Positions 1-61,588 of a stretch of 61,588 nucleotides of DNA are shown here, in pieces. The stretch is from Jiella sonneratiae. Lineage in GTDB: Bacteria; Pseudomonadota; Alphaproteobacteria; Rhizobiales; Rhizobiaceae. The stretch is from the NCBI RefSeq assembly GCF_017353515.1, contig NZ_JAFMPY010000028.1:1-61588 (forward strand), read 5' to 3'. The notes beneath the pieces are model-generated. The model had not been told where the DNA came from. It was given only the letters and a program-made list of their open reading frames with translations, and did not search any database. The translations under genes were made by a program, and so were the position numbers. How positions within the stretch are numbered: the stretch's first letter is position 1; each line of letters starts with the position of its first letter.

Positions 1-7
1 CTGACCC

Positions 8-648
8 GGTGAAACCCCTCTCTTGCGATTTCTATCGCTTGGCTCCGCCAAGGCGATGAAATCGCTTTCTCTCCCGCAAGGGGGAGAGAGCGCCCCGCGA
101 TCGGCCTCAGCGCCCTTCGATCCGCGATCGGGCCACGGCCCGGACCTTTCCGAGAACCGCATCGAGGTCCCCGGCGACGAGCTCGTTCTCGAACCGCAAC
201 GTGAGAAAGTCGGCCGTCGCAAAGGCTTCGTCGCGCCGCGTGTCCTGCGATCGTCCCGCCGCCGTTCCGTCATGTTGCCAGCCGTCGATCTCGACGATCA
301 GCCTCGCCTCGTGACAGACGAAATCCGCGATGAAACCGAGCATCGGAACCTGACGTCGAAATTTCAGCTCGTCGAGCCGGCCGGCTCTGACACCGTGCCA
401 GAACGCCCGCTCGGCCGGCGTCGGATCACGACGCATCGACTTTGCCAAACGGCGATGAGCCGGCGTGATCCGAGCGTGCGTTGCCATGAAGCCAATGCAC
501 CCCGGAACCGCAGTGATTGCAACTTTCCTGAAACTCGACCGAATGAAGCGCCCTCTCTCCCCTTCGTGGGAGAGAAAGCCATTCCAAGGAATTGGGCCTC
601 GGCTTGCCGGGGACCAAACCTTGAGAATGGCAAGAGAGGGGTTTCACC
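8..648. mobile_element. TIR-bounded DUF559 unit, copy 1
   Basis: The unit begins with GGTGAAACCCCTCTCTTGC (8-26) and ends with its exact reverse complement at 630-648, a perfect 19-bp inverted repeat enclosing 641 bp. Inside lies the DUF559 gene (107-487), with CTCTCCC...GGGAGAG hairpins near 67-90 and 553-577. The layout resembles a small mobile unit with terminal inverted repeats. No transposase is present, so mobility would need the DUF559 protein or an outside enzyme; that is inference. Confidence 0.6.
107..487 (-). CDS. DUF559 endonuclease-domain protein, copy 1
   Basis: 126 aa, the usual length for DUF559 proteins, which share the Vsr/MutH-like restriction-endonuclease fold. The likely catalytic stretch is around residues 50-70, FIADFVCHEARLIVEIDGW, giving an Asp followed by an E-x-D pair. 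The N-terminal RRDPTPAERAFWHGVRAGRL segment is the conserved helical lead of the family. Cellular role is unknown for the family. It differs from copy 3 at a single residue (Arg6 instead of Pro6). It sits inside a 19-bp-TIR unit and no neighbouring gene shares an operon with it. Confidence 0.85.
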   Translation of the reverse strand: MATHARITPAHRRLAKSMRRDPTPAERAFWHGVRAGRLDELKFRRQVPMLGFIADFVCHEARLIVEIDGWQHDGTAAGRSQDTRRDEAFATADFLTLRFENELVAGDLDAVLGKVRAVARSRIEGR

Positions 649-721
649 GTTGACACTGCCGCCGAGGTTGACGGACCGGCCACCGAGGTAGCGGCGCTGA
701 ACCTTGGACTCAAACTGATCC

Positions 722-1363
722 GGTGAAACCCCTCTCTCGCGATTTCTACCGCTTGGCTCCGCCAAGGCGATGAAATCGCTTTCTCTCCCGCAAGGGGGAG
801 AGAGGGCGCCCCGCGATCGGCCTCAGCGCCCTTCGATCCGCGATCGGGCCACGGCCCGGACCTTTCCGAGAACCGCATCGAGGTCCCCGGTGACGAGCTC
901 GTTCTCGAACCGCAACGTGAGAAAGTCGGCCGTCGCAAAGGCTTCGTCGCGCCGCGAGTCGCGTGATCGTCCCGCCGCCGTTCCGTCATGCTGCCAGCCG
1001 TCGATCTCGACGATCAGCCGCGCCTCGTGACAGACGAAATCCGCGATGAAACCGAGCATCGGAACCTGACGTCGAAATTTCAGCCCGTCGAGCCGGCCGG
1101 CTCTGACACCGTGCCAGAACGCCCGCTCGGCGGGCGTCGGATCACGACGCATCGACTTAGCCAAACGGCGATGAGCCGGCGTGATCGGAGCGTGCGTTGC
1201 CATGAAGCCAATGCACCCCGGAACCGCAGTGATTGCAACCGTTCTGCAACTCTACCGACGGGGCGCCCTCTCTCCCCTTTGCGGGAGAGAAAGCCTTTTC
1301 GCGGTCTTGGGCCGAGGCTTGCCGAGGTCCAAGTCGCAGAAAAGGCAAGAGAGGGGTTTCACC
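722..1363. mobile_element. TIR-bounded DUF559 unit, copy 2
   Basis: Left end GGTGAAACCCCTCTCTCGC at 722-740 (one change from copy 1) and right end GCAAGAGAGGGGTTTCACC at 1345-1363. The internal gene is at 823-1203. This copy is the most diverged of the three, both in its spacers and in its protein. Confidence 0.6.
823..1203 (-). CDS. DUF559 endonuclease-domain protein, copy 2
   Basis: 126 aa with the same start, length and end as the flanking copies. It differs from copy 3 at four residues: Gly for Glu near residue 40, an Arg-Asp-Ser stretch replacing Gln-Asp-Thr near residue 81, and Thr for Ala near residue 104. The putative nuclease residues (DFVCHEARLIVEID) are unchanged and the frame is intact. 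Retention of three open frames suggests either very recent duplication or selection to keep the protein. The function of DUF559 proteins is not established; a Vsr-like nuclease activity is inferred from the fold. Confidence 0.85.
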   Translation of the reverse strand: MATHAPITPAHRRLAKSMRRDPTPAERAFWHGVRAGRLDGLKFRRQVPMLGFIADFVCHEARLIVEIDGWQHDGTAAGRSRDSRRDEAFATADFLTLRFENELVTGDLDAVLGKVRAVARSRIEGR

Positions 1364-1436
1364 GTCGACGCTGCCGCCGAGGTTGACGGACCGGCCACCG
1401 AGGCAGCTGCGCTGAACCTTGGACTCAAACTGACCC

Positions 1437-2005
1437 GGTGAAACCCCTCTCTTGCGATTTCTATCGCTTGGCTCCGCCAAGGCGATGAAATCGCTTTCTC
1501 TCCCGCAAGGGGGAGAGAGCGCCCCGCGATCGGCCTCAGCGCCCTTCGATCCGCGATCGGGCCACGGCCCGGACCTTTCCGAGAACCGCATCGAGGTCCC
1601 CGGCGACGAGCTCGTTCTCGAACCGCAACGTGAGAAAGTCGGCCGTCGCAAAGGCTTCGTCGCGCCGCGTGTCCTGCGATCGTCCCGCCGCCGTTCCGTC
1701 ATGTTGCCAGCCGTCGATCTCGACGATCAGCCTCGCCTCGTGACAGACGAAATCCGCGATGAAACCGAGCATCGGAACCTGACGTCGAAATTTCAGCTCG
1801 TCGAGCCGGCCGGCTCTGACACCGTGCCAGAACGCCCGCTCGGCCGGCGTCGGATCACGACGCATCGACTTTGCCAAACGGCGATGAGCCGGCGTGATCG
1901 GAGCGTGCGTTGCCATGAAGCCAATGCACCCCGGAACCGCAGTGATTGCAACTTTCCTGAAACTCTAGCGAACGAAGCGCCCTCTCTCCCCTTCGCGGGA
2001 GAGAG
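1437..2005. mobile_element. DUF559 unit, copy 3, right end missing
   Basis: The left terminal repeat is intact at 1437-1455. The expected right repeat is absent: similarity to the other copies ends within the CCTCTCTCCC...GGGAGAGAGG hairpin at about 1981-2005 and unrelated sequence follows. The break inside a hairpin suggests deletion or recombination at the palindrome. Confidence 0.55.
1536..1916 (-). CDS. DUF559 endonuclease-domain protein, copy 3
   Basis: 126 aa, intact, one residue different from copy 1 (Pro6). It shares the DUF559 signature (RRDPTPAERAFWHGVRAGRL, then DFVCHEARLIVEIDGWQHD). It lies in the unit that has lost its right inverted repeat, so the gene survives although the element is broken. 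As for the other copies, a nuclease-fold protein is supported by family resemblance while the biological role is unknown. No promoter could be assigned with confidence; the start codon lies about 60 bp from the CTCTCCC hairpin. Confidence 0.85.
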   Translation of the reverse strand: MATHAPITPAHRRLAKSMRRDPTPAERAFWHGVRAGRLDELKFRRQVPMLGFIADFVCHEARLIVEIDGWQHDGTAAGRSQDTRRDEAFATADFLTLRFENELVAGDLDAVLGKVRAVARSRIEGR

Positions 2006-2945
2006 GGCACCTCGTTTTGCCCCTGCCAATATCTTCCTATCCATCTCCTCCCAACCCCCTGATTCCGCGCGCCCCTCAGAAAAATCTCATCCCCGCTCCT
2101 CACGCCCCGCCCCATACTCCCCCATCGCCGGTCCACCCGACACCAGTCGACGGGAACCGGGCACGGGCGCTCACCGGGAGCGTCTGCGGGCCGGCGATGC
2201 GGTCTCCGCGCCGTCTTGCCTTCCGGAGGCAAGGCGTCCCGGACGGCCTTCCGGCGCCGCTGGTCCCTCGCGCACTACGGCGCGGGTGCGGATCGGTCCG
2301 CTTGAATCCGCCGCGCTGAAAAGGCGCGGGCGGGTGAAGCGCCAGCCGCCACCTCAACCCGTCGATCCGGCGGGGGACGGTTCGTGGAGGTCCGCAAAGA
2401 GCCGCGCGGTGCGCCGGAGGCGAGCCGGAATTCGAGACTACTCGGAGGGCTTGCCTCCGGCGCATCGCCGCCCGAGCCTCGCGAGGGCGGCGACCAGGGA
2501 CCCGTCAGCGAGCCGCAAGGCGAAGCTTAAGGACGGAATAGAGACTCCGCCCGAGCCTCGCGAGGGCGGCGACCAGGGGCCCACCAGCGACGAGCTTCGC
2601 GAGGAGCTTAAGGGTGGGACAGAGAATCAGTTCAACCCCGGCCGCAACGCGGCGCGGGCACGCAGACCTGCGGCCGCACGCCGGCAGGACAGGCAGTGCC
2701 ACCCCGCCTCGTCATTCGTGGGGCCCCGTTCCGATAATCCAGGGGCGGCCTCCGCATTCGGCCGGGGGGAGAGATGAAAGCCAGAGGCCGAGGATCGGAT
2801 CCTCGGGAGGGAGCCCAAGGGGGGATCTCAATGGCCCGCCCGCAAATTTGCCGCTTCCGCCCCTCGGATGATAGAGCCTGCCGCTTTCACCCTCAGGACG
2901 ACCGATGATGACGAGACCCTCCCTCATACCGCGCGAGACAACCCC
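2006..2945. other. Gene-free, repeat-containing intergenic region
   Basis: No open frame here has a convincing protein: the long plus-strand frame running from the DUF559 array is low-complexity Arg/Pro/Ser-rich and has no family resemblance. The stretch contains an imperfect ~80-bp tandem repeat (separate entry). The last ~70 bases presumably hold the promoter and leader of the methyltransferase gene at 2946; no clear -35/-10 pair was assigned. Confidence 0.6.
2468..2630. repeat. Imperfect ~80-bp tandem repeat, two copies
   Basis: A 32-bp block beginning CCGCCCGAGCCTCGCGAGG occurs at 2468-2499 and again at 2547-2578, 79 bp apart. Each is followed by a related AGCTTAAGG-x-GGGA-x-AGAG segment (about 2524-2546 and 2605-2630). 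The block contains an internal GCCTCGCGAGGGC palindrome. Its role is unknown. Confidence 0.8.
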
Positions 2946-4250
2946 ATGCGTCTAGGCGGGCGGCTCGCTGCGGCGATCGAGGTGCTGGGAGACGTCGAGG
3001 CGCGGCGCCGCCCGGTGGCCGACGCGCTGAAGGACTGGGGCCTGTCGCATCGCTTCGCCGGCTCCGGCGACCGCGCGGCGATCGGCAACGTCGTCTACGA
3101 CGCCTTGCGCAGGAAACGCTCCTACGGCTTTCGCATGGGCGACGAGAGCGCCGCGGCGCTGGGCTTTGCGGCGGTGATCGACGGGCTCGGCATGGCGCCG
3201 GAAGCGCTTGCCGCGGCGCTGGCCGGCGATCGTTTCGCGCCTGAAATGCCTGCGCCGGAACGACTGGCCGGCTTCCTTGCGGAAGATCTCGCCGCCGCGC
3301 CCGCGGCCGTCGCCGCCGACGTGCCGGACTGGATCGGCGAAAGGCTCGAAGCATCGCTCGGGCTGGCCTGGGTCGAGGAGGCGCAGGCGCTCGCTATGCG
3401 CCCGCCGCTCGATCTTCGCGCCAACACGCTGAAGGCCGGGCGCGACAAGGTGGTGAAGGCGCTGGCGCCCTTCGGCGCCGAGCCGGCCGGGCTCGCGCCT
3501 GACGGCATCCGCATTGCCGCGATCGCGGGCGAGGGGCGGCATCCGAACGTCCAGGCGGAGGCGGGTTTCCAGAAGGGCTGGTTCGAGGTCCAGGACGAGG
3601 GCTCGCAGCTCGCCGCGCTGCTTGCCGGCGCCGCGCCCGGCGAACAGGTGCTCGATCTCTGCGCCGGGGCAGGGGGCAAGACGCTGGCGCTGTCGGCGGC
3701 GATGGAGAACACCGGCCAGGTCCATGCGAGCGATGCCGACCGCCAGCGCCTCGCGCCGATCCACGAGCGGCTGAAGCGCGCCGGCTGCCGCAACGTCCAG
3801 GTCCGCGATCCGCGCGAGGACCTCGCCGGGCTGTTCGGCCAGATGGACCTCGTCTTCGTCGATGCGCCCTGCACCGGCTCCGGCACCTGGCGACGCCGGC
3901 CGGACGCCAAGTGGCGGCTGGCCGAGACTGCGCTCGCGAAGCGCCTCGAGGAGCAGGACGCCGTGCTCGACCGCGCCGCGCGCTTCGTCAGGCCCGGCGG
4001 CCGGCTCGCCTACGTCACCTGCTCGCTGTTTCATGAGGAGAATGCCGAACGCGTCGCCGCCTTCCTCGCGCGCCATGCCGACAAGGGCTTTGCCGTCGCC
4101 GACGCCGGCGCCAGGTGGAACGCGCTGCTGCCGCAGGCGGACGGGCGCTGCCGGATCGATGCGCTCGGCGGCGGCTCGGTGCTCGCCATGACGCCGCGCC
4201 TCACCGGCACCGACGGCTTCTTCTTCGCAGCTCTCGAGCGGGCGCGATGA
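2946..4250 (+). CDS. RsmB/NOP-family RNA (cytosine-5) methyltransferase
   Basis: 434 aa. An N-terminal NusB-like/RsmB RNA-binding region (about 1-140) is followed by a Rossmann SAM-dependent methyltransferase. The SAM-binding loop VLDLCAGAGGKTLAL, the motif IV loop FVDAPCTGSGTWRR and the motif VI YVTCSLFHEENAE are all visible. The two cysteines (PC and TC) are the catalytic pair of m5C RNA methyltransferases. Members modify 16S rRNA; the exact target is not readable here. I chose ATG 2946 because alignment-like similarity starts there; an in-frame upstream extension to 2868 is uncharacteristic sequence. Confidence 0.9.
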   Translation: MRLGGRLAAAIEVLGDVEARRRPVADALKDWGLSHRFAGSGDRAAIGNVVYDALRRKRSYGFRMGDESAAALGFAAVIDGLGMAPEALAAALAGDRFAPEMPAPERLAGFLAEDLAAAPAAVAADVPDWIGERLEASLGLAWVEEAQALAMRPPLDLRANTLKAGRDKVVKALAPFGAEPAGLAPDGIRIAAIAGEGRHPNVQAEAGFQKGWFEVQDEGSQLAALLAGAAPGEQVLDLCAGAGGKTLALSAAMENTGQVHASDADRQRLAPIHERLKRAGCRNVQVRDPREDLAGLFGQMDLVFVDAPCTGSGTWRRRPDAKWRLAETALAKRLEEQDAVLDRAARFVRPGGRLAYVTCSLFHEENAERVAAFLARHADKGFAVADAGARWNALLPQADGRCRIDALGGGSVLAMTPRLTGTDGFFFAALERAR

Positions 4251-4323
4251 GCGGCGCGTTTCGGCTTTTCATCGCGGCCTGAGGATGGTCAAATCCGGGC
4301 GAGGAACAGTGCGGGCGAGCGAG

Positions 4324-4986
4324 ATGACCGAGACCGAAACGATCGAGCATGCCGTCGAAACCCTCAGTGGGCGCCGCATCCTCTTCGTCATGGCGGCGAG
4401 GGCCGAATATGGCGAGAAGCTGAGGGCGCGGATTAGGCCGGTGATGACCGGCGTCGGGCCGATCGAGGCGGCGCTCAACACCGGCATCGCGCTTAAGGTG
4501 CTCGAGGCCGCCGGCGAGCCGCCGGATCTCGTCGTCTCGCTCGGCTCTGCCGGATCGCGGGTGCTGGAACAGGGCGAGGTCTATCAGGTCGCCTCGGTCT
4601 CCTGGCGCGACATCGACGCCTCGCCGCTCGGCTTTACCAAGGGCGTGACGCCGTTCCTCGACCATCCGGTCGAAACGCCCTTGCCGATCCCGGTCGACGG
4701 CGTGCCGGCGGCGCGGCTCTCGACCGGTTCCGACATCGTCACCGGTATCCGCTACGATGCGATCGACGCCGAGATGGTCGACATGGAGACCTTCGCGGTG
4801 CTGCGCGCCTGCCAGCGCTTTGCCGTGCCGCTCATCGGGCTGCGCGGCATTTCCGACGGGGCGGCCGATCTCCACCATTACGACGACTGGGCGACGCTGC
4901 TTCACGTCATCGACGCAAGGCTTGCCGCGGCGATCGACCGGCTGGAGGCGGCGATCGCCGCGGGGGCGTCGTTCTCGCCCGGCTGA
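4324..4986 (+). CDS. 5'-methylthioadenosine/S-adenosylhomocysteine nucleosidase-like protein
   Basis: 220 aa from ATG 4324 (an in-frame ATG at 4285 would add 13 residues). The protein follows the PNP/UDP phosphorylase family. Early GVGPIEAALNTGIAL corresponds to the TGVG substrate-loop motif, VVSLGSAGSRVLEQGEV to the strand carrying the G-x-AG loop, and AEMVDMETFAVLRAC contains the EMVDMET ribose-binding motif. RGISDGAADLHHYDDW supplies the general-acid Asp of the family (SD motif). It would hydrolyse MTA or SAH to adenine and the thio-sugar in the cytoplasm. Lying after an RNA methyltransferase, it may help recycle SAM by-products, but the two are not obviously co-transcribed. Confidence 0.8.
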   Translation: MTETETIEHAVETLSGRRILFVMAARAEYGEKLRARIRPVMTGVGPIEAALNTGIALKVLEAAGEPPDLVVSLGSAGSRVLEQGEVYQVASVSWRDIDASPLGFTKGVTPFLDHPVETPLPIPVDGVPAARLSTGSDIVTGIRYDAIDAEMVDMETFAVLRACQRFAVPLIGLRGISDGAADLHHYDDWATLLHVIDARLAAAIDRLEAAIAAGASFSPG

Positions 4987-5069
4987 GCCTGCCGGCCGCG
5001 TCGCGACGAGGCCCGCCAATCTCGCCGCGCCGTCTGGACAACGGCGCCCCGCTTGCCTAAAGCCTCGCC

Positions 5070-6626
5070 ATGACAGCGCACCCCGACACCGTCCTCATCG
5101 TCGACTTCGGCTCCCAGGTCACGCAGCTGATCGCACGGCGCGTGCGCGAGGCCGGGGTCTATTCCGAGATCGTGCCGTTCCAGTCGGCCGAAGAGGGCTT
5201 TTCGCGCCTCAAGCCGAAGGCGGTGATCCTCTCCGGCTCGCCGGCCTCGACCGGCGATCTCGGCGCCCCGCGCGCGCCCCAGGCGATCTTCGAGGCGAAC
5301 ATTCCGGTGCTCGGCATCTGCTACGGCCAGATGACCATGTGCGTCCAGCTCGGCGGCCGGGCCGAGCCCTCGGCGCATCGCGAATACGGCCGGGCCTTCC
5401 TCGAGATCGAGAAGAACTGCGCGCTGTTCGACGGGATCTGGCCGGAGGGGACCCGCCACCAGGTCTGGATGAGCCATGGCGACCGGGTGATCGACATGCC
5501 GCAGGGCTTCACGATCTTCGCCCGCTCGCCCGGCGCGCCCTATGCCGTCTTCGGCGACGAGGCGCGGCGCATGTACGGCATCATGTTCCACCCGGAGGTG
5601 GTCCACACGCCGGACGGCGGCAAGCTCCTGTCGAACTTCGTCCACCGGGTCGCCGGGCTGAAGGGCGACTGGACGATGGCCGCCTTCCGCGACCAGGCGA
5701 TCGAGGAGATCCGGCGAAAGGTCGGAACCGGCAGGGTGATCTGCGGGCTTTCCGGCGGCGTCGATTCCTCCGTCGCGGCGGTGCTGATCCACGAGGCGAT
5801 CGGCGACCAGCTGACCTGCATCTTCGTCGATCACGGCCTGTTGCGCCTGAACGAGGCGGAGGAGGTGGTCGCGATGTTCCGCGACCACTACAACATACCG
5901 CTCGTCCACGTCCGGGCTGAGGACACCTTCCTCGACGCCCTCGAAGGCGAGAGCGACCCGGAGGTCAAGCGCAAGACCATCGGCCGGCTCTTCGTCGAGA
6001 CCTTCGAGGCCGAGGCGAAGAAGCTCGGCGGTGCCGACTTCCTGGCGCAGGGCACGCTCTATCCGGACGTCATCGAAAGCGTCTCCTTCAGCGGCGGTCC
6101 CTCGGTGACGATCAAGTCGCACCACAATGTCGGCGGCCTGCCCGAGCGGATGAAGATGAAGCTCGTCGAGCCGCTGCGCGAGCTCTTCAAGGACGAGGTC
6201 CGCATCCTCGGCAAGGAACTCGGCCTGCCGGCGCATTTCATCGGTCGCCAGCCCTTTCCGGGGCCGGGTCTCGCCATCCGCTGCCCGGGCGGCGTCACCC
6301 GGGAGAAGCTGCGCATCCTGCGCGAGGCCGACGCGATCTATCTCGACGAGATCCGCAAGGCCGGGCTCTACGACGCCATCTGGCAGGCCTTCGCGGTGCT
6401 TCTGCCGGTCCAGACGGTCGGCGTGATGGGCGACGGGCGCACCTACGAATTTGCCTGCGCGCTCAGGGCGGTCACCTCCGTCGACGGCATGACGGCGGAC
6501 TTCTATCCCTTCGACATGGACTTCCTCGGCCGCGCCGCGACGCGGATCATCAACGAGGTCAAGGGCATCAACCGCGTCGTCTACGACGTGACCTCGAAGC
6601 CCCCCGGCACGATCGAGTGGGAATGA
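5070..6626 (+). CDS. guaA: GMP synthase (glutamine-hydrolysing)
   Basis: 518 aa, the normal length for GuaA. It converts XMP, ATP and glutamine to GMP in the cytoplasm. The N-terminal class I glutamine amidotransferase has Cys84 in GICYGQ and the His174/Glu176 pair in FHPEVV. The ATP pyrophosphatase P-loop SGGVDSS begins near residue 228, followed by FVDHGLLR. The C-terminal GMP-synthase dimerisation domain ends in the conserved KPPGTIEWE. The start ATG 5070 gives [16 protein letters not shown], the family N-terminus. Transcribed alone, about 80 bp after the nucleosidase gene; the downstream gene is convergent. Confidence 0.98.
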
Positions 6627-6887
6627 CGGATTTTCCCGCCGTGGCCGGCTGACGAGTCGGGCCGCTCGGGGACGGGGCGACGGTCGGCCTATCGGCGGGC
6701 GGTAGGGCCGGGTCATGGGTTCGGCCGGGCGGCACCCCATCTTCTTAACCGGTGCGTCGCGCCAATGCGTGCGCCCGCTCCGCCGATTCGTCCCGTCCGG
6801 CCGGTGCGCGCGGGGGCATACCAGTCCGCCTGTCTCGCGATCGGCGATGACGAACGGTCTGTTCGCTCGGGGCATAAAAGTCGGCCG

Positions 6888-8366
6888 TCAGCCGGGCGCG
6901 CCGGTTCTTGCCGAGCGCTGCCAGTCGAGCGCCGCGAGGAGGACCGAGACGTCCGCGGCGTCCGGCAGGGTCTCGACGGCCTCGAAGAAGCGTTCCATGC
7001 CGGCATCGTCGAGGAGGCCCGCGGCGCAGTCGCGGAACTTGTCTTTCACCGCCGCGTCGTCGAGCGGATTGTGCGGGCTGCCGCGATAGGCTTCGTCGGC
7101 CCATTTCTCGAAGCGGCGGCCGTCACGGGTCACGAGCGCGATCCTGGAGCGGATGCGGTCCCAGCCCATGTCCTCGATCTCCTGGTCGAAGCGGGTCTCG
7201 ATGCGGGCCTGCATCGCCTGGCACGCGTCGGAGAGGACGAATTCGTCGGTGAATTCGGCCTTGCCCGCGCCGTGCCGGAGGATGATCGCGGAAAGCAGGA
7301 AGGCGAAGGAGAACTTGCCTTCGAGTTCGCTCTTCGCGATCCGGTAGCGGATCGGGCCGAGGACGTTGCGGCCGGCATGGAGCGTCACGCTCTCGATCGC
7401 GTCGGCGGCGATGCCGTGCGCCTTCACGAGGGCGAGCATCGCGTCCATGCTCGGATGGGTGAGAACGCCCGAGGGGTAGGGCTTGATGGAGAGCCCCGGC
7501 GCCGCCATCGAGAAGGGGCGCCCGAGACGCCCCAGCACCAGCCGCGCGTCGCCGCCGCGCCCGGCGACGGCGAGATAGCCCCACGGGCCGTCCAGCGCCT
7601 CGTCGTTGCCGGTGAAGCCCTCGCGGGCGAGCAGCGCGGCGGTGACGCCGTTCTCGGCGGCGCGGCCGACATGCAGCGGCTTGGTCATGGTGCCGAAGCC
7701 GGCGCGGATCCCCGATGCCATCGAGGCGGCGATGCCGATCGCCCGGGCGGTCTCGCCGGCATCGAGGCGCATCAGCTTGGCGGCGGTCGCCGCGGCGGCG
7801 AAGGTGCCGATCGTCCCGGACGTGTGGAACCCCTTCATGTAGTGGTCGGGATCGATCGCCTCTGCGATCTTGCAGGCGACCTCGAAGCCCGCATTGAAGG
7901 CGACGAGAAAGCGCCTGCCGTCGACCGGAGCGCCGGTCTCGCCGGCGACGAGGTCGGCGACCGCCAGCGCCGCGGCGAGCGGCGGGACGGTCGGGTGCAT
8001 CAGCAGGCCGTAGGGCCGGCCCGGCCCCTCGGCGAGCTGGGTGTCGTCCCAGTCCATCGCATGGCCGGCCGTGCCGTGCCACAGCGCGGCCCTCGGCGCG
8101 GGCACGCGCAGGGCGGCATCGCCGAGGAGCCGGCTCTGGCCGGGGCCGCCCTGGGCGGCGACGAAGCGGCCGAGCGGCGCCATGATCGCCTGTTCGGTGC
8201 CGGCGATCATCACCCCGCAGCCGTCGATCAGGCACCGCTTCGACAGATGCACGACGTCGTCGGGAAGGTCCTCGAAGCGCAGGCCGTCGACGAAAGCGAC
8301 GCAGGCCCGCGTCAGGCCGGCGAGCGCGTCGGCGTCCTGCGGCGGCAGATCGGCATTGGCGGTCAT
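6888..8366 (-). CDS. MmgE/PrpD family protein (first of four)
   Basis: 492 aa from ATG 8366, which has a GGGGAGGAAACG Shine-Dalgarno region just upstream. The family includes 2-methylcitrate dehydratase, cis-aconitate decarboxylase and iminodisuccinate epimerase, all acting on small di- or tricarboxylates in the cytoplasm. The signature HAMDWDDTQLAE, the GTMTKPLHVGRAAENG lysine/histidine segment and KPYPSGVLTHPSMDAML are visible. It is most like the fourth homologue (27130-28566), sharing DDTQLA and LTHP. It is the last gene of a minus-strand series behind the GntR gene. The substrate is unknown; dehydratase is the default family guess. Confidence 0.88.
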   Translation of the reverse strand: MTANADLPPQDADALAGLTRACVAFVDGLRFEDLPDDVVHLSKRCLIDGCGVMIAGTEQAIMAPLGRFVAAQGGPGQSRLLGDAALRVPAPRAALWHGTAGHAMDWDDTQLAEGPGRPYGLLMHPTVPPLAAALAVADLVAGETGAPVDGRRFLVAFNAGFEVACKIAEAIDPDHYMKGFHTSGTIGTFAAAATAAKLMRLDAGETARAIGIAASMASGIRAGFGTMTKPLHVGRAAENGVTAALLAREGFTGNDEALDGPWGYLAVAGRGGDARLVLGRLGRPFSMAAPGLSIKPYPSGVLTHPSMDAMLALVKAHGIAADAIESVTLHAGRNVLGPIRYRIAKSELEGKFSFAFLLSAIILRHGAGKAEFTDEFVLSDACQAMQARIETRFDQEIEDMGWDRIRSRIALVTRDGRRFEKWADEAYRGSPHNPLDDAAVKDKFRDCAAGLLDDAGMERFFEAVETLPDAADVSVLLAALDWQRSARTGAPG

Positions 8367-8454
8367 CGTTTCCTCCCCTCGATGGTCCGTAAATTTGCGC
8401 TCAGAGCGGGATGGAAATGAGCGTCGCTCATCCTCCCGCTGCATCGTCCTGTTT

Positions 8455-8503
8455 CCCGCATGATCTCTTCCGAAAGCCGGTTCGGACTTTGCGGGATCAT
8501 GCC
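8455..8503. repeat. GCATGATC palindromic intergenic repeat
   Basis: GCATGATC (8458-8465) is mirrored by GGATCATGC (8494-8502) around an AAAGCCGGTTCGGACTTT core. This matches the palindromic repeat widely scattered between genes in Hyphomicrobiales. It lies between the GntR gene and the first mmgE-like gene, where it could act as an mRNA-stabilising or terminating hairpin. Confidence 0.65.
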
Positions 8504-8624
8504 CTCATCGCGAATGCCGGGCGGCTGCATCGCAAGCGCGCGCGTGCGGCCGGGCGCCGGCGCCGCGCCGGCGCCGCGCTGATGCGGGCCGGAGGCGACG
8601 GAGACCGGCGGACCGTCGCTGCGG

Positions 8625-9329
8625 TCAGTCGCGGCGGATGTCGGCGTCTCTGAGCGTCGAGACGAAGCGGAGCTTCGCCCGCTGCACGTGCCGGAAGAAG
8701 GCCTCGTGCGCCCTCGAGACGTTTCCGGAGGCGAGCGCGTCGACCATCTCGCGGTGCTCGTGGTTCGACACCGCGAGCCCGTTCGCCTGGACGAGGGTGC
8801 GGGCTCTGCACAGATGCAGCCGGTCGACGAAGCTCTGATATTCCCGCTTCAGCGTCTTGCTGCCCGTTGCGGTGACGAGATAGGCGTGGAATTCGAGATT
8901 GAGCGGATAATAGGCCTCGAAATCCTGTTCCTCGGCGAGCTGGTCCATCCTGACGAGATAGGATTTCAGATCGACCAGCATCTCGTCGGTCAGCCGGTCG
9001 GCGAGCAGGCGCCCGGCGAGCCCGAACACCGCCGAGCGCAGATCGTAGATCTCCAGCGCCTCCTCGACCGGGATCTGCCGCACGAAGACGCCGCGATTGC
9101 GCACCACCTCGACGAAGCCGCGGGCGTTGAGGCTGCGCATCGCCTCGCGCAGCGGCCCGCGGCTCATGCCGAAGCGGTTGGCGAGCTGGAACTCGTTCAG
9201 CCGCTCGCCGGGCTTCAGCGTGCCGCCGAGGATCATCCGTTCGATCTCCTTCTCCACCACGCTGGTGAGGGAGGAGGTCCGAAGCGTCGTCAGTTCGCTC
9301 GATTCCGGCTGCGGTTCGATTGCGGACAT
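8625..9329 (-). CDS. GntR-family regulator with FCD ligand domain
   Basis: 234 aa. The N-terminal winged helix (about 15-80) contains NEFQLANRFGMSRGPLREAM, the GntR recognition helix region. The C-terminal FCD helical domain (about 95-220) has the metal/ligand histidines in NLEFHAYL, SNHEHREMVDAL and FFRHV. FCD regulators usually repress carboxylate catabolic operons until an intermediate binds. It lies inside the catabolic gene series. A near-palindrome (9419-9430) sits about 90 bp upstream of its start, and matching palindromes occur at the three divergent promoters of the locus. I infer that it controls all of them and itself. Confidence 0.92.
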   Translation of the reverse strand: MSAIEPQPESSELTTLRTSSLTSVVEKEIERMILGGTLKPGERLNEFQLANRFGMSRGPLREAMRSLNARGFVEVVRNRGVFVRQIPVEEALEIYDLRSAVFGLAGRLLADRLTDEMLVDLKSYLVRMDQLAEEQDFEAYYPLNLEFHAYLVTATGSKTLKREYQSFVDRLHLCRARTLVQANGLAVSNHEHREMVDALASGNVSRAHEAFFRHVQRAKLRFVSTLRDADIRRD

Positions 9330-9418
9330 CGCCTACCTTCTCAGGGCCCATCGTCTCAGTGCACCTTCTACGCGACGCACATCCCCGCGCAAAGGTCCGC
9401 ATTGGTCGCATATGGTCG

Positions 9419-9430
9419 ATTGCCGACAAT
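9419..9430. promoter_or_regulatory. Candidate GntR operator A (ATTGCCGACAAT)
   Basis: Relative to ATTGTNNACAAT, only the fifth base is changed. It lies in the 135-bp gap between the dehydrogenase gene and the GntR gene, about 90 bp upstream of the GntR start, suggesting an internal promoter with autoregulation. It is the weakest member of the set. Confidence 0.5.
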
Positions 9431-9464
9431 TCCTCCACCCTCCGTCGCTTCCGGCCGAGCGGCG

Positions 9465-10550
9465 TCACGCCGCCGCGGGACGGCCGATGCCGGCGAGGAT
9501 CGCCTCGACCATGTCGCGCTGGGTGCCGACGCCCCGGATGTCCCGCGTGCGGGATTCCGGCCGCGACAGGGCGTGGTCGACGCCGCGCCTGATCAGGGCG
9601 GCGGCCTCGACGGCGGCCGGCACCTCCCGCCGCCGACCCAGCCAGTCGAGCAGCATCCGCGTCGATTCGACCATCGCATAGGGGTTGGCGAGGCCCTTGC
9701 CGGCGATGTCCGGCGCCGAGCCGTGCGTCGCCTGGGCCATGGCGATGGCGCCGCGCCCGATGCACAGGCCCGGCGCCATGCCGAGGCCTCCGACGAGGCC
9801 GGCCGCCTCGTCGGTGAGGATGTCGCCGAACATGTTGGTGGTCACCACCACGTCGAAGGTCTGCGGGTCGCGCACGAGGCGCATCGCCATGGTGTCGACG
9901 ATCACCTCGTCGACGGCGACGTCGGGGAACTCGGCGGCGACCTCGTAGCAGCTGTCGACGAACATGCCGCAGCCAAGCTTGAAGACGGTGTTCTTGTGGA
10001 CGAGGGTCAGCCGCCTGCGGCGGGCGCGGGCGAGCTCCAGCGCGGCGCGGGCCACCTTGCGGCTGCCCTCGCGGCTGATCACCCGCACCGAGATCGTCAG
10101 GTCCTCCGTCGGCCGGAATTCGCCGGAGCCCATGACGACGTTGCGGTCCGGCTGAAAGCCCTCGTTGTTCTCGCGCACGATGACGAGGTCGATGTCGTCG
10201 CGCAGGCAGCCGATGTCGGGAAAGGAGCGGGTCGGCCGGACATTGGCGAAGAGGTCGAAATGCTTGCGCAGGATCGGGTGCGGATTGATGGCGCCCGGCA
10301 CCTTCGGATAGTCCCGGTGGCCGATCGGCCCGAGGATGAAGCCGTCGAGACGCGAGAGCGTCTCGAGCGTTCCCTCCGGCATGGTGTGGCCGAGCGTGTC
10401 GAGGGCGCGCCGGCCGATCGGCACCTCCGTCCATTCGATCGACAGGCCGGCGGCGCCGGCTGCCGCCCTGGCGATCTCGACGGAGGCCGGGACGATCTCG
10501 TGGCCGATGTCGTCGCCTTCGAGGATGCCGAGCTTGAGGGTCTCACTCAT
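9465..10550 (-). CDS. Isocitrate/isopropylmalate-family beta-decarboxylating dehydrogenase
   Basis: 361 aa from ATG 10550, preceded by GGAGCAG. The family oxidises and decarboxylates (2R,3S)-hydroxy acids with NAD(P) and a divalent metal. Visible landmarks are GDDIGHEIVPA near the N-terminus, the substrate-binding RPTRSFPD, VIVRENNEGFQ, the catalytic Lys in VHKNTVFKLGCGMF, the metal-binding Asp residues in DEVIVDTMAMRL and NMFGDILTDEAA, and the nucleotide-binding HGSAPDIAGKGLANP. It is not a close match to LeuB or Icd, so the substrate is unassigned. It lies 23 bp behind the second mmgE-like gene on the same strand, so the two products are likely consecutive enzymes. Confidence 0.88.
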   Translation of the reverse strand: MSETLKLGILEGDDIGHEIVPASVEIARAAAGAAGLSIEWTEVPIGRRALDTLGHTMPEGTLETLSRLDGFILGPIGHRDYPKVPGAINPHPILRKHFDLFANVRPTRSFPDIGCLRDDIDLVIVRENNEGFQPDRNVVMGSGEFRPTEDLTISVRVISREGSRKVARAALELARARRRRLTLVHKNTVFKLGCGMFVDSCYEVAAEFPDVAVDEVIVDTMAMRLVRDPQTFDVVVTTNMFGDILTDEAAGLVGGLGMAPGLCIGRGAIAMAQATHGSAPDIAGKGLANPYAMVESTRMLLDWLGRRREVPAAVEAAALIRRGVDHALSRPESRTRDIRGVGTQRDMVEAILAGIGRPAAA

Positions 10551-10573
10551 TCGTCGCTGCTCCTGTCCAAATT

Positions 10574-11944
10574 TCATTCTGCGGCGGAGCGGAGCTTGTC
10601 CGAGCGGGCCGCCCTCGCCACGTCGCCGGCGTCGCTCGCCGCCTCGATCGCCCAGGCTGCCGCGAGGATGCGCTCGGCATCGGCGGCGCCGACGACGAGT
10701 TCGGCCTGGCGCAGGAATTTCGTGTCGAGCATCTCGTTGCTGAGCGGCCGCTCGCGGCTGCCGATCGCCCGGTCGATCTCCTTCGTCATGGTCGAGCCGT
10801 CGTCGAAGGTGATTTCGATGACCACGGAGGCCTCGTGGATCCGCCGGTCGGCGGTCGCCCTGACCTTGTCGCGCAGCGCGACGACGGCGGGGTCGGCGAC
10901 AATCTCGTCGGTGAAGGCGGTCGGCGCGCCGTCGCCGTGGAGCAGCGCGCAGGCCGCGGCGTGGTAGACGCTGAACTTGCCTTCCAGGCCGGTCTTCGGG
11001 CTGGTCTTGCCGGTGAGTTCGAGGACCAGCGGATGGGCGGTGAGCTGGACCGACGCGATGGCGCCGACGCGCGCGCCGATCTCCTCGCGGATCTGCTGGC
11101 AGCCGTCGATGGTCGGATGGATGACGATCCCGCAGGCAAACGGCTTGTAGCTGTTCAGCGCGGCCTCCCAGCGGCTGCCGAGGTCGTCGAGGATCTCGCC
11201 GTAGTCCTGCTTGTCGGACATGACGTTGGCGAAGCCGCGCGGCGCCTCGATGCCGCGCAGCGAGGAATCGAAGCCGGCCTCGGCGAGGAGTGCCGACATC
11301 GCGCCGTTCTGCGCCGCGCGGCCGGGATGGAAGCTCTTCGTCATGGTGCCGAACATCTCGCGAAGGCCCGCCGACTGGCTGGCGGCGAGGCCCAGCGCCC
11401 ACTGCATCTTCGTCGCGTCGAGGCCGATGGCGTGGCCGACGGCCGCGGCCGCGCCGAACACGCCGGCCGTGCCGGTGATGTGCCAGCCGCGGTCGTAGTG
11501 ATCGGGGTAGACTGCGTTGCCGATCCGGCATTCCACCTCGATGCCGACCAGCATGGAGGTGATCAGCGCCCGCCCGCTCTGCGGCCGCGTCTCGGCGAGG
11601 GCGAGGAGGGCGGAGGCGACCGGTCCCGCCGGATGGATGATGGTCTTCAGATGCGTGTCGTCATAGTCGAGGACATGCGAGGAGATGCCGTTGACGAGCG
11701 CCGCGTGCATGGCGTCGAGCTTCTCGCTTCGCCCGAGCACGGTCGAGGTCTGGGGTCCCGAGAACGGCGCGACGCCGCGGATGGCGGCATCGACCGTCTC
11801 GTGGCTGGCGCCCCCGACGGCGCAGCCCAGCCAGTTGACGAAGGTGCGCACGCCTTCCTGACGCACGTCCTCGGCGATGTCGCCGTCCTTGACGGAAACG
11901 ATCCATTCGGCGAGGGCGCGGGTGACGGGAGGGGTAGTCATCAT
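10574..11944 (-). CDS. MmgE/PrpD family protein (second of four)
   Basis: 456 aa. It has the family's HVLDYDDTHLKTIIHPAG active-site segment, GTMTKSFHPGRAAQNG, and KPFACGIVIHPTIDGCQ. The DYDDTH form is closest to cis-aconitate decarboxylase/2-methylcitrate dehydratase-type sequences in general, but this cannot decide the reaction. The gene lies between an SDR gene upstream and a decarboxylating dehydrogenase gene 23 bp downstream on the same strand. ATG 11944 is followed directly by a second ATG (11941), either of which could be used. Regulation by the GntR operator at 14247 is inferred from operon position. Confidence 0.88.
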   Translation of the reverse strand: MMTTPPVTRALAEWIVSVKDGDIAEDVRQEGVRTFVNWLGCAVGGASHETVDAAIRGVAPFSGPQTSTVLGRSEKLDAMHAALVNGISSHVLDYDDTHLKTIIHPAGPVASALLALAETRPQSGRALITSMLVGIEVECRIGNAVYPDHYDRGWHITGTAGVFGAAAAVGHAIGLDATKMQWALGLAASQSAGLREMFGTMTKSFHPGRAAQNGAMSALLAEAGFDSSLRGIEAPRGFANVMSDKQDYGEILDDLGSRWEAALNSYKPFACGIVIHPTIDGCQQIREEIGARVGAIASVQLTAHPLVLELTGKTSPKTGLEGKFSVYHAAACALLHGDGAPTAFTDEIVADPAVVALRDKVRATADRRIHEASVVIEITFDDGSTMTKEIDRAIGSRERPLSNEMLDTKFLRQAELVVGAADAERILAAAWAIEAASDAGDVARAARSDKLRSAAE

Positions 11945-12004
11945 AGGATCTCCGATTGAAATGATGGGAAGGGCGGCCCGCCGCGGCCGCCCCTGAAAAG
12001 CGTG

Positions 12005-12796
12005 TCAGAGCAGGCCCTTGGCGATGCCGCCGTCGACGTTGATCGCCTGGCCGGTGACGTAGGCGGCGAGCGGGCTCGAGAGCCAGGTCACCATCACCGC
12101 CACCTCTTCCGGTTCGCCGAAGCGGCCGAGCGGGATCTCGCCGGAAAATTCCTTCAGGATCGTCTCGCGGTCGGTGCCGCGTTCGGCGGCCATGGCGTCG
12201 GCGCGCTTCGTCCAGAGCGGCGTCAGCGTGCGGCCGGGGGCGACGCAGTTGACCCGGATACCGTCGGCGGCGAACTCGCTGGCGAGCGTCTTGGTGAGGC
12301 CGAGCAGGCCGGCCTTGTGGACGTTGGAGACGACCTGGTGCTGATAGGGCATCTTCGAGGCCGCCGCACCGAGCGTGACGATGCTGGGCGCATGGCCGGC
12401 CCGCAGCAGCGGGGCGAGGGCGCGGATCGCCCGCACCGCCGACAGCACGTTGAAGGTGTAGTTGCCGAGCCAGTCCTCGTCGGAGAGGTCGGTGAAGGCG
12501 GAGCGGATCGAGCCGCCGACCGCGGAGACGAGGACGTCGAGGCCCGTCCACAGCCCTGCCGCCGCCGCCGCGATCGTTTCGCCGGCACCCGGCGCCGTGA
12601 CGTCGGCGACGACCGTCTCGGGCCGCCGGCCACCGGCCTTTTCGATCGCGTCGGCGGCCTCCTGCAGATTGTCGGCGCTGCGCGAGGCGATCAGGAGGTG
12701 GGCGCCTTCGCGCGCCATCTGCGTCGCCGCCGCGCGCCCGATGCCGTAGGTGCCGCCCACGACGACGACGCGCCGGCCCTCAAAGCCGAGATCCAT
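12005..12796 (-). CDS. Short-chain dehydrogenase/reductase-like protein lacking the usual catalytic Tyr
   Basis: 263 aa, Rossmann fold. The cofactor loop is GGTYGIG (residues about 14-20). The NNAG-equivalent region reads VSAVGGS, and the C-terminus VTGQAINVDGGIAKGL is typical of the family. At the active site, where SDRs have Y-x-x-x-K, this protein has SNVHKAGLLGLTKTLASEF: the lysine is present but the Tyr position is Ser. A normal oxidoreductase role is therefore uncertain. ATG 12796 follows GGGAGG and overlaps the end of the upstream AbrB-family gene by 17 bp, so the two are co-translated. A sister SDR sits beside the other AbrB gene (25105-25851). Confidence 0.85.
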   Translation of the reverse strand: MDLGFEGRRVVVVGGTYGIGRAAATQMAREGAHLLIASRSADNLQEAADAIEKAGGRRPETVVADVTAPGAGETIAAAAAGLWTGLDVLVSAVGGSIRSAFTDLSDEDWLGNYTFNVLSAVRAIRALAPLLRAGHAPSIVTLGAAASKMPYQHQVVSNVHKAGLLGLTKTLASEFAADGIRVNCVAPGRTLTPLWTKRADAMAAERGTDRETILKEFSGEIPLGRFGEPEEVAVMVTWLSSPLAAYVTGQAINVDGGIAKGLL

Positions 12797-14009
12797 CGCT
12801 GCCTCCCTGAAGCCTGGTGTAGATCTGGAAGACCGGCAGGATCGTCGACGAGACGATGGCGATCCGCATGATGTGGAAGGCGGTCACGAGCTCCGCATCG
12901 AGATGCAGATACTGCGCGGTCAGGACCATCTCGGTGACCGCCGCCGGCGCCAGCGCGAGAAAGCCGGTGGTATAGGGAAGCGACGTCGCAGCCGAAAGGG
13001 CGAAGGCGCCGATCGCGGCGGCCGAGATGAGGAGCGCGGCGATCACGACGCCGGCGGCGGCCACCCGCGGCAGGGTGACAATGATCTCGCGCTTGAACTG
13101 GCAGCCGAGCCAGGTGCCGATGGCGATCTGTGCGACGACGATCAGCGGCGAGGGGACGGCGAGACTGAGCATGCCGCTGGCGCTGAGGACGAGGCCGAGG
13201 AAGATCGGCCCGACCAGCCAGGGATTGGGCAGCGGCGTCGGCTTCAGGAGGCGCGCGACGCCATAGCCGGCGACCAGCGCGACGACCAGGAGGAGGCCGT
13301 TCCGGGTCATCTCGTCGGTATGCGGCGGGATCTGGCCGCTGGAGCCGAACATCACCGCCAGGATCGGAACCAGCGAGACCACGCCGGAGACGCGGAGCGC
13401 ATGGACGATGGCGACGGCATTGGGGTTGCCGCCCTTGTCCTTGGCGACGACCGCCATGTCGGCGACGCCGCCGGCGGCGGTCGCGAAGAAGGCGGTGACG
13501 ACGTCGACCCCCGCGAGACGGCGGAACAGGAAGGCCGCGAGCATGGTCACGACGATGACGTAGAGCGTCGCCGCCAGCATCGCCGGCAGCAGCGCCACCA
13601 TCGCGGCAAGAATCGCCGGCGTGAAGCGCATGCCGACCGCCAGGCCGATCGCCACCTGCCCGAGCTCGCGCCCCATCGGCAGGAACGCCAGCCGCACGCC
13701 GCAGGCGGAGACCGCGCCGCAGACGAAGAACGGTCCGAGCATCCAGGGCAGGGGCAGATGCGACAGCGTCGCGCCGTAGCCGGCGACCGTGGCGAGGGCG
13801 TAGGTCGCGACGATCCGCGGGCCGCCGCCGCCGGCGCGCCAGGGCGCCGCGAGCCAGCGGATCGGCCGTCTGGCGCCGGCTCGCCCCGTATCGCTGCGCT
13901 CCTCGCCGCGCGGGATCCGCCGGTCGGAGGCGAGCCGCCCGGCCGACCGGATGGCGGACGCCCCGCACGGAGCCGACGGCTGGCTGTCCTGCATGACGGG
14001 TTCCGTCAT
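12780..14009 (-). CDS. AbrB-family integral membrane protein (PF05145 type)
   Basis: 409 aa, with about ten hydrophobic segments arranged as two similar halves. These are the AbrB duplication units: the first around GYGATLSHLPLPWMLGPFF, the second around GYGVARLLKPTPLPNPWLVG. The repeated PWxxGP and GxxxGxxFK elements are typical. Older annotations call these ammonia-monooxygenase-like or AbrB regulators; a membrane transport role is more plausible from topology, but function is unproven. An Arg-rich N-terminal extension of ~55 residues precedes the first helix, so a later start is possible. First gene of the minus-strand catabolic operon; operator B lies about 240 bp upstream. Confidence 0.82.
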   Translation of the reverse strand: MTEPVMQDSQPSAPCGASAIRSAGRLASDRRIPRGEERSDTGRAGARRPIRWLAAPWRAGGGGPRIVATYALATVAGYGATLSHLPLPWMLGPFFVCGAVSACGVRLAFLPMGRELGQVAIGLAVGMRFTPAILAAMVALLPAMLAATLYVIVVTMLAAFLFRRLAGVDVVTAFFATAAGGVADMAVVAKDKGGNPNAVAIVHALRVSGVVSLVPILAVMFGSSGQIPPHTDEMTRNGLLLVVALVAGYGVARLLKPTPLPNPWLVGPIFLGLVLSASGMLSLAVPSPLIVVAQIAIGTWLGCQFKREIIVTLPRVAAAGVVIAALLISAAAIGAFALSAATSLPYTTGFLALAPAAVTEMVLTAQYLHLDAELVTAFHIMRIAIVSSTILPVFQIYTRLQGGSDGSRL

Positions 14010-14246
14010 GGGGCCGAAGAGGCAAAGCCGGCCGCACGCGCCGCGCGGTGCCGGAGCGCGGGGTCGCCGGACGAGGCGGCCGGTCGATCCTCACCCCGCG
14101 ACAGGACGGCTGCGGGCGCGAAGGCCAGGCACGTCGCGATCCTTGGAGCGGGGTGGTCAGACATCTTGCGGCGGCACCTTTCGTCGAGATTCGTCGCGGC
14201 CGGGCAGGGACCCGCGCTTCCAATCTATAAAGCGACGGGCTCGAAA

Positions 14247-14258
14247 ATTGTCAACAGA
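14247..14258. promoter_or_regulatory. Candidate GntR operator B (ATTGTCAACAGA)
   Basis: Left half ATTGT is perfect and the right half ACAGA differs from ACAAT at its last two bases. Read on the minus strand it contains TTGACA, facing the AbrB-SDR-mmgE operon. Confidence 0.6.
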
Positions 14259-14381
14259 TGGCAGATGCGATCCGACCTGCCGGCTTGCCGAGCTGAATTT
14301 GAGCGATCTGCCGGCCGTTTGGCGGTGGCGGCTGCGATCGTGCGGCCTGCGGCAAAGGCATCGCGACGGCTCGACCTGAAG

Positions 14382-14393
14382 ATTGTTGACAAT
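14382..14393. promoter_or_regulatory. Candidate GntR operator C (ATTGTTGACAAT)
   Basis: Perfect 5-2-5 inverted repeat, ATTGT-TG-ACAAT, 80 bp upstream of the tctC start codon. It contains TTGACA on the plus strand, so a bound repressor could occlude a -35 box. Confidence 0.7.
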
Positions 14394-14472
14394 TTATCGC
14401 GAGGTGACCTACCGTCTGCCTCCGCGGTCCGACGCGGCCGCTTGTCTGATCCGGACGCTCAAGGGAGGAGCC

Positions 14473-15471
14473 ATGTCCACGAAATTCACGCGCCGCCAAG
14501 CGCTGCGTCTCGCAGCCGGGAGTGGGCTCGCCGCGACTGCACTCGCCGCCCCGCGGATCGCCCGTGCGCAGTCGTCCTATCCGGAACAGCCGATCAACGT
14601 CGTGGTGCCGTTCGACACCGGCGGCTACAACGACCGCCTCGCACGCGCCTTCACGCCGTTCCTGCAGGAGCGGCTCGGCCAGCCGCTGGTCGTGGTCAAT
14701 CGCGGCGGCGCGGGCGCGCTGCTCGGCCACACCTATTTCCTGCAGCAGCCCGACGACGGCTACACGATCCTCTGCACCTCGGCGGCGCCCTACATGCCGC
14801 TGAACATCCTGTTGCAGGGCGCGCAGTTCAAGATTTCCGACTTCCAGATGATCAACCTGCCGTCGCGCGACTATACGCTGATGGCAACTGAGGCGGGCAG
14901 CGAGCTGAAGTCGGTCGACGACGTCATCGCCAAGCTCAAGGCAGATCCCTCGAGCCTCAGCATCGGCGTCCAGCCGGCCTCGGCGGACCTCGTCAATCTG
15001 ATGCTGTGGGCCGACGCGAACGGCATTTCCCGCGACGGGCTGCGCATCGTGACCTATGACGGCGGCGGCCCCGCCCGCAACGCCGCGGCCGGCGGCGTCG
15101 TCGACATCGGCCTCGTCGGCGGTGAGGGCTTCCTGCCGCTCGCCGAAAAGATCCGGCCGCTGCTGATCTTCGATTCCGAAAAGCGCGACAACTGGGACGC
15201 CCCGAATTCGGGCGAACGCGGCGTCAGCAAGTCGGTCTCCGGCTCGCAGCGCGGCTGGGCTGTCCATGCCAGCATGAAGGAGAGCCACCCCGACCGCTAC
15301 GAGATCCTGGTGAAGGCGATCGAGGAGACCTCCAAGGATCCGAAGGTCGTCGAGTCGCTGACCAAGCAGCAGCTCGCGACCGAGTGGTACGGCCCGGAGG
15401 CGTCGCAGGAATCGCTGCGCCAGACCGCCGAGGTCATGGAGCAGCACGTCGATCTCCTGAAGGGCGCCTGA
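14473..15471 (+). CDS. tctC: Tripartite tricarboxylate transporter substrate-binding protein TctC (system 1)
   Basis: 332 aa. A twin-arginine export signal is visible, FTRRQALRLAAGSGLAATAL with cleavage after RAQ, so the protein is probably exported folded to the periplasm. The mature part begins YPEQPINVVVPFDTGGYNDR, the TctC-family strand and carboxylate-binding loop, followed by VVVNRGGAGALLG and PDDGYTILCTS. It would bind an organic acid and deliver it to TctAB. ATG 14473 has GGAGGAG upstream at 14464-14470. It is the first gene of tctCBA, under operator C. The ligand cannot be predicted; the sister protein at 20503 is only distantly similar, suggesting a different ligand. Confidence 0.92.
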   Translation: MSTKFTRRQALRLAAGSGLAATALAAPRIARAQSSYPEQPINVVVPFDTGGYNDRLARAFTPFLQERLGQPLVVVNRGGAGALLGHTYFLQQPDDGYTILCTSAAPYMPLNILLQGAQFKISDFQMINLPSRDYTLMATEAGSELKSVDDVIAKLKADPSSLSIGVQPASADLVNLMLWADANGISRDGLRIVTYDGGGPARNAAAGGVVDIGLVGGEGFLPLAEKIRPLLIFDSEKRDNWDAPNSGERGVSKSVSGSQRGWAVHASMKESHPDRYEILVKAIEETSKDPKVVESLTKQQLATEWYGPEASQESLRQTAEVMEQHVDLLKGA

Positions 15472-15491
15472 CGGCCCGCGAGAGCGATCCG

Positions 15492-15522
15492 GAACGCCGC
15501 GCCTTTTCAGGGCGCGGCGTTC
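15492..15522 (+). terminator. Intra-operon hairpin between tctC and tctB
   Basis: GAACGCCGCGCC (15492-15503) pairs with GGCGCGGCGTTC (15511-15522) around a 7-base loop. There is no following T-run, so it more likely attenuates or protects the tctC mRNA end than fully terminates. This would let the binding protein be made in excess over the membrane subunits. Confidence 0.6.
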
Positions 15523-15552
15523 AACTCATTCTCGATCCGGAGACAAGGTCTC

Positions 15553-16044
15553 ATGCGCAGCGGCATCCGCCGAGGTCCCGTCGACTGGGGGCACCTCGCC
15601 TTTCTCGCCTTCATTTCCGTCGTCGTCATCGCCTATCTCTTCGATGCACGCGGCGTCTCGCTGAAAATCAACAATCTGCTTCTCGTCGAACCGGCCGCGA
15701 TCATCGCGCTCGTCCTCGTCGCCTGCGTCCTGCCGCAGTGCTTCAGGCGGCGCGACGCGGAGCCTTCGGCGCCGGCAGAGGCGCCCGCCGAGGACGAGCG
15801 CGTGAAGGTTCGGCACGAACTCCTGCGCGTCGGCGCGCTCGCCGCGCTGCTCGGCGTCTTCAGCTTCTTCCTTGAGCAGATCGGCTTCGACGTCGCGACC
15901 TTCCTGTTCATCGCGATCGGGGTGGTCATCTGCGGCGAGAGGCGCCCGCTGGTGATCCTCGCCTTCGCCGCCGCCTTCACCGTCTTCGTCGTCTACGGCT
16001 ACAGCACGCTCGTGCCCTATCCGTTCCCCATGCGGATTCTCTGA
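15553..16044 (+). CDS. tctB: Tripartite tricarboxylate transporter small membrane subunit TctB (system 1)
   Basis: 163 aa with four predicted membrane helices: LAFLAFISVVVIAYLF, AAIIALVLVACVL, a segment around LAALLGVFSFFLEQIGFDVATFLF, and LVILAFAAAFTVFVVYGYS. This is the TctB pattern, with a charged cytoplasmic loop after the second helix (residues about 65-95). It partners TctA and TctC to import an organic acid using the ion gradient. The gene lies 10 bp before tctA. Sequence conservation in TctB is low in general, so identification rests mainly on size, topology and position. Confidence 0.88.
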   Translation: MRSGIRRGPVDWGHLAFLAFISVVVIAYLFDARGVSLKINNLLLVEPAAIIALVLVACVLPQCFRRRDAEPSAPAEAPAEDERVKVRHELLRVGALAALLGVFSFFLEQIGFDVATFLFIAIGVVICGERRPLVILAFAAAFTVFVVYGYSTLVPYPFPMRIL

Positions 16045-16054
16045 GGGCCCCGCC

Positions 16055-17578
16055 ATGCTCGAATTCGATGCGATCCATTCCGCCTTCGGCCTGCTGACGA
16101 GTTCATGGGAGGCCTGGATCTGGGTGCTTCCGGGCCTGCTGGTCGGCCTGTTCTTCGGGGCGATGCCCGGCATCTCGATCACCATGGCGATGGCGATCTT
16201 CCTGCCGCTCACGCTCTACATGGACTTCCTGCCGGCGATCATCTTCCTGACCTCGATCTACACCGGGGCGGGCTTCGGCGGCTCGGTTCCGGCAATCCTG
16301 ATGAACATTCCCGGCACCTCCTCGGCGGTCGCCACCACCTTCGACGGCTATCCGATGGCCCGGCAGGGGCGCCACAACGAGGCGCTGGGCGTCGCGCTGG
16401 CCGCCTCGGTCATCGGCACCCTGTCGAGCTACGTGCTTCTGGCCTTCCTGATCGCCCCCGTGTCCGCGGTGGTCCTCAAGATGGGCCCGCTCGAAATGTT
16501 CGTCGTCGCGATCTGGGGGATGCTGCTGCTCGGCTCCCTGGCCGGCAGCTCGATCCCGCGCGGCCTGCTGGCGGGCGTCTTCGGCGTGCTGCTCGGCACG
16601 ATCGGCATGAACACTGCCGGCTTCATCCGCGGCACAATGGGCGTTCCGTGGCTGCTCGACGGGGTGCCGACGATCCCGGCGATGATGGGGCTCCTCGCCG
16701 CGAGCCAGCTTCTCAACCTCGTCAACGTCAACTATCTCATCGAGGACGAAAGCTCGCGCACCCTCAGTTTCGGCCGCATCGTCAGCGGCGTCCGGCTGGC
16801 GCTCCGCTACCCCACCATCATCGCGAGGGGTTCTATCGTCGGCGTGCTGGTCGGGGCGGTGCCCGGCGTCGGCTCGTCGATCTCGAACCTGATCTCCTAT
16901 TCCGAAGCCAAGCGCAACGCCGACGACGGCGACACCTTCGGCCAGGGCAATCCGAAGGGCGTGATCGCCGCCGAATCCGCCAATTCGAGCTCGGAAGGCG
17001 GGGCGATGGCGACGATGCTCGCCCTCGGCATTCCGGGCGGCGGCGCCACCGCCATCCTTCTCGCCGCCTTTGCCATGCACAACATCGTCGGCGGGCCGAG
17101 CTTCATCGGCCAGAACAAGGACATCGTCTACGCGATCATCTTCTCGAACTTCGCCCAGGCGGTGCTGCTTCTCGTCGTCGGCCTCGGCTTCGTCTTCCTG
17201 GCGAGTTCGATCGTCCGCGTGCCGCTGCGCTTCCTCATTCCGAGCGTTCTCGTCGTCTCGGTGTTCGGCAGCTACGCCCTCACGGGCTCGGCCTCCGGGC
17301 CGATCACTTTGTTCCTGTTCGCCGTCATCGGCTGGGTGATGCTGCGCTACGACTATCCCGTCGCCGCGACCGTCGTCGGGCTGCTGCTCGGCCGGCTGCT
17401 GGAGACGAATCTCCTGCGCAGCTGGCAGATCAGCGGCGGCGACGTCGGCTACGTGCTGGAGCGGCCCGGCGCGGCGGCGATCCTCGCCCTGATGCTCCTG
17501 TCGATCGGGCTGACGGCGCTGTCGCGCTACAGGCGGCGGCGCCGGATGGCGGCCGTGACGCCGGAGGTGGCCTCGTGA
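16055..17578 (+). CDS. tctA: Tripartite tricarboxylate transporter large permease TctA (system 1)
   Basis: 507 aa, highly hydrophobic with about twelve helices. Family motifs are clear: GLFFGAMPGISITMAMAIF, GSVPAILMNIPGTSSAVATT followed by DGYPMARQG, and the second half's GAVPGVGSSISNLISYSEAK. These are the internally repeated glycine/proline loops thought to form the transport site. It ends the tctCBA operon, and a strong convergent terminator hairpin follows at 17621-17651. It would be driven by the proton or sodium gradient. Confidence 0.95.
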   Translation: MLEFDAIHSAFGLLTSSWEAWIWVLPGLLVGLFFGAMPGISITMAMAIFLPLTLYMDFLPAIIFLTSIYTGAGFGGSVPAILMNIPGTSSAVATTFDGYPMARQGRHNEALGVALAASVIGTLSSYVLLAFLIAPVSAVVLKMGPLEMFVVAIWGMLLLGSLAGSSIPRGLLAGVFGVLLGTIGMNTAGFIRGTMGVPWLLDGVPTIPAMMGLLAASQLLNLVNVNYLIEDESSRTLSFGRIVSGVRLALRYPTIIARGSIVGVLVGAVPGVGSSISNLISYSEAKRNADDGDTFGQGNPKGVIAAESANSSSEGGAMATMLALGIPGGGATAILLAAFAMHNIVGGPSFIGQNKDIVYAIIFSNFAQAVLLLVVGLGFVFLASSIVRVPLRFLIPSVLVVSVFGSYALTGSASGPITLFLFAVIGWVMLRYDYPVAATVVGLLLGRLLETNLLRSWQISGGDVGYVLERPGAAAILALMLLSIGLTALSRYRRRRRMAAVTPEVAS

Positions 17579-17620
17579 GGGACCGTCCCGCGTGAGGACG
17601 CCCCGATCCTGCCCATGCGA

Positions 17621-17651
17621 AGAGGGGCGCGGTTTTCACCGCGCCCCTTCT
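17621..17651. terminator. Convergent hairpin terminator after tctA and the rhodanese gene
   Basis: AGGGGCGCGGT (17623-17633) pairs with ACCGCGCCCCT (17638-17648) around a TTTC loop. It lies between two convergent genes and could serve both. Confidence 0.75.
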
Positions 17652-17689
17652 GCAATGAGACAGGTCCGTTTCGCTCGACGTTCCGAAGG

Positions 17690-19303
17690 TCAGGAGCCGG
17701 GCTTCGGCGTCAGGCGGAACTCGGCGCGCTCGGCCTCGTCGAGCTGGGCGACGAGGCCGGTCTCCCAGGCGAGGTAGCGGCGCGAGGCTTCGAGGTTGCC
17801 GTCGTGACGGTCGTGGACGAAGGAGAGGAAGTCGATCGCCGCCGCGTCGTCGGGCGTGTCCGGGCTGGCGCGGACGGGGGCGCCGGCGGCGACCAGCCCC
17901 TCATGCCCGCCTTCAACGACTGCCGCCGCGCGCCCGTGCGATCCCTGCCGCACTGCCTCATCGAGATCCAGCAAGACCCCGTCCAGCACCGCTGCGTCGT
18001 CGGCGACGAGGAGCAGCCTGCCGTCGCCTGCGAGCGTCTCCAGCACCGGCGCGAGACGTGCGCGGGTGGCCCACTCCGCCGCTTCGACATGTCCGGCGCG
18101 ATAGGCCTGCGAAGCGCGCAGGTCGAGCAGCGACGCCGCCCCGGCCTGAAGCTCGGCCAGGGCCTGTGCGGGGGCGACCCGCGGCGTTGCCGGGATTGGC
18201 AGCGGCCGGGGACCCGGCGGCGGCGCGATGCCGCGCAGCCGCGCGTCGATCCGCGCGACGAGAGGCTCGAAGCCGAGCTGGCGCAGCCAGAACGCCGCGA
18301 GGCAGGCGCGCAGGCCGAGATCGTCGCAAAGGACGATCCGCGCGCGGCGCACGCCGACATATTGGTCGCTCGCCTGGACCATCTGGCCGCTCGGCGCATG
18401 CGCTGCGGCGGCAACCGGTTCGGCGGCGGCCTCTTCGGCCGAGCGCACGTCGAACAGCAAGGTCGTGCGGCTGTCGTCGCCGAGCATCGCCTGCACCGCG
18501 TCGGCATCGACGAAGCGGATCTCCCATTTTTCGGCGAAGGCATCGGCGCGGGCGCGTGTCTCGGCCCGTTCGGCCTCGCCGAGCGCGGGGAAATCGGCGG
18601 AGGCGACGCCGCGTTCCAGCGTCTCGCCGGCGAGGGCCCAGCCCTGTGTGCCGTTTTCCAGCGCATAGACCGGTCCGTCGTGGCCGGCGAGCATCAGCCC
18701 GATCGCCCCGACGATGCCGCGCGTGCGGCCGGCGCAGCCGACGACGAGGGGCGGCGCGCCGCCGCCTTTCGGCAGGACGGCGGGCAGGCGGTGGGCGAGT
18801 TCGCCGTTCGGCAGGCAGACGGCCCCCGGAACGTGCATCTTGCGATATTCCGCCGGCGGGCGCCCGTCGAACAAGAGCGCCTCGCCGCCGGCGAGCCAGC
18901 CCTTGACCTCTTCGGCCGTCGCGAGCGGCGGATGCCAGATCGCTTCGGCGAGTTCGCCGAGCGTCTTCGACGGCACATTGACGCCCTTGTAGAGGGTGTG
19001 GCCCGCCGCCGCCCAGGCGGCGCAGCCGCCTTCGACGATCGCGACGTCGCCATAGCCCATTGCCTCGAGCCGGCGCGCCGCCCGCTCCGCAACCTCGTCG
19101 CCGTGATCGATGAGGAGCACCGGGGTCGCCGGCCGCGGCACGAGGAGCGGAACCCGTTCCTCCAGCGTGCCGTAGGGGCAGGGGACGGCGAAGAGCGGGT
19201 GCCCCTCGCCGAACTGGCCGGCCTCGCCGAGGTCGAGGAAGGCGATCTCGCCGCCAGCGTGGACCGCCGCCTTGGCGGCGTCTGCCGAAACGTACCGGGT
19301 CAT
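17690..19303 (-). CDS. Four-domain rhodanese-like sulfurtransferase
   Basis: 537 aa from ATG 19303. Four rhodanese-like domains follow one another at roughly 1-110, 125-240, 260-385 and 395-500. Only the second has a standard active-site loop, VVGCAGRTRG, with the persulfide-forming Cys. The third has LCDDLGLRA, and the first and fourth have Asp-containing loops (LIDHGDE, VADDAA) that lack a Cys and are probably structural. It would transfer sulfane sulfur in the cytoplasm. Its start overlaps the stop of the dehalogenase-like gene (ATGA), so the two are translationally coupled. Why a sulfurtransferase sits in a carboxylate locus is unclear. Confidence 0.85.
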   Translation of the reverse strand: MTRYVSADAAKAAVHAGGEIAFLDLGEAGQFGEGHPLFAVPCPYGTLEERVPLLVPRPATPVLLIDHGDEVAERAARRLEAMGYGDVAIVEGGCAAWAAAGHTLYKGVNVPSKTLGELAEAIWHPPLATAEEVKGWLAGGEALLFDGRPPAEYRKMHVPGAVCLPNGELAHRLPAVLPKGGGAPPLVVGCAGRTRGIVGAIGLMLAGHDGPVYALENGTQGWALAGETLERGVASADFPALGEAERAETRARADAFAEKWEIRFVDADAVQAMLGDDSRTTLLFDVRSAEEAAAEPVAAAAHAPSGQMVQASDQYVGVRRARIVLCDDLGLRACLAAFWLRQLGFEPLVARIDARLRGIAPPPGPRPLPIPATPRVAPAQALAELQAGAASLLDLRASQAYRAGHVEAAEWATRARLAPVLETLAGDGRLLLVADDAAVLDGVLLDLDEAVRQGSHGRAAAVVEGGHEGLVAAGAPVRASPDTPDDAAAIDFLSFVHDRHDGNLEASRRYLAWETGLVAQLDEAERAEFRLTPKPGS

Positions 19304-20274
19304 GCCGCGAAAGGCTCGGGCTCGCGACCGGTGAAGAAGGCGCGGAAGGCCGGTTCGACGAGGTCGGGCCGGTGTTCGGCCGGGTAGTGGCCGGTCGGGA
19401 TGGCGTAGCCTCTCAGGTCGTCCGCCCATTCGCCCCACGCCTCGATCGGCTTGAAATGCCGGCCGCAATGGCTGTTCGAGCCCCACAGCACGAGCACCGG
19501 ACAGGCGAGCTTCGCCTTGCCGTGCTGACTGGTGTCGAGCGGGAAATCGATGCCGATCGTCGCGCGATAGTCCTCGCAGACCGCATGGATCTGCTCGGGC
19601 GTCGCGCAGCGCTTGTATTCGGCCATCGCCTCGGGGGTGAAGATCTGAAGGCCGACGCCCTTCTTGTTGAGCTTGTAGTCCATGTAGTAGCCGAGATCGG
19701 CCGAAAGCAGCTTCTCCGGGAAGGGTGCCTTCTGCGCCATGAAGAACCAGTGGTAGCTCTCCATGCCCCAGCCGAGGCTGACCTTGGACAGGACGTTGTA
19801 GGTCGGGACGATGTCGAGAGCGGCGAGGCGCGCGACGCGCTCGGGACGGTCGAGCGCCATGCGGAAGCCGACCCGCGCGCCGCGGTCGTGGCCGGCGACG
19901 GCGAAACGCTCGTGGCCGAGCACGTCCATCACGTCGAAGACGTCCTCGCCCATCGCCCGGAAGCTGTAGGCGGCGTGGTCCTCGCCGCCCTCCGGCTTGG
20001 AACTGTCGCCGTAGCCGCGCAGATCGAGCGCGACGACGGTGAAGTCGCGGGCGAGCGACGATGCGATCCGGTGCCAGGAGAAATGCGTCAGCGGATTGCC
20101 GTGGAGGAGCACCAGCGGCGGCCCGTCCCCGGCCGTCGCGACGTTGATGACGGCCCCACGCGTTTCGATGCGGCGGTACCGAAAGCCCGCGAGCGGGCCG
20201 TCCGCCGGTTCGACGCCCGCCGTTCCGGGGAAATGATCCGGCGCATCTGCGCCGCTCGACGACGTATGGGGCAC
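19300..20274 (-). CDS. Alpha/beta hydrolase, haloacetate dehalogenase-like
   Basis: 324 aa from GTG 20274, chosen because AGGAGGG lies 6-7 bp upstream (20281-20287); an ATG at 20316 would add 14 residues. Visible are the oxyanion segment LLHGNPLTHFSWHRI, the nucleophile elbow AGHDRGARVGFRMALD, and a distal GHYPAEH His. Nucleophilic Asp followed by Arg at +1 and +4, plus YHWFF downstream, is the pattern of fluoroacetate/haloacetate dehalogenases. This suggests hydrolysis of a carboxylate-bearing substrate, but related epoxide hydrolases look similar. It is the first gene of a two-gene operon with the four-domain rhodanese. Confidence 0.82.
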   Translation of the reverse strand: MPHTSSSGADAPDHFPGTAGVEPADGPLAGFRYRRIETRGAVINVATAGDGPPLVLLHGNPLTHFSWHRIASSLARDFTVVALDLRGYGDSSKPEGGEDHAAYSFRAMGEDVFDVMDVLGHERFAVAGHDRGARVGFRMALDRPERVARLAALDIVPTYNVLSKVSLGWGMESYHWFFMAQKAPFPEKLLSADLGYYMDYKLNKKGVGLQIFTPEAMAEYKRCATPEQIHAVCEDYRATIGIDFPLDTSQHGKAKLACPVLVLWGSNSHCGRHFKPIEAWGEWADDLRGYAIPTGHYPAEHRPDLVEPAFRAFFTGREPEPFAA

Positions 20275-20288
20275 CCTGAGCCCTCCTG

Positions 20289-20300
20289 ATTGTTGACAGA
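20289..20300. promoter_or_regulatory. Candidate GntR operator D (ATTGTTGACAGA)
   Basis: Left half perfect, right half ACAGA as in site B. It lies 14 bp upstream of the GTG start of the dehalogenase-like gene and abuts its Shine-Dalgarno sequence, so binding would block transcription through the leader. Confidence 0.6.
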
Positions 20301-20401
20301 GCCTTTGGTCGGGCATTCGCGCGAAGATCGCTTCGTTCGACGGGGATCGCCGGGAAGAACGCCGGGCAAGCCGTTCATAGCGGCAAAAATTTCCGAGGAC
20401 A

Positions 20402-20420
20402 ATTGTCGACACTTGACAAT
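20402..20420. promoter_or_regulatory. Candidate GntR operator E, overlapping double site
   Basis: ATTGTCGACACT (20402-20413) has a perfect TTGTCGACA core, and an overlapping copy ends in a perfect TTGACAAT (20413-20420). It is about 85-100 bp upstream of the second tctC gene. The plus-strand TTGACA could be a -35 box. Confidence 0.6.
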
Positions 20421-20502
20421 ATCGCGGTCTCGCCGGAGATTGCCGCCATCGGGACGGGGCGGTTCTTGCGGCCGCCCCGGTCGGGAAAAAGGGAGGATCA
20501 TC

Positions 20503-21450
20503 GTGAAGGCAATCAAGGCAGCCATTCTCGCGGCGGCGCTCGGTCTTGCCGCGCAACAGGCGGCGGCGGACGACTATCCCGTCGACACGGTGACCCTCGT
20601 CACCCATTCCAGCGTCGGCGGCGGCAGCGACGTCTTCCTGCGCGAGCTCGCCAAATATCTGGGCCCGAAGCTCGGCGCCAACGTCATCGTCGAGAACGTC
20701 AAGGGCGGCTCGGGCGCCAACGCAATGGCCCGTCTGGTCGCCTCGCCCGCCGACGGTTCGGTGTTCTACGCCACCACGCCGACCTTCATCTACACCTCGC
20801 TGCTCTCCAATCCGGAAGCGACCTACAAGGACCTCGAGCCGCTGGTGAACGTCTTCAGCGATCCGGAAGTCATCTACACGGCGGCGGGAAGCGACTTCAA
20901 AAGCCTGAAGGACGTGGTCGCCAAGGCTAAGGAGAGCCGCGGCACCTGGGGCGCGGCAAATCCCGCCTCGCTGGAGCGCCAGCTGCTCGAACGGCTGAAG
21001 ACGGCGGCCGGCGTCGAGGCCGCGATCGTCACCCACGAGGGCGGCGGCGACATGATGATCAACGTCCTCAACGGCACCTTGGACATCGGCGTCGGCGAGG
21101 TGCAGGAGCTGCAGTCGCAGCTCGAGGCCAAGCAGGTCCGCATCCTCGCGACCTTCACCGCCGACCGCATCGCCACCCAGCCGGACGTGCCGACGGTCAA
21201 GGAATCCGGTTACGACGTCGTGGCCCGCAAGTTCCGCGGCCTCGCCGGCCCGAAGGGCCTGCCGGAAAACGTCATCGCGGCCTGGGAGAAGGCGATCCCG
21301 GAGCTTCTCGAAGACCCCGACTACAAGGCGGCCTATACGGCGGCGAACCTTCGCCCCGAATTCATCCCACACGACGAATACGTGACCTTTATCGACGAGT
21401 TCGGGACGGACACCGCGAAGTTCCTCAAGGACAGCGGCGTCATCGAATAA
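20503..21450 (+). CDS. tctC: Tripartite tricarboxylate transporter substrate-binding protein TctC (system 2)
   Basis: 315 aa from GTG 20503, which follows GGGAGGA at 20491-20497. It has a Sec-type signal peptide (KAIKAAILAAALGLAAQQAAA), unlike the twin-arginine signal of system 1. The mature protein starts DDYPVDTVTLVTHSSVGGGSD, with the usual TctC loop, then VIVENVKGGSGANAM and DVPTVKESGYDVVARKF near the C-terminus. This is a classical member of the family, binding an organic acid in the periplasm. It leads the longest plus-strand operon of the locus, tctC-tctB-tctA-mmgE-SDR-abrB, behind operators D and E. Confidence 0.92.
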   Translation: MKAIKAAILAAALGLAAQQAAADDYPVDTVTLVTHSSVGGGSDVFLRELAKYLGPKLGANVIVENVKGGSGANAMARLVASPADGSVFYATTPTFIYTSLLSNPEATYKDLEPLVNVFSDPEVIYTAAGSDFKSLKDVVAKAKESRGTWGAANPASLERQLLERLKTAAGVEAAIVTHEGGGDMMINVLNGTLDIGVGEVQELQSQLEAKQVRILATFTADRIATQPDVPTVKESGYDVVARKFRGLAGPKGLPENVIAAWEKAIPELLEDPDYKAAYTAANLRPEFIPHDEYVTFIDEFGTDTAKFLKDSGVIE

Positions 21451-21643
21451 AGCGCCGGCTCGGCGGGGCCGGCGGGACCGGCGCGTCCGGCGGGGCGCCG
21501 GGGAGGGCGCACGGCGGGAGCGGGCTCCCGTCCGGTGCGGCGGGGCCTTGCGGCATGCGCGGGCGGCCCCGCCTTCCGACCCCCCGCGGGCGGCCGGCCG
21601 GGCGGGGTCTGCGCGACGAGACGTTTTTGCGAAGGGGCGGGAC

Positions 21644-22138
21644 GTGGCCAATCGACGTGATCTCATCGGCGGGCTCGCCGCCATCGCGATCGGCGCGGGC
21701 TATCTGTCGATGGCGCTGGAGATCCGGCACAGCGCCCTCGACGATGCCGTCGGCCCTGCCGGCCTGCCGAAGGTGCTGGCCTTTCTGATGATCGGCCTTG
21801 GCGCGATCCTCTGCGTCAAGGCGGCGCTCGCCGGCGGGCCGGCGAGGCCCGCCGGCCCGGTTTCCGACGAGGCGGCGACTGCCGAGGCGACGGGTATCCG
21901 CTTTTCCGGCATCGCGAGGGCCGGGGGCCTGCTCGCCATCGCCGCCGCCTATCTCCTCGTCGTCCACCCGCTCGGCTACCTGCCGAGTATCTTCATGCTC
22001 CTCGTCGCGGCGTCCCTCTACGGCGGGGCGGCGCTCACCTGGCGGGTCTTCGCCATCGGCGCGGGCGGTGCCGTCTTCTACTGGCTTCTCTTCGTCCAAC
22101 TCCTCGGCATTCCGCTGCCTCCCGGCATTCTCGGCTGA
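21644..22138 (+). CDS. tctB: Tripartite tricarboxylate transporter small membrane subunit TctB (system 2)
   Basis: 164 aa from GTG 21644, preceded by GAAGGGGCGGG. There are four predicted helices: LIGGLAAIAIGAGYLSMAL, LPKVLAFLMIGLGAILCV, a region around GGLLAIAAAYLLVVHPLGYL, and AIGAGGAVFYWLLFVQLLGI. The loop DAVGPAGLPK after helix 1 is typical of TctB. It lies 12 bp before tctA. The preceding ~190 bp after tctC is very GC-rich with several possible hairpins but no gene, so tctC mRNA is probably more abundant than tctBA. Confidence 0.88.
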   Translation: MANRRDLIGGLAAIAIGAGYLSMALEIRHSALDDAVGPAGLPKVLAFLMIGLGAILCVKAALAGGPARPAGPVSDEAATAEATGIRFSGIARAGGLLAIAAAYLLVVHPLGYLPSIFMLLVAASLYGGAALTWRVFAIGAGGAVFYWLLFVQLLGIPLPPGILG

Positions 22139-22150
22139 ACCGGCGTTCTC

Positions 22151-23662
22151 ATGGCAATGTTCTCGCAAGCTCTCGACGTCCTTCTGACGACGCCGGCCGT
22201 CTTCTTCGCCATCATCGGCGTCGCCTGGGGCATTCTCGGCGGCGCCTTGCCGGGCCTGTCGCCGTCGATCACGATGGCGCTCCTCCTGCCCTTCACCTAC
22301 AGCCTCGATCCGGCATCGGCGATCGTCCTCCTCGCCGCCACCTACATCGGCGCCGAATACGGCGGCTCGATCCCCGCCATCCTGATCCGCACGCCCGGCA
22401 CCAACGCCGCGGCGGCGACGGTGATCGACGGCTTCGAGATGAACCGCCAGGGCAAGGCCGGCCTCGCCCTCGGCATCTCGCTCTATTCCGGCGTGATCGG
22501 CAGCCTCATCGGCCTGGTGATGCTGGTGGCGCTGAGCGAGCCGCTGTCGGCGGTGGCGCTGTCGTTTCGCCCGCCTTCCTATTTCGCCCTCGGCATCCTC
22601 GGCCTCAGCGTCATCGCCTCCCTGTCCGGCGGGTCGCTGGTGAAGGGGCTGATCGCCGCGGTCCTTGGCCTGATGGTCGCGACCATCGGGACCGATCCGG
22701 TGACCGGCGGCAACCGCTTCACCTTCGGCACCGCCGATCTTCTCGCCGGGGTCGAGCCCGTCTTGATCATGGTCGGCCTCTTCGCGGTCAGCGAGCTGTT
22801 CGTCCAGACCGCCGAACAGGGCGGCCAGATCCGGGTCGAGAGCCGGGCCCGCATCGAATTTCCGGGGATCGCGCTCGCCCGGCGCCTCGTGCCGGCGCAG
22901 ATCATCGGCAGCATCATCGGGACCTTCGAGGGCGTCATGCCCGGCGCCGGCGGCACCGTCGCCTCCTTCATGTCCTACAACGAGGCGCGGCGCTGGTCGC
23001 GGCACAAGGAAGAGTTCGGCAACGGCTCGCCGGAGGGTGTCGCCGCTCCGGAGACCGCCAACAACACCGTCGCGGCGACGGCGATCATCCCGCTTCTCTC
23101 CTTCGGCATCCCGGGCTCGAATTCGACCGCGGTCCTGCTCGGCGGCTTCCTGATCCACGGCATCACCGTCGGGCCGATGATCTTCGTCAAGTCGGCCTCG
23201 ACCGTCTACGGCCTCTATGGCGGCATGCTCGTCGCCTCGATCGCGCTGTTGTTCATCGGCATGGCGATGATGGGGCCGTGCATCTGGCTGGTGAACCGGC
23301 CGCGCGCCTATCTCAACGCCTTCATCCTTGCGCTGATCTTTTCCGGCGTCTTCTCGATCCACCAGAGCCTGTTCGACCTCGTCCTCGTCCTCATCGCCGG
23401 CGTCGTCGGCTTTGCGATGCGGATGCTGAAGTTCCCCTTCCTGCCGACCGTCCTCGGCCTCGTCCTCGGCTATCTCATCGAGAGCAACTACCGGCGCTCG
23501 CTGGTCCTGTCGGGCGGCGACCATTCGATCTTCCTCGAGGACCCGATCGCCGTCGGCTTCCTCGCGGTCGCTGCCGTCTTCGTCATCGGATCGCTTCTGC
23601 AGCCGGCTCTCGCCGCATGGCGCAGCCGCAGGCGCGGCGAGATACGGGACGTGCGCGGCTGA
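22151..23662 (+). CDS. tctA: Tripartite tricarboxylate transporter large permease TctA (system 2)
   Basis: 503 aa, with about twelve membrane helices. Repeated motifs GGALPGLSPSITMALLLPF, GSIPAILIRTPGTNAAAAT, DGFEMNRQGKAG and, in the second half, GVMPGAGGTVASFMSYNEAR mark a TctA permease. It shares only motif-level similarity with the TctA of system 1, so the two systems are old paralogues rather than a recent duplication. An mmgE-like gene follows 34 bp downstream on the same strand, linking uptake directly to catabolism. Confidence 0.95.
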   Translation: MAMFSQALDVLLTTPAVFFAIIGVAWGILGGALPGLSPSITMALLLPFTYSLDPASAIVLLAATYIGAEYGGSIPAILIRTPGTNAAAATVIDGFEMNRQGKAGLALGISLYSGVIGSLIGLVMLVALSEPLSAVALSFRPPSYFALGILGLSVIASLSGGSLVKGLIAAVLGLMVATIGTDPVTGGNRFTFGTADLLAGVEPVLIMVGLFAVSELFVQTAEQGGQIRVESRARIEFPGIALARRLVPAQIIGSIIGTFEGVMPGAGGTVASFMSYNEARRWSRHKEEFGNGSPEGVAAPETANNTVAATAIIPLLSFGIPGSNSTAVLLGGFLIHGITVGPMIFVKSASTVYGLYGGMLVASIALLFIGMAMMGPCIWLVNRPRAYLNAFILALIFSGVFSIHQSLFDLVLVLIAGVVGFAMRMLKFPFLPTVLGLVLGYLIESNYRRSLVLSGGDHSIFLEDPIAVGFLAVAAVFVIGSLLQPALAAWRSRRRGEIRDVRG

Positions 23663-23696
23663 CCGCACGACCAGCGTTGAAACTGAGGAGACCCGC

Positions 23697-25061
23697 ATGA
23701 GCGATGCGAGCCTTTCCATGCGCCTCGCCGAATGGGGCGCCGGACTTCGTCCCGCCGACGTTCCACGCGAGATGGCCGAGACCGTCGAGCGCATCCTCGT
23801 CGACGTCACCGGCCTCTGCCTCGCCGCCCGCGACACCGACTATGTCGGTGCGACCCTTGCGGCGGCTGAAACCGGCGCGCACGTCGCCATCGGCCACCGC
23901 CGCTGGCTGACCGCCGCCGATGCGGCGCTCGTCAACGGCACCGCCGCGCATGGCGAGGATTTCGACGACACCTTCGAAGGCGGGCCCGTCCATTCGGGGG
24001 CCGTCGTCGTTCCCGCCGTGCTGGCGATCGCCGAGCGCGAGGACCTGCCGGGCGAGCGCGTCGCGCTCGGGCTTGCGGCCGGGATCGAGCTTCTCTGCCG
24101 CCTCGGCCTCGCCGCCCCGAAGGCGATCCACCGGGCGGGATTTCACCCGACGGCCGTCCTCGGCGCGCTGGCTTCCGCCTTCGCCGTGGGCGTTGCGACC
24201 GGCACCAACGCCAAGGGGCTGGCGAACGGTCTCGGGATTGCCGGATCCACGGCGTCGGGGATCATCGAATATCTCGGCGACGGAAGCTGGACCAAGCGCA
24301 TGCACGCCGGCTGGTCGGCCCAGGCGGGCATGCGCGCCGCGCTGCTCGGGCGCGCCGGCTTCGTCGGGCCGAAGGCGGTGCTCGAGGGCGAGCACGGCTT
24401 CTTCAAGGCCTTCGCCCCCTCCATCGAGCCTCTCGTCGGCAAGATGATGGACGGGCTCGGCAGCCGCTGGGTGGGGGAGGGCATCACCTTCAAGCCCTAT
24501 CCCTGCGGCACCATGGTGCAGCCCTATATCGACTGCGCGATGAAGCTCAGGGCGGACGGCATCGAGGTCGGGCGCATCGCCCGCATCCACTGCCTGACCT
24601 CCGACGGCTACGTCCACCGCCTGTGGGAGCCGATCGCGCTGAAGCGCCGGCCGCCGACCGACTATGCGGCGAAGTTCAGCCTGCCCTTCGGCATCGCGCT
24701 GGGGCTCCTGCGCGGGACGGCGGGGCTTCGGGACTTTTCGCCCGAGGCGATCGCCGATCCGGCGCTGCTCGACCTTGCCGGGCGCGTTACCTACGAGATC
24801 GATCCGAAAGATCCCTATCCGGCCCGCTTCACCGGCCACGTCCGGGTCGAACTCGACGACGGCTCGGTCCGCGAGGTGCGGCAGGATCACATCCGCGGCG
24901 GCGTCGAGGCGCCGCTGTCGCGCGGCGACATCGAGGAAAAGTTCGCCGCCAATGCCCGTTACGGCGGGATCGAGGATCCGGACGCCTTCCTCGCCGCCGC
25001 GACCGCCGTGCTCGGCTCGGCGGCGAGCCGGACGGCGATCGCCCGCCTCGCCGTCGCCTGA
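23697..25061 (+). CDS. MmgE/PrpD family protein (third of four)
   Basis: 454 aa. Family signatures are HGEDFDDTFEGGPVHSGAV, GSWTKRMHAGWSAQAG and KPYPCGTMVQPYIDCAM. Two features set it apart from the other three homologues here: the first motif ends in Thr-Phe instead of Thr-His/Gln, and the GxxxH position in KPxxxG of the others is Gln (MVQP). It is therefore likely to act on a different substrate or catalyse a different reaction. It is the fourth gene of the tctCBA-mmgE-SDR-abrB operon, 34 bp after tctA; GGAG(A) precedes the ATG. Confidence 0.88.
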   Translation: MSDASLSMRLAEWGAGLRPADVPREMAETVERILVDVTGLCLAARDTDYVGATLAAAETGAHVAIGHRRWLTAADAALVNGTAAHGEDFDDTFEGGPVHSGAVVVPAVLAIAEREDLPGERVALGLAAGIELLCRLGLAAPKAIHRAGFHPTAVLGALASAFAVGVATGTNAKGLANGLGIAGSTASGIIEYLGDGSWTKRMHAGWSAQAGMRAALLGRAGFVGPKAVLEGEHGFFKAFAPSIEPLVGKMMDGLGSRWVGEGITFKPYPCGTMVQPYIDCAMKLRADGIEVGRIARIHCLTSDGYVHRLWEPIALKRRPPTDYAAKFSLPFGIALGLLRGTAGLRDFSPEAIADPALLDLAGRVTYEIDPKDPYPARFTGHVRVELDDGSVREVRQDHIRGGVEAPLSRGDIEEKFAANARYGGIEDPDAFLAAATAVLGSAASRTAIARLAVA

Positions 25062-25104
25062 GCCAATCCGCGGCACCCTGCCGCCAACAGGAGGAGTTAC
25101 AGCC

Positions 25105-25851
25105 ATGTCGGGACAGTCGCTCGCCGGCCGGGTCGCGCTCGTCACCGGTGCGTCGCGCAACATCGGGCGGGAGATCGCCCGCGCCTTCGCCCGCGAGGGC
25201 GCCGCCGTCCTCGTCCATGCCGCCCGCGACCTCGATGCGGCGAAGGAGACGGTCGCCGCCGTCGAGGCCGAGGGCGCCCGAGGCCTTGCCGTCGTCGCCG
25301 ACCTCGCGGACCCGAAGAGCGCCGCGATCCTTGCCGAGGCGGCGGGCGAGCGGTTCGGCCGGCTCGACGTCCTCGTCAACAACGCCGCGATCCGCCCGGA
25401 AGCGACGATCGACGATCTGACCTACGAGGACTGGCGGCAGGTCATGGCGGTCAATCTCGACAGCGCCTTTCTCGTCACCAAGGCGGTCCTGCCGCTGCTG
25501 CGGAAAGGGGAGGCGGCGGCCATCTGCAACATCGGCGGGCTGACCGGCCACACCGGCGCGCCCCACCGGGCGCATGTGATCGCCGCCAAGGCGGGGCTCG
25601 TCGGGCTCACCAAGGCGCTCGCCCACGAACTCTCGCCGCAGGGAATCACGGTCAACTGCGTCTCGCCCGGTCTCGTCGACACGCGGCGGGCGGGCGGGGC
25701 GCCGAAACATCACGACAGCCGCACCAATCTCGTCGGCCGGCGGGGCGGCGCCGACGAGATCGCCGCCGCGGTCCTCTATCTCTGCGGGCCCGGCGCCCGT
25801 TACGTGACCGGCGAGACGCTGCACGTCAACGGCGGCGCCTATCTGTCGTGA
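25105..25851 (+). CDS. SDR-family protein with altered active site
   Basis: 248 aa from ATG 25105, with GAGGAG 9 bp upstream. The cofactor loop is VTGASRNIGREIA, the structural motif is VNNAAIRPEA, and the C-terminus YVTGETLHVNGGAYLS is standard. At the catalytic position the sequence reads RAHVIAAKAGLVGLTKALAHE: the Lys is kept but the residue four before it is Val, not Tyr. A standard SDR redox mechanism is therefore doubtful. Its stop overlaps the GTG start of the AbrB-family gene (GTGA). The same SDR-AbrB pairing occurs on the other side of the locus. Confidence 0.86.
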   Translation: MSGQSLAGRVALVTGASRNIGREIARAFAREGAAVLVHAARDLDAAKETVAAVEAEGARGLAVVADLADPKSAAILAEAAGERFGRLDVLVNNAAIRPEATIDDLTYEDWRQVMAVNLDSAFLVTKAVLPLLRKGEAAAICNIGGLTGHTGAPHRAHVIAAKAGLVGLTKALAHELSPQGITVNCVSPGLVDTRRAGGAPKHHDSRTNLVGRRGGADEIAAAVLYLCGPGARYVTGETLHVNGGAYLS

Positions 25852-26888
25852 CGCCCCGCGCCGGCCTCCGGCTCTCGGGCGGGCTCGTCTCGGCAGCACT
25901 CGTCGGGATCGCCTTCCATCTGCTCGGCCTTCCGCTCGCCTGGATCTTCGGATCGATGCTCGGTTCGGCGGTCTACGCCAACTGCGTTCCGGGGATCGGC
26001 CGAACCCATCTCATCCGCCGCGCCGGCCAGCTTCTGATCGGCTCGTCCGTCGCCTCGGTTCTCGACGTCGCGACGATCCGCGACGTCGCCGGCTATCTGC
26101 CGGCGATGGTCGCCGCGGCGGTGGCCTCCAACGCCGTCGGTGTCCTGCTCGCCTTGCCGCTCGCCCGTCTCGCGGGCGTCGACAGGCTGAGCGCGCTGCT
26201 TGCCGCACTGCCGGCGGGCATGTCGGAAATGGCGTCGCTGGCGGCCGATCTCGGCGCGCGGGCCGACTTCGTCATGGTGGCGCATTCGCTGCGCGTCGTC
26301 CTCGTGGTGCTGACGGTGCCGGTGCTGATCGGCCTCGACCGCTCGGGCGCGCCGCTGCCAGCCGGGCCGGCGGGCGGAAGCGTCGAGGCGCTGGTCGCCT
26401 GCCTTCTTCTCGGCAGCCTCCTCGCATACGGCGCGAGCCGGATGAATCTCCTCAATCCGTGGATCATCATGCCGATGAGCGTCGGCGTCGCTCTGGTGCT
26501 CGCCGGCTTCCAGCTCGCGGCGATGCCGTCGCCGCTCCTTGCCGCAGCCCAGATCGCCATCGGCTTCTCCCTCGGCACCCGGCTGAAGCGCGAGGACCTG
26601 ACGCGGCTGCCGCGCGCCACCCTGGCGGGGCTCGCGGCGAGCCTTGCTCTCGTCGCCGCGATGATGGTGCTCGCAGCCTTCGTCATGCCGGGCCTGACCG
26701 GCCTCGGTTTCTCCTCCCTGGCGCTGGCGATGGCACCCGGCGGCCTCGGCGAGATGATCGCGACGGCCAAGGCGCTCGGCCTCGCATCGGCGCTCGTCGC
26801 GAGCTTCCAGTTCGTGCGCTCCTTCATGACCAATCTGCTCGCGCCGCTGATCATCCTGAAGCTCGTCGGCCGCGACCGCGGATCGTGA
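25848..26888 (+). CDS. AbrB-family integral membrane protein, second copy
   Basis: 346 aa from a GTG overlapping the SDR stop by 4 bp, so translation is coupled. It has about ten hydrophobic segments in two similar halves: LPLAWIFGSMLGSAVYA early, and NLLNPWIIMPMSVGVALVL in the second half. The SEMASLAADLGARADFVMVAH and GEMIATAKALGLASALVASFQ segments are the paired signatures of this family. It lacks the Arg-rich N-terminal extension of the copy at 12780. A transport or channel function is inferred from topology and from its place next to TctA; nothing is proven for the family. It ends the plus-strand operon, 83 bp before a strong hairpin. Confidence 0.82.
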   Translation: MTPRAGLRLSGGLVSAALVGIAFHLLGLPLAWIFGSMLGSAVYANCVPGIGRTHLIRRAGQLLIGSSVASVLDVATIRDVAGYLPAMVAAAVASNAVGVLLALPLARLAGVDRLSALLAALPAGMSEMASLAADLGARADFVMVAHSLRVVLVVLTVPVLIGLDRSGAPLPAGPAGGSVEALVACLLLGSLLAYGASRMNLLNPWIIMPMSVGVALVLAGFQLAAMPSPLLAAAQIAIGFSLGTRLKREDLTRLPRATLAGLAASLALVAAMMVLAAFVMPGLTGLGFSSLALAMAPGGLGEMIATAKALGLASALVASFQFVRSFMTNLLAPLIILKLVGRDRGS

Positions 26889-26970
26889 CTACGGCGCCGG
26901 CGCCGGCCCGGCCGGGCGCCGGAGCTTCGGCGGGGGCCGGTCTCGGCGGCCTCGGACGACGCGCAGACGA

Positions 26971-27002
26971 AAGGGCCGGACGGGGTGGGCCGTCCGGCCC
27001 TT
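26971..27002. terminator. Strong hairpin terminator after the abrB-like gene
   Basis: AAGGGCCGGACGG (26971-26983) pairs perfectly with CCGTCCGGCCCTT (26990-27002) around GGTGGG. It lies between convergent genes (plus operon ending 26888, minus gene ending 27130). A 97-bp dispersed repeat follows directly. Confidence 0.75.
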
Positions 27003-27014
27003 GCTTCTCGTACG

Positions 27015-27111
27015 GTTTCCGGCAGATCACTTCGTGATGCCGGAAACAAAGACGCTCATTCGCCGCGCGGGCTTGATACAAGCCCCGCTCTGATCGAGCG
27101 GATCTCGTATC
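27015..27111. repeat. 97-bp dispersed structured repeat, copy 1
   Basis: Nearly the same 97 bases recur at 51413-51509. GTTTCCGGCA and TGCCGGAAAC form a 10-bp stem over a TCAC-TTCG-TGA inner hairpin, and a second stem GGGCTTG/CAAGCCC follows. It lies at the 3' end of the fourth mmgE-like gene (minus strand). Confidence 0.9.
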
Positions 27112-27129
27112 ATTCGACGCGGAAATGCG

Positions 27130-28566
27130 TCAGGCGGCGAGCGCCGCCGCGAGCCTGCCGAGATCGGCCATGTCGTCGAGCGAGGCCACCATGTCGACGA
27201 TCGCCTCGCTCTTGTCCTTCGGCCAGCGGGCGAACTCGGCGCAGCCGCGGAACTTGTCGGCGGCCTCGCCATAGGTCATCGGATTGGCCGGCGAGCCCTT
27301 GCCGAAATCGGCCCGGCCCTCGATCGTCCGGCCGTCCTCGAGCGTCACCTTGATGATCGTCGTCATCTTGGCGTAGCCGGCGGCCTCCGCCTCCGGATGG
27401 ACGTGGAAGTTGACGCGTTTGATCATCGCCTGGACGTCCTCGCGCAGCACCGTCTCGTCGGTGAATTCCGGCAGGTTGGCCCGCCCGTCGAGAAGCAGGA
27501 TCGCCATGCAGAATTCCATCGAGAACTTCGCCTGCAGCTCGTTCTTCGGCTGGTGGTGGATCAGCGCGTTCAGCATGTTGTGGTTGGTGCCGACATCGAC
27601 GCTCGCCACCTCCTGCGCCTTGATGCCGTGCTCGCGGATGAGTTCCAGCATCTCGGTCATGCCGGGATGGGTGAGTGAGCCGGAGGGGTGCGGCTTGATC
27701 GAGACGCCCGGATCCGCGAAGCTCCACGGGTTGCCGAGCTTGCCGCGAATGGCGTTGAGGTCGTAGCCGCCGCCATGGGCCTGGAAGAAGCCGCGCGGCG
27801 CCTCGAGGATCTTGTCGGTGGCGCTCCAGCCGAGCCCGGCGAGGTCGCAGGCGACGACGCCGGCTTCCGACGACCGGCCGGCATGGAACGGCTTGGTCAT
27901 GGTGCCGAAGTTCTCCCGCAGCCCGGCGCTCTGGCTGCCGGCGATCGACAGCGCGCGCTGCAGCGTCTCGCGGTCGAAGCCGCGCAGCCGCCCCGCCGCC
28001 GAGGCCGCCGCGAAGGTGCCGCAGGTGGCGGTGGCGTGGAAGCCGTGCTGGTAGTGGCGGGGCGAGATCGCCTCGGCGATCTTGCACTCGACGTCGACGC
28101 CGACGAGATAGGCCGCCAGCATGTCGCGGCCCGTCAGCCCGCGCAGTTCGGCTTCGGCGAAGGCGGCCGGCAGGCAGGGTGCCGTCGGATGGGTGAGGAG
28201 GCCGTAGACCCGGTCCTCGGCGACGGCGAGCTGGGTGTCGTCGTAGTCGTCGGCGTGGATCCCGACGCCGTTGGCGAAGGCGGCGAAGCGCGCCGGCGCC
28301 TTCATCGCCGTGCCGATGACGGTGGCCCCGCCCTTGCCGGCGACGTCGGCGAGATGCTGCTGGACGTAGCGGCCCGACATCGCGACGGACCCCGACAGAG
28401 CGAGACCGAACCCGTCCAGGATCGACTTCTTGGCAAGGTCGATCACCGCCGCCGGGATCGCGTCATAGGTCGTGTCGAGCACGAACTCGGCGACCTCGGC
28501 GGTGAGGCCGGCGCCGATGGACGGATCGCTCTGCGGCGTGAAATGGGTCGGGCTGCGCTGTTCCAT
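27130..28566 (-). CDS. MmgE/PrpD family protein (fourth of four)
   Basis: 478 aa from ATG 28566. Motifs are HADDYDDTQLAVAEDRVYG with LLTHPTAP downstream, GTMTKPFHAGRSSEAG and KPHPSGSLTHPGMTEML. The DDTQLA and LTHP forms match the first homologue (6888-8366), so these two are probably closest paralogues with related substrates. The gene is monocistronic as far as can be seen. Operator F lies about 100 bp upstream, and on its strand contains TTGACA. An 18-bp gap and a structured repeat follow its stop. A carboxylate dehydratase, epimerase or decarboxylase activity is possible from the family. Confidence 0.88.
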   Translation of the reverse strand: MEQRSPTHFTPQSDPSIGAGLTAEVAEFVLDTTYDAIPAAVIDLAKKSILDGFGLALSGSVAMSGRYVQQHLADVAGKGGATVIGTAMKAPARFAAFANGVGIHADDYDDTQLAVAEDRVYGLLTHPTAPCLPAAFAEAELRGLTGRDMLAAYLVGVDVECKIAEAISPRHYQHGFHATATCGTFAAASAAGRLRGFDRETLQRALSIAGSQSAGLRENFGTMTKPFHAGRSSEAGVVACDLAGLGWSATDKILEAPRGFFQAHGGGYDLNAIRGKLGNPWSFADPGVSIKPHPSGSLTHPGMTEMLELIREHGIKAQEVASVDVGTNHNMLNALIHHQPKNELQAKFSMEFCMAILLLDGRANLPEFTDETVLREDVQAMIKRVNFHVHPEAEAAGYAKMTTIIKVTLEDGRTIEGRADFGKGSPANPMTYGEAADKFRGCAEFARWPKDKSEAIVDMVASLDDMADLGRLAAALAA

Positions 28567-28666
28567 CGTCTGTCGAAGATCCCGTCTTGACGGCGGCGGG
28601 CGGCAAAGCGTGGCGCCGGTCCGCAGCCGTCGTTGCAATGCAGGCAGCTAGCGCGGCTTTTCGTCT

Positions 28667-28678
28667 ATTGTCAACAAT
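28667..28678. promoter_or_regulatory. Candidate GntR operator F (ATTGTCAACAAT)
   Basis: Perfect 5-2-5 inverted repeat, 101 bp upstream of the fourth mmgE-like gene; the minus strand reads ATTGTTGACAAT. Confidence 0.72.
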
Positions 28679-28822
28679 TCGGCCGGGCGACGGGTCGTCA
28701 CGCCGAGGCCGCTGCCTTCGTTGAAAGCCCAGCGGAAGGCGCCGACGCGGCTTGCCGCAGGTGCCCGCCCTGCCGGGCCTTAAACCTGGAACCGCATCGG
28801 CGGCAAATTCGCAATTCCCCCG

Positions 28823-28834
28823 ATTGTCAACAAT
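28823..28834. promoter_or_regulatory. Candidate GntR operator G (ATTGTCAACAAT)
   Basis: Identical to site F, 87 bp upstream of the tartrate-dehydrogenase-like gene. Confidence 0.72.
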
Positions 28835-28920
28835 CCTGCCATCATGTACCTCCCATGTCGGTCGCGGGACTGCCTCTCGGCGTCGCGGTACAGGGTCGGC
28901 CCGGAGGGAGGGGAGAACGC

Positions 28921-30009
28921 ATGGCATCCGACAGGGCATCCTACAGGATTGCGGCGATCCCCGGCGACGGCATCGGCGTCGAGGTGATTGGAGCCGGCAT
29001 CGAGGTGCTGGAGGCGCTGGCGCGCCGCGACGGCGGCTTCGCCCTCGATTTCGAGCATTTCGACTGGGGTTCGGCGCTCTACAGGCGGACCGGGCGGATG
29101 ATGCCGGAAGACGGGCTCGCCCGGCTCGCCGGCTTCGACGCGCTGTATTTCGGGGCGGTCGGGGCACCGGACGTGCCCGACCACGTGACGCTCTGGGGCC
29201 TTCGCCTCGCCATCTGCCAGTCCTTCGACCAGTATGCCAACGTCCGGCCGACGCGCATCCTGCCGGGCATCGAGAGCCCGCTGCGCGGCGTCGGTCCCGA
29301 CCGGCTGGACTGGGTCATCGTCCGCGAGAATTCCGAGGGCGAATATGCCGGCCAGGGCGGCCGCTCGCATCGCGGTTTGCCGGGGGAAGTCGCCACCGAG
29401 GTCGCGATCTTCACGCGCGCCGGCGTCGAGCGGATCATGCGTTACGCCTTCGCCCTCGCAAAGGCGCGGCCGCGCCGCAAGCTCACCGTCGTCACCAAGT
29501 CGAATGCCCAGCGCCACGGCATGGTGATGTGGGACGAGATCGCCGCAGAGGTGGCGGCGGACTATCCCGACGTCGACTGGGACAAGGAACTCGTCGACGC
29601 GATGACCATGCGCATGACGCTCAAGCCCGAGACGCTCGACACCATCGTCGCGACCAACCTCCACGCCGACATCCTGTCCGATCTCGCCGCCGCCCTCGCC
29701 GGCTCGCTCGGCATCGCGCCGACCGCCAATCTCAACCCCGAGCGCCGCTTCCCCTCGATGTTCGAGCCGATCCACGGCTCGGCCTTCGACATCACCGGCA
29801 AGGGCATCGCCAATCCGGTCGGCACCTTCTGGACCGCCTGCCTGATGCTCGACCACCTCGGCGAACCCGCGGCGGCCAGCCGCCTGATGCGGGCGATCGA
29901 GCGGGTGACGGCCGACCGGACCTGCCACACGCCCGATCTCGGCGGCAAGGCGACGACGCGCATGGTGACGGACGCCGTTCTCGCGGCGATCGAAGGCGAC
30001 AACGAGTGA
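28921..30009 (+). CDS. Tartrate dehydrogenase/decarboxylase-like beta-decarboxylating dehydrogenase
   Basis: 362 aa. It belongs to the isocitrate/isopropylmalate dehydrogenase family, with the features of the tartrate dehydrogenase branch: IPGDGIGVEVIGAG, VTLWGLRLAICQSFDQYANVRP, VIVRENSEGEYAGQGGR, the catalytic Lys in VTKSNAQRHGMVMWDE, DAMTMRMTLKPETLDTIVATN with the metal Asp residues, and EPIHGSAFDITGKGIANP. Such enzymes act on tartrate, malate or alkyl-malates with NAD and Mn/Mg. It is followed 47 bp downstream by a PdxA-type enzyme of the same broad superfamily, forming a two-gene operon behind operator G. The substrate name is a family guess. Confidence 0.88.
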   Translation: MASDRASYRIAAIPGDGIGVEVIGAGIEVLEALARRDGGFALDFEHFDWGSALYRRTGRMMPEDGLARLAGFDALYFGAVGAPDVPDHVTLWGLRLAICQSFDQYANVRPTRILPGIESPLRGVGPDRLDWVIVRENSEGEYAGQGGRSHRGLPGEVATEVAIFTRAGVERIMRYAFALAKARPRRKLTVVTKSNAQRHGMVMWDEIAAEVAADYPDVDWDKELVDAMTMRMTLKPETLDTIVATNLHADILSDLAAALAGSLGIAPTANLNPERRFPSMFEPIHGSAFDITGKGIANPVGTFWTACLMLDHLGEPAAASRLMRAIERVTADRTCHTPDLGGKATTRMVTDAVLAAIEGDNE

Positions 30010-30056
30010 ACGGAGCGGCCCCTCGCGCCCGCCGCGAAGCCGAAGAGGAGAAGCCC

Positions 30057-31082
30057 ATGGCCGACAGGCCCGTCATCGCGCTCGTGCCCGGAGACTGCAC
30101 CGGCATCGGGCCGGAACAGACAGCCCGCATCCTTGCCGAGGGCCGCGTGGCGGGCGCTGCCCGCCTCGTCGTCGTCGGCGACCGCCGGGTCGTCGAGCGA
30201 GGCGCCCGGCAGGCGGGGGTGACGCTGAAGCTGGTCGACGTCGCCTCGCCACGCGCCGCGCGATTCGCGCCCGGCGAGACGCCGATCGTCGATCTGAAGA
30301 ACATCGACCCGGAAGCGCTGCCGATCGGCGTCGCCGATCCGGAAGCCGGCCGCCTGACCGGCGAGACGCTTGCCCGCGCCGTCGCCTTCGCCAAGGATGG
30401 AGAGGTCGATGCGGTCAGCTTCGCGCCGCTCAACAAGCAGGCGATGTTCCGCGGCGGCTGGCACTTCCCCGACGAGCACAAGATGTTCGCCCATCTCCTC
30501 GGCCATGTCGGGCCGTTCTCGGAGATGAACGTCCTCGAGGGACAGTGGATGACCCGGGTGACCTCGCACGTCTCGCTGCGCGAGGCGGTCGAGCAGGTCA
30601 CCTTCGACAATGTCTGCAAGGCGCTCCGCCTCGCCGACGCGACCATGCGCGGGGCCGGAATCGCGCGCCCGCGCATCGCCGTCGCCGCGCTCAATCCGCA
30701 TGCCGGGGAGGGCGGCCTGTTCGGTCGCGAGGAGATCGAGATCATCGCGCCCGCCGTCGCGGCGATGGCGAAGGAGGGCATCGACTGCAAGGGGCCCTAT
30801 CCGTCCGACACCGTCTATCTCAAGGCCTTTGCCGGCGAGTTCGACAGCGTCACGGCGATGTATCACGACCAGGGCCAGATCGCGACGAAGCTGAAGGGAT
30901 TCAACAAGGGGGTGACGGTGACGGCCGGCTTGAAGACGGTTTTCACCACGCCGGCGCACGGCACCGCCTACGACATCGTCGGCAAGGGCATCGCCGACGT
31001 CGGCGCCTTCGAAAAGGCGATCGAACTCGCCGCGATGCTGGCCGGACGGGCCGCGGAAAGGGCCGCCGCACGCGCCGGCTAG
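30057..31082 (+). CDS. PdxA-family (4-hydroxythreonine-4-phosphate dehydrogenase-like) dehydrogenase
   Basis: 341 aa from ATG 30057, with GAGGAG upstream. Family landmarks are LVPGDCTGIGPEQTARIL, DAVSFAPLNKQAMFRGG, the metal ligands in ALNPHAGEGGLFGREE and MYHDQGQIATKLKGF, and AHGTAYDIVGKGIAD. True PdxA makes vitamin B6 precursor; catabolic PdxA relatives oxidatively decarboxylate other hydroxy acids or diols. Its position behind a tartrate-dehydrogenase-like gene and within a carboxylate locus favours the catabolic role. No DUF1537-type kinase, the usual partner of phosphate-using PdxA2 enzymes, is present in the window. Confidence 0.88.
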   Translation: MADRPVIALVPGDCTGIGPEQTARILAEGRVAGAARLVVVGDRRVVERGARQAGVTLKLVDVASPRAARFAPGETPIVDLKNIDPEALPIGVADPEAGRLTGETLARAVAFAKDGEVDAVSFAPLNKQAMFRGGWHFPDEHKMFAHLLGHVGPFSEMNVLEGQWMTRVTSHVSLREAVEQVTFDNVCKALRLADATMRGAGIARPRIAVAALNPHAGEGGLFGREEIEIIAPAVAAMAKEGIDCKGPYPSDTVYLKAFAGEFDSVTAMYHDQGQIATKLKGFNKGVTVTAGLKTVFTTPAHGTAYDIVGKGIADVGAFEKAIELAAMLAGRAAERAAARAG

Positions 31083-31252
31083 GGTCGGCCAGCGCCGGGT
31101 CCGGCGCACGCGCGGCCGCGCATCGTCGTGTCGCTACGTGTCCCGACAATGGGATGGCGCATTTTCGATAGGGCGGAGCGTCGTTTTGATGCCCCGCCTC
31201 CGGCGCCGTGCCCTAGATCCCGTCGGGTTGGTGTTCGTGGGAGACAGGTAGA

Positions 31253-32107
31253 ATGGGCGGGCAGACGGTCATTGCGGTCCCGGCAGCCGGGGCGATGGGG
31301 GCGGGCCTTTCCGCCCGGCTCGTCCATCGCGGCGCGCGTGTCGTCACTCTCACCGAGGGCCGCTCCGATGGTACCTTGCGGCGCGCAGCGGCGGCGGGAA
31401 TGGAGAGCGTCACGCCGGAGTCCCTCGCCAGAGCGCCGGTGATCCTCTCGGTGGTCCCGCCCGAGGTGGCTCTTTCCACCGCCGAAACCTTCGCCCGGCA
31501 CGTTCCGGCGGGGAGTTCTCCGCTCTATGTCGACCTCAACGCCGTCAATCCCGGGACCGTCCGCGAGATCGAGGCGGTGGTGACGCGGGCCGGCGCGCGG
31601 TTCTGCGACGGCGGGATCATCGGCCTGCCCCCGAAGCAGGCGGCGGGCGAGGAGGGCCCGCGGCTCTACGTTTCCGGCCCCGGCGCGCAGGCGGCGCTCG
31701 ATCTGCGGGCGTTCGGCCTCGACGTCGCGCTACTTCCAGGCGGGACGGGCGCGGCCTCGGGGTTGAAGATGTGCTACGGCGCCCTCACCAAAGGGCTGAC
31801 CGGCATCACCACGGCAATCATCCTGGCGGCGGAACGCGAAGGGCTCGGCGATGCGCTTCACGCCGAACTCGGGCGCAGCCAGGCGGCGCTTCTGACCCGC
31901 AGCGGGACGCAGATCCCGGCGATGTTTCCGAAAGCCTATCGCTGGGTCCGCGAGATGCAGGAGATCAGCGCGTTCCTCGGCGCCGGGCGGCCCGAAGCGG
32001 CGATCTGGGAAAATCTCGCCGACCTCTATGCGCGCCTTGCGACGGATGCCGGTGACAGGGAGGCGGCCGAGGCGTTTCTCGGCCGCGGGTCGGACGCGGA
32101 GCGCTGA
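31253..32107 (+). CDS. NAD(P)-dependent 6-phosphogluconate-dehydrogenase-like protein with DUF1932
   Basis: 284 aa. The N-terminal Rossmann domain starts VIAVPAAGAMGAGLSARL, with the glycine loop AGAMGAGL, and continues with ILSVVPPEVAL and YVDLNAVNPGT, as in beta-hydroxyacid dehydrogenases. The second half (about 180-265) is the DUF1932 helical domain with GLKMCYGALTKGLTGITTA, where the Lys is the probable catalytic residue. It would oxidise a beta-hydroxy acid in the cytoplasm. It lies 170 bp after the pdxA-like gene, possibly under its own promoter; a clear copy of the locus palindrome is not present there. A terminator hairpin follows at 32211-32240. Confidence 0.85.
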   Translation: MGGQTVIAVPAAGAMGAGLSARLVHRGARVVTLTEGRSDGTLRRAAAAGMESVTPESLARAPVILSVVPPEVALSTAETFARHVPAGSSPLYVDLNAVNPGTVREIEAVVTRAGARFCDGGIIGLPPKQAAGEEGPRLYVSGPGAQAALDLRAFGLDVALLPGGTGAASGLKMCYGALTKGLTGITTAIILAAEREGLGDALHAELGRSQAALLTRSGTQIPAMFPKAYRWVREMQEISAFLGAGRPEAAIWENLADLYARLATDAGDREAAEAFLGRGSDAER

Positions 32108-32210
32108 GGGCCGAGCGCTGAGGGCCGAAGGCAGCGGGGAACGGCACGGAGGCGTGCCCGGCCGAAGTGGCGATGGGCTTCGCCGACGCTGCACCGAGAG
32201 CGCAAGCGAA

Positions 32211-32240
32211 AGCCCCGACCGCGGGGGAACGATCGGGGCT
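32211..32240. terminator. Convergent hairpin terminator
   Basis: AGCCCCGA (32211-32218) pairs with TCGGGGCT (32233-32240) around a 14-base loop. It lies between convergent genes (plus gene ending 32107, minus gene ending 32275). No T-run is clear. Confidence 0.5.
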
Positions 32241-32274
32241 CTTCGTCCGGTGCGGGATGCGGAAATCTGGGGGA

Positions 32275-32676
32275 TTACTCCGCGGGCACCAGTTCCGGCG
32301 TCCTCGTCGATGCGGGGGAAGCGAGGAACAGCCAGAGGAAGAGCAGGGCTCCGAGGATGACGATCGGCGCGCCGATCATCAGCAGCAGATTGGGATGGCC
32401 GGTCGCGTCGACCATGATCTTGCCGGCGAGGAGCACGATCGTGCCGATCTCGTAGACGGCGAACTGCACGGTGGCGAGGCCGCGCTCGCGCAGCGCCGGC
32501 CAGGCACGATGGACGAGGCCGAAGAGCATCGAGGCGACGAAGCCGAGCAGCCCGACATGGGCGTGCGACTGGCCGAAATTGAAGTTTCCGCTCGCGCCGA
32601 GCCACGTGCCGAAACCGGCCGCGAAGATCAGCCAGCCGAAACCGGTGGCGACATAGAGCCTGTCGATGTTGCGCAT
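32275..32676 (-). CDS. Small four-helix membrane protein of unknown function
   Basis: 133 aa from ATG 32676. There are four predicted membrane helices: FGWLIFAAGFGTWLG, VGLLGFVASMLFGLVH, QFAVYEIGTIVLLAGKI and LLMIGAPIVILGALLFLWLFL. Two conserved-looking histidines (SHAHVGLLGF and LVHRAWP) recall the haem/copper-binding helices of cytochrome oxidase subunit I-like small proteins; related proteins are usually listed as hypothetical. A respiratory or metal-related role is only a guess. Start choice: an in-frame ATG 13 codons upstream has no better Shine-Dalgarno support, and MRNIDRLYVATGF looks like the family start. Confidence 0.75.
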   Translation of the reverse strand: MRNIDRLYVATGFGWLIFAAGFGTWLGASGNFNFGQSHAHVGLLGFVASMLFGLVHRAWPALRERGLATVQFAVYEIGTIVLLAGKIMVDATGHPNLLLMIGAPIVILGALLFLWLFLASPASTRTPELVPAE

Positions 32677-32822
32677 GGTTGTGATCTCGAGAAGCGCCGA
32701 AACCAACGGGAGCATCCGGGCAACCCAGCCAGCGGATCCGTTCGGCGAGGGCTTCTCTAGACCGCAGCCATTTCGCTATGATTGCGAGTTGTGTTTCGCT
32801 CGCGTTTCGTTTCGCTTTCGAG

Positions 32823-33293
32823 TTATTCGGTTCCCTGGAAGGCGACGCCGTCAAAGGCAAACACCTCCTCGCCGTCGTCGTTGACGCCACTGGTGACGAA
32901 GCTCAGGAGGCCCCAGCCCGGCCGCGTCTCCGAGCGGCGCTTCTCGGTGACCGTCTGGGTGAAGGTGACGCGGTCGCCGGCAAAGACCGGCTTCGGCCAG
33001 CGCATGTTCCGGAAGCCGGGCGAGGGGCCGATCCGCGGCACCGGATTGCCGGCGGCGATCCACTCTGCGACCTTGCGATAGCGATATTCGACGTTGAGGC
33101 GCATGCAGGCCGCGGCGGTGTGCCAGCCGGAGGCGCAGAGCCCGCCGAGGACGGAGGCCTTCGCCGCCTCCGGATCGAGGTGGAACGGCTGCGGGTCGTA
33201 CTGCCTGGCGAAGCGCACGATGTCCTCGGCGGTGAAGCGGTGTGAGCCGAGGGTGACCGGCTCGCCGACGACGAAACTGTCCCAGAAGGTCAC
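32823..33293 (-). CDS. MaoC-like hot-dog-fold dehydratase
   Basis: 156 aa. The hydratase-2 motif is present as RQYDPQPFHLDPEAA, giving the D-x(4)-H catalytic pair, followed by SGWHTAAACMRL and RWPKPVFAGDRVTFTQTV. MaoC proteins hydrate or dehydrate enoyl-CoA-type substrates in the cytoplasm. Its ATG overlaps the stop of the upstream MaoC gene by 4 bp (ATGA), so the two are translationally coupled and could form a heterodimer of hot-dog subunits. The pair follows the carboxylate locus but on its own transcript; a metabolic link is possible but not shown. Confidence 0.88.
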   Translation of the reverse strand: MTFWDSFVVGEPVTLGSHRFTAEDIVRFARQYDPQPFHLDPEAAKASVLGGLCASGWHTAAACMRLNVEYRYRKVAEWIAAGNPVPRIGPSPGFRNMRWPKPVFAGDRVTFTQTVTEKRRSETRPGWGLLSFVTSGVNDDGEEVFAFDGVAFQGTE

Positions 33294-33745
33294 GACGCGG
33301 CTCCCTCGCGGGTGAGGAGGAGGAGGGCGTACTCGCTGACGAGGACGCTGGTGCCCGCCTGGTTCGAGAGCGTCGCGCTAAGCTTCGCGATGCCGAGGGT
33401 CGGGCGCTTGGACGACATCCGGCGCGACAGCACGCGGGCGGTGCCGGCCAGGCTGTCGCCGGGGCGGACCGGCGCCTTCCAGTCGACGAAGTCGACACCG
33501 GGCGAGCCCTGCGAACTCGCGCCAAGCAGGAAGGAATCGGCCATCATCCGCATCAGCATCGAACATGTGTGCCAGCCCGAGGCCGTCAGCGAGCCGACGA
33601 GTTCGTTGGCGCCCCCCGCGGCCTCGTCGAGATGGAAGGGCTGCGGATCGAACTCGCGGGCGAAGGCGAGCATCTCCTCGCGCTCCGCCACGTAGGGACC
33701 GAGGGGAAATTCCCGGCCTTCGACGAAATCCTCATAGGTCAGCAA
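33290..33745 (-). CDS. MaoC-like hot-dog-fold dehydratase, first gene of pair
   Basis: 151 aa. The motif FAREFDPQPFHLDEAAGGAN holds the same D-x(4)-H pair as its partner, followed by SGWHTCSMLMRMM and the later VRPGDSLAGTARVLSRR. The N-terminus LTYEDFVEGREFPLGPYV is the typical MaoC lead-in. The two genes resemble each other over the first hundred residues, so they probably arose by duplication. It overlaps the downstream partner by 4 bp. The substrate is unknown; no acyl-CoA synthetase or CoA transferase gene occurs close by to help. Confidence 0.88.
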   Translation of the reverse strand: MLTYEDFVEGREFPLGPYVAEREEMLAFAREFDPQPFHLDEAAGGANELVGSLTASGWHTCSMLMRMMADSFLLGASSQGSPGVDFVDWKAPVRPGDSLAGTARVLSRRMSSKRPTLGIAKLSATLSNQAGTSVLVSEYALLLLTREGAAS

Positions 33746-33985
33746 TGCCGCCGCTCCTCCGCTTCAGGGCAGGTGCTCTCATAGGCCGATGTTCGGAAGG
33801 CGAGAAGATCGGCCTTCGGGATAAGCGCGGATTTTTTCCGCGCGCCGGCGGGGCGCGGCACCGAGCGATGCGGTCGGCCGCGGCGGGCGGGCGGGGCGCC
33901 GCGCGGCAAAAATTTCCGGCAGGTTCACAACGGCCGCGCCGGCTGCAATCATGGCACCCGGCTCAACCACGCAAGGAACGCCACG

Positions 33986-34873
33986 ATGCGCCACACTCTC
34001 CGTTTCCCGGGAGCACTCGCGACCGCCTGCCTCGGCCTCACCCTCGCCGCGCCGCTGCCGGCCTTCGCCGAGGATGCCAAGCCGGCCGCGCCGGAGGCGG
34101 CCGCGACCGGACCCAACGATATCCTCAATGCGACGCTGTGGATGCAGCGGTCGGTCGAGTACAAGGCCAATTCGATGGCGGTCTACGCCCTCGGCAGGCT
34201 GCGGCTCGACGAGGAACTCGCCGACAAGAGCGCGAGCGCCCTCGACCAGACCGACGCCGGCGACCTGCCGCCCGCCGTCATCCTCGATCTCGACGAGACG
34301 GTGATGGACAATTCCGCCTATGAATCCGGCCTCGTCACCACCAACAGCGACTATTCCTCCAAGACCTGGGACGACTGGACCAAGGCCAAGGACGCCAAGG
34401 CCGTGCCCGGCTCGCTCGACTATCTGAAATATGCCGACGAGAAGGGCGTGAAGATCTTCTACGTCACCAACCGCAAGGCCGGACAGGAGGAGGCGACCCG
34501 CGCCAATCTCGAGGCGCTGGGCTACCCGATGGGCGGCAATGTCGACACCTTCCTGATGCGCGACGAGAAGCCGGAATGGACCTCCGACAAGGCGAGCCGC
34601 CGCGACTTCGTCGCCAAGGACTACCGCGTCGTGGCGCTGTTCGGCGACAATTTCAACGACTTCACCAGCGAGGCGGAGGGCTCGATCGAGGAGCGCGCCG
34701 CGGCCTTCGACAAGCTCAAGGCACATTTCGGCAAGGACTGGTTCATGCTGGCCAATCCGACCTACGGCTCGTGGGAATCCTCGGCCTATGGCGACAACTT
34801 CAAGCTCTCCAACGAGGAGAAGCGCAAGATGAAGGTGGACGCGCTTCAGCCCTGGACGCCGGAAGGCAAATGA
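33986..34873 (+). CDS. Secreted HAD acid phosphatase (class B / lipoprotein e(P4)-like)
   Basis: 295 aa with a Sec signal peptide (residues 1-28, cleavage after AFA). There is no lipobox Cys at the cleavage site, so it is probably periplasmic rather than lipid-anchored. The HAD nucleophile motif DLDETVMDN (Asp101/Asp103) is preceded by PPAVIL. Downstream come FYVTNRKAGQEE (motif II Thr) and LFGDNFNDFTSEA (motif IV Asp pair). Family members dephosphorylate nucleotides and small phosphate esters outside the cytoplasm. It is a single gene; 240 bp of intergenic sequence precedes it with no distinctive site seen. Confidence 0.92.
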   Translation: MRHTLRFPGALATACLGLTLAAPLPAFAEDAKPAAPEAAATGPNDILNATLWMQRSVEYKANSMAVYALGRLRLDEELADKSASALDQTDAGDLPPAVILDLDETVMDNSAYESGLVTTNSDYSSKTWDDWTKAKDAKAVPGSLDYLKYADEKGVKIFYVTNRKAGQEEATRANLEALGYPMGGNVDTFLMRDEKPEWTSDKASRRDFVAKDYRVVALFGDNFNDFTSEAEGSIEERAAAFDKLKAHFGKDWFMLANPTYGSWESSAYGDNFKLSNEEKRKMKVDALQPWTPEGK

Positions 34874-34908
34874 TCCGGTAGCGGACGGACCTGCGCGAGG
34901 CGACCCGG

Positions 34909-35550
34909 CTATTTCAGAAGGTTCGCCTTGCGGATCTCGACGGCGGCCTTTCCGAGGTCGCCGCCCGACAGGACGAGGGTGACGATGGCCGCGCCGCCGT
35001 CGAAGCGCATTCCGGGGGGAACGTTGACGACGAAATACTCCTCCTCGCCGGGGGCGTTCGCCTCGGTGAAGGCGACGGTGCCGGCAAGGCGGCTGGCGTT
35101 GTCGCCCGACAGGCGGGCCGCGCTGTCCGGACTGTCCGCTCTCGCCGAGGGGCCCGCGGTATCGGGGAGAGCCGGATCGGGGCCGGCAGCAGTGTTGCCG
35201 GCAGCCTCGGCCGGCTGCAGATAGACGTCCATGAAGGCCCGCGTGTCCGGCTCGACGGTGACAGGCGAAAGGACGAGGGAGAGACGCGTCGGGGCGAGCG
35301 GTGCGGCGATGCGGACCACCGCATCGTGCTCCACGGTGGCGACGACGCTCGCGGCCGCCTCGTCGCCGCCGGCAGCCAGCCTCTCGCCCGACTTGTCGGT
35401 GGTCTCGGCGCCCGCCGGCGCGGCGGATGCCGCGACGAGGGCGGCAGCGGCAAGGAGGCCGGCAAGGCGGAATCGGGGCGAGCGGAGGGCCCGGGGGCGC
35501 CGCGCGGCCCTCGATTGTGGCAAAAACGCATACATCGCCGCACTAAGCAT
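34909..35550 (-). CDS. Secreted protein of unknown function
   Basis: 213 aa. An Arg-rich N-terminus is followed by a hydrophobic stretch LAGLLAAAALVAASAAPAGAE, a clear Sec signal peptide. The mature part is Ala-, Asp- and Pro-rich with two beta-rich halves (around RLSLVLSPVTVEPDTRAFMD and EEYFVVNVPPGMRFDGGAA) separated by a disordered linker. I do not recognise the family. The second ATG at 35535 is an alternative start. It converges on the acid phosphatase gene 35 bp away and diverges from the OsmC gene, so it is probably a single-gene unit. Confidence 0.7.
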   Translation of the reverse strand: MLSAAMYAFLPQSRAARRPRALRSPRFRLAGLLAAAALVAASAAPAGAETTDKSGERLAAGGDEAAASVVATVEHDAVVRIAAPLAPTRLSLVLSPVTVEPDTRAFMDVYLQPAEAAGNTAAGPDPALPDTAGPSARADSPDSAARLSGDNASRLAGTVAFTEANAPGEEEYFVVNVPPGMRFDGGAAIVTLVLSGGDLGKAAVEIRKANLLK

Positions 35551-35656
35551 TGCGGCAGCGCCTTTCGCAAGCGCAGCGGCGAGACGTGTGAAGAAAGGGT
35601 TACCACGGTCCGGCGGGCGGCCGCATCGCCCGCGCTTTACGGGAGGCTCGAAAACA

Positions 35657-36157
35657 ATGGCAGGCCGAATTCACCGCTACGCCGTCGGGCTGAAATGGAC
35701 GGGCGATCGCGGCGAGGGAACCGCGCACTACCGCGCCTATTCGCGCGATCACCGCATCGAGGCGCCCGGCAAGCCGGCGATCGAAGGCTCGGCAGATCCC
35801 GCCTTTCGCGGCGACGCCGCCCGCTGGAACCCGGAAGAGATGCTGCTCGCCGCGCTCTCCTCGTGTCACCAGCTCTGGTACCTGCATCTTTGCGCCGAGG
35901 CGGGGGTGGTCGTCGTCGGCTATGCGGACGAAGCCGAGGGCGAGATGCAGGAAGCTGCCGATGGGGGAGGGCAGTTCGTCCGTGTCGTGCTGCGGCCGAC
36001 GGTGACGGTCGCGGCGGGGAGCGATGCGGAGAGGGCCGAGGCGCTCCACCACGAGGCGCATGCGAAATGCTTCATCGCCCGGTCGGTGAATTTCGCGGTG
36101 GCCTGCGAGGCCGAGATCGTGGTGGCGGAGAACCGACAAACTGTTCCGCGAGCTTAG
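35657..36157 (+). CDS. OsmC-family peroxiredoxin-like protein
   Basis: 166 aa from ATG 35657. OsmC/Ohr proteins reduce organic hydroperoxides through two cysteines. Here they are in LSSCHQLWYLHLCAEAG and HEAHAKCFIARSVNFAV, and the typical DAARWNPEEMLLAALSSCH helix is intact. The HHEAHAKCFIARS segment is characteristic of the YhfA/OsmC subgroup. It would act in the cytoplasm with lipoyl or thiol reductants. It is transcribed alone, with 106 bp separating it from the divergent secreted-protein gene. A second, unrelated-looking OsmC gene lies at 44173. Confidence 0.9.
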   Translation: MAGRIHRYAVGLKWTGDRGEGTAHYRAYSRDHRIEAPGKPAIEGSADPAFRGDAARWNPEEMLLAALSSCHQLWYLHLCAEAGVVVVGYADEAEGEMQEAADGGGQFVRVVLRPTVTVAAGSDAERAEALHHEAHAKCFIARSVNFAVACEAEIVVAENRQTVPRA

Positions 36158-36292
36158 CTTTCTGAAGCATAGCGTGAGAGACCGGGCGACGCGGTCGGCG
36201 GCGTTTGATGAGAAGGTCAGGCGGAGAAGCCATTTGACTCCAGGGCCTCTATGCATCTTATAATTGCATATATGCCGCAAGGGGAGGTAGCA

Positions 36293-37111
36293 ATGACTTC
36301 AAGTAAACCGCGTTCAAGAAAAATATTCGCAAAAATTGCCCGTCCAATTATCCAATATTGGCTGCAGTTCGTCGCGGCGATGTTTTTCTTAGGTGTCTGC
36401 ACTGCTGCGTTTATGATATTATTTTGGGCGCTGATGCCATTCTTTTATCCCGGAAAATATTATTCGGACATGCTGGATAGTAGTAGCAAATTTTTTCCCG
36501 TTGAGATGGCATATTACATTTCGAGTACAATGATCTTCTTTATCAGCGGATTCGCACTTCTCATCGCGTATTCACAGTCGAGCGAGGCGAGCCACGCTCG
36601 GCGTGCAGCCATCTATCTCGAAATCACCCGCCGCGTTGAAAGCAAGAGTGTTCGCATTGCCCGGCGAAAATTGATCGCAATACAAAAGCGGTTTGCGGAC
36701 AATCCTAACCAGGCGCATCAGCATCCGAGCCTCAAATCCTTCGCAGGCCAAGTTGTCAAAGACCTCAAGACGGATCATGACCGCATCATTTTAACAGACA
36801 GCGAATGTGATACAGAATTCCGAAAGCTGCACACGATCCTATCATTTTTTGAAGACGTCGGCGTCCTTGTTCGGCACGGTCATCTAAAGCGTCGCGACGT
36901 CTTTGAAATAATGTCCAGTTTGATTGAAATGACGGAAAACATATTTTCCGAATATATTGAAATGCAACAAAAACTAAATGGCGATCGAATCTATGCGAAC
37001 GCTCTTTGGTTGATGCTTGAGAACAGAAAGTACGTTGCGAAGGGGAGAGCGTTCTCGTTCCCCGTCGCGGATTTGACCGGCTACTCCAATTCGACGGCAA
37101 TTACACATTGA
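36293..37111 (+). CDS. AT-rich membrane protein of unknown function, likely acquired
   Basis: 272 aa from ATG 36293, which has GGGGAGG at 36281-36287. There are two predicted N-terminal helices, [20 protein letters not shown] and a second around [20 protein letters not shown] soluble domain with [19 protein letters not shown] follows, which resembles DUF4760-type proteins but is not a firm match. Base composition and codon use (many AAA, ATT, TTT codons) differ sharply from every neighbour, so recent transfer is likely. Its last 11 bp overlap the end of ychF on the other strand. A TATAAT-like stretch lies at about 36260. Confidence 0.75.
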
Positions 37112-38204
37112 ATTTGAAGTTCATGATGTCGCCGTCCGACACGACGTATTCCTTGCCCTCGTCGCGGGATTTCCCCGCCTCCTTGGCACCCACCTCGCCG
37201 CCGAGGGCGACGAAATCGTCATAGGCGATGGTCTGGGCGCGGATGAAGCCCTTCTCGAAGTCGGTGTGGATGACGCCGGCGGCCTGCGGCGCCTTTGTGC
37301 CTTGGTTGATCGTCCAGGCGCGGGTCTCCTTCGGGCCGGCGGTGAAATAGGTGATCAGGTCGAGGAGCTCGTAGCCCGCCCTGATGAGCCGATCGAGGCC
37401 GGGCTCGTGGAGACCCATCGCCTCCAGATAGTCGCCGACCTCCTCTTCGGGCAGCTGGGCGATCTCCGCCTCGATGGCGGCCGAGATGATCACCGTGCTC
37501 GCTCCCTGCGCCTCCGCCATCTTCGCCACCGCGGCAGAATGGGCGTTGCCGGCCGCGGCGTCCGCCTCGGCGACGTTGCAGACGTAGAGGACCGGCTTGG
37601 AGGTGAGGAGGTTGAGGCCGCGCAGCATGCGGCGTTCCTCGACGTCGAGATCGGCGAGGATCACCCGCGCCGGCCTGCCGTCGTTGAGGACCTTGAGCGC
37701 CTTCTCCATGACGGGGAGGACGGCGAGCGCCTCCTTGTCCTTGCCGGTCGCCTTCTTGCGGGTGCCCACCACCCGCCGCTCGAGGCTTTCGAGGTCGGAC
37801 AGCATCAGCTCGGTCTCGACCGTCTCGGCATCGGCCACCGGATCGACCCGGCCCTCGACATGGACGACGTCGCCATCCTCGAAGCAGCGTAGCACGTGGA
37901 CGATGGCGTCGACCTCGCGGATATTGGCGAGGAACTGGTTGCCGAGGCCTTCGCCCTTCGAGGCGCCGCGCACGAGCCCGGCGATGTCGACGAAGGTGAT
38001 CCGCGTCGGCAGGATGTTCGCCGATCTGGCGATCGCCGCGATTTCCTTCAGCCGCGGGTCCGGCACCGGCACGTCGCCGGTGTTCGGCTCGATGGTGCAG
38101 AAGGGATAGTTGGCGGCAGCCGCCGCGGCGGTCTTGGTGAGGGCGTTGAACAGCGTCGACTTGCCGACATTCGGCAGGCCGACGATCCCGCATCTGAAAC
38201 CCAT
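37101..38204 (-). CDS. ychF: Ribosome-binding ATPase/GTPase YchF
   Basis: 367 aa, typical for this Obg-related P-loop protein. It has [17 protein letters not shown] (G1), the [22 protein letters not shown]3 region, and NVAEAD in place of NKxD, which gives the family its ATP preference. The C-terminal TGS domain contains [20 protein letters not shown]. It binds ribosomes and acts in stress regulation. It lies downstream of pth and rplY on the same strand, an arrangement common in alphaproteobacteria, although a plus-strand gene (38388) now sits between pth and ychF. Confidence 0.97.
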
Positions 38205-38387
38205 GGGGGTGGTCCTTCGGAAAGCTTTCGTCCGGCCGCCGGCGCGGCCCGATCGTTGAGGCGCTGTTTGCCGCCGAACGGGCGAGGGGTCAACAGCGTC
38301 GCCGTTTCGATGCGCCGGCCATGGTGTTAGAGTTGCGGCCGCGCCGGTTCCTTTTCGGGCCGGCCTGAACGAGAAAGGACAGTCGAC

Positions 38388-38810
38388 ATGCGCCTTCTCA
38401 TCGTCTTCCTCGCCACCTTCGTTGCCGTGCCCGCCTTCGCCGCCTGCGAGGACGGCGGCCCCGCGGCCGGATTCATCAAGGACCACTGGCTGACGCGGAT
38501 CGGCAGCGGCCAGAAGACCTGTATTTTCTACGGCGACTATTCCGGCGACGGCGCCGCGGACGCCGTGGCGTTCTTCTATTACGAAAAGCCGCAGCACGGG
38601 CGCTACCAGAAGCCCGGCGACGGCGTCGTGGTCGAAGCCGCGCTGTTCCGCCGGGTCGGCGAGGGCTATCGCTTCGACGGCTCCGCCGATGTCGGCGGCG
38701 ACAATCCCCGCAACGTCATCTTCGACAAGCGCAAGGTGACGGTCGAGACGACGGTCGCCTGGCAGGATCCCGGCATCGACCGGAGCTGGACGATCCGCGC
38801 GCCGAACTGA
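38388..38810 (+). CDS. Small secreted protein of unknown function
   Basis: 140 aa. A signal peptide ([19 protein letters not shown]) is followed by a compact domain of about 120 residues with two Cys residues (ACEDGG and [14 protein letters not shown]), possibly disulfide-bonded. The [18 protein letters not shown] stretch resembles an acidic calcium-binding-like loop, but this is only a visual resemblance. I do not recognise the family. GAAAGGA lies 10 bp before the ATG. It is inserted on the opposite strand between pth and ychF, interrupting a usually continuous gene order. Confidence 0.75.
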
Positions 38811-38828
38811 CGAGGGGCAGCCGCCGGG

Positions 38829-39560
38829 CTACTCCTTGCCGCCGAACATCCGCTTCAGCATCTCCGCCATCGGGCCTTTCTCCGGCAGCTTGACCGAAGG
38901 CTTCGGCGAGCGCGCCTGCCGGATGTGGCTCTGGCCCTTCGGGGCGGACTTGCTGCCTGCCGAGCCCTTGGCGCCGGCCGGCTCCTCGCGGCCGCCGGTG
39001 GCGACGCTGACCTTGTTCATGAACAGGGCGTCCTCGCCCTTGACCAGGCTCTCGGCGTTGCGGGCGACGGCGTCGAGAAACGGCTCCAGCCACTCGCGGT
39101 CGACCTTGGCGAAGTCGCCGAGGACATGCGGCGTCACGGCCTCCTTGCTGCCGGGATGGCCGATGCCGAGGCGCACGCGCCGATAGTCCTTCGTTGCGAG
39201 ATGGGCGTCGATCGACCGCAGCCCGTTGTGGCCGCCGTGGCCGCCGCCGGTCTTCACCCGCAGCTTTCCGGGCGCAAGGTCGAGCTCGTCATGGATGACG
39301 ACGACGTCCTTCGGTTCGAGCTTGTAGAAGCGCACCGCCTCGCCGACCGAGCGGCCGGAGTCGTTCATGAAGGTCTGCGGCTTCACGAGCAGCACCTTCT
39401 CGCCGGCGATGGCGCCTTCGGCGATCTCGGCGGAGAACTTCTTCGAGAAGGCGGGGAAATTCGCCTGCCGGGCGATCTCGTCGACGGCCATGAAACCGAT
39501 GTTGTGGCGGTTGCCGGCGTATTTCGGGCCCGGATTGCCGAGACCTGCGATCAGAAGCAT
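38829..39560 (-). CDS. pth: Peptidyl-tRNA hydrolase
   Basis: 243 aa. It releases tRNA from stalled peptidyl-tRNA. The active-site region [18 protein letters not shown] includes the catalytic His, followed by [32 protein letters not shown] and [11 protein letters not shown]. The protein is about 50 residues longer than the usual ~190 because of a basic, Gly/Ser/Lys-rich C-terminal tail ending [15 protein letters not shown]; such tails are known in alphaproteobacteria. A long palindrome separates it from rplY upstream (same strand). Confidence 0.97.
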
Positions 39561-39716
39561 CGGGGCACTCCCTGGGATTGGTGGGATGGCAGTGGCTCAG
39601 AGTGGCCGAAGGTGCGCTCCCGGCCAAGTCCCAGTAAGACGGGCATACCCTTTCAACGGCAACAGCAGAGGCGGAAGGCGACGCATCGGGGCTGTAGGGT
39701 CGGCGCACCAACGCTT

Positions 39717-39836
39717 CGTCATCCCGGGCTTGACCCGGGATCCATTCCAAATCGTCGACCGAGCCAGCCTCCTCGTCGATGCTTTCGGCAGCTTGTGCGG
39801 TTTGGAATGGATCCCGGCTCGGGGGCCGGGATGACG
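39717..39836. repeat. Long palindromic intergenic element (CGTCATCCCGG family)
   Basis: A left arm beginning CGTCATCCCGGGCTTGACCC (39717-39751) is mirrored by an arm ending GGGCCGGGATGACG (39801-39836), with arms of ~35 bp and a ~50-bp loop. Elements with this core are scattered through alphaproteobacterial genomes. It lies between rplY and pth and could form a strong RNA hairpin in their common transcript. Confidence 0.85.
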
Positions 39837-39894
39837 AGACTTCGATGGTCGCGTCCTGACTTCGAGGGCGATGGCGCATGACGATTCTGCGCCA

Positions 39895-39926
39895 CACAAA
39901 AACGGCCGGACAATGCCCGGCCGTCA
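39895..39926 (-). terminator. Rho-independent terminator of rplY
   Basis: On the minus strand ACGGCCGG-GCATTGT-CCGGCCGT is followed by TTTTTG. It lies 28 bp past the rplY stop codon, so much rplY mRNA should end before pth. Confidence 0.8.
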
Positions 39927-39953
39927 TTGATGTCGCAAGGAAAGCCGGACGGC

Positions 39954-40613
39954 TTATTCCTTGCCGGCCTTGGTCTCGCCCTCGGCGGTCTGGGCCCGCT
40001 GCTCGGTGACCTCGGTCTCGGCCTCCTCGTCGCCTTCCGAGCGCATCGCGGCCGGGGAGACGATGGTGGCGATGGTGAAGTCTCGGTCGGTGATCGTCAG
40101 CTCGACGTTGGCCGGCAGCGTCAGCGCCGAGGCGTGGATCGCGTCGTTGATCTCGAGACCCGTCAGGTCGATCGCGAAGAACTCCGGAATGGCGTTGGCG
40201 GGAGCCTCGACCTCGACCTCGTGGCGCACGACGTTGAGCGTGCCGCCGCGCTTCAGGCCGGGGGACTTTTCCTCGTTCTCGAAATGCACGGGGATCTCGA
40301 CCGTCACCCGGGTCTCGTCGGAGACGCGCAGGAAGTCGACATGGATGAGGAAGTCGCGGACCGGCTCGAGCTGGTAGTCCTTCGGCAGGACCTTGATCTC
40401 CTTGCCGTCGAGCTCGATCGTCGCGATCGAGGTCATGAAGCCGCCGGCGTGGAGCGCCAGAAAGGTCTCCTTGTAGGGGAGCGCGATCGGCAGCGGCTCT
40501 TCCTTGCCGCCGTAGATGACGGCGGGAATCATGTTGTTGCGGCGCAGATGTCTGGCGGCCCCCTTGCCGACCTTGTCGCGCGCCTCGGCCTTGACCGTGA
40601 AGGTCTGGTGCAT
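39954..40613 (-). CDS. rplY: 50S ribosomal protein L25 (Ctc-type, long form)
   Basis: 219 aa from ATG 40613. The N-terminal L25 domain binds 5S rRNA ([27 protein letters not shown]). The C-terminal TL5/Ctc beta domain spans about 100-190 with [19 protein letters not shown] and [12 protein letters not shown]. An acidic tail ends the protein ([25 protein letters not shown]). The start is the family start [13 protein letters not shown]; upstream in-frame codons are not typical. Transcribed toward pth, with its own terminator at 39895-39926. Confidence 0.96.
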
Positions 40614-40845
40614 GGCGTGTCGTCCTTCAAATTGTCGAGGGGTCGTAAAGGGCCCCATGCCCGAAACGACGAAAAGCGGCGCCCCGGATGGGGACCGCTT
40701 CACTCCGCGCTGCCTCCAAGGGTGTCCGCGCGGACGCCGCAGCCTATAAAGCACCGCGCCGGGGGAGGCAAGGCTCGCCCGGTCTGCGGTAAAGGACGGG
40801 TCCGGCCGCTGCGCCGGACCCCGAGGTCGAAGTCGCCGGCGACGG

Positions 40846-41583
40846 TCAGCCGCCGAAGATCGTCTCCAACAGGCCCGGCCGGCTGAGGACGCCGGTCTCG
40901 GCATAGACGTTCTTCGCGCCGCGCCCGTCGGGGCCGATCACCACGACCTTCGCGCCCACCGGCACGCGGCCGTAGAGATGCTCGACGTCCTCGTTCATCA
41001 TGCGGATGCAGCCCGACGACATCATCTGGCCGATGGTCCAGGGCTGGTTGGTGCCGTGGATGCGGAACATCGAATCGTTGCCGTGGCCGTTGTAGAGATA
41101 CATCGCCCGCGCGCCGAGCGGATTGCCGGGGCCGCCCTCCATATAGGCGGGGAGTTCGCGTCCCTTGGCGCGCTCGCGCACCACCATCGTCGCCGGCGGC
41201 GTCCAGCCCGGCCATTCCGCCTTGCGGCCGACCTTCATCGTGCCCGACCAGCCGAAGCCCTCGCGCCCGACGCCGACGCCGTAGCGCGTCGCCATGCCGT
41301 TCCCCTCGACGTAATAGAGGTAGCGCCGGCTCGAATCGACGATGATCGTGCCGGGCTTCTCGTCGGTCTTTATGCGGACCTCGCGGCGCATGAACTCGGC
41401 CGCGGGCTTGCGGGCAAGCATGCGCCGCAGCTCACCACCCGTCGGGGCGTTGGCGTCGACCTCTTCCCAGGAGAAAGTGGCGTAGTTGTAGCGGCGGACG
41501 GTCTCCGCCGCGGCCGGGCTCGCCAGCGATGCGAGCATGCCGGCGGCCGCAACGCCGAAGACGAGCGTCTTGAAGGTCTTCAT
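40846..41583 (-). CDS. L,D-transpeptidase (YkuD domain), periplasmic
   Basis: 245 aa. A signal peptide (about 1-27, ending SPAAAE) is followed by a YkuD domain. The catalytic signature [20 protein letters not shown] supplies the His and Cys. The domain starts [20 protein letters not shown]. Such enzymes cross-link peptidoglycan via 3-3 bonds or attach outer-membrane proteins. A close relative lies 330 bp away on the same strand (41911-42642), and the two share [10 protein letters not shown]-like and PLGARAMYL segments, so they are likely a local duplication. Confidence 0.93.
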
Positions 41584-41910
41584 CGATTTCTCTCCAGCCA
41601 GTGCCCGCTCGTTGCGGCGGGTTCGTTCGTTTATCCGGACGCGGAATCGTTGCCGCGCCGGTCATTTCCGTTCGATCGTCTGGCAGTCGCGTGGCGTCCG
41701 GCCTGCGCCTTCGCCTCGCGTGCCTGTCGATGCGGCGAGACCGTGCCTCGATCGGACCACGATTTCGCCATGTTTCAACTCCGCAACAGCCGGGAACGAT
41801 CCCTAGGGAAAGTCCGCGCATCGTTCACATTGCCGTGATGCGATTCCTGTCGGCACCGTCCCCGATGCGCGGCGGCGGTCATCGCGCCCGGTCTGTCGTT
41901 CCGGGCCGCC

Positions 41911-42642
41911 TCAGAGCACCAGCACCTCGGTGCCGACCGATACCCGCTCGTAGAGGTCGGTCACATCCTCGTTGCGCATGCGGATGCAGCCGGAGGAGAC
42001 GTTGCGGCCGATGGTCCAGGGCTGGTTGGTGCCGTGGATGCGATAGAGCGTCGAGCCGAGATACATCGCCCGGGCGCCGAGCGGATTGGCCGGACCCCCC
42101 TCCATGTGGGCGGGCAGGATGCGGCCTTTCTTCCTTTCGCGCGCGATCATCTGCGAGGGCGGCGTCCAGCCCGGCCACTCGGCCTTGCGGCTGATGCGAT
42201 GGGTGCCGGACCAGCCGAAGCCGGGCTTGCCGGTGCCGACGCCGTAGCGGCGGGCCGTGCCGTTCTCGCCGACGAGATAGAGAAAATGCGCGTGCGGATC
42301 GATGACGATCGTGCCGGGCTTGCCGGCGCCGGCATAGGCAACGGTCTGCGGCAGGAACTGCGGGTCGATCGCCTGGCGCGGATCGACGGTGCGGGCTGCC
42401 GGCGCCCCGCGGACGGCGAGCGCGGCTGCGCTCATCGCCGCCGGACCGTCGGGCGTGCGCGCCGCAAGGACGACGCCGCTCGGGGAGGGGGCGGCGAACT
42501 CCATCACCCAGGGGCCGCCGATGCCCGGCGCGATGCGGACGGCGGGGCGAAGCGGCCGGCGCTCCTGAGCCACGGCATCAGCGGCGAAGGATCCGATGGC
42601 CGCTGCGAGAAAAAGCCCGGCAAGGGCGGCGCGTCGATACAT
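41911..42642 (-). CDS. L,D-transpeptidase (YkuD domain), periplasmic, second copy
   Basis: 243 aa from ATG 42642, with GAGGAG 7-8 bp upstream. There is a signal peptide (RRAALAGLFLAAAIGSFAAD), a ~90-residue Ala/Pro-rich spacer, then the YkuD domain with [20 protein letters not shown] near the C-terminus. It ends soon after ERVSVGTEVLVL, so it lacks the C-terminal tail of its neighbour at 40846. It acts in the periplasm on peptidoglycan. The spacer may reach across to the cell wall. Confidence 0.93.
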   Translation of the reverse strand: MYRRAALAGLFLAAAIGSFAADAVAQERRPLRPAVRIAPGIGGPWVMEFAAPSPSGVVLAARTPDGPAAMSAAALAVRGAPAARTVDPRQAIDPQFLPQTVAYAGAGKPGTIVIDPHAHFLYLVGENGTARRYGVGTGKPGFGWSGTHRISRKAEWPGWTPPSQMIARERKKGRILPAHMEGGPANPLGARAMYLGSTLYRIHGTNQPWTIGRNVSSGCIRMRNEDVTDLYERVSVGTEVLVL

Positions 42643-43102
42643 CCTGGTCTCCTCATGTGACGTTCGGTCGCAGACATCGCGGCCGTTTCGAGAGGAAGGC
42701 TCGCGCGAAACGGCGAGCGAAGGGTTAACGCCCGCGGCCCCGGCGCTAACGATCTTTGCCAACTCTTCCCTAGGGTTAATGGAGGGTTTCGCCGGCGGCT
42801 CGCCGCCCCGACCGGCCGGCGGCGCAGGCAGGCCCGGGCAAGCAAAAGATGAAATAGTAGGCGGCAGACAAAAAGGCCCAATTTGAGGGCATTGTGCAAT
42901 GCAGCAAAACTGCTAGCATCGTCGTCGCCTGCCGGTTCCACTGGCAGGTCGAAACCTGAGTGCAGCGACGCAAGGCAACGACCGTCGGCAGCCATGCCGG
43001 CGGCGCGGGAGAGCCGTGCCTGAGCAAGAAAGTCCGGCAGCCGCCGGAGATCCAGCAACCGGCCGCAGGCGGAGGCGCGGCACCAACGATCGGAGACGTT
43101 CG
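42643..43102. other. Gene-free region between ldt and the Cys-rich small gene
   Basis: 460 bp. It probably holds divergent promoters. A GCATTGTGCAATGC palindrome lies at 42889-42902 and a CCTGCC...GGCAGG hairpin at about 42939-42959. No open frame has convincing protein features, and no known RNA gene was recognised. Confidence 0.5.
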
Positions 43103-43297
43103 ATGATCGCCCTGACCCTCGTGATGTGTCTCAACGCCCAGCCCCAGAACTGTCGTGCCGAGGACGTCGCCTTCGACGGCTCGATCATGCAGTGCGCGAT
43201 GTTCGGCCAGGCGGCCGCGGCGACCTATATGAACGGCCGGCCGAAATGGTCGCTGAAGCGCTACAGCTGCTCCAGCCGCCGGCTGAAGGACGCCTGA
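43103..43297 (+). CDS. 64-aa Cys-containing small protein, conserved-hypothetical type
   Basis: The protein runs from ATG 43103, with GGAG about 8 bp upstream. It has four cysteines in LVMCLNAQPQNCRAE, IMQCAMFG and RYSCSSRR, a hydrophobic start without a clear cleavage site, and a basic tail. Similar short proteins occur in Hyphomicrobiales and are listed as hypothetical; I know no function. The Cys spacing would allow two disulfides or a metal site. It is 58 bp upstream of the tag gene on the same strand and could be co-transcribed. Confidence 0.7.
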   Translation: MIALTLVMCLNAQPQNCRAEDVAFDGSIMQCAMFGQAAAATYMNGRPKWSLKRYSCSSRRLKDA

Positions 43298-43355
43298 TCC
43301 GGGCTCCCGGCGCATGCTTGCGGATTTTCCCGCGGGCTGACACAAGCTGTCGGCG

Positions 43356-44009
43356 ATGGCCGACCCCGAACACCTTGCCGACGGACTGCTTCGCCGCGAA
43401 GACGGCTCGGCCGGCTGCGCCTGGCACGGCACCGACCTGCTTTACCGCCGGTATCACGACGCCGAGTGGGGGCGCCCCACGGCCGACGACGACCGGCTCT
43501 ACGAAAAGCTCTGCCTCGAAGGTTTCCAGGCCGGGCTCTCCTGGCTGACGATCCTCAGGAAGCGCGAGGCGTTCCGCGCGGCCTTCGACGGTTTTTCGAT
43601 CGAGCGCGTCGCCCGCATGGGCGAGGGGGACGTCGAGCGGCTGGTGCAGGACCCCGGCATCGTGCGCCACCGCGGCAAGATCGCCTCGGCGATCAACAAT
43701 GCGCGGCGCGCGGCGGCGATCAAGGAGAGCCACGGCTCCTTCGCCGCGTTCCTCTGGGGCTTCGAGCCGCCGGCTGAGGAGCGCCCGGCCGCGGTGACGG
43801 CCGAGTTCGTCCGCCAGACGCCGGCGAGCGCCGCCTCCCTGCGCCTTTCCAAGGCGCTGAAGAAGGCCGGCTTCAGCTTCGTCGGCCAGACCACGGTCTA
43901 TGCCTTCATGCAGTCGATGGGCTTCGTCAACGACCATCTCGAGGGCTGCGCGGCGCGCGAGCCCTGCGAAGCGGAGCGGGCGGCGTTCCGGCGACCCGCG
44001 ACGGGCTGA
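43356..44009 (+). CDS. tag: DNA-3-methyladenine glycosylase I
   Basis: 217 aa. It removes 3-methyladenine from alkylated DNA in base-excision repair. Family features are CAWHGTDLLYRRYHDAEWG, the aromatic/Glu pocket LYEKLCLEGFQAGLSWLTIL, RHRGKIASAINNARRA, and GFSFVGQTTVYAFMQSMGFVNDH. The Zn-binding site of Tag uses N-terminal Cys and C-terminal His/Cys residues: GCAWHG and NDHLEGCAAREPC are present. The start ATG 43356 gives MADPEHLADG; the domain begins near residue 20. Confidence 0.95.
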   Translation: MADPEHLADGLLRREDGSAGCAWHGTDLLYRRYHDAEWGRPTADDDRLYEKLCLEGFQAGLSWLTILRKREAFRAAFDGFSIERVARMGEGDVERLVQDPGIVRHRGKIASAINNARRAAAIKESHGSFAAFLWGFEPPAEERPAAVTAEFVRQTPASAASLRLSKALKKAGFSFVGQTTVYAFMQSMGFVNDHLEGCAAREPCEAERAAFRRPATG

Positions 44010-44172
44010 TGCGGCCCGACGCGGGGTTCACGCTTGGAGAATGCGGCACTGCCGGAACCTCGATCGTTCTTTGAAACGAACCGCGATGGCACCGTCGCAA
44101 GCCGCAAAGCCATTGGCAGTTGAAAAGTCCGTGGGTAAGCTCTTTCGACTGTCGGCAAGCGGGTCCACACTG

Positions 44173-44601
44173 ATGGCTTCGATGACGGTAGAGTTGCGCA
44201 GCGTCGACACCACGCAAGCCGCTTTGGGCTGGGCAGGCGGCCATACGATCGTCGTCGACCGGCCCGAGGGAAAAGCCGGCGGCTTGGGGTTGGGGTTCAA
44301 CGGTGCTCAGCTCCTCGGCTTGGCGATCGGCGGCTGTTTCGCCAATGATCTGCGATACGTCGCCCATGATATGAGGGTCGAACTCGGGACGATTGCGATC
44401 ACCGTCACCGTCGAACTGAACGGCGATCCCTTGCTCATGACCGGAGCGACGATGACGGTCGCTTGTGAAATGCTCGATGGCTCGAATGCTGAAGACCTGA
44501 TCGCAAAGGCAAGCGCGACGACGATGGTCACGAACTCCATCCGCAACGGCGCTCCGGTCAAAATCCAGGCAATCGGATCGAACGGCGCGAACTCAGGCTG
44601 A
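44173..44601 (+). CDS. OsmC-family protein, second copy
   Basis: About 142 aa if started at ATG 44173; 44182 and an upstream ATG at 44086 are also possible, and none has a good Shine-Dalgarno sequence. The OsmC fold is recognisable by GFNGAQLLGLAIGGCFANDL, with the first Cys, and MTVACEMLDGSNAEDLIAKA, with the second. The early HTIVVDRPEGKAGG loop is also typical. It would reduce organic hydroperoxides in the cytoplasm. It is less GC-rich than the surrounding core genes, and is followed at once by a palindromic hairpin shared with a site 900 bp downstream, suggesting that the stretch is accessory. Confidence 0.8.
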   Translation: MASMTVELRSVDTTQAALGWAGGHTIVVDRPEGKAGGLGLGFNGAQLLGLAIGGCFANDLRYVAHDMRVELGTIAITVTVELNGDPLLMTGATMTVACEMLDGSNAEDLIAKASATTMVTNSIRNGAPVKIQAIGSNGANSG

Positions 44602-44625
44602 AACAGAATACAATGATTCTGTTTC
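44600..44625. repeat. GAAACAGAAT hairpin, copy 1
   Basis: GAAACAGAAT (44600-44609) pairs with ATTCTGTTTC (44616-44625). The same 10-bp arms recur at 45493-45517, on the other side of the AT-rich sulfotransferase gene. It could also terminate the OsmC transcript. Confidence 0.85.
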
Positions 44626-44648
44626 AAATGCGTGATCATTCATCATGG

Positions 44649-45389
44649 CTAGCGTGTGGAATTATCTTTCTTCGACAGCGTACGGTTCAACCAAACATCG
44701 TGGGACGAGGGAAAAACGATAGGATCTAATCCGAGGATGCGCAAAAATTGTGGGATAACCGTGCCATCCTGAGCGATAGTGTCATCATAACTGAAGTAGT
44801 GTCCATTCTTGCCGAAAAATTCTCGAATCTTATCGTGATCTAGCAGCCACGATTTATCTGAAAAGTCGAAAGTTCCGTCTTCTAATACCTCATTAGAGAC
44901 TGAATCTTTAAGAATACCGCTACGCTCGACCTGTGCACGCCAACTCTGCATCCAAGTCGACTTATTCCGGAAAAATCCTATCGGCCGAAGTTGAAACCCG
45001 TCCGTAAGATCGGAAAGTAGATCTCTTTCAACGGCTGTACGAAGAAAAGAGAATGATTCTGAAGATAATACAATATTTCCTTCTGGAAATTTATGAAACA
45101 TATTATTTACTGATTTTGCAATAATATTTGCTCGATTATTATCAAGTCGGACGCCAATTCCCTTAAGACGCATAATAGTATTAAGTTTAGGTCGTATTAA
45201 TACATGCGCCAACTGAAAACAATTAGCGCGATTTTCTGTTTCGATTTCTCCTTTATCGATTATTTTGATATCTTGAATAATACGAAACCCACGTCCTTTA
45301 AAAATACTCTTATGCGTATTAATATAGCTTTGGATTGACGTAGTGCCGGTCTTATGCAAGCCAAAATGAAGAAAAATAGTCTTGGCCAA
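44649..45389 (-). CDS. Sulfotransferase-like protein, AT-rich, likely acquired
   Basis: 246 aa from a TTG start at 45389 with AGGAG upstream. The N-terminus AKTIFLHFGLHKTGTTSIQS is the 5'-phosphosulfate-binding loop (HKTGTTS) of the sulfotransferase family that uses PAPS. Another landmark is NIVLSSESFSFLR around residue 110, a 3'-phosphate-loop-like segment. It would transfer sulfate to a cell-surface glycan or lipid. Base composition is far more AT-rich than the neighbours, and identical hairpins flank the gene (44600-44625, 45493-45517), pointing to acquisition as a single-gene cassette. Confidence 0.8.
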   Translation of the reverse strand: MAKTIFLHFGLHKTGTTSIQSYINTHKSIFKGRGFRIIQDIKIIDKGEIETENRANCFQLAHVLIRPKLNTIMRLKGIGVRLDNNRANIIAKSVNNMFHKFPEGNIVLSSESFSFLRTAVERDLLSDLTDGFQLRPIGFFRNKSTWMQSWRAQVERSGILKDSVSNEVLEDGTFDFSDKSWLLDHDKIREFFGKNGHYFSYDDTIAQDGTVIPQFLRILGLDPIVFPSSHDVWLNRTLSKKDNSTR

Positions 45390-45492
45390 TTCAGCATCTC
45401 CTGATATTCAGACACACAATTTTCCTGTAATATCCACAGGAATGCTAGCCGAAAAGACGGCCACGTGAGCAATCACAAGCTTGGTCGAACAT

Positions 45493-45517
45493 GAAACAGA
45501 ATTGTCAATTCTGTTTC
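45493..45517. repeat. GAAACAGAAT hairpin, copy 2
   Basis: GAAACAGAAT (45493-45502) and ATTCTGTTTC (45508-45517) around TGTCA. Together with copy 1 it brackets the sulfotransferase gene. Confidence 0.85.
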
Positions 45518-45555
45518 AGTTTCAACCCCGTGGGCGATCCTCGAAAATTCGGGCG

Positions 45556-45696
45556 TTACCCCACCAGCATCAGCCGCAGGGTCAGGGCGACGGCTCCGAC
45601 GAAGCCGACGCCTGCGCACCACAGGAGGAGGAACCACAGCCAGCGCTGCCATCGCGGCCGGCCGGCGCTCGCGCGCCTGACGTCTTCCGGGGTCAA
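45556..45696 (-). CDS. DUF2474 small membrane protein, CydX-like partner of cytochrome bd
   Basis: 46 aa from a TTG start whose first bases overlap the cydB stop (TTGA). It has one membrane helix (RWLWFLLLWCAGVGFVGAVALTL) after a short basic segment. Small DUF2474 proteins follow cydAB in many alphaproteobacteria and are thought to support oxidase assembly like CydX in enterobacteria. Size, topology and position all fit. The translational coupling suggests near-stoichiometric synthesis with CydB. The rare TTG start would reduce the yield slightly. Confidence 0.82.
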   Translation of the reverse strand: MTPEDVRRASAGRPRWQRWLWFLLLWCAGVGFVGAVALTLRLMLVG

Positions 45697-46694
45697 TGGT
45701 AGCCCTCGCCTTCCCGCACCTTGCCGCGAAACACCCAGTAGGCAAAGCTCGTATAGATCAGGATCGTCGGGATCAGCACCGCCGCTCCGGCGAGCAGGAA
45801 GCTCAGGCTCTCCTCGGGCGCCGCCGCCTGCCAGATGGTGACGCTCGGCGGGATGATGTGCGGGTAGAAGTTGATCCCGAGACCGACGAAGCACAAGAGG
45901 AAGAGGCCGAGCGCCGAGAGGAACGGCCGGTAATGGCGGCCGGCGGCCAGCGACTGGAACAGGCTGAACGCCAGGACGAGGAGGAGGAGCGGCACCCAGG
46001 CGACGCTCAGGAACTGGGCGGTGCCGGAAAACCACCGCGAATAGAACTGCGGCTGGCGAAACGGCATCCACAGGCTGACGGCGGCGATCGCGGCGAGGGT
46101 GCCCACGGCGAGGAAAGTGGCGTAGCGGCGGGCGATGTCGTGGACCTCGCCTTCGGTCTTCATCACCAGCCAGGTCGCCCCGAGCAGCGCATAGCCGACG
46201 ACGACGGCGAGGCCGGTCATCAGCGAGAACGGCGTCAGCCAGTCGAACCAGCCGCCGGCATAGCTGCGGCCTTCGACCGAAATGCCCTGCACCAGCGCCC
46301 CCAGCGCGATACCCTGGCAGAAGGCGGCGGTGAGCGATCCGGCGAAGAACGACACGTCCCAGAGCCAGCGCCCGCGCACCGTCTTGAAGCGGTATTCGAA
46401 GGCAACGCCGCGGAAGATCAGCGCCAGGAGCATGACGACGATCGGCGCGTAAAGCGCCGGCATGATGATCGAATAGGCCAGCGGAAACACCGCGAACAGG
46501 CCGCCCCCGCCGAGCACCAGCCAGGTTTCGTTGCCGTCCCAGATCGGCGCGACGGAGTTCATCGCCGTGTCGCGGCTCTCGTGCCGGCCGAGGAAGGGAA
46601 ACAGGATGCCGGTGCCGAGATCGAAGCCGTCGAGGACGACATAGGCGAGAACGGCGAAGGCGATGAGGAACGCCCAGAGAACGGCAAGGTCCAT
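45693..46694 (-). CDS. cydB: Cytochrome bd-type quinol oxidase subunit II
   Basis: 333 aa from ATG 46694, starting MDLAVLWAFLIAFAVLAYVVLDGFDLG as usual for CydB. About eight or nine helices are predicted, with WDGNETWLVLGGGGLFAVFP, a highly conserved stretch in the family. It pairs with CydA in the inner membrane to reduce O2 to water from quinol. The pair resembles the cyanide-insensitive (CioB) branch common in alphaproteobacteria, judged mainly from CydA. It is 32 bp after cydA and overlaps the DUF2474 gene. Confidence 0.96.
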   Translation of the reverse strand: MDLAVLWAFLIAFAVLAYVVLDGFDLGTGILFPFLGRHESRDTAMNSVAPIWDGNETWLVLGGGGLFAVFPLAYSIIMPALYAPIVVMLLALIFRGVAFEYRFKTVRGRWLWDVSFFAGSLTAAFCQGIALGALVQGISVEGRSYAGGWFDWLTPFSLMTGLAVVVGYALLGATWLVMKTEGEVHDIARRYATFLAVGTLAAIAAVSLWMPFRQPQFYSRWFSGTAQFLSVAWVPLLLLVLAFSLFQSLAAGRHYRPFLSALGLFLLCFVGLGINFYPHIIPPSVTIWQAAAPEESLSFLLAGAAVLIPTILIYTSFAYWVFRGKVREGEGYH

Positions 46695-46726
46695 TTCGTC
46701 TCTCCTGTCGAGCAGTCCGTCTGCGG

Positions 46727-48145
46727 CTATGCGGCCGGATCCGCGGCGCCGCGCCGGCCGAGCGAGGGGGCCGGCGTGATGCCGGCGGTCCGCGTCGGCT
46801 GGTGCGGCGTGTCCGCCTCGTAGGGGCTCGGCGCCCGGCCCATCAGCCGCAGGATGTAGAAGGTGCCGGCGCCGAACAGCAGGAAATAGACGACGACGAA
46901 GGCGACGAGCGAGGCGCCGACGGCCGGCGCGCCGATAGGCGAGTGGCTCTCGGCGGTGCGCAGCAGCCCGTAGACGGTATAGGGCTGGCGGCCCATCTCG
47001 GTGGTCACCCAGCCGCACAGGACGGCGACGAAGCCGGCCGGCGACATCAATATCATCGCGCGCTGCAGCCAGTCGGATTCGTAGAGCGTGCCGCGGAACC
47101 GCTTCCAGAGCGACCACAGGCCGAGGCCGAGCATGGCGAAGCCGATGCCGACCATCACCCGGAACGTCCAGAAGATCACCGTCGAATCCGGCCACTCGTC
47201 GCGCGGGAAGGCCTTCAGCCCCTTCACTACGCCGTCGAGGCTGTGGGTAAGGATCAGCGAGCCGAGATAGGGGATCTCGACGGCGTATTTCGTCTTGGCC
47301 GCCTGCATGTCCGGAACGCCGAACAGCGTCAGCGGCATCGGATGGTCGGCATTCGTCTCGAAATGGCCCTCCATCGCCGCGACCTTGGCGGGCTGGTATT
47401 CGAGCGTGTTGAGGCCGTGGGCGTCGCCGGCGAAGATCTGCACCGGGGCGACGAGCGTCGCCATCCAGAGCGCCATCGAGAACATCGTCCGCGCCGACGC
47501 ATTGTAGCGGTTCTGCAGGAGATGGAAGGCGCCGACCCCGCCGACGACGAAAGCCGTGGTGAGGAAGGCGGCGAGCACCATGTGGACGAGGCGGTAGGGG
47601 AAGGACGGGTTGAAGATCACCGCCCACCAGTCGTTCGGCACGAACTGGCCGTCGGCATTGACGCCGTAGCCGGCGGGGGTGTGCATCCAGCTGTTCGCCG
47701 AGAGGATCCAGAACGCCGAGAACAGCGTGCCGAGCGCGACGACGCAGGTGGCGAAGAAGTGCAGTCCGTTGCCGACCTTCTTCTGGCCGAACAGCATGAT
47801 GCCGAGAAACCCGGCCTCGAGGAAGAAGGCCGTCAGCACCTCGTATCCCATCAGCGGGCCGAGAACAGGGCCGGTCCTGTCGGAGAAGACCGACCAGTTG
47901 GTGCCGAACTGGTAGCTCATGACGATGCCGGAGACGACGCCCATGCCGAAGACGACTGCGAAGATCTTCACCCAATACTTGAACGTGTCCATGTAGACCG
48001 GCTTGCCGGTCGACAGCCACAGCCCCTCCAGCACCGCGAGATAGGCGGCCAGCCCGATGGTGAAGGCCGGAAAGACGATGTGGGCGGAAACGGTGAAGGC
48101 GAACTGGAAACGGGCCAGGTTGACGGGGTCGTAGCCGTCGAACAT
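46727..48145 (-). CDS. cydA: Cytochrome bd-type quinol oxidase subunit I (CioA-like)
   Basis: 472 aa. It carries the haem ligands and the quinol-binding loop. Visible segments include LARFQFAFTVSAHIVFPAFT near the N-terminus, which contains a conserved His, GMGVVSGIVMSYQFGTNW, and GWVTTEMGRQPYTVYGLLRT, a strongly conserved helix. The periplasmic Q loop is short compared with E. coli CydA, which fits the CioA branch. The predicted start MFDGYDPVNLARFQF has a normal position. A large palindrome lies 42-120 bp upstream. Confidence 0.96.
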   Translation of the reverse strand: MFDGYDPVNLARFQFAFTVSAHIVFPAFTIGLAAYLAVLEGLWLSTGKPVYMDTFKYWVKIFAVVFGMGVVSGIVMSYQFGTNWSVFSDRTGPVLGPLMGYEVLTAFFLEAGFLGIMLFGQKKVGNGLHFFATCVVALGTLFSAFWILSANSWMHTPAGYGVNADGQFVPNDWWAVIFNPSFPYRLVHMVLAAFLTTAFVVGGVGAFHLLQNRYNASARTMFSMALWMATLVAPVQIFAGDAHGLNTLEYQPAKVAAMEGHFETNADHPMPLTLFGVPDMQAAKTKYAVEIPYLGSLILTHSLDGVVKGLKAFPRDEWPDSTVIFWTFRVMVGIGFAMLGLGLWSLWKRFRGTLYESDWLQRAMILMSPAGFVAVLCGWVTTEMGRQPYTVYGLLRTAESHSPIGAPAVGASLVAFVVVYFLLFGAGTFYILRLMGRAPSPYEADTPHQPTRTAGITPAPSLGRRGAADPAA

Positions 48146-48186
48146 CGCGGGGCTCCGGTGTTCTTTCAGGGGCAGTCCGTTCCCAT

Positions 48187-48264
48187 CTAGTGGATTGAAT
48201 TTGACATTTGAGTCCCGATCGGGCGAGGCGTCGTATCAAATGTCAAATTCGAAAAATCCACTAG
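48187..48264. repeat. 78-bp palindrome with CTAGTGGATT...AATCCACTAG ends
   Basis: The left arm CTAGTGGATT-G-AATTTGACATTTGA (48187-48211) is mirrored by TCAAATGTCAAATT-CGAAA-AATCCACTAG (48236-48264). The arms match except for short internal bulges, and the loop contains its own CCCGATCGGG palindrome. Confidence 0.9.
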
Positions 48265-48290
48265 CATCATAATCTTGGCTCGTGGTCTTT

Positions 48291-48345
48291 CGAATCCGAC
48301 ATTTGCTGCGCGGTCTCCACGAGGCGTTACCAAATGTCGGAATCG
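48291..48345. repeat. 55-bp palindrome, relative of the preceding element
   Basis: CGAATCCGACATTTG (48291-48305) pairs with CAAATGTCGGAATCG (48331-48345), with one mismatch. The GACATTTG core is shared with the 78-bp palindrome 26 bp upstream. Confidence 0.85.
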
Positions 48346-48719
48346 GACCACTGGGCGCGGGCCGGCGCATCGCGAGGCGGGCTGGCGGCTTTTTGCCGAG
48401 GCGGCCACCGGACCGGACGTTTGCCAAACGTGCCGATCTCTTCTGCGGCCGACGATCCGGACGGCGCCAGGGCCGCCGACCACCGCGGAGCCTCGGGTGA
48501 GGGGTGAGGGGATGAGGCCGACGGCCCGGGAGGCTGATGCGCCGGAAAGCTGAGGGGGCGGGGTGCGCGGTATCGTCGCGGCCGGAGACCGCGCTCGGCG
48601 AAAGCTCCTCTCATTCGCCACGCATGGTTTCAATAAGTCCGCCAGTCTTACCTTAAGTTTTTCCAGAGGATGGAAATATAGCCCAAAATTAACGTCTTCC
48701 TGACATGGTCTGACCGACG

Positions 48720-50183
48720 GTGCGAAAGCACACTTACAATATCAATCGGTTGTTCAGTTCGATGCCGGGCGGTCCTTCCTCAAAGCGCCATCTCTGCGAC
48801 GACGGCGGCACCGTCGCCGTCATTTTCGCGCTCGCTCTCATCCCGATCGTGCTCGCCGTCGGCATGTTCATCGACCTCGCGCGGCTCTACAACAAGCGAA
48901 CCGAGCTGCAGGCGGCGCTGGATTCGGCCCTGCTCGCCGTCTCGGCGCGTTACAGTTCCGATATGAGCGACGCGGACATCGCGCAGGTGGTTTCCAGCTT
49001 CGTCGCCGTCAATTTCGCCGACGACGTGCCGAGCTTCGGAACGCCGGAACTCGACTCCGACGGTGCGGAGCTGTGCGTTTCGGCGGAGGATTCGATCGCC
49101 ATGACCTTCATGCAGCTCGCCAAGGTCGAGACGATGCCGCTCAAGGTGCGGTCCTGCGCGACGATGACCGAGGAGCGGAGCGTCGAGATCGCCCTCGTCC
49201 TCGACGTCTCCAGTTCGATGATCGAGAACGACCGCTTCGCGCCCCTGCAAGCGGCGGTTCAGCGCTTTCTCGACGATTTCTCGGCGAGTTCCAAGCTCGC
49301 CAGCCGCACCAAGATTTCGATCGTGCCGTTTTCGAGCCGCATCAACATCGGCCTGGAGCACACGTCCTGGCTGAAGTCCTACGGCGGCAACGCGGCCGTG
49401 CCGACCCGTTGGACCAACCCTTACTCGGTCTATTCGTCGTCGAGCTACAGCCGCGACTACTGGATCGATGGCGTGACGCCGGTGATGTACAATTCCAAGA
49501 ACTACTACTGGATGGGCTGCATCGAGCCGCGCGAAGACGTCGAGGTGAAGGACAATGGCGGGTCCGCCGGCCCCTATGGCTTCACCGACGCGACGCCCAC
49601 GGCCTCGGCCTTCGTGGCGATGGATTCCAATTCGGGCTCGTCGCAGAGCTTCTGCCCGCCGCCGATCACCCCGCTGTCGAACGACTACGCGACCCTCAGC
49701 ACGGCCGTCTCGAAGCTGACGTCGGAGGGCTCGACCCGTCTCGACGCCGGCGTGATGGGCGGCTGGTACACGCTTTCGCCGAAATGGCGGGGCGTCTGGG
49801 GCAGCGACACCACCAGCCCGGCAGACTATTCCAGCAAGGTGCACAAGGTGATGGTGTTCATGACCGACGGGTGGATGAACACGCAGTACGGCAAGAGCTC
49901 CGGCAAGCTCGACTGGTTCTGCACCTACAGCCAGTCCACGACGACCTCCTCGGTGTGCAACGACGCGGCCTATGCCGGCATGCTGTCGATCTGCGATGCC
50001 ATGAAGTCGAACGGCATCGAGATCTACACGCTGTCCTACGGCGACAGCGCGGACACCACCAACATCGCCAAATGCGCCACCGACACGAGCTATTACTACG
50101 CCGCTTCCACCAGCGACGTGAACGACATCTACGAAGCGATCGCCCGGGCGATCCGCGGCCGCTCGGTGAGGATCGTGCAGTGA
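48720..50183 (+). CDS. tadG: TadG-like protein with von Willebrand factor A domain
   Basis: 487 aa if started at GTG 48720; ATG 48762 is an alternative and neither has a clear Shine-Dalgarno sequence. The N-terminus contains DDGGTVAVIFALALIPIVLA, the TadE/TadG-type pseudopilin helix. The main part is a vWA domain with the metal-site motif DVSSSM near residue 164 and MTDGWMNT near the C-terminus, forming a MIDAS. TadG proteins sit in the envelope and assist assembly of Flp/Tad pili or tight adherence. It overlaps the next gene by 4 bp (GTGA). Confidence 0.85.
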   Translation: MRKHTYNINRLFSSMPGGPSSKRHLCDDGGTVAVIFALALIPIVLAVGMFIDLARLYNKRTELQAALDSALLAVSARYSSDMSDADIAQVVSSFVAVNFADDVPSFGTPELDSDGAELCVSAEDSIAMTFMQLAKVETMPLKVRSCATMTEERSVEIALVLDVSSSMIENDRFAPLQAAVQRFLDDFSASSKLASRTKISIVPFSSRINIGLEHTSWLKSYGGNAAVPTRWTNPYSVYSSSSYSRDYWIDGVTPVMYNSKNYYWMGCIEPREDVEVKDNGGSAGPYGFTDATPTASAFVAMDSNSGSSQSFCPPPITPLSNDYATLSTAVSKLTSEGSTRLDAGVMGGWYTLSPKWRGVWGSDTTSPADYSSKVHKVMVFMTDGWMNTQYGKSSGKLDWFCTYSQSTTTSSVCNDAAYAGMLSICDAMKSNGIEIYTLSYGDSADTTNIAKCATDTSYYYAASTSDVNDIYEAIARAIRGRSVRIVQ

Positions 50184-50752
50184 CGGGGCGGGAAGCATCT
50201 GAGCCGGCGCCGGCCGTCGCCGCGCGCCGCCGGTCCGGCGTCTTCGCGCGATCGATGCGCAGCGAAGGCGGGGCCACCGCCGTCGAGTTCGGCCTGATCG
50301 CCCTGCCTTTCGCGACCTTCCTCTTCCTGATCTTCGAGGTCGGGCTGATGTTCTTCGCCGCGACCGTCCTCGACGCCAGCGTCAAGAGCGCGGTGCGCGA
50401 GATCCGCACCGGAGAGGCGCAGTCGAACGGCGCGACGCTCGCCGCGATGAAGACGGGCATCTGCGACGGGTTCCTCGGCCTCTTCGGCTGCTCCTCGGAT
50501 CTCGTTCTCTCGGTGCGCAAGGTCGACAGCTTCGCGGACGTCACGCTCACCGACCCGGTGTCGTCGGACGGCACGCTTTCCGTCACCGAGGGCTTCGACG
50601 ACGGCGGGGCCGACGACTACGTCATCGTCCAGGCCTTCCTGCCGTGGAGCCTGTCGACCGGTCTCTTCGGCAGCGCCAAGGCGACCCTTTCGGACGGCCG
50701 GTTCCTGCTCGTTTCCACGACGCTGTTTCGCAACGAGCCCTTCGATGAGTGA
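50180..50752 (+). CDS. TadE-like pseudopilin
   Basis: 190 aa from GTG 50180, overlapping the tadG stop. After a charged ~35-residue cytoplasmic lead comes SEGGATAVEFGLIALPFATF, with the Glu of the pilin-like processing region (GG-x-x-x-E), and a single helix. The mature part is a small periplasmic domain with two Cys residues (GICDGFLGLFGCSS). TadE proteins are minor pseudopilins of the Tad secretion system. The platform and ATPase genes (tadA-C) are not in the window, so they must lie elsewhere. Overlaps the next gene by 8 bp. Confidence 0.85.
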   Translation: MTGREASEPAPAVAARRRSGVFARSMRSEGGATAVEFGLIALPFATFLFLIFEVGLMFFAATVLDASVKSAVREIRTGEAQSNGATLAAMKTGICDGFLGLFGCSSDLVLSVRKVDSFADVTLTDPVSSDGTLSVTEGFDDGGADDYVIVQAFLPWSLSTGLFGSAKATLSDGRFLLVSTTLFRNEPFDE

Positions 50753-51296
50753 GGTCGATCGCGGCAGGGCGGCGTGCCGCCCGGGACGTTTCTGGCGCGA
50801 CGCCGGCGGCGCGGCGGCCGTCGAGTTCGCCCTGGTGGTGCCGATCCTGCTCCTGATCTTCCTCGGGGCGGTCGAGATCGAACAGGCGCTCGTCGCCGAT
50901 CGCAAGCTCGGCGAGGTCGCCTCGACCGTCGCCGACCTCGTCGCGCGGGAAAAGAGCCTCGAGGCCGCCGACGTCGAAGCAATCCTGACCGGCGCCTCGG
51001 CGATCATGCTGCCCTACGACGTCAGCGATCTCGGCATTCTGGTGATCGTCAGCGACACCACGAGCTCCGGCGACACGACCGCCTGGTCGGTGGCGAAAAA
51101 CGCAACGGCGCTCACCGCCGGGAGCCCGACCACCATTTCGGTGCCCGACGCGGTCCGCGAGGTCGGCGTCCAGATGGTCGCCGTCAAGGCGACGTTCGAT
51201 CTGACGACGAGCTTCTCCGAACTGTTCGGGCAGTATGGGCTGAGCAAGGTCCATTTCGCGCGCCCGAGAATGAGCGACGCGATCACCTACGAATGA
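50745..51296 (+). CDS. TadE/TadF-like pseudopilin
   Basis: 183 aa. The segment DAGGAAAVEFALVVPILLLIF is the TadE/TadF helix with the conserved Glu. A DRKLGEVASTVADLVAREK stretch follows, and then a periplasmic beta-rich domain (about 95-175). It is the third gene of a tight tadG-tadE-tadF-like unit with overlapping reading frames, so the three proteins are probably made in a fixed ratio. The long tail after 51297 contains no further Tad gene. Confidence 0.85.
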   Translation: MSEVDRGRAACRPGRFWRDAGGAAAVEFALVVPILLLIFLGAVEIEQALVADRKLGEVASTVADLVAREKSLEAADVEAILTGASAIMLPYDVSDLGILVIVSDTTSSGDTTAWSVAKNATALTAGSPTTISVPDAVREVGVQMVAVKATFDLTTSFSELFGQYGLSKVHFARPRMSDAITYE

Positions 51297-51682
51297 GCCG
51301 CCACCCGCCCGGCGAACCGGCAGCCGGCCGGATCGCCGGCGGGGGACGGCCCCGGCGCGGTTTGGCCGCGGCGCGCGGCGGTCGATCCCTTGCGCCGCGG
51401 CGGCGTCATACTGTTTCCGGCAGATTGCTTCGTGATGCCCGAAACAAAGACGCTCATTCGCCGCGCGGGCTTGATGCGAGCCCCGCTCTGATCGAGCGGA
51501 TCTCGTATCCCACCGGCCGAGCCGTGATTCTGTGGACAAGCGCTGCCTGCGGCCAGCGCAGCGGGGCCTCGGCGTGCTAGAGGCAGACGGGCGCGCAGCC
51601 GGGCGCGGCCTCGGCCGGGTCGAGCCCCGATTGCGCGTCAGCGCCGAGGACAATTCGCAAACCGCATTTCGAAAGGCAGTCG
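51297..51682. other. Intergenic region before the HerA-type ATPase gene
   Basis: 386 bp without a gene. It contains the second copy of the 97-bp structured repeat (51413-51509) and probably the promoter of the ATPase gene. AAAGG precedes its ATG. Confidence 0.55.
51413..51509. repeat. 97-bp dispersed structured repeat, copy 2
   Basis: Matches 27015-27111 base for base except for a few changes. The outer stem has one mismatch here (TGCCCGAAAC), and the second stem keeps pairing through a G-U wobble (GGGCTTG/CGAGCCC). Confidence 0.9.
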
Positions 51683-53257
51683 ATGACCGTCGCCGTCGAC
51701 CTCGGCACGACCCGCAACGGTGATGCCGCCGAACTCGATCTCGAAGAGCTGCTGTCGACGCGTCTCCTGGTTCAGGGCAATTCCGGCTCGGGCAAGTCGC
51801 ATCTGCTGCGCCGGCTGCTGGAGCGCAGCGCCGGCCACGTGCAGCAGGCGATCGTCGATCCGGAGGGCGACTTCGTCACGCTGGCCGAGCGCTACGGCCA
51901 TGTGGTGGTCGACGCCAACCGCACGCCAGCCGAGCTCACCCGCATCGCCAGCCGCATCCGCCAGCATCGCGCCTCCGCCGTCCTCAATCTCGAAGGCCTC
52001 GACGCCGAGGTGCAGATGCTGTGCTCGGCCGCATTCCTCAACGGGCTGTTCGAGGCCGACCGGGCCTTCTGGTTCCCGATGCTGATCGCCGTCGACGAGG
52101 CGCATCTCTTCGCGCCGTCGATGTCGGGCGAACATTCGGAGGAGGCGCGCAAGGCATCGCTCGGCGCGATGACCAACCTGATGTGCCGCGGCCGCAAGCG
52201 CGGCCTCGCCGGAGTCATCGCCACCCAGCGCCTCGCCAAGCTCGCCAAGAACGTCGCGGCCGAAGCCTCCAACTTCCTGATGGGCCGGACCTTCCTCGAC
52301 ATCGACATGCAGCGCGCGGCCGATCTTCTCGGCATGGACCGGCGCACCGCCGAGCGGTTCCGCGACCTGAACACGGGAGAGTTCGTGGCGCTCGGCCCGG
52401 CGCTCTACCGCCGGCCCGAGCAGGTCCGGATCGGCCCGACGGAGACGCATTCCAAGGCCGGGCGTCCGACGCTCGCGCCGCTGCCGGAGCTCGCGCCGGA
52501 GGATCTCGCCGATCTCGTCTTCACCGCCAGTCCGGCCGAGCAGGAGGCCGAGCGGCGCCAGGCGCGCCGCGGCGTTCCGGGCTTCCCGCCGGCCGCCGCG
52601 GCGCCGTCGCCGGATCCGGCGGGCCCGGCGGTCGCGACCCGCGCCCTCCTCGAACGGGTCAGCCAGAGCCCGTCGATCTCGGAGCCGGCGGAGCCGGACG
52701 ACCCGCGCAGCGCCGAGGAACGGGCCGCCGCCGTCGACGCGATCTTCGCCGAGATGCTTCAGGATCCCGAGGCAGCCTTCCGGCCGGTGCCGGTGCTCTA
52801 CCAGGAATTCCTGACCCATTGCCGGCTGAAGCGCATTTCCGGGGCGGCGACCGACATGACGGCGTTTCGCCGCCGCCTGTCGCTGGCGCGGGCGGGGATC
52901 GGCGAGGCGACCGACGATCCCGAGTGGCAGGCGGTGATCGAGCGGGCCGGCGAATTGCCCGAGGAGATGCAGGGCGTCTTCATGATGCTGGCGCGGGCGG
53001 CGCGCGACGAGGCCGAATGCCCCTCCGACGAAGCCCTCGCCAGGGCCTATGGCAGCCATTCGCCGTCGCGCGGGCGGTTTCTGCTCTCCTTCATGGACGA
53101 GCGCGGCCTGATCACCGCCGACCGCGACTTTCGCGGCAACCGCGTCGTGACGATCGCCGGAACCGCGTGGCGGACGAAGCTGCCGCAGGTTGCCCTCGAC
53201 AGCATCGACGAAGCCCGCGCGAGACGGGCGGCGCGGATGGCCCGCAAGAGCGGCTGA
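51683..53257 (+). CDS. HerA/DUF87-type ATPase
   Basis: 524 aa. It is a P-loop ATPase of the HerA-FtsK superfamily. The Walker A motif is VQGNSGSGKSHLLRRLLE near residue 32 and Walker B is MLIAVDEAHLF near 135, with RGRKRGLAGVIATQRLAKL as the arginine-finger/sensor region. After about residue 290 there is a Pro/Ala-rich linker and a helical C-terminal domain of unknown type. Family members pump DNA in repair, conjugation or defence, but single-gene versions like this are poorly understood. No NurA, SIR2 or other known HerA partner is next to it. Confidence 0.8.
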   Translation: MTVAVDLGTTRNGDAAELDLEELLSTRLLVQGNSGSGKSHLLRRLLERSAGHVQQAIVDPEGDFVTLAERYGHVVVDANRTPAELTRIASRIRQHRASAVLNLEGLDAEVQMLCSAAFLNGLFEADRAFWFPMLIAVDEAHLFAPSMSGEHSEEARKASLGAMTNLMCRGRKRGLAGVIATQRLAKLAKNVAAEASNFLMGRTFLDIDMQRAADLLGMDRRTAERFRDLNTGEFVALGPALYRRPEQVRIGPTETHSKAGRPTLAPLPELAPEDLADLVFTASPAEQEAERRQARRGVPGFPPAAAAPSPDPAGPAVATRALLERVSQSPSISEPAEPDDPRSAEERAAAVDAIFAEMLQDPEAAFRPVPVLYQEFLTHCRLKRISGAATDMTAFRRRLSLARAGIGEATDDPEWQAVIERAGELPEEMQGVFMMLARAARDEAECPSDEALARAYGSHSPSRGRFLLSFMDERGLITADRDFRGNRVVTIAGTAWRTKLPQVALDSIDEARARRAARMARKSG

Positions 53258-53343
53258 TCGGCGCGGGTGGCAAGACGCGGCAGGCCGCGCTCTCCCGAAG
53301 ATCGCACGCTTGGTCTCGCGAAAATGCGTGAAGGTTCGACCCG

Positions 53344-54642
53344 ATGACCGCCTTCGCCCTGTTCTGCCCGCCCTATTACAGCCATCTGCGGCTGTTCGAG
53401 GCGCTGGCCGAAGAGCTGATTTCGCGCGGCCATGCGGTGAATTTCATCGTCAATGCCGGCGCGGCGGCGATGGTCGGCCTTTCCGGCCCGGGGATCCTCG
53501 TCCACGAGGTCGGACGGCGCTCGGACGAGGCGATGCGTCGCCTCGTTTCCAGGGCAGGGAACGGCCGCAACCCGCTGTCGATCCTCCGCACCGTCCGCGA
53601 TTCGGCCCGGCTGACGGATGAATTCTGCCGAAAGGCGCCGGCGCTCTGCCGCAGCCTCGGGATCGAGGCGATCCTCGGCGACCAGATGGAACCGGCGGCG
53701 GGGCTGGTCGCCGCGCATCTCGGCCTGCCGCACGTCTCGGTCGCCGCGGCGCTGCCCGTCCACGACGACCCGACGGTGCCGCTGCCGTTCCTCGACTGGC
53801 CCTACGATCCGAGCGAGGCCGGGCTGAAGCGCAACCGGGGCGGGGTGATGGTCGCCCGCATCCTGCTCAGGCGGCAGAACCGGACCATCGCGCGGTGGGC
53901 GGAGCGTTTCGGCCTGCCGCCGCGGCATTCGCTGGCCGACTGTCTGTCGACAACCTGCCAGATCAGTCAGCTCACCGAGAGCTTCGACTTTCCGCGTCAG
54001 GCCTCCCCGCGTCAGGCCACCTCGATCCGCCACGCCGTCGGCCCGATCCGCGCCGCCGCGCGGGGCGGCGGCACCCTGCCGATCCGCCGCGACCCGGGAC
54101 GGCCGCTGGTCTTTGCCTCCTTCGGCACGCTGCAGGGCCACCGGCTGCGGCTCTTCCGCAAGATCGCCGAGGCCTGCCGGCGCGTCGGGGCCGACTGCGT
54201 GATCGCCCATTGCGGCGCGCTGGACGCGGCGGCCGCCGCGACCATCGACGCGCGGCTCGTCACCGACTTCGTGCCGCAGCAGGCAATGCTCGCCGAGGCC
54301 GATCTGTGCGTGACCCATGCCGGCATCAACACGGTCCTCGACGCGCTCGCCGCCGGCAAGCCGATGCTGGCGATCCCGATGGCCTTCGACCAGCCGGGCA
54401 TCGCCGCGCGCATCGTCCATCACGGCGTCGGCCTGCGCCCGGCGCGCGGCCATTTGTCCGTCGCCTCGCTTGCCGACTGTCTTGAGCGATTGCTGCAAAC
54501 CCCTAGTTTCACGGCCAATGCGCGCCGCATCGGCGCCGACATCAGGGACAGCGGCGGCGTGCGCCAGGCAGCGGACCTCATCGAAGCGACAGCGGCGGCC
54601 GGCGGATCGCCGGGCGGGCGGGAAGGTCGCCTGAATGGCTGA
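53344..54642 (+). CDS. crtX: Zeaxanthin glucosyltransferase-like protein
   Basis: 432 aa. It is a UDP-glycosyltransferase of the CrtX type (GT1 family). The N-terminus FALFCPPYYSHLRLFEALAEE is typical. The nucleotide-sugar site is FASFGTLQGHRLRLF and the donor-binding LCVTHAGINTVLDALAAGKP with MLAIPMAFDQPG. It would add glucose to zeaxanthin hydroxyl groups at the membrane. It is the first of four overlapping or close crt genes, and its end overlaps crtY by 8 bp. The small internal duplication FPRQASPRQA around residue 217 is unusual. Confidence 0.9.
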   Translation: MTAFALFCPPYYSHLRLFEALAEELISRGHAVNFIVNAGAAAMVGLSGPGILVHEVGRRSDEAMRRLVSRAGNGRNPLSILRTVRDSARLTDEFCRKAPALCRSLGIEAILGDQMEPAAGLVAAHLGLPHVSVAAALPVHDDPTVPLPFLDWPYDPSEAGLKRNRGGVMVARILLRRQNRTIARWAERFGLPPRHSLADCLSTTCQISQLTESFDFPRQASPRQATSIRHAVGPIRAAARGGGTLPIRRDPGRPLVFASFGTLQGHRLRLFRKIAEACRRVGADCVIAHCGALDAAAAATIDARLVTDFVPQQAMLAEADLCVTHAGINTVLDALAAGKPMLAIPMAFDQPGIAARIVHHGVGLRPARGHLSVASLADCLERLLQTPSFTANARRIGADIRDSGGVRQAADLIEATAAAGGSPGGREGRLNG

Positions 54643-55801
54643 CGACCTCGACATCGCCCTCGTCGGCGGCGGTCTCGCCAACGGCCTGATCGCCTGGCGG
54701 CTCGCCGAGCGGAGACCGGATCTGAAGATCGCGGTCTTCGAGGCCGGCGATGCCGTCGGGGGAAACCACACATGGTCGTTCCACGAGGGCGACCTGACCG
54801 CCGACGAGCATCGCTGGATGGCGCCCTTCGTGACCTATGCCTGGCCGGACAACGAGGTCCGCTTCCCCAATCGCCGCAAGCGCCTCGGCACCGGCTACCG
54901 CAGCGTCTCGTCCGAACGGTTCCGCGAGAGGCTGACGGCAAGGCTCGGCGGGCAGATCCGCTGCCGTCGTCCGGCGGTCGCCGTCTCGCCGACATCCGTC
55001 GTCCTCGCCGACGGCAGCGAGATCGCGGCGCGGGCCGTCGTCGACGGCCGCGGCCATGCGGCGAGCCGGCACATCCGCCTCGGCTTCCAGAAGTTCCTCG
55101 GCCAGGAAATCGAGATGGCGGCGCCGCACGGCGTCGCGCGGCCGGTGATCATGGACGCGACGGTGCCGCAGTCGGACGGCTACCGCTTCGTCTATCTCCT
55201 GCCGCTGACCGAGACCCGGCTGCTCGTCGAGGACACCTATTACGCCGACGGCGCGGAGCTCGACAGGGATCGCCTCGCCGCCTCGATCGGCGACTATCTC
55301 GGCATCCGCGGCTGGCAGCCGCGCGCAATCGTCCGCGAGGAGGAGGGAATCCTGCCGATCGCCATCGACGGCGACATCGAAGCGTTCTGGGCGGAAAAGG
55401 CCGGCGTCGCGGCATCGGGCCTCGCCGCGGCGCTGTTCCACCCGACCACCGGCTATTCGCTGCCCGACGCCGTCAAGCTCGCGGACCGCCTGGCGCTGAT
55501 GAGCGACCATTCGGCGGCGGCGATCCACGCCGAGACCCGGCGCCATTCGGTCGAGACCTGGAAGGCCAGGGGCTTCTTCCGGATGCTCAACCGGCTGCTC
55601 TATTTCGCCGGCGACGCCTCCGAGCGCTACCGCATCCTCGAGCATTTCTATCGGCTCGACGCGCCGCTGGTCGCCCGCTTCTACGCCGCGAGGCTGAAGA
55701 CCCGGGACAAGCTGCGCATCCTCACCGGCAAGCCGCCGGTGCCGTTCGGCAACGCCATCCGCGTGCTCGCCAGACACCGGCTGACGGGAGAGCTCGCATG
55801 A
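54635..55801 (+). CDS. crtY: Lycopene beta-cyclase
   Basis: 388 aa, normal for bacterial CrtY. The FAD-binding start is DLDIALVGGGLANGLIAWRL, followed by the conserved GGNHTWSFHEGDL. The cyclase motif region around FLQRVSSERF-like sequence, the hydrophobic strand with VIMDATVPQSDGYRFVYLLP and ETRLLVEDTYYAD are also visible. It converts lycopene to beta-carotene. Overlaps crtX by 8 bp and crtI by 4 bp (ATGA), so all three are probably translated together. Confidence 0.95.
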   Translation: MADDLDIALVGGGLANGLIAWRLAERRPDLKIAVFEAGDAVGGNHTWSFHEGDLTADEHRWMAPFVTYAWPDNEVRFPNRRKRLGTGYRSVSSERFRERLTARLGGQIRCRRPAVAVSPTSVVLADGSEIAARAVVDGRGHAASRHIRLGFQKFLGQEIEMAAPHGVARPVIMDATVPQSDGYRFVYLLPLTETRLLVEDTYYADGAELDRDRLAASIGDYLGIRGWQPRAIVREEEGILPIAIDGDIEAFWAEKAGVAASGLAAALFHPTTGYSLPDAVKLADRLALMSDHSAAAIHAETRRHSVETWKARGFFRMLNRLLYFAGDASERYRILEHFYRLDAPLVARFYAARLKTRDKLRILTGKPPVPFGNAIRVLARHRLTGELA

Positions 55802-57324
55802 GCGCGGCCGTCGACCTCGGCGCCTTGCGAGGGCGGGACCGGCCGGCCCGTGCGGTGGTTATCGGCGCGGGCTTCGGCGGCATCGCGCTCGCCATCCGCC
55901 TGCAGGCGGCCGGGATCGACACCGTGCTTCTCGAAAAGCGCGACAAGCCGGGCGGGCGGGCCTATGTCTACGAGGACGCCGGCTACACCTTCGACGCAGG
56001 TCCGACGGTGATCACCGACCCGACGGCGCTCGAGAAGCTGTTCACGGCCGCCGGCCGGCGGATGGCCGACTACGTGACGCTGCTGCCGGTGTCGCCGTTC
56101 TACCGGCTCTGCTGGGAGGACGGCCGCTTCTTCGACTACGTCAACGACCAGACCGAACTCGACCGGCAGATCCGGGTATTCGAACCGAAGGACGTCGAGG
56201 GCTACCGGCGCTTCCTCGCCTATTCGCGGGCGGTCTTCCGCGAGGGCTACGAAAAGCTCGGCACCGTGCCCTTCCTGTCGTTTCGCGACATGGTGCGGGC
56301 CGGACCGCAGCTGGCGAGGCTGGAGGCATGGCGCAGCGTCTATGCCAAGGTCTCCGATTTCATTTCGAACGAGCAGCTCCGCCAGACCTTTTCCTTCCAT
56401 TCGCTCCTCGTCGGCGGCAATCCCTTCGCGACCTCGTCGATCTACGCGCTGATCCATGCCCTCGAACGCGAATGGGGGGTGTGGTTCGCCAAGGGCGGCA
56501 CCGGCGCGCTTGTCCGCGGCCTCCTGAAGCTCTTCACCGACATCGGCGGGCGGGTCGAACTGTCGGCCGAGGTGGCCGAGATCGCGATGGCGGATGGCCG
56601 CGCCTGCGGCGTCAGGCTGAAGGACGGCCGCAGCTTCGAGGCGGACGCGGTCGCCTCGAATGCCGACGTCGTCCACACCTATGGCGCGCTTCTCGGCGCG
56701 AGCGGGCGCGGCGCCGCGGAGGCGAAGCGGCTGAAGCGCAAGCGCTTCTCCATGTCGCTCTTCGTCGTCTATTTCGGCCTGAAGACCCATCGGCCGGACA
56801 TTCGCCATCACACGGTCTGCTTCGGCGCCCGCTACCGGGCGCTGATCTCGGAAATCTTCAACGGCCGCGAGCTGCCCGGCGACTTCTCGCTCTATCTCCA
56901 CAATCCGTGCGTCACCGATCCGTCTCTCGCGCCCGAGGGGGCCGGAGCCTTCTACGTGCTGTCCCCGGTGCCGCATCTCGGCAACGCCGCGATCGACTGG
57001 GAGCGGGAGGGGCCGATCTACCGCGACCGGATCCTCGCCTATCTCGAGGAGCGCTACATTCCAGGTCTCAAGGCCGACCTCGCCACCTGCCGGATCTTCA
57101 CGCCGGCCGACTTCCGCGACGAGCTGAACGCCCATCTCGGCTCGGCCTTCTCGCTGGACCCTGTGCTGACGCAGAGCGCCTGGTTCCGGCCCCACAATCG
57201 CGACGCGAAGATCGCCAACCTCTATTTCGTCGGGGCGGGGACGCATCCCGGGGCGGGCGTTCCCGGCGTCGTCGGCTCGGCCGAGGCGACGGCGGGCCTG
57301 ATGCTCGCCGACCTTTCGGGCTAG
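55798..57324 (+). CDS. crtI: Phytoene desaturase (four-step, lycopene-forming)
   Basis: 508 aa from ATG 55798. The FAD motif is VVIGAGFGGIALAIRLQAAG, then DKPGGRAYVYEDAGYTFDAGP. The C-terminal family signature is FVGAGTHPGAGVPGVVGSAE. It desaturates phytoene to lycopene at the membrane. The start codon overlaps the crtY stop. The next gene crtB follows 3 bp after its stop. The sequence is intact with no missing family segment. Confidence 0.97.
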   Translation: MSAAVDLGALRGRDRPARAVVIGAGFGGIALAIRLQAAGIDTVLLEKRDKPGGRAYVYEDAGYTFDAGPTVITDPTALEKLFTAAGRRMADYVTLLPVSPFYRLCWEDGRFFDYVNDQTELDRQIRVFEPKDVEGYRRFLAYSRAVFREGYEKLGTVPFLSFRDMVRAGPQLARLEAWRSVYAKVSDFISNEQLRQTFSFHSLLVGGNPFATSSIYALIHALEREWGVWFAKGGTGALVRGLLKLFTDIGGRVELSAEVAEIAMADGRACGVRLKDGRSFEADAVASNADVVHTYGALLGASGRGAAEAKRLKRKRFSMSLFVVYFGLKTHRPDIRHHTVCFGARYRALISEIFNGRELPGDFSLYLHNPCVTDPSLAPEGAGAFYVLSPVPHLGNAAIDWEREGPIYRDRILAYLEERYIPGLKADLATCRIFTPADFRDELNAHLGSAFSLDPVLTQSAWFRPHNRDAKIANLYFVGAGTHPGAGVPGVVGSAEATAGLMLADLSG

Positions 57325-57327
57325 CCG

Positions 57328-58362
57328 ATGTCGATTGCCAGCGAACCGATGCCGCCGCAGCTCGCCACCAGCACCGACCGGGCGGAACTCGCCGCCCTCG
57401 CCGAGGACACGATCGCCAGGGGCTCGAAGAGCTTCGCCGCCGCGGCGAAGCTCTTTCCGCCGGAGGTCCGGCGCAGCGCGATGCTGCTCTATGCCTGGTG
57501 CCGTCACTGCGACGACGTCGTCGACGGCCAGCAGTTCGGCTTCGCCCGGCGGCCGGCGGCCGAGCTGCCGGCGCCGATGCAGCGGCTCGACGCGCTCGCC
57601 ACCGACACGATGCGGGCGCTCTGGGGCGACACGACGCTCGCCCCCGCCTTTCTCTCGCTCGCCGACGTGGTCGCCCGCCACGCCATTCCGGCGCGGTTCC
57701 CGATCGAGCATCTCGAAGGCTACCGCATGGACGTCGAGGCCGAGCGCTACGCGACGATCGGCGAGACGCTCGATTACTGCTACCGCGTCGCCGGCGTCGT
57801 CGGCATCATGATGGCGATGGTCATGGGCGCCAGGGACGACAGGACGCTCGACCGGGCGAGCGACCTCGGCATCGCCTTCCAGCTGACCAACATCGCCCGC
57901 GACATCGTCGAGGACGCAAGGCACGGCCGCGTCTACGTGCCGGCGGAGTGGCTCGCCGAGGCGGGACTGCAGGAAGGCGACCTGACCGACGCGGCGCATC
58001 GGGAGGCCGTCGCAGGGCTCGCCGCACGTCTCGTCGACCATGCCGAGCCCTATTATCGCTCGGCCTTCTTCGGTCTGTCGGCGCTGCCGGCCCGCTCGGC
58101 CTGGGCGGTGGCGACGGCGCATGGCGTCTACCGGCAGATCGGGCTGGACCTCAAGGCGCGGGGAGCCGACGCCGTCGGCACGCGGATTTCCACCGGCCGC
58201 CTCGCCAAGCTCCGGCACGTCGCGCTCGGCGCGGCGAAGGTCGCCGCGACCCGCCTGCCGTTGCCGCTGCGGCGGCCGCAGGAACTCTACGCCCGCCCGA
58301 TGCGGCGGCGGCCGGCGCCGGGCGAGGAGCGCAGCTCAGGCGACCGGCGGACGGGCCCCTGA
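57328..58362 (+). CDS. crtB: Phytoene synthase
   Basis: 344 aa. It condenses two GGPP to phytoene. The two Asp-rich substrate sites are CDDVVDGQ (about 60-67) and NIARDIVEDARHGRVYVP (about 190-207). YRMDVEAERYATIGETLDYC between them is a standard family segment. A ~30-residue basic tail rich in Arg/Pro ends the protein. Its last 27 bp overlap the end of crtZ on the opposite strand. Confidence 0.96.
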   Translation: MSIASEPMPPQLATSTDRAELAALAEDTIARGSKSFAAAAKLFPPEVRRSAMLLYAWCRHCDDVVDGQQFGFARRPAAELPAPMQRLDALATDTMRALWGDTTLAPAFLSLADVVARHAIPARFPIEHLEGYRMDVEAERYATIGETLDYCYRVAGVVGIMMAMVMGARDDRTLDRASDLGIAFQLTNIARDIVEDARHGRVYVPAEWLAEAGLQEGDLTDAAHREAVAGLAARLVDHAEPYYRSAFFGLSALPARSAWAVATAHGVYRQIGLDLKARGADAVGTRISTGRLAKLRHVALGAAKVAATRLPLPLRRPQELYARPMRRRPAPGEERSSGDRRTGP

Positions 58363-58875
58363 CGCCTCCGCGTCGCGGCCCTTTCTCTGCTCGGCCGCGA
58401 CGGTGCCGCGGCGGCGGAGATCGGCGGAAAGCCGCTCGACCGGCGGTGCGTAGAGGAAGCCGAAGGAGACGCAGCCGTCCTTGCCCTCCACGGCGTGATG
58501 CAGCCGGTGCGCCTGGACGAGGCGCTTGGCGTAGCCCCGATGCGGGATGTGGCGGAACGGCCAGCGCTGATGCACCAGCCCGTCATGCACCACGAAATAG
58601 AACACGCCGTAGAGCGTGATCCCGACCGCGACCGCGAAGACCAGGGGATGGCCGTTCGAGCCGACGACGAAGAGCGCGATGGCAATGAGCGAGAAGACGA
58701 CGGCATAGAGATCGTTCTTCTCGAAGATCCCCTCGCGTTCCTCGTGGTGGGACTTGTGCCAGCCCCAGCCGAATCCGTGCATGATGTATTTGTGGGCCGC
58801 CCAGGCGACGCCTTCCATGACCAGGAAAACCGCGATCGCGACGGCGGCAAGCCCGACGAATTCAAGTGTCGACAT
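58336..58875 (-). CDS. crtZ: Beta-carotene hydroxylase
   Basis: 179 aa from ATG 58875. It belongs to the fatty-acid-hydroxylase-like di-iron membrane family. All histidine clusters are present: AAHKYIMHG, HKSHHEEREG, VHDGLVHQRWPFRHIPHRG and AHRLHHAVEG. There are four predicted helices. It hydroxylates beta-carotene at C3 and C3' to zeaxanthin. It is transcribed from crtE toward crtB on the minus strand, with crtE 83 bp upstream. Its stop overlaps crtB by 27 bp. Confidence 0.95.
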   Translation of the reverse strand: MSTLEFVGLAAVAIAVFLVMEGVAWAAHKYIMHGFGWGWHKSHHEEREGIFEKNDLYAVVFSLIAIALFVVGSNGHPLVFAVAVGITLYGVFYFVVHDGLVHQRWPFRHIPHRGYAKRLVQAHRLHHAVEGKDGCVSFGFLYAPPVERLSADLRRRGTVAAEQRKGRDAEASGARPPVA

Positions 58876-58958
58876 GACGTTCTCCTCGGCTGGCCTCAGT
58901 CGGGTCCGCCCCGCCGCGTCGCCCGCGGCGCACGGTGTTCCGGGCCGACCGGCCGTGG

Positions 58959-59891
58959 CTATTTCGCGCCGACGCCCTCGCGGCCCGTCGCCGCGCGGGC
59001 GGCATCGGCGGGCAGCGCCTCCTCGAAGATGAAGTCGACGCAGGCGTGGATCAAGCTCTTCGGCCCGACCGACGCGTCGAGATGGCGGTGCGCCCCCGCC
59101 ACGTGATCGGCGATGCGGCCGAGCACCAGGTCGCGGCCGAGGACCGACCCGATGGTCGACTTGCCGACGTCCTTGCCGACGTCCTTGCCGGTCAGGCCGG
59201 CGTCGCCGTCGTGATCGAGCAGGTCGTCGAGAAGCTGGAAGGCGTGGCCGAGTTCGGAGGCGAAGCGCCGCAGTTCCAGACGAACGCCGTGATCGGCCCC
59301 GGCGACGACGGCGCCGATCTCGACCGCCGCGGAAAACAGCGAGCCGGTCTTCAGGCTGTTCGTCGCCGCGATGTCCGTCACGTCCCGCTCGTAGGCGCCC
59401 TCGCGCAGGTCGGCGAACTGGCCGGCGACCAGCCCGGACACGCCGACGGCACGGGTCAGGATCGCGACGCATTCGGCGCGGGCGTGGTCGCTCGCGCCGG
59501 AAAGCCTCGCCAGCGTCTCGAACGCACCGGAGAGCGCGGCGATGGCCGCGAGGATGGCGATGTCCTCGCCATAGGCGGCATGCACGGCCGGCCGGCCGCG
59601 CCGCATGGTGGCGTCGTCCATCGAGGGGAGATCGTCGAGGGTCAGCGAGGCGGCATGCACCATCTCCACCGCGCAGCCGGCGTCGACGGCGGTTCCGACG
59701 TCGCCGCCGAGATCCATCGTGACGAGCACCGTCATCATCGGCCGCAGGCGCTTGCCCGGGGCGAGGACGCTCGCGGCGATCGCCTCGTCGAGCGGCGTCT
59801 GGCCGGGGAGGGCCCGCGGCACGAGGTGCCGCAGCCGCCGGTCGATCGTCTCGCGGTGGGCGGCGAGGCTGCGCAGAAGCTCCGGCGTCAT
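58959..59891 (-). CDS. crtE: Geranylgeranyl diphosphate synthase
   Basis: 310 aa from ATG 59891 (GGAGA 10-12 bp upstream); an in-frame ATG at 59951 would add 20 residues. The first Asp-rich motif is LTLDDLPSMDDATMRRG and the second LLDDLLDHDGDAGL; both bind the magnesium-diphosphate. GKRLRPMMTVLV is also conserved. It extends FPP or IPP units to GGPP for carotenoids. It heads a minus-strand crtE-crtZ unit, divergent from fni. The repeated GKDVGKDVGK sequence near residue 250 is a small local duplication. Confidence 0.93.
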   Translation of the reverse strand: MTPELLRSLAAHRETIDRRLRHLVPRALPGQTPLDEAIAASVLAPGKRLRPMMTVLVTMDLGGDVGTAVDAGCAVEMVHAASLTLDDLPSMDDATMRRGRPAVHAAYGEDIAILAAIAALSGAFETLARLSGASDHARAECVAILTRAVGVSGLVAGQFADLREGAYERDVTDIAATNSLKTGSLFSAAVEIGAVVAGADHGVRLELRRFASELGHAFQLLDDLLDHDGDAGLTGKDVGKDVGKSTIGSVLGRDLVLGRIADHVAGAHRHLDASVGPKSLIHACVDFIFEEALPADAARAATGREGVGAK

Positions 59892-60198
59892 CGCCGCGTC
59901 TCCGCGCCGCTCGTCGGTCGCGCGACCGTTTGCCGGGAGAGGGGCGCGCATGATGCGGTCATTGCTATTGCCTTGAACTCCGTACGGTGTGGGTCTTCGA
60001 CCGACACTTGCACTCTTAACCCGAAAAACCACCTTGCCGACAGGGGTTCGGCCCCGTAAACGCCGTGTTTCGGACGGCGCGCCGGCGGCGGGCTTGAGGA
60101 CGCGAGGGTCGCAGACCGATCCGCCGCGGACAATAGCGGGATCGTCCCGGGACGAAAGCGTCGCCGCCCTGCTGCGACGATAGGACCATCGCAAGGCC
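59892..60198. promoter_or_regulatory. Divergent promoter region between crtE and fni
   Basis: 307 bp holding the start regions of two oppositely directed isoprenoid genes. No clear operator or paired -35/-10 set could be named. Short A/T-rich patches lie at about 59960-60020. Confidence 0.5.
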
Positions 60199-61275
60199 AT
60201 GAAACGACCGACGACACGTGACGGTGAAGACGGGCGAGGAGCGGCGGACATCGCCGCGCGCAAGAGCGATCACATCGACATCGTCCTCGGTAGCCGCCGG
60301 GAGCCGCCCCGTGTCGCGACGGGGCTCGACGCCGTGCGCTTCGAACACTGCGCGCTGCCGGAACTCTCGCTCGCCGAGATCGACCTTCGGACACAGTTTC
60401 TCGGCCGGACGCTCGCGGCGCCGCTGATCATCTCCTCGATGACCGGCGGGCCGGAACGCGCGGCGCGGATCAACGCGCATCTCGCCGAGGCGGCCGAGGC
60501 GCTCGGCATCGCGCTGGCGGTCGGCTCGCAGCGCATCGCCATCGAAGGGCGCGCCAGCGGCGGCCTCGACGCCTCGCTCCGCCGGCTGGCCCCCTCGGTG
60601 CCGATCCTCGCCAATATCGGGGCCGCCCAGCTCGGTCTCGGCTATGGCCGCGACGAGGCGATGCGGGCGGTCGAGATGATCGGGGCCGATGCCCTGATCC
60701 TGCATCTCAATCCGTTGCAGGAGGCCGTCCAGGCCGGCGGCGACACGGACTGGCGTGGCATCTTCGACAGGATCGCCGCTCTGGCGGCCGGCCTTCCGGT
60801 GCCGGTGGTGGTCAAGGAGGTCGGCGCCGGCATTTCGGCCGGCCTCGCGCGGCGGCTGGTTGCAGCGGGGGTCGGGGCGATCGACGTCGCCGGCGCCGGC
60901 GGCACGAGCTGGGCGGCGGTGGAGGCGGAGCGCGCCGAGGACCCGCGCTCGCGGCAGACGGCGATGGTCTTCGCCGACTGGGGCATCCCGACCGCAGAGG
61001 CCATCGTGGCGGTGCGGGCCGCCTGTCCAACCACCACGGTGATCGGCTCGGGCGGCCTGCGGTCCGGGCTCGACGTCGCGCGGGCGATCCGCCTCGGCGC
61101 GGATCTCTGCGGCCAGGCCGCCGCGTCGCTGGCGGCGGCGGACCAGTCGGCCGAGGCGGTCGTCGGGCATTTTGCGGCCGTGGTGCAGGAACTGCGGATC
61201 GCCTGCTTCTGCACCGGCTCGGCCGATCTCGCGGGGCTCAGGAGAGCGCCGCTGATCGATGCGAGCGGAGCGTAA
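60199..61275 (+). CDS. fni: Isopentenyl-diphosphate delta-isomerase, type 2
   Basis: 358 aa. It is the FMN/NAD(P)H-dependent isomerase that balances IPP and DMAPP. Family features are [12 protein letters not shown] near the N-terminus, [47 protein letters not shown], and [17 protein letters not shown] and [17 protein letters not shown] in the barrel's phosphate-binding end. It is unrelated in fold to the type 1 enzyme. Its presence beside crtE is common in zeaxanthin clusters and increases precursor supply. It ends 313 bp before the window edge. Confidence 0.95.
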
Positions 61276-61588
61276 CGCCGGATCTTCATTGGCTGAGGCG
61301 TTGCGCGAAGGGGCCAAAGACGATGTAGCGCCGGGCTGGATGGGCCTCTATCTCATGCGCGGCGGACGACAACGCCCGGCGCCCCCCCTCTGTCCTGCCG
61401 GACATCTCCCCCACAAGGGGGGAGATCGACCTCGTGTCGCCGTCCGGCCCCCTCCTTCGAAGTCGTCCGTGAAGATTGATCCTTGCCGGGTCACAGGGTC
61501 TGCATCCGTGCGCTGAGTTTCGTCGTCTCTGGATTGGGAGACGGGTTGGTCGTCAGGCCGCAGCGTCGATTGCGACCCGGACGAAGAG
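61276..61588. other. Gene-free end of the window with a palindromic repeat
   Basis: No complete gene is visible. A CTGTCCTGCCGGACATCTCC repeat region occupies 61388-61430, with the hairpin ATCTCCCCC/GGGGGAGAT at 61404-61426. Confidence 0.5.
61388..61430. repeat. Hyphomicrobiales-type CATCTCCCCC palindromic repeat
   Basis: ATCTCCCCC (61404-61412) pairs with GGGGGAGAT (61418-61426). The surrounding TGTCCTGCCGGACAT lead-in is familiar from intergenic repeats in this order. Confidence 0.65.

Follow-up and report, generated by a model that had tools for sequence, protein, structure and literature searches.

The locus and its candidate operators

The window analyzed here is the whole 61,588-bp stretch of the Jiella sonneratiae contig, and part of it carries two tripartite transporters and many carboxylate-type enzymes near a GntR gene. 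Does this GntR control the surrounding genes, and through which DNA site? A preliminary description, made from the letters alone, had proposed a 12-bp palindrome at seven places and a local regulon comprising the transporters, four MmgE/PrpD enzymes and the dehydrogenases. A sequence check found all seven sites with the letters and coordinates proposed.

The gntR gene (8625 to 9329, minus strand) encodes an FCD-type GntR regulator of 234 amino acids. The additional site that had been placed upstream of it is indeed there: the candidate operator ATTGCCGACAAT (9419 to 9430, minus strand) is centered 95.5 bp from the gntR start codon, a position that would suit autoregulation, and its letters are identical in genome G1159. 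MmgE1 (6888 to 8366, minus strand; MmgE/PrpD family) lies behind gntR and has no operator of its own; at most, transcription running on from gntR would reach it. Of the four MmgE/PrpD enzymes in the proposed regulon, three are thus covered by candidate operators, MmgE1 being the exception.

The other six sites lie in three divergent intergenic regions, at spacings of 135, 113 and 156 bp, which agree with the range of 113 to 156 bp given earlier. In the first region, the candidate operator ATTGTCAACAGA (14247 to 14258, minus strand) faces a minus-strand operon and is centered 243.5 bp from its first start codon. This operon consists of AbrB1 (12780 to 14009; an AbrB-duplication membrane protein), SDR1 (12005 to 12796; a short-chain dehydrogenase), MmgE2 (10574 to 11944; MmgE/PrpD family) and IsoDH1 (9465 to 10550; an isocitrate/isopropylmalate-type dehydrogenase whose best solved match is homoisocitrate dehydrogenase). 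The candidate operator ATTGTTGACAAT (14382 to 14393, plus strand) directs its TTGACA toward tctC1-tctB1-tctA1 (14473 to 17578, plus strand; tripartite tricarboxylate transporter 1), with its center 85.5 bp from the start codon.

In the second region, the candidate operator ATTGTTGACAGA (20289 to 20300, minus strand) lies 14 bases before the chosen GTG start of Abh (19300 to 20274, minus strand; a fluoroacetate-dehalogenase-type alpha/beta hydrolase) and adjoins its Shine-Dalgarno-like AGGAGG. Behind Abh lies Rhod (17690 to 19060, minus strand), a rhodanese-type protein. The candidate operator at 20402 to 20420 (plus strand) faces tctC2, and its core ATTGTCGACACT is centered 95.5 bp from the start codon. 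The core continues into TTGACAAT, ending at 20420; it had been described as an overlapping pair. The letters are as described, but there is no second full palindrome, only the core plus an outer half-box, ACA (20416 to 20418), 7 bp outward of the core. In relatives, TGT occurs at the half-box offset in 29 of 142 flanks, and none of the offsets from -20 to -6 has it in more than 4 of the 142. The genes downstream are tctC2-tctB2-tctA2 (20503 to 23662, plus strand; tripartite tricarboxylate transporter 2) and, behind tctA2 in the same direction, MmgE3, SDR2 and AbrB2 (23697 to 26888, plus strand).

The third region has the candidate operator ATTGTCAACAAT twice. The copy at 28667 to 28678 (minus strand) directs its minus-strand TTGACA toward MmgE4 (27130 to 28566, minus strand; MmgE/PrpD family, best solved match IDS-epimerase), with its center 106.5 bp from the chosen ATG. 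The copy at 28823 to 28834 (plus strand) precedes IsoDH2 and the PdxA-like gene, with its center 92.5 bp from the start codon; with a DUF1932 dehydrogenase gene, which follows a 170-bp gap without a site, these genes span 28921 to 32107 (plus strand). IsoDH2 scores 559.8 bits against the tartrate dehydrogenase model TIGR02089 (curated cut-off 470.4), which is the predicted activity.

Rarity of the palindrome in the genome

We then compared the window with the whole genome (5,151,348 bases). The window has 25 strand hits to ATTGTTGACAAT at up to three mismatches, against 8.0 (SD, 3.6) expected, a count that none of 100 shuffles reached. All three places with an exact ATTGTYRACAAT are in the window, and its reversed control is absent from the genome. 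Of the 10 genomic places with the 10-mer ATTGTYRACA (13 strand hits), 6 are in the window, and its reversed control has a single strand hit. The probabilities under random placement, 1.7e-6 for the exact palindrome and 6e-10 for the 10-mer, are biased, since these same sites supplied the motif. At up to one mismatch there are 21 places in the genome, 5 of them in the window, and 1 for the reversed control. A motif common outside the locus would have spoken against the proposed regulon, but in this genome the exact palindrome is found in the locus only.

Three of the four 10-mers outside the window are within predicted open reading frames, and the fourth lies between genes for a sugar-binding protein and a ROK regulator. 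We rejected this intergenic copy (G000:C8:56828) as a regulon member, given its sugar-uptake and ROK neighbors.

Conservation of the sites in relatives

Comparison with relatives provides the independent test. When the regions upstream of 80 related GntR genes were scanned for palindromes with no motif given, ATTGT-N2-ACAAT came out on top (16 of 80; at most 3 in each of 20 shuffles). The 80 named loci hold 118 sites at up to one mismatch; the reversed pattern gives 2, and four further scrambled palindromes give between 4 and 31. In 34 of the 80, such a site lies no more than 600 bp upstream of the GntR gene; 46 have none there, and 22 of the 80 have none anywhere in the stretch. Some relatives' neighborhoods have ACTGT or AGTGT palindromes instead. 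Homologous loci were found in several alphaproteobacterial genera.

We compared 25 sequences, including the window, promoter by promoter. A site precedes 102 of 190 gene starts that are not internal to an operon, whereas the reversed motif precedes 5 of them and two scrambled motifs 0 and 1. None of the 147 operon-internal starts has a site before it. In a separate count, 5 of 129 sites are inside homologous genes. The gntR promoter has a site in 23 of 25 sequences (21/23 plus 2/2), the exceptions being G596 and L065. So do all 16 Abh promoters, 19 of 20 tctC1 promoters and 4 of 5 transcription-unit starts at IsoDH2. For tctC2 the count is 15 of 17, and for MmgE4 it is 18 of 20; every transcription-unit start has a site (15/15 and 18/18), and the genes behind a same-strand gene have none (0/2 each). 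MmgE1 (0/14) and Rhod (0/16) never have their own operator. The sites proposed as two per divergent region are real, but the rule that emerges from the comparison is one operator per promoter: in 12 of the 25 sequences, some 1.2 kb separates the Abh and tctC2 sites.

MmgE4 is the first gene of the AbrB1-SDR1-MmgE2-IsoDH1 operon in 16 of the 25 sequences. We looked for traces of MmgE4 in the window's long AbrB1 leader (14010 to 14260) and obtained short weak matches only, so that we claim no scar. Of 397 genomes of the order, 12 have outward-facing site pairs at 89 to 149 bp, at 13 places in all (2 for the reversed control), and only those in G000 and G381 belong to known copies of the locus. 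A class-level search for TctC1 among 385 genomes returned its own genome alone.

The resident regulator

The N-terminal winged helix-turn-helix of the resident GntR matches PF00392 (60.5 bits; cut-off 27), and its C-terminal domain matches the FCD family PF07729 (86.6 bits; cut-off 24.3). The protein is thus an FCD-type regulator of the FadR subfamily. The operator predicted by phylogenetic footprinting, TTGT-N2-ACAA, has the GT/AC core and the 2- to 3-nt spacing of that subfamily. In an AlphaFold model (mean pLDDT, 85.3), the effector domain has six predicted helices (88-112, 115-133, 137-153, 158-172, 184-200 and 204-232); a four-residue helix at 177-180 with low pLDDT was left out of the count. 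Because six helices mark the VanR group and seven the FadR group, the model places this GntR in the VanR group. It scores 221.2 bits against PhnR_burk (TIGR03338), below the curated cut-off of 271.5.

Might the sites be genuine operators that another FCD regulator binds, alone or with the resident GntR? The genome has 23 FCD matches, 22 of them over the cut-off, and the closest paralogue, 33% identical, has ATTGTATACGAT upstream. In addition, exact copies of the palindrome occur in 65 of 101 genomes, this one included, in most of which a search showed no close relative of the resident GntR; G020 and G032 have such a relative and no exact copy. Therefore, the palindrome belongs to an operator class common to FCD regulators and is not diagnostic of the resident GntR. 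However, the other 22 FCD matches all lack an exact site nearby, ATTGTATACGAT is the only one with up to one mismatch, exact sites in this genome are confined to the locus, and in relatives the motif keeps to the clade of this GntR and to the promoter of the regulator gene. We consider binding by another FCD regulator unlikely.

Promoter context and proposed regulation

The consensus -35 hexamer lies inside ATTGTTGACAAT, and a -35-like TTGACA is contained in or overlaps the palindrome at several promoters, so that the motif might be a mere set of strong -35 boxes. Among one-sided sites with a TTGACA, it faces the gene in 25 of 31, which also speaks for the operator reading. What speaks against that reading is that it points to the nearer gene in only 22 of 37 cases in two-sided regions, and that within the window it faces away from the assigned gene at 20289 and 28823 and is absent from the 9419 site and the 20402 core. 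Against mere -35 boxes, both arms are kept without TTGACA, as ATTGTCTACAAT at Abh and ATTGCCTACAAT at gntR, the ATTG arm is superfluous for a -35 box, and exact palindromes are absent from the rest of the genome. A set of -35 boxes without operator function is thus very hard to credit. There is a weak -10 signal: TAnnnT stands at a 17-bp spacer in 8 of 74 cases, and none of the 21 other spacers has it in more than 3 of the 74.

We therefore return to the resident GntR. Because related bacteria keep the palindrome at the same promoters, it is very probably the repressor's docking site, and it accompanies this GntR across genera, including upstream of the regulator gene itself. That homologous loci carry it at these same promoters supports, as the best explanation, the local regulon of one GntR that had been proposed. 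From the sequence comparisons, we put at about 0.85 the probability that the resident FCD/VanR-type GntR uses all seven sites as its operators, in one inducible, autoregulated local regulon. In this model, a GntR dimer would bind ATTGT-N2-ACAAT at every promoter of the locus, its own included, and would most likely block RNA polymerase. Release would most likely be by a carboxylate that the pathway imports or makes. The predicted members are two Tct transporters, two AbrB membrane proteins, three MmgE/PrpD enzymes, dehydrogenases and the dehalogenase-type hydrolase.

The paired operators at divergent promoters might also act jointly, with a VanR-type tetramer looping the intervening DNA as in Atu1419. 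The six-helix VanR-type predicted model and a fold match to Atu1419 would fit this, and Atu1419 is described as looping 190 bp between two palindromes (PMC7797058). Distances within 18 pairs favored a helical period of 10.5 bp (R = 0.53; P = 0.005), and an intergenic-length control had no such period. However, two later pairs, at 131 and 174 bp, are out of phase; with them P ranges from 0.008 to 0.18, depending on the treatment of related pairs, and even before they were added, distinct distances alone gave P = 0.07, so that we do not claim phasing. Moreover, the Abh and tctC2 sites are about 1.2 kb apart in 12 of the 25 sequences. The pairs can be explained without cooperation, because each site has its own promoter. 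Joint action is a tentative and rather unlikely possibility.

More speculative still, and somewhat less probable, is a broader idea: that the operator set marks a catabolic pathway, so far undescribed, whose substrates would be di- or tricarboxylates with a halo-, epoxy- or amino-substituent in the alpha position. Such a pathway would combine two Tct importers, MmgE/PrpD isomerases or dehydratases, tartrate-/isocitrate-type dehydrogenases and a hydrolase of the fluoroacetate-dehalogenase type, under the control of a single VanR-type tetramer able to bridge the paired operators in helical register. A limited literature search found no description of a comparable gene set.

With these results, an uncharacterized regulator gains a predicted operator and regulon, which groups about 20 genes as one inducible unit and reduces the substrate question to a simple induction test.

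Comparison with known systems

The best phmmer match of the resident GntR in the PDB is PmiR of P. aeruginosa (7xp0; 6e-18), also a fold match, although the two are only 25 to 26% identical in the fold alignment. We take PmiR (PDB 7xp0/7xp1) to be the same protein as PrpR. P. aeruginosa PrpR (PA0797) is described as an FCD-type GntR that represses the 2-methylcitrate operon; its gene has the predicted 12-bp palindrome ATTGTCGACAAT at 84 bp upstream, with support from gel shifts and a deletion (PMC9765439). Its operator shares the 12-bp length and has arms equal to those found here; the YR center varies, with central bases CG there and mostly TG/CA here. The own-gene site is similarly placed (84 bp upstream there, center at 95.5 bp here), and the operon controlled there also includes a PrpD enzyme (PMC9765439). 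However, the present locus has seven promoters, and counterparts of prpC and prpB were not found, as no citrate-synthase or lyase domain is present among 30 open reading frames scanned around it. Therefore, the resident GntR is PrpR-like in its working but is not filed as PrpR. PrpD-family gene clusters outside the methylcitrate cycle thus appear to use the PrpR-type 12-bp operator as well.

Atu1419 of Agrobacterium fabrum is described as a tetrameric VanR-type FCD repressor with citrate seen in its pocket (PMC7797058). It resembles the resident GntR in its six-helix effector domain (predicted here) and in having two palindromes in a divergent region, but its operator, ATGTATACAT, and its hydroxycinnamic-acid regulon differ (PMC7797058). 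Among the matches listed for the palindrome as a text string, no title concerned a GntR operator, and the orthologous group to which this GntR belongs does not appear in the abstract, three sections and further passages of the FadR-subfamily survey (Suvorova 2015, PMC4494728). In the double-site divergons described there, as here, each of the two diverging operons has a site nearby, and extra half-boxes lie 7 to 12 nt from the center (PMC4494728). As judged from its sequence, the locus appears to be a clear regulatory unit of known type. Because its operator arms equal those of PrpR, the resident GntR would be an autoregulated FCD repressor, a known kind of system.

Gene content and candidate operator sites of the locus

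The locus carries two modules in parallel. Each has its own tripartite tricarboxylate transporter (TctCBA) together with an SDR, an AbrB membrane protein and enzymes of the MmgE/PrpD family. It also encodes two isocitrate-type dehydrogenases, PdxA-like and DUF1932 dehydrogenases, a rhodanese-type protein (Rhod) and an alpha/beta hydrolase (Abh). The product of the regulator gene, gntR (8625-9329, minus strand), combines a wHTH of GntR type with an FCD domain.

All seven candidate operators of the preliminary description (9419, 14247, 14382, 20289, 20402-20420, 28667 and 28823) were found in the sequence. For the exact palindrome, ATTGTYRACAAT, the whole-genome count gave three places, all inside the locus, and no exact copy of the reversed pattern. 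The looser ATTGTYRACA occurs at ten places, six of them in the locus; three of the other four lie within predicted ORFs. The fourth, in GTTGTCAACAAT (contig C8, 56826-56837), has a sugar-binding-protein gene of a sugar-uptake system on one side and a gene for a ROK regulator on the other, and is probably an operator unrelated to the locus. With up to one mismatch allowed, the palindrome occurs at 21 places, five of them in the locus.

Measured to the start codons chosen in this analysis, the operator centre lies 85 to 107 bp before the gene at five of the seven sites, 20.5 bp before Abh and 243.5 bp before AbrB1. The hexamer TTGACA is included in ATTGTTGACAAT. It is oriented toward the gene at 25 of the 31 one-sided sites that carry it, with a weak peak of -10-like matches 17 bp downstream; in two-sided regions it points toward the nearer gene in no more than 22 of 37. 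Among the 14 pairs listed between MmgE4 and tctC1, however, TGTC is always found at the left site and TGTTGACA at the right one; window sites 20289 and 28823 are exceptions to this pattern. The flanks are enriched in an outer half-box, TGT, set 7 bp off the core (29/142 flanks); PMC4494728 describes such half-boxes at GntR sites. Distances within the operator pairs of divergent regions (n = 25, window and relatives) weakly favored a period of 10.4 to 10.7 bp, but this tendency was broken by two later pairs.

Conservation at individual promoters

A close relative of the regulator (E <= 1e-60) is present in 19 of 394 genomes of the family, its own genome counted. Mapping of the locus took in 25 sequences, one of them the window, and a site was scored when it lay within 400 bp upstream of a gene and had at most one mismatch, or two with the TGT/ACA core intact. 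The sequences are related, some within a genus, and a single site in a divergent region can score for both genes, so the counts are not independent. A site was present upstream of Abh (16/16), tctC1 (19/20) and gntR (23/25) and at the transcription-unit starts of MmgE4 (18/18), tctC2 (15/15) and IsoDH2 (4/5). None was found when the gene lay behind a same-strand gene (tctC2, 0/2; MmgE4, 0/2; IsoDH2, 0/11), nor upstream of Rhod (0/16, all gaps at least 80 bp) or MmgE1 (0/14, 10 gaps at least 80 bp). Operon-internal genes (same-strand gap below 80 bp) also had none (0/147), a weak control given their short gaps. At non-internal starts, the motif scored 102/190 and the reversed motif 5/190.

The closest copy of the locus, in G1159 (tctC1, 83%), has an identical gene order over the stretch examined and five sites at matching places, three of them letter-identical to the window. 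In 16 of the 25 sequences, the AbrB1 operon starts with MmgE4 and lies opposite tctC1, whereas in G685 and the window MmgE4 lies opposite IsoDH2 with its own site pair. In 12 of the 25, about 1.2 kb separates the Abh site from the tctC2 site, and all four of these gaps that we opened hold a plus-direction ORF of 369 to 402 codons; the one tested by Pfam encodes an MR_MLE (enolase superfamily) protein. Therefore, the rule is one operator per promoter, and pairs follow from divergent promoters. The pairing proposed previously is present in the window and is not the rule, as the 1.2-kb spacing shows. In G099, G705, G564 and G534, the extra gene between Abh and tctC2 is flanked by a site on each side; it is missing from the window (20275-20502) and from G1159.

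Which regulator uses the palindrome

We counted all palindromes with 5-bp arms and gaps of 0 to 8, without reference to the motif, over roughly 300 bp preceding the related GntR genes of 80 loci, the best 80 of at least 460 confirmed in one genome collection. ATTGT-N2-ACAAT ranked first (16/80) and ACTGT-N2-ACAGT second (9/80); the maximum in 20 shuffles was 3. These 80 loci hold 38 exact sites and 118 with up to one mismatch. The reversed pattern gives no exact site and 2 with up to one mismatch, and four other scrambled palindromes give 0 to 1 and 4 to 31, respectively. Among the same best 80 of 460, a site with up to one mismatch lies within 600 bp upstream of GntR in only 34, and 22 have none in the whole examined stretch. 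Around 22 less related FCD regulators, 77 kb held two such sites.

A local regulon of the resident GntR is very probable, supported by conservation of the sites across genera; exclusive use of the motif by that regulator is not. Exact copies were found in 65 of 101 genomes, and some adjoin more distant FCD genes (e.g., on G084:C24 and G066:C49). G020 and G032 have a close relative of the regulator and no exact copy, and G032 has variant palindromes at the corresponding promoters. Therefore, the palindrome is an operator class shared among FCD regulators. Within this genome, 22 of 23 FCD matches exceed the cut-off, and a single FCD gene other than gntR has a site with up to one mismatch nearby. 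It is the nearest paralogue (33% identical; near 387004-387372 on contig C14), with ATTGTATACGAT upstream, through which cross-talk is possible.

Sister GntR genes have ACTGT-N2-ACAGT or AGTGT-N2-ACACT palindromes upstream (loci L071, L074, L097, L100 and L101; L094, L116, L118 and L122), and L069 and L074 have two operator types each. Such variants may offer a way to map the residues behind operator specificity. Each of the related loci L066 and L067 has a pair of unlike GntR genes; the second has an outward site pair to itself, opposite IsoDH2.

Enzymes of the proposed pathway

MmgE2, MmgE3 and MmgE4 are similar to cis-aconitate decarboxylase and IDS-epimerase, and IsoDH2 exceeds the tartrate dehydrogenase cut-off. 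Abh (19300-20274, minus strand) is a fluoroacetate dehalogenase-type alpha/beta hydrolase by PDB matches and motifs. Its best match is Alr0039 (E = 4e-79), and dehalogenases match at 5e-77 and 5e-73; the alignment to fluoroacetate dehalogenases spans most of Abh, which retains HDRGAR, YHWFF and a late GH. Our guess is that the substrate is a substituted di- or tricarboxylate. The main interest is this unexplored pathway marked out by operators, more than the regulation itself.

Comparison with known regulators

The best phmmer match of the regulator among solved structures is PmiR of P. aeruginosa, which we take to be PrpR and which reportedly senses 2-methylisocitrate. The predicted model (mean pLDDT, 85.3) matched the folds of PmiR, Atu1419, 7u5q and TM0439. 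According to PMC9765439, PrpR of P. aeruginosa is a repressor of GntR type that acts on the methylcitrate operon. A footprinted 12-bp palindrome, ATTGTCGACAAT, is placed there 84 bp ahead of the PrpR gene, in a region that PrpR binds in gel shifts. Atu1419 is described in PMC7797058 as a tetramer able to loop two palindromes. With the corrections made here, the interpretation is supported at the sequence level, and the regulator and its putative operators would add one case to an already known type of regulation.
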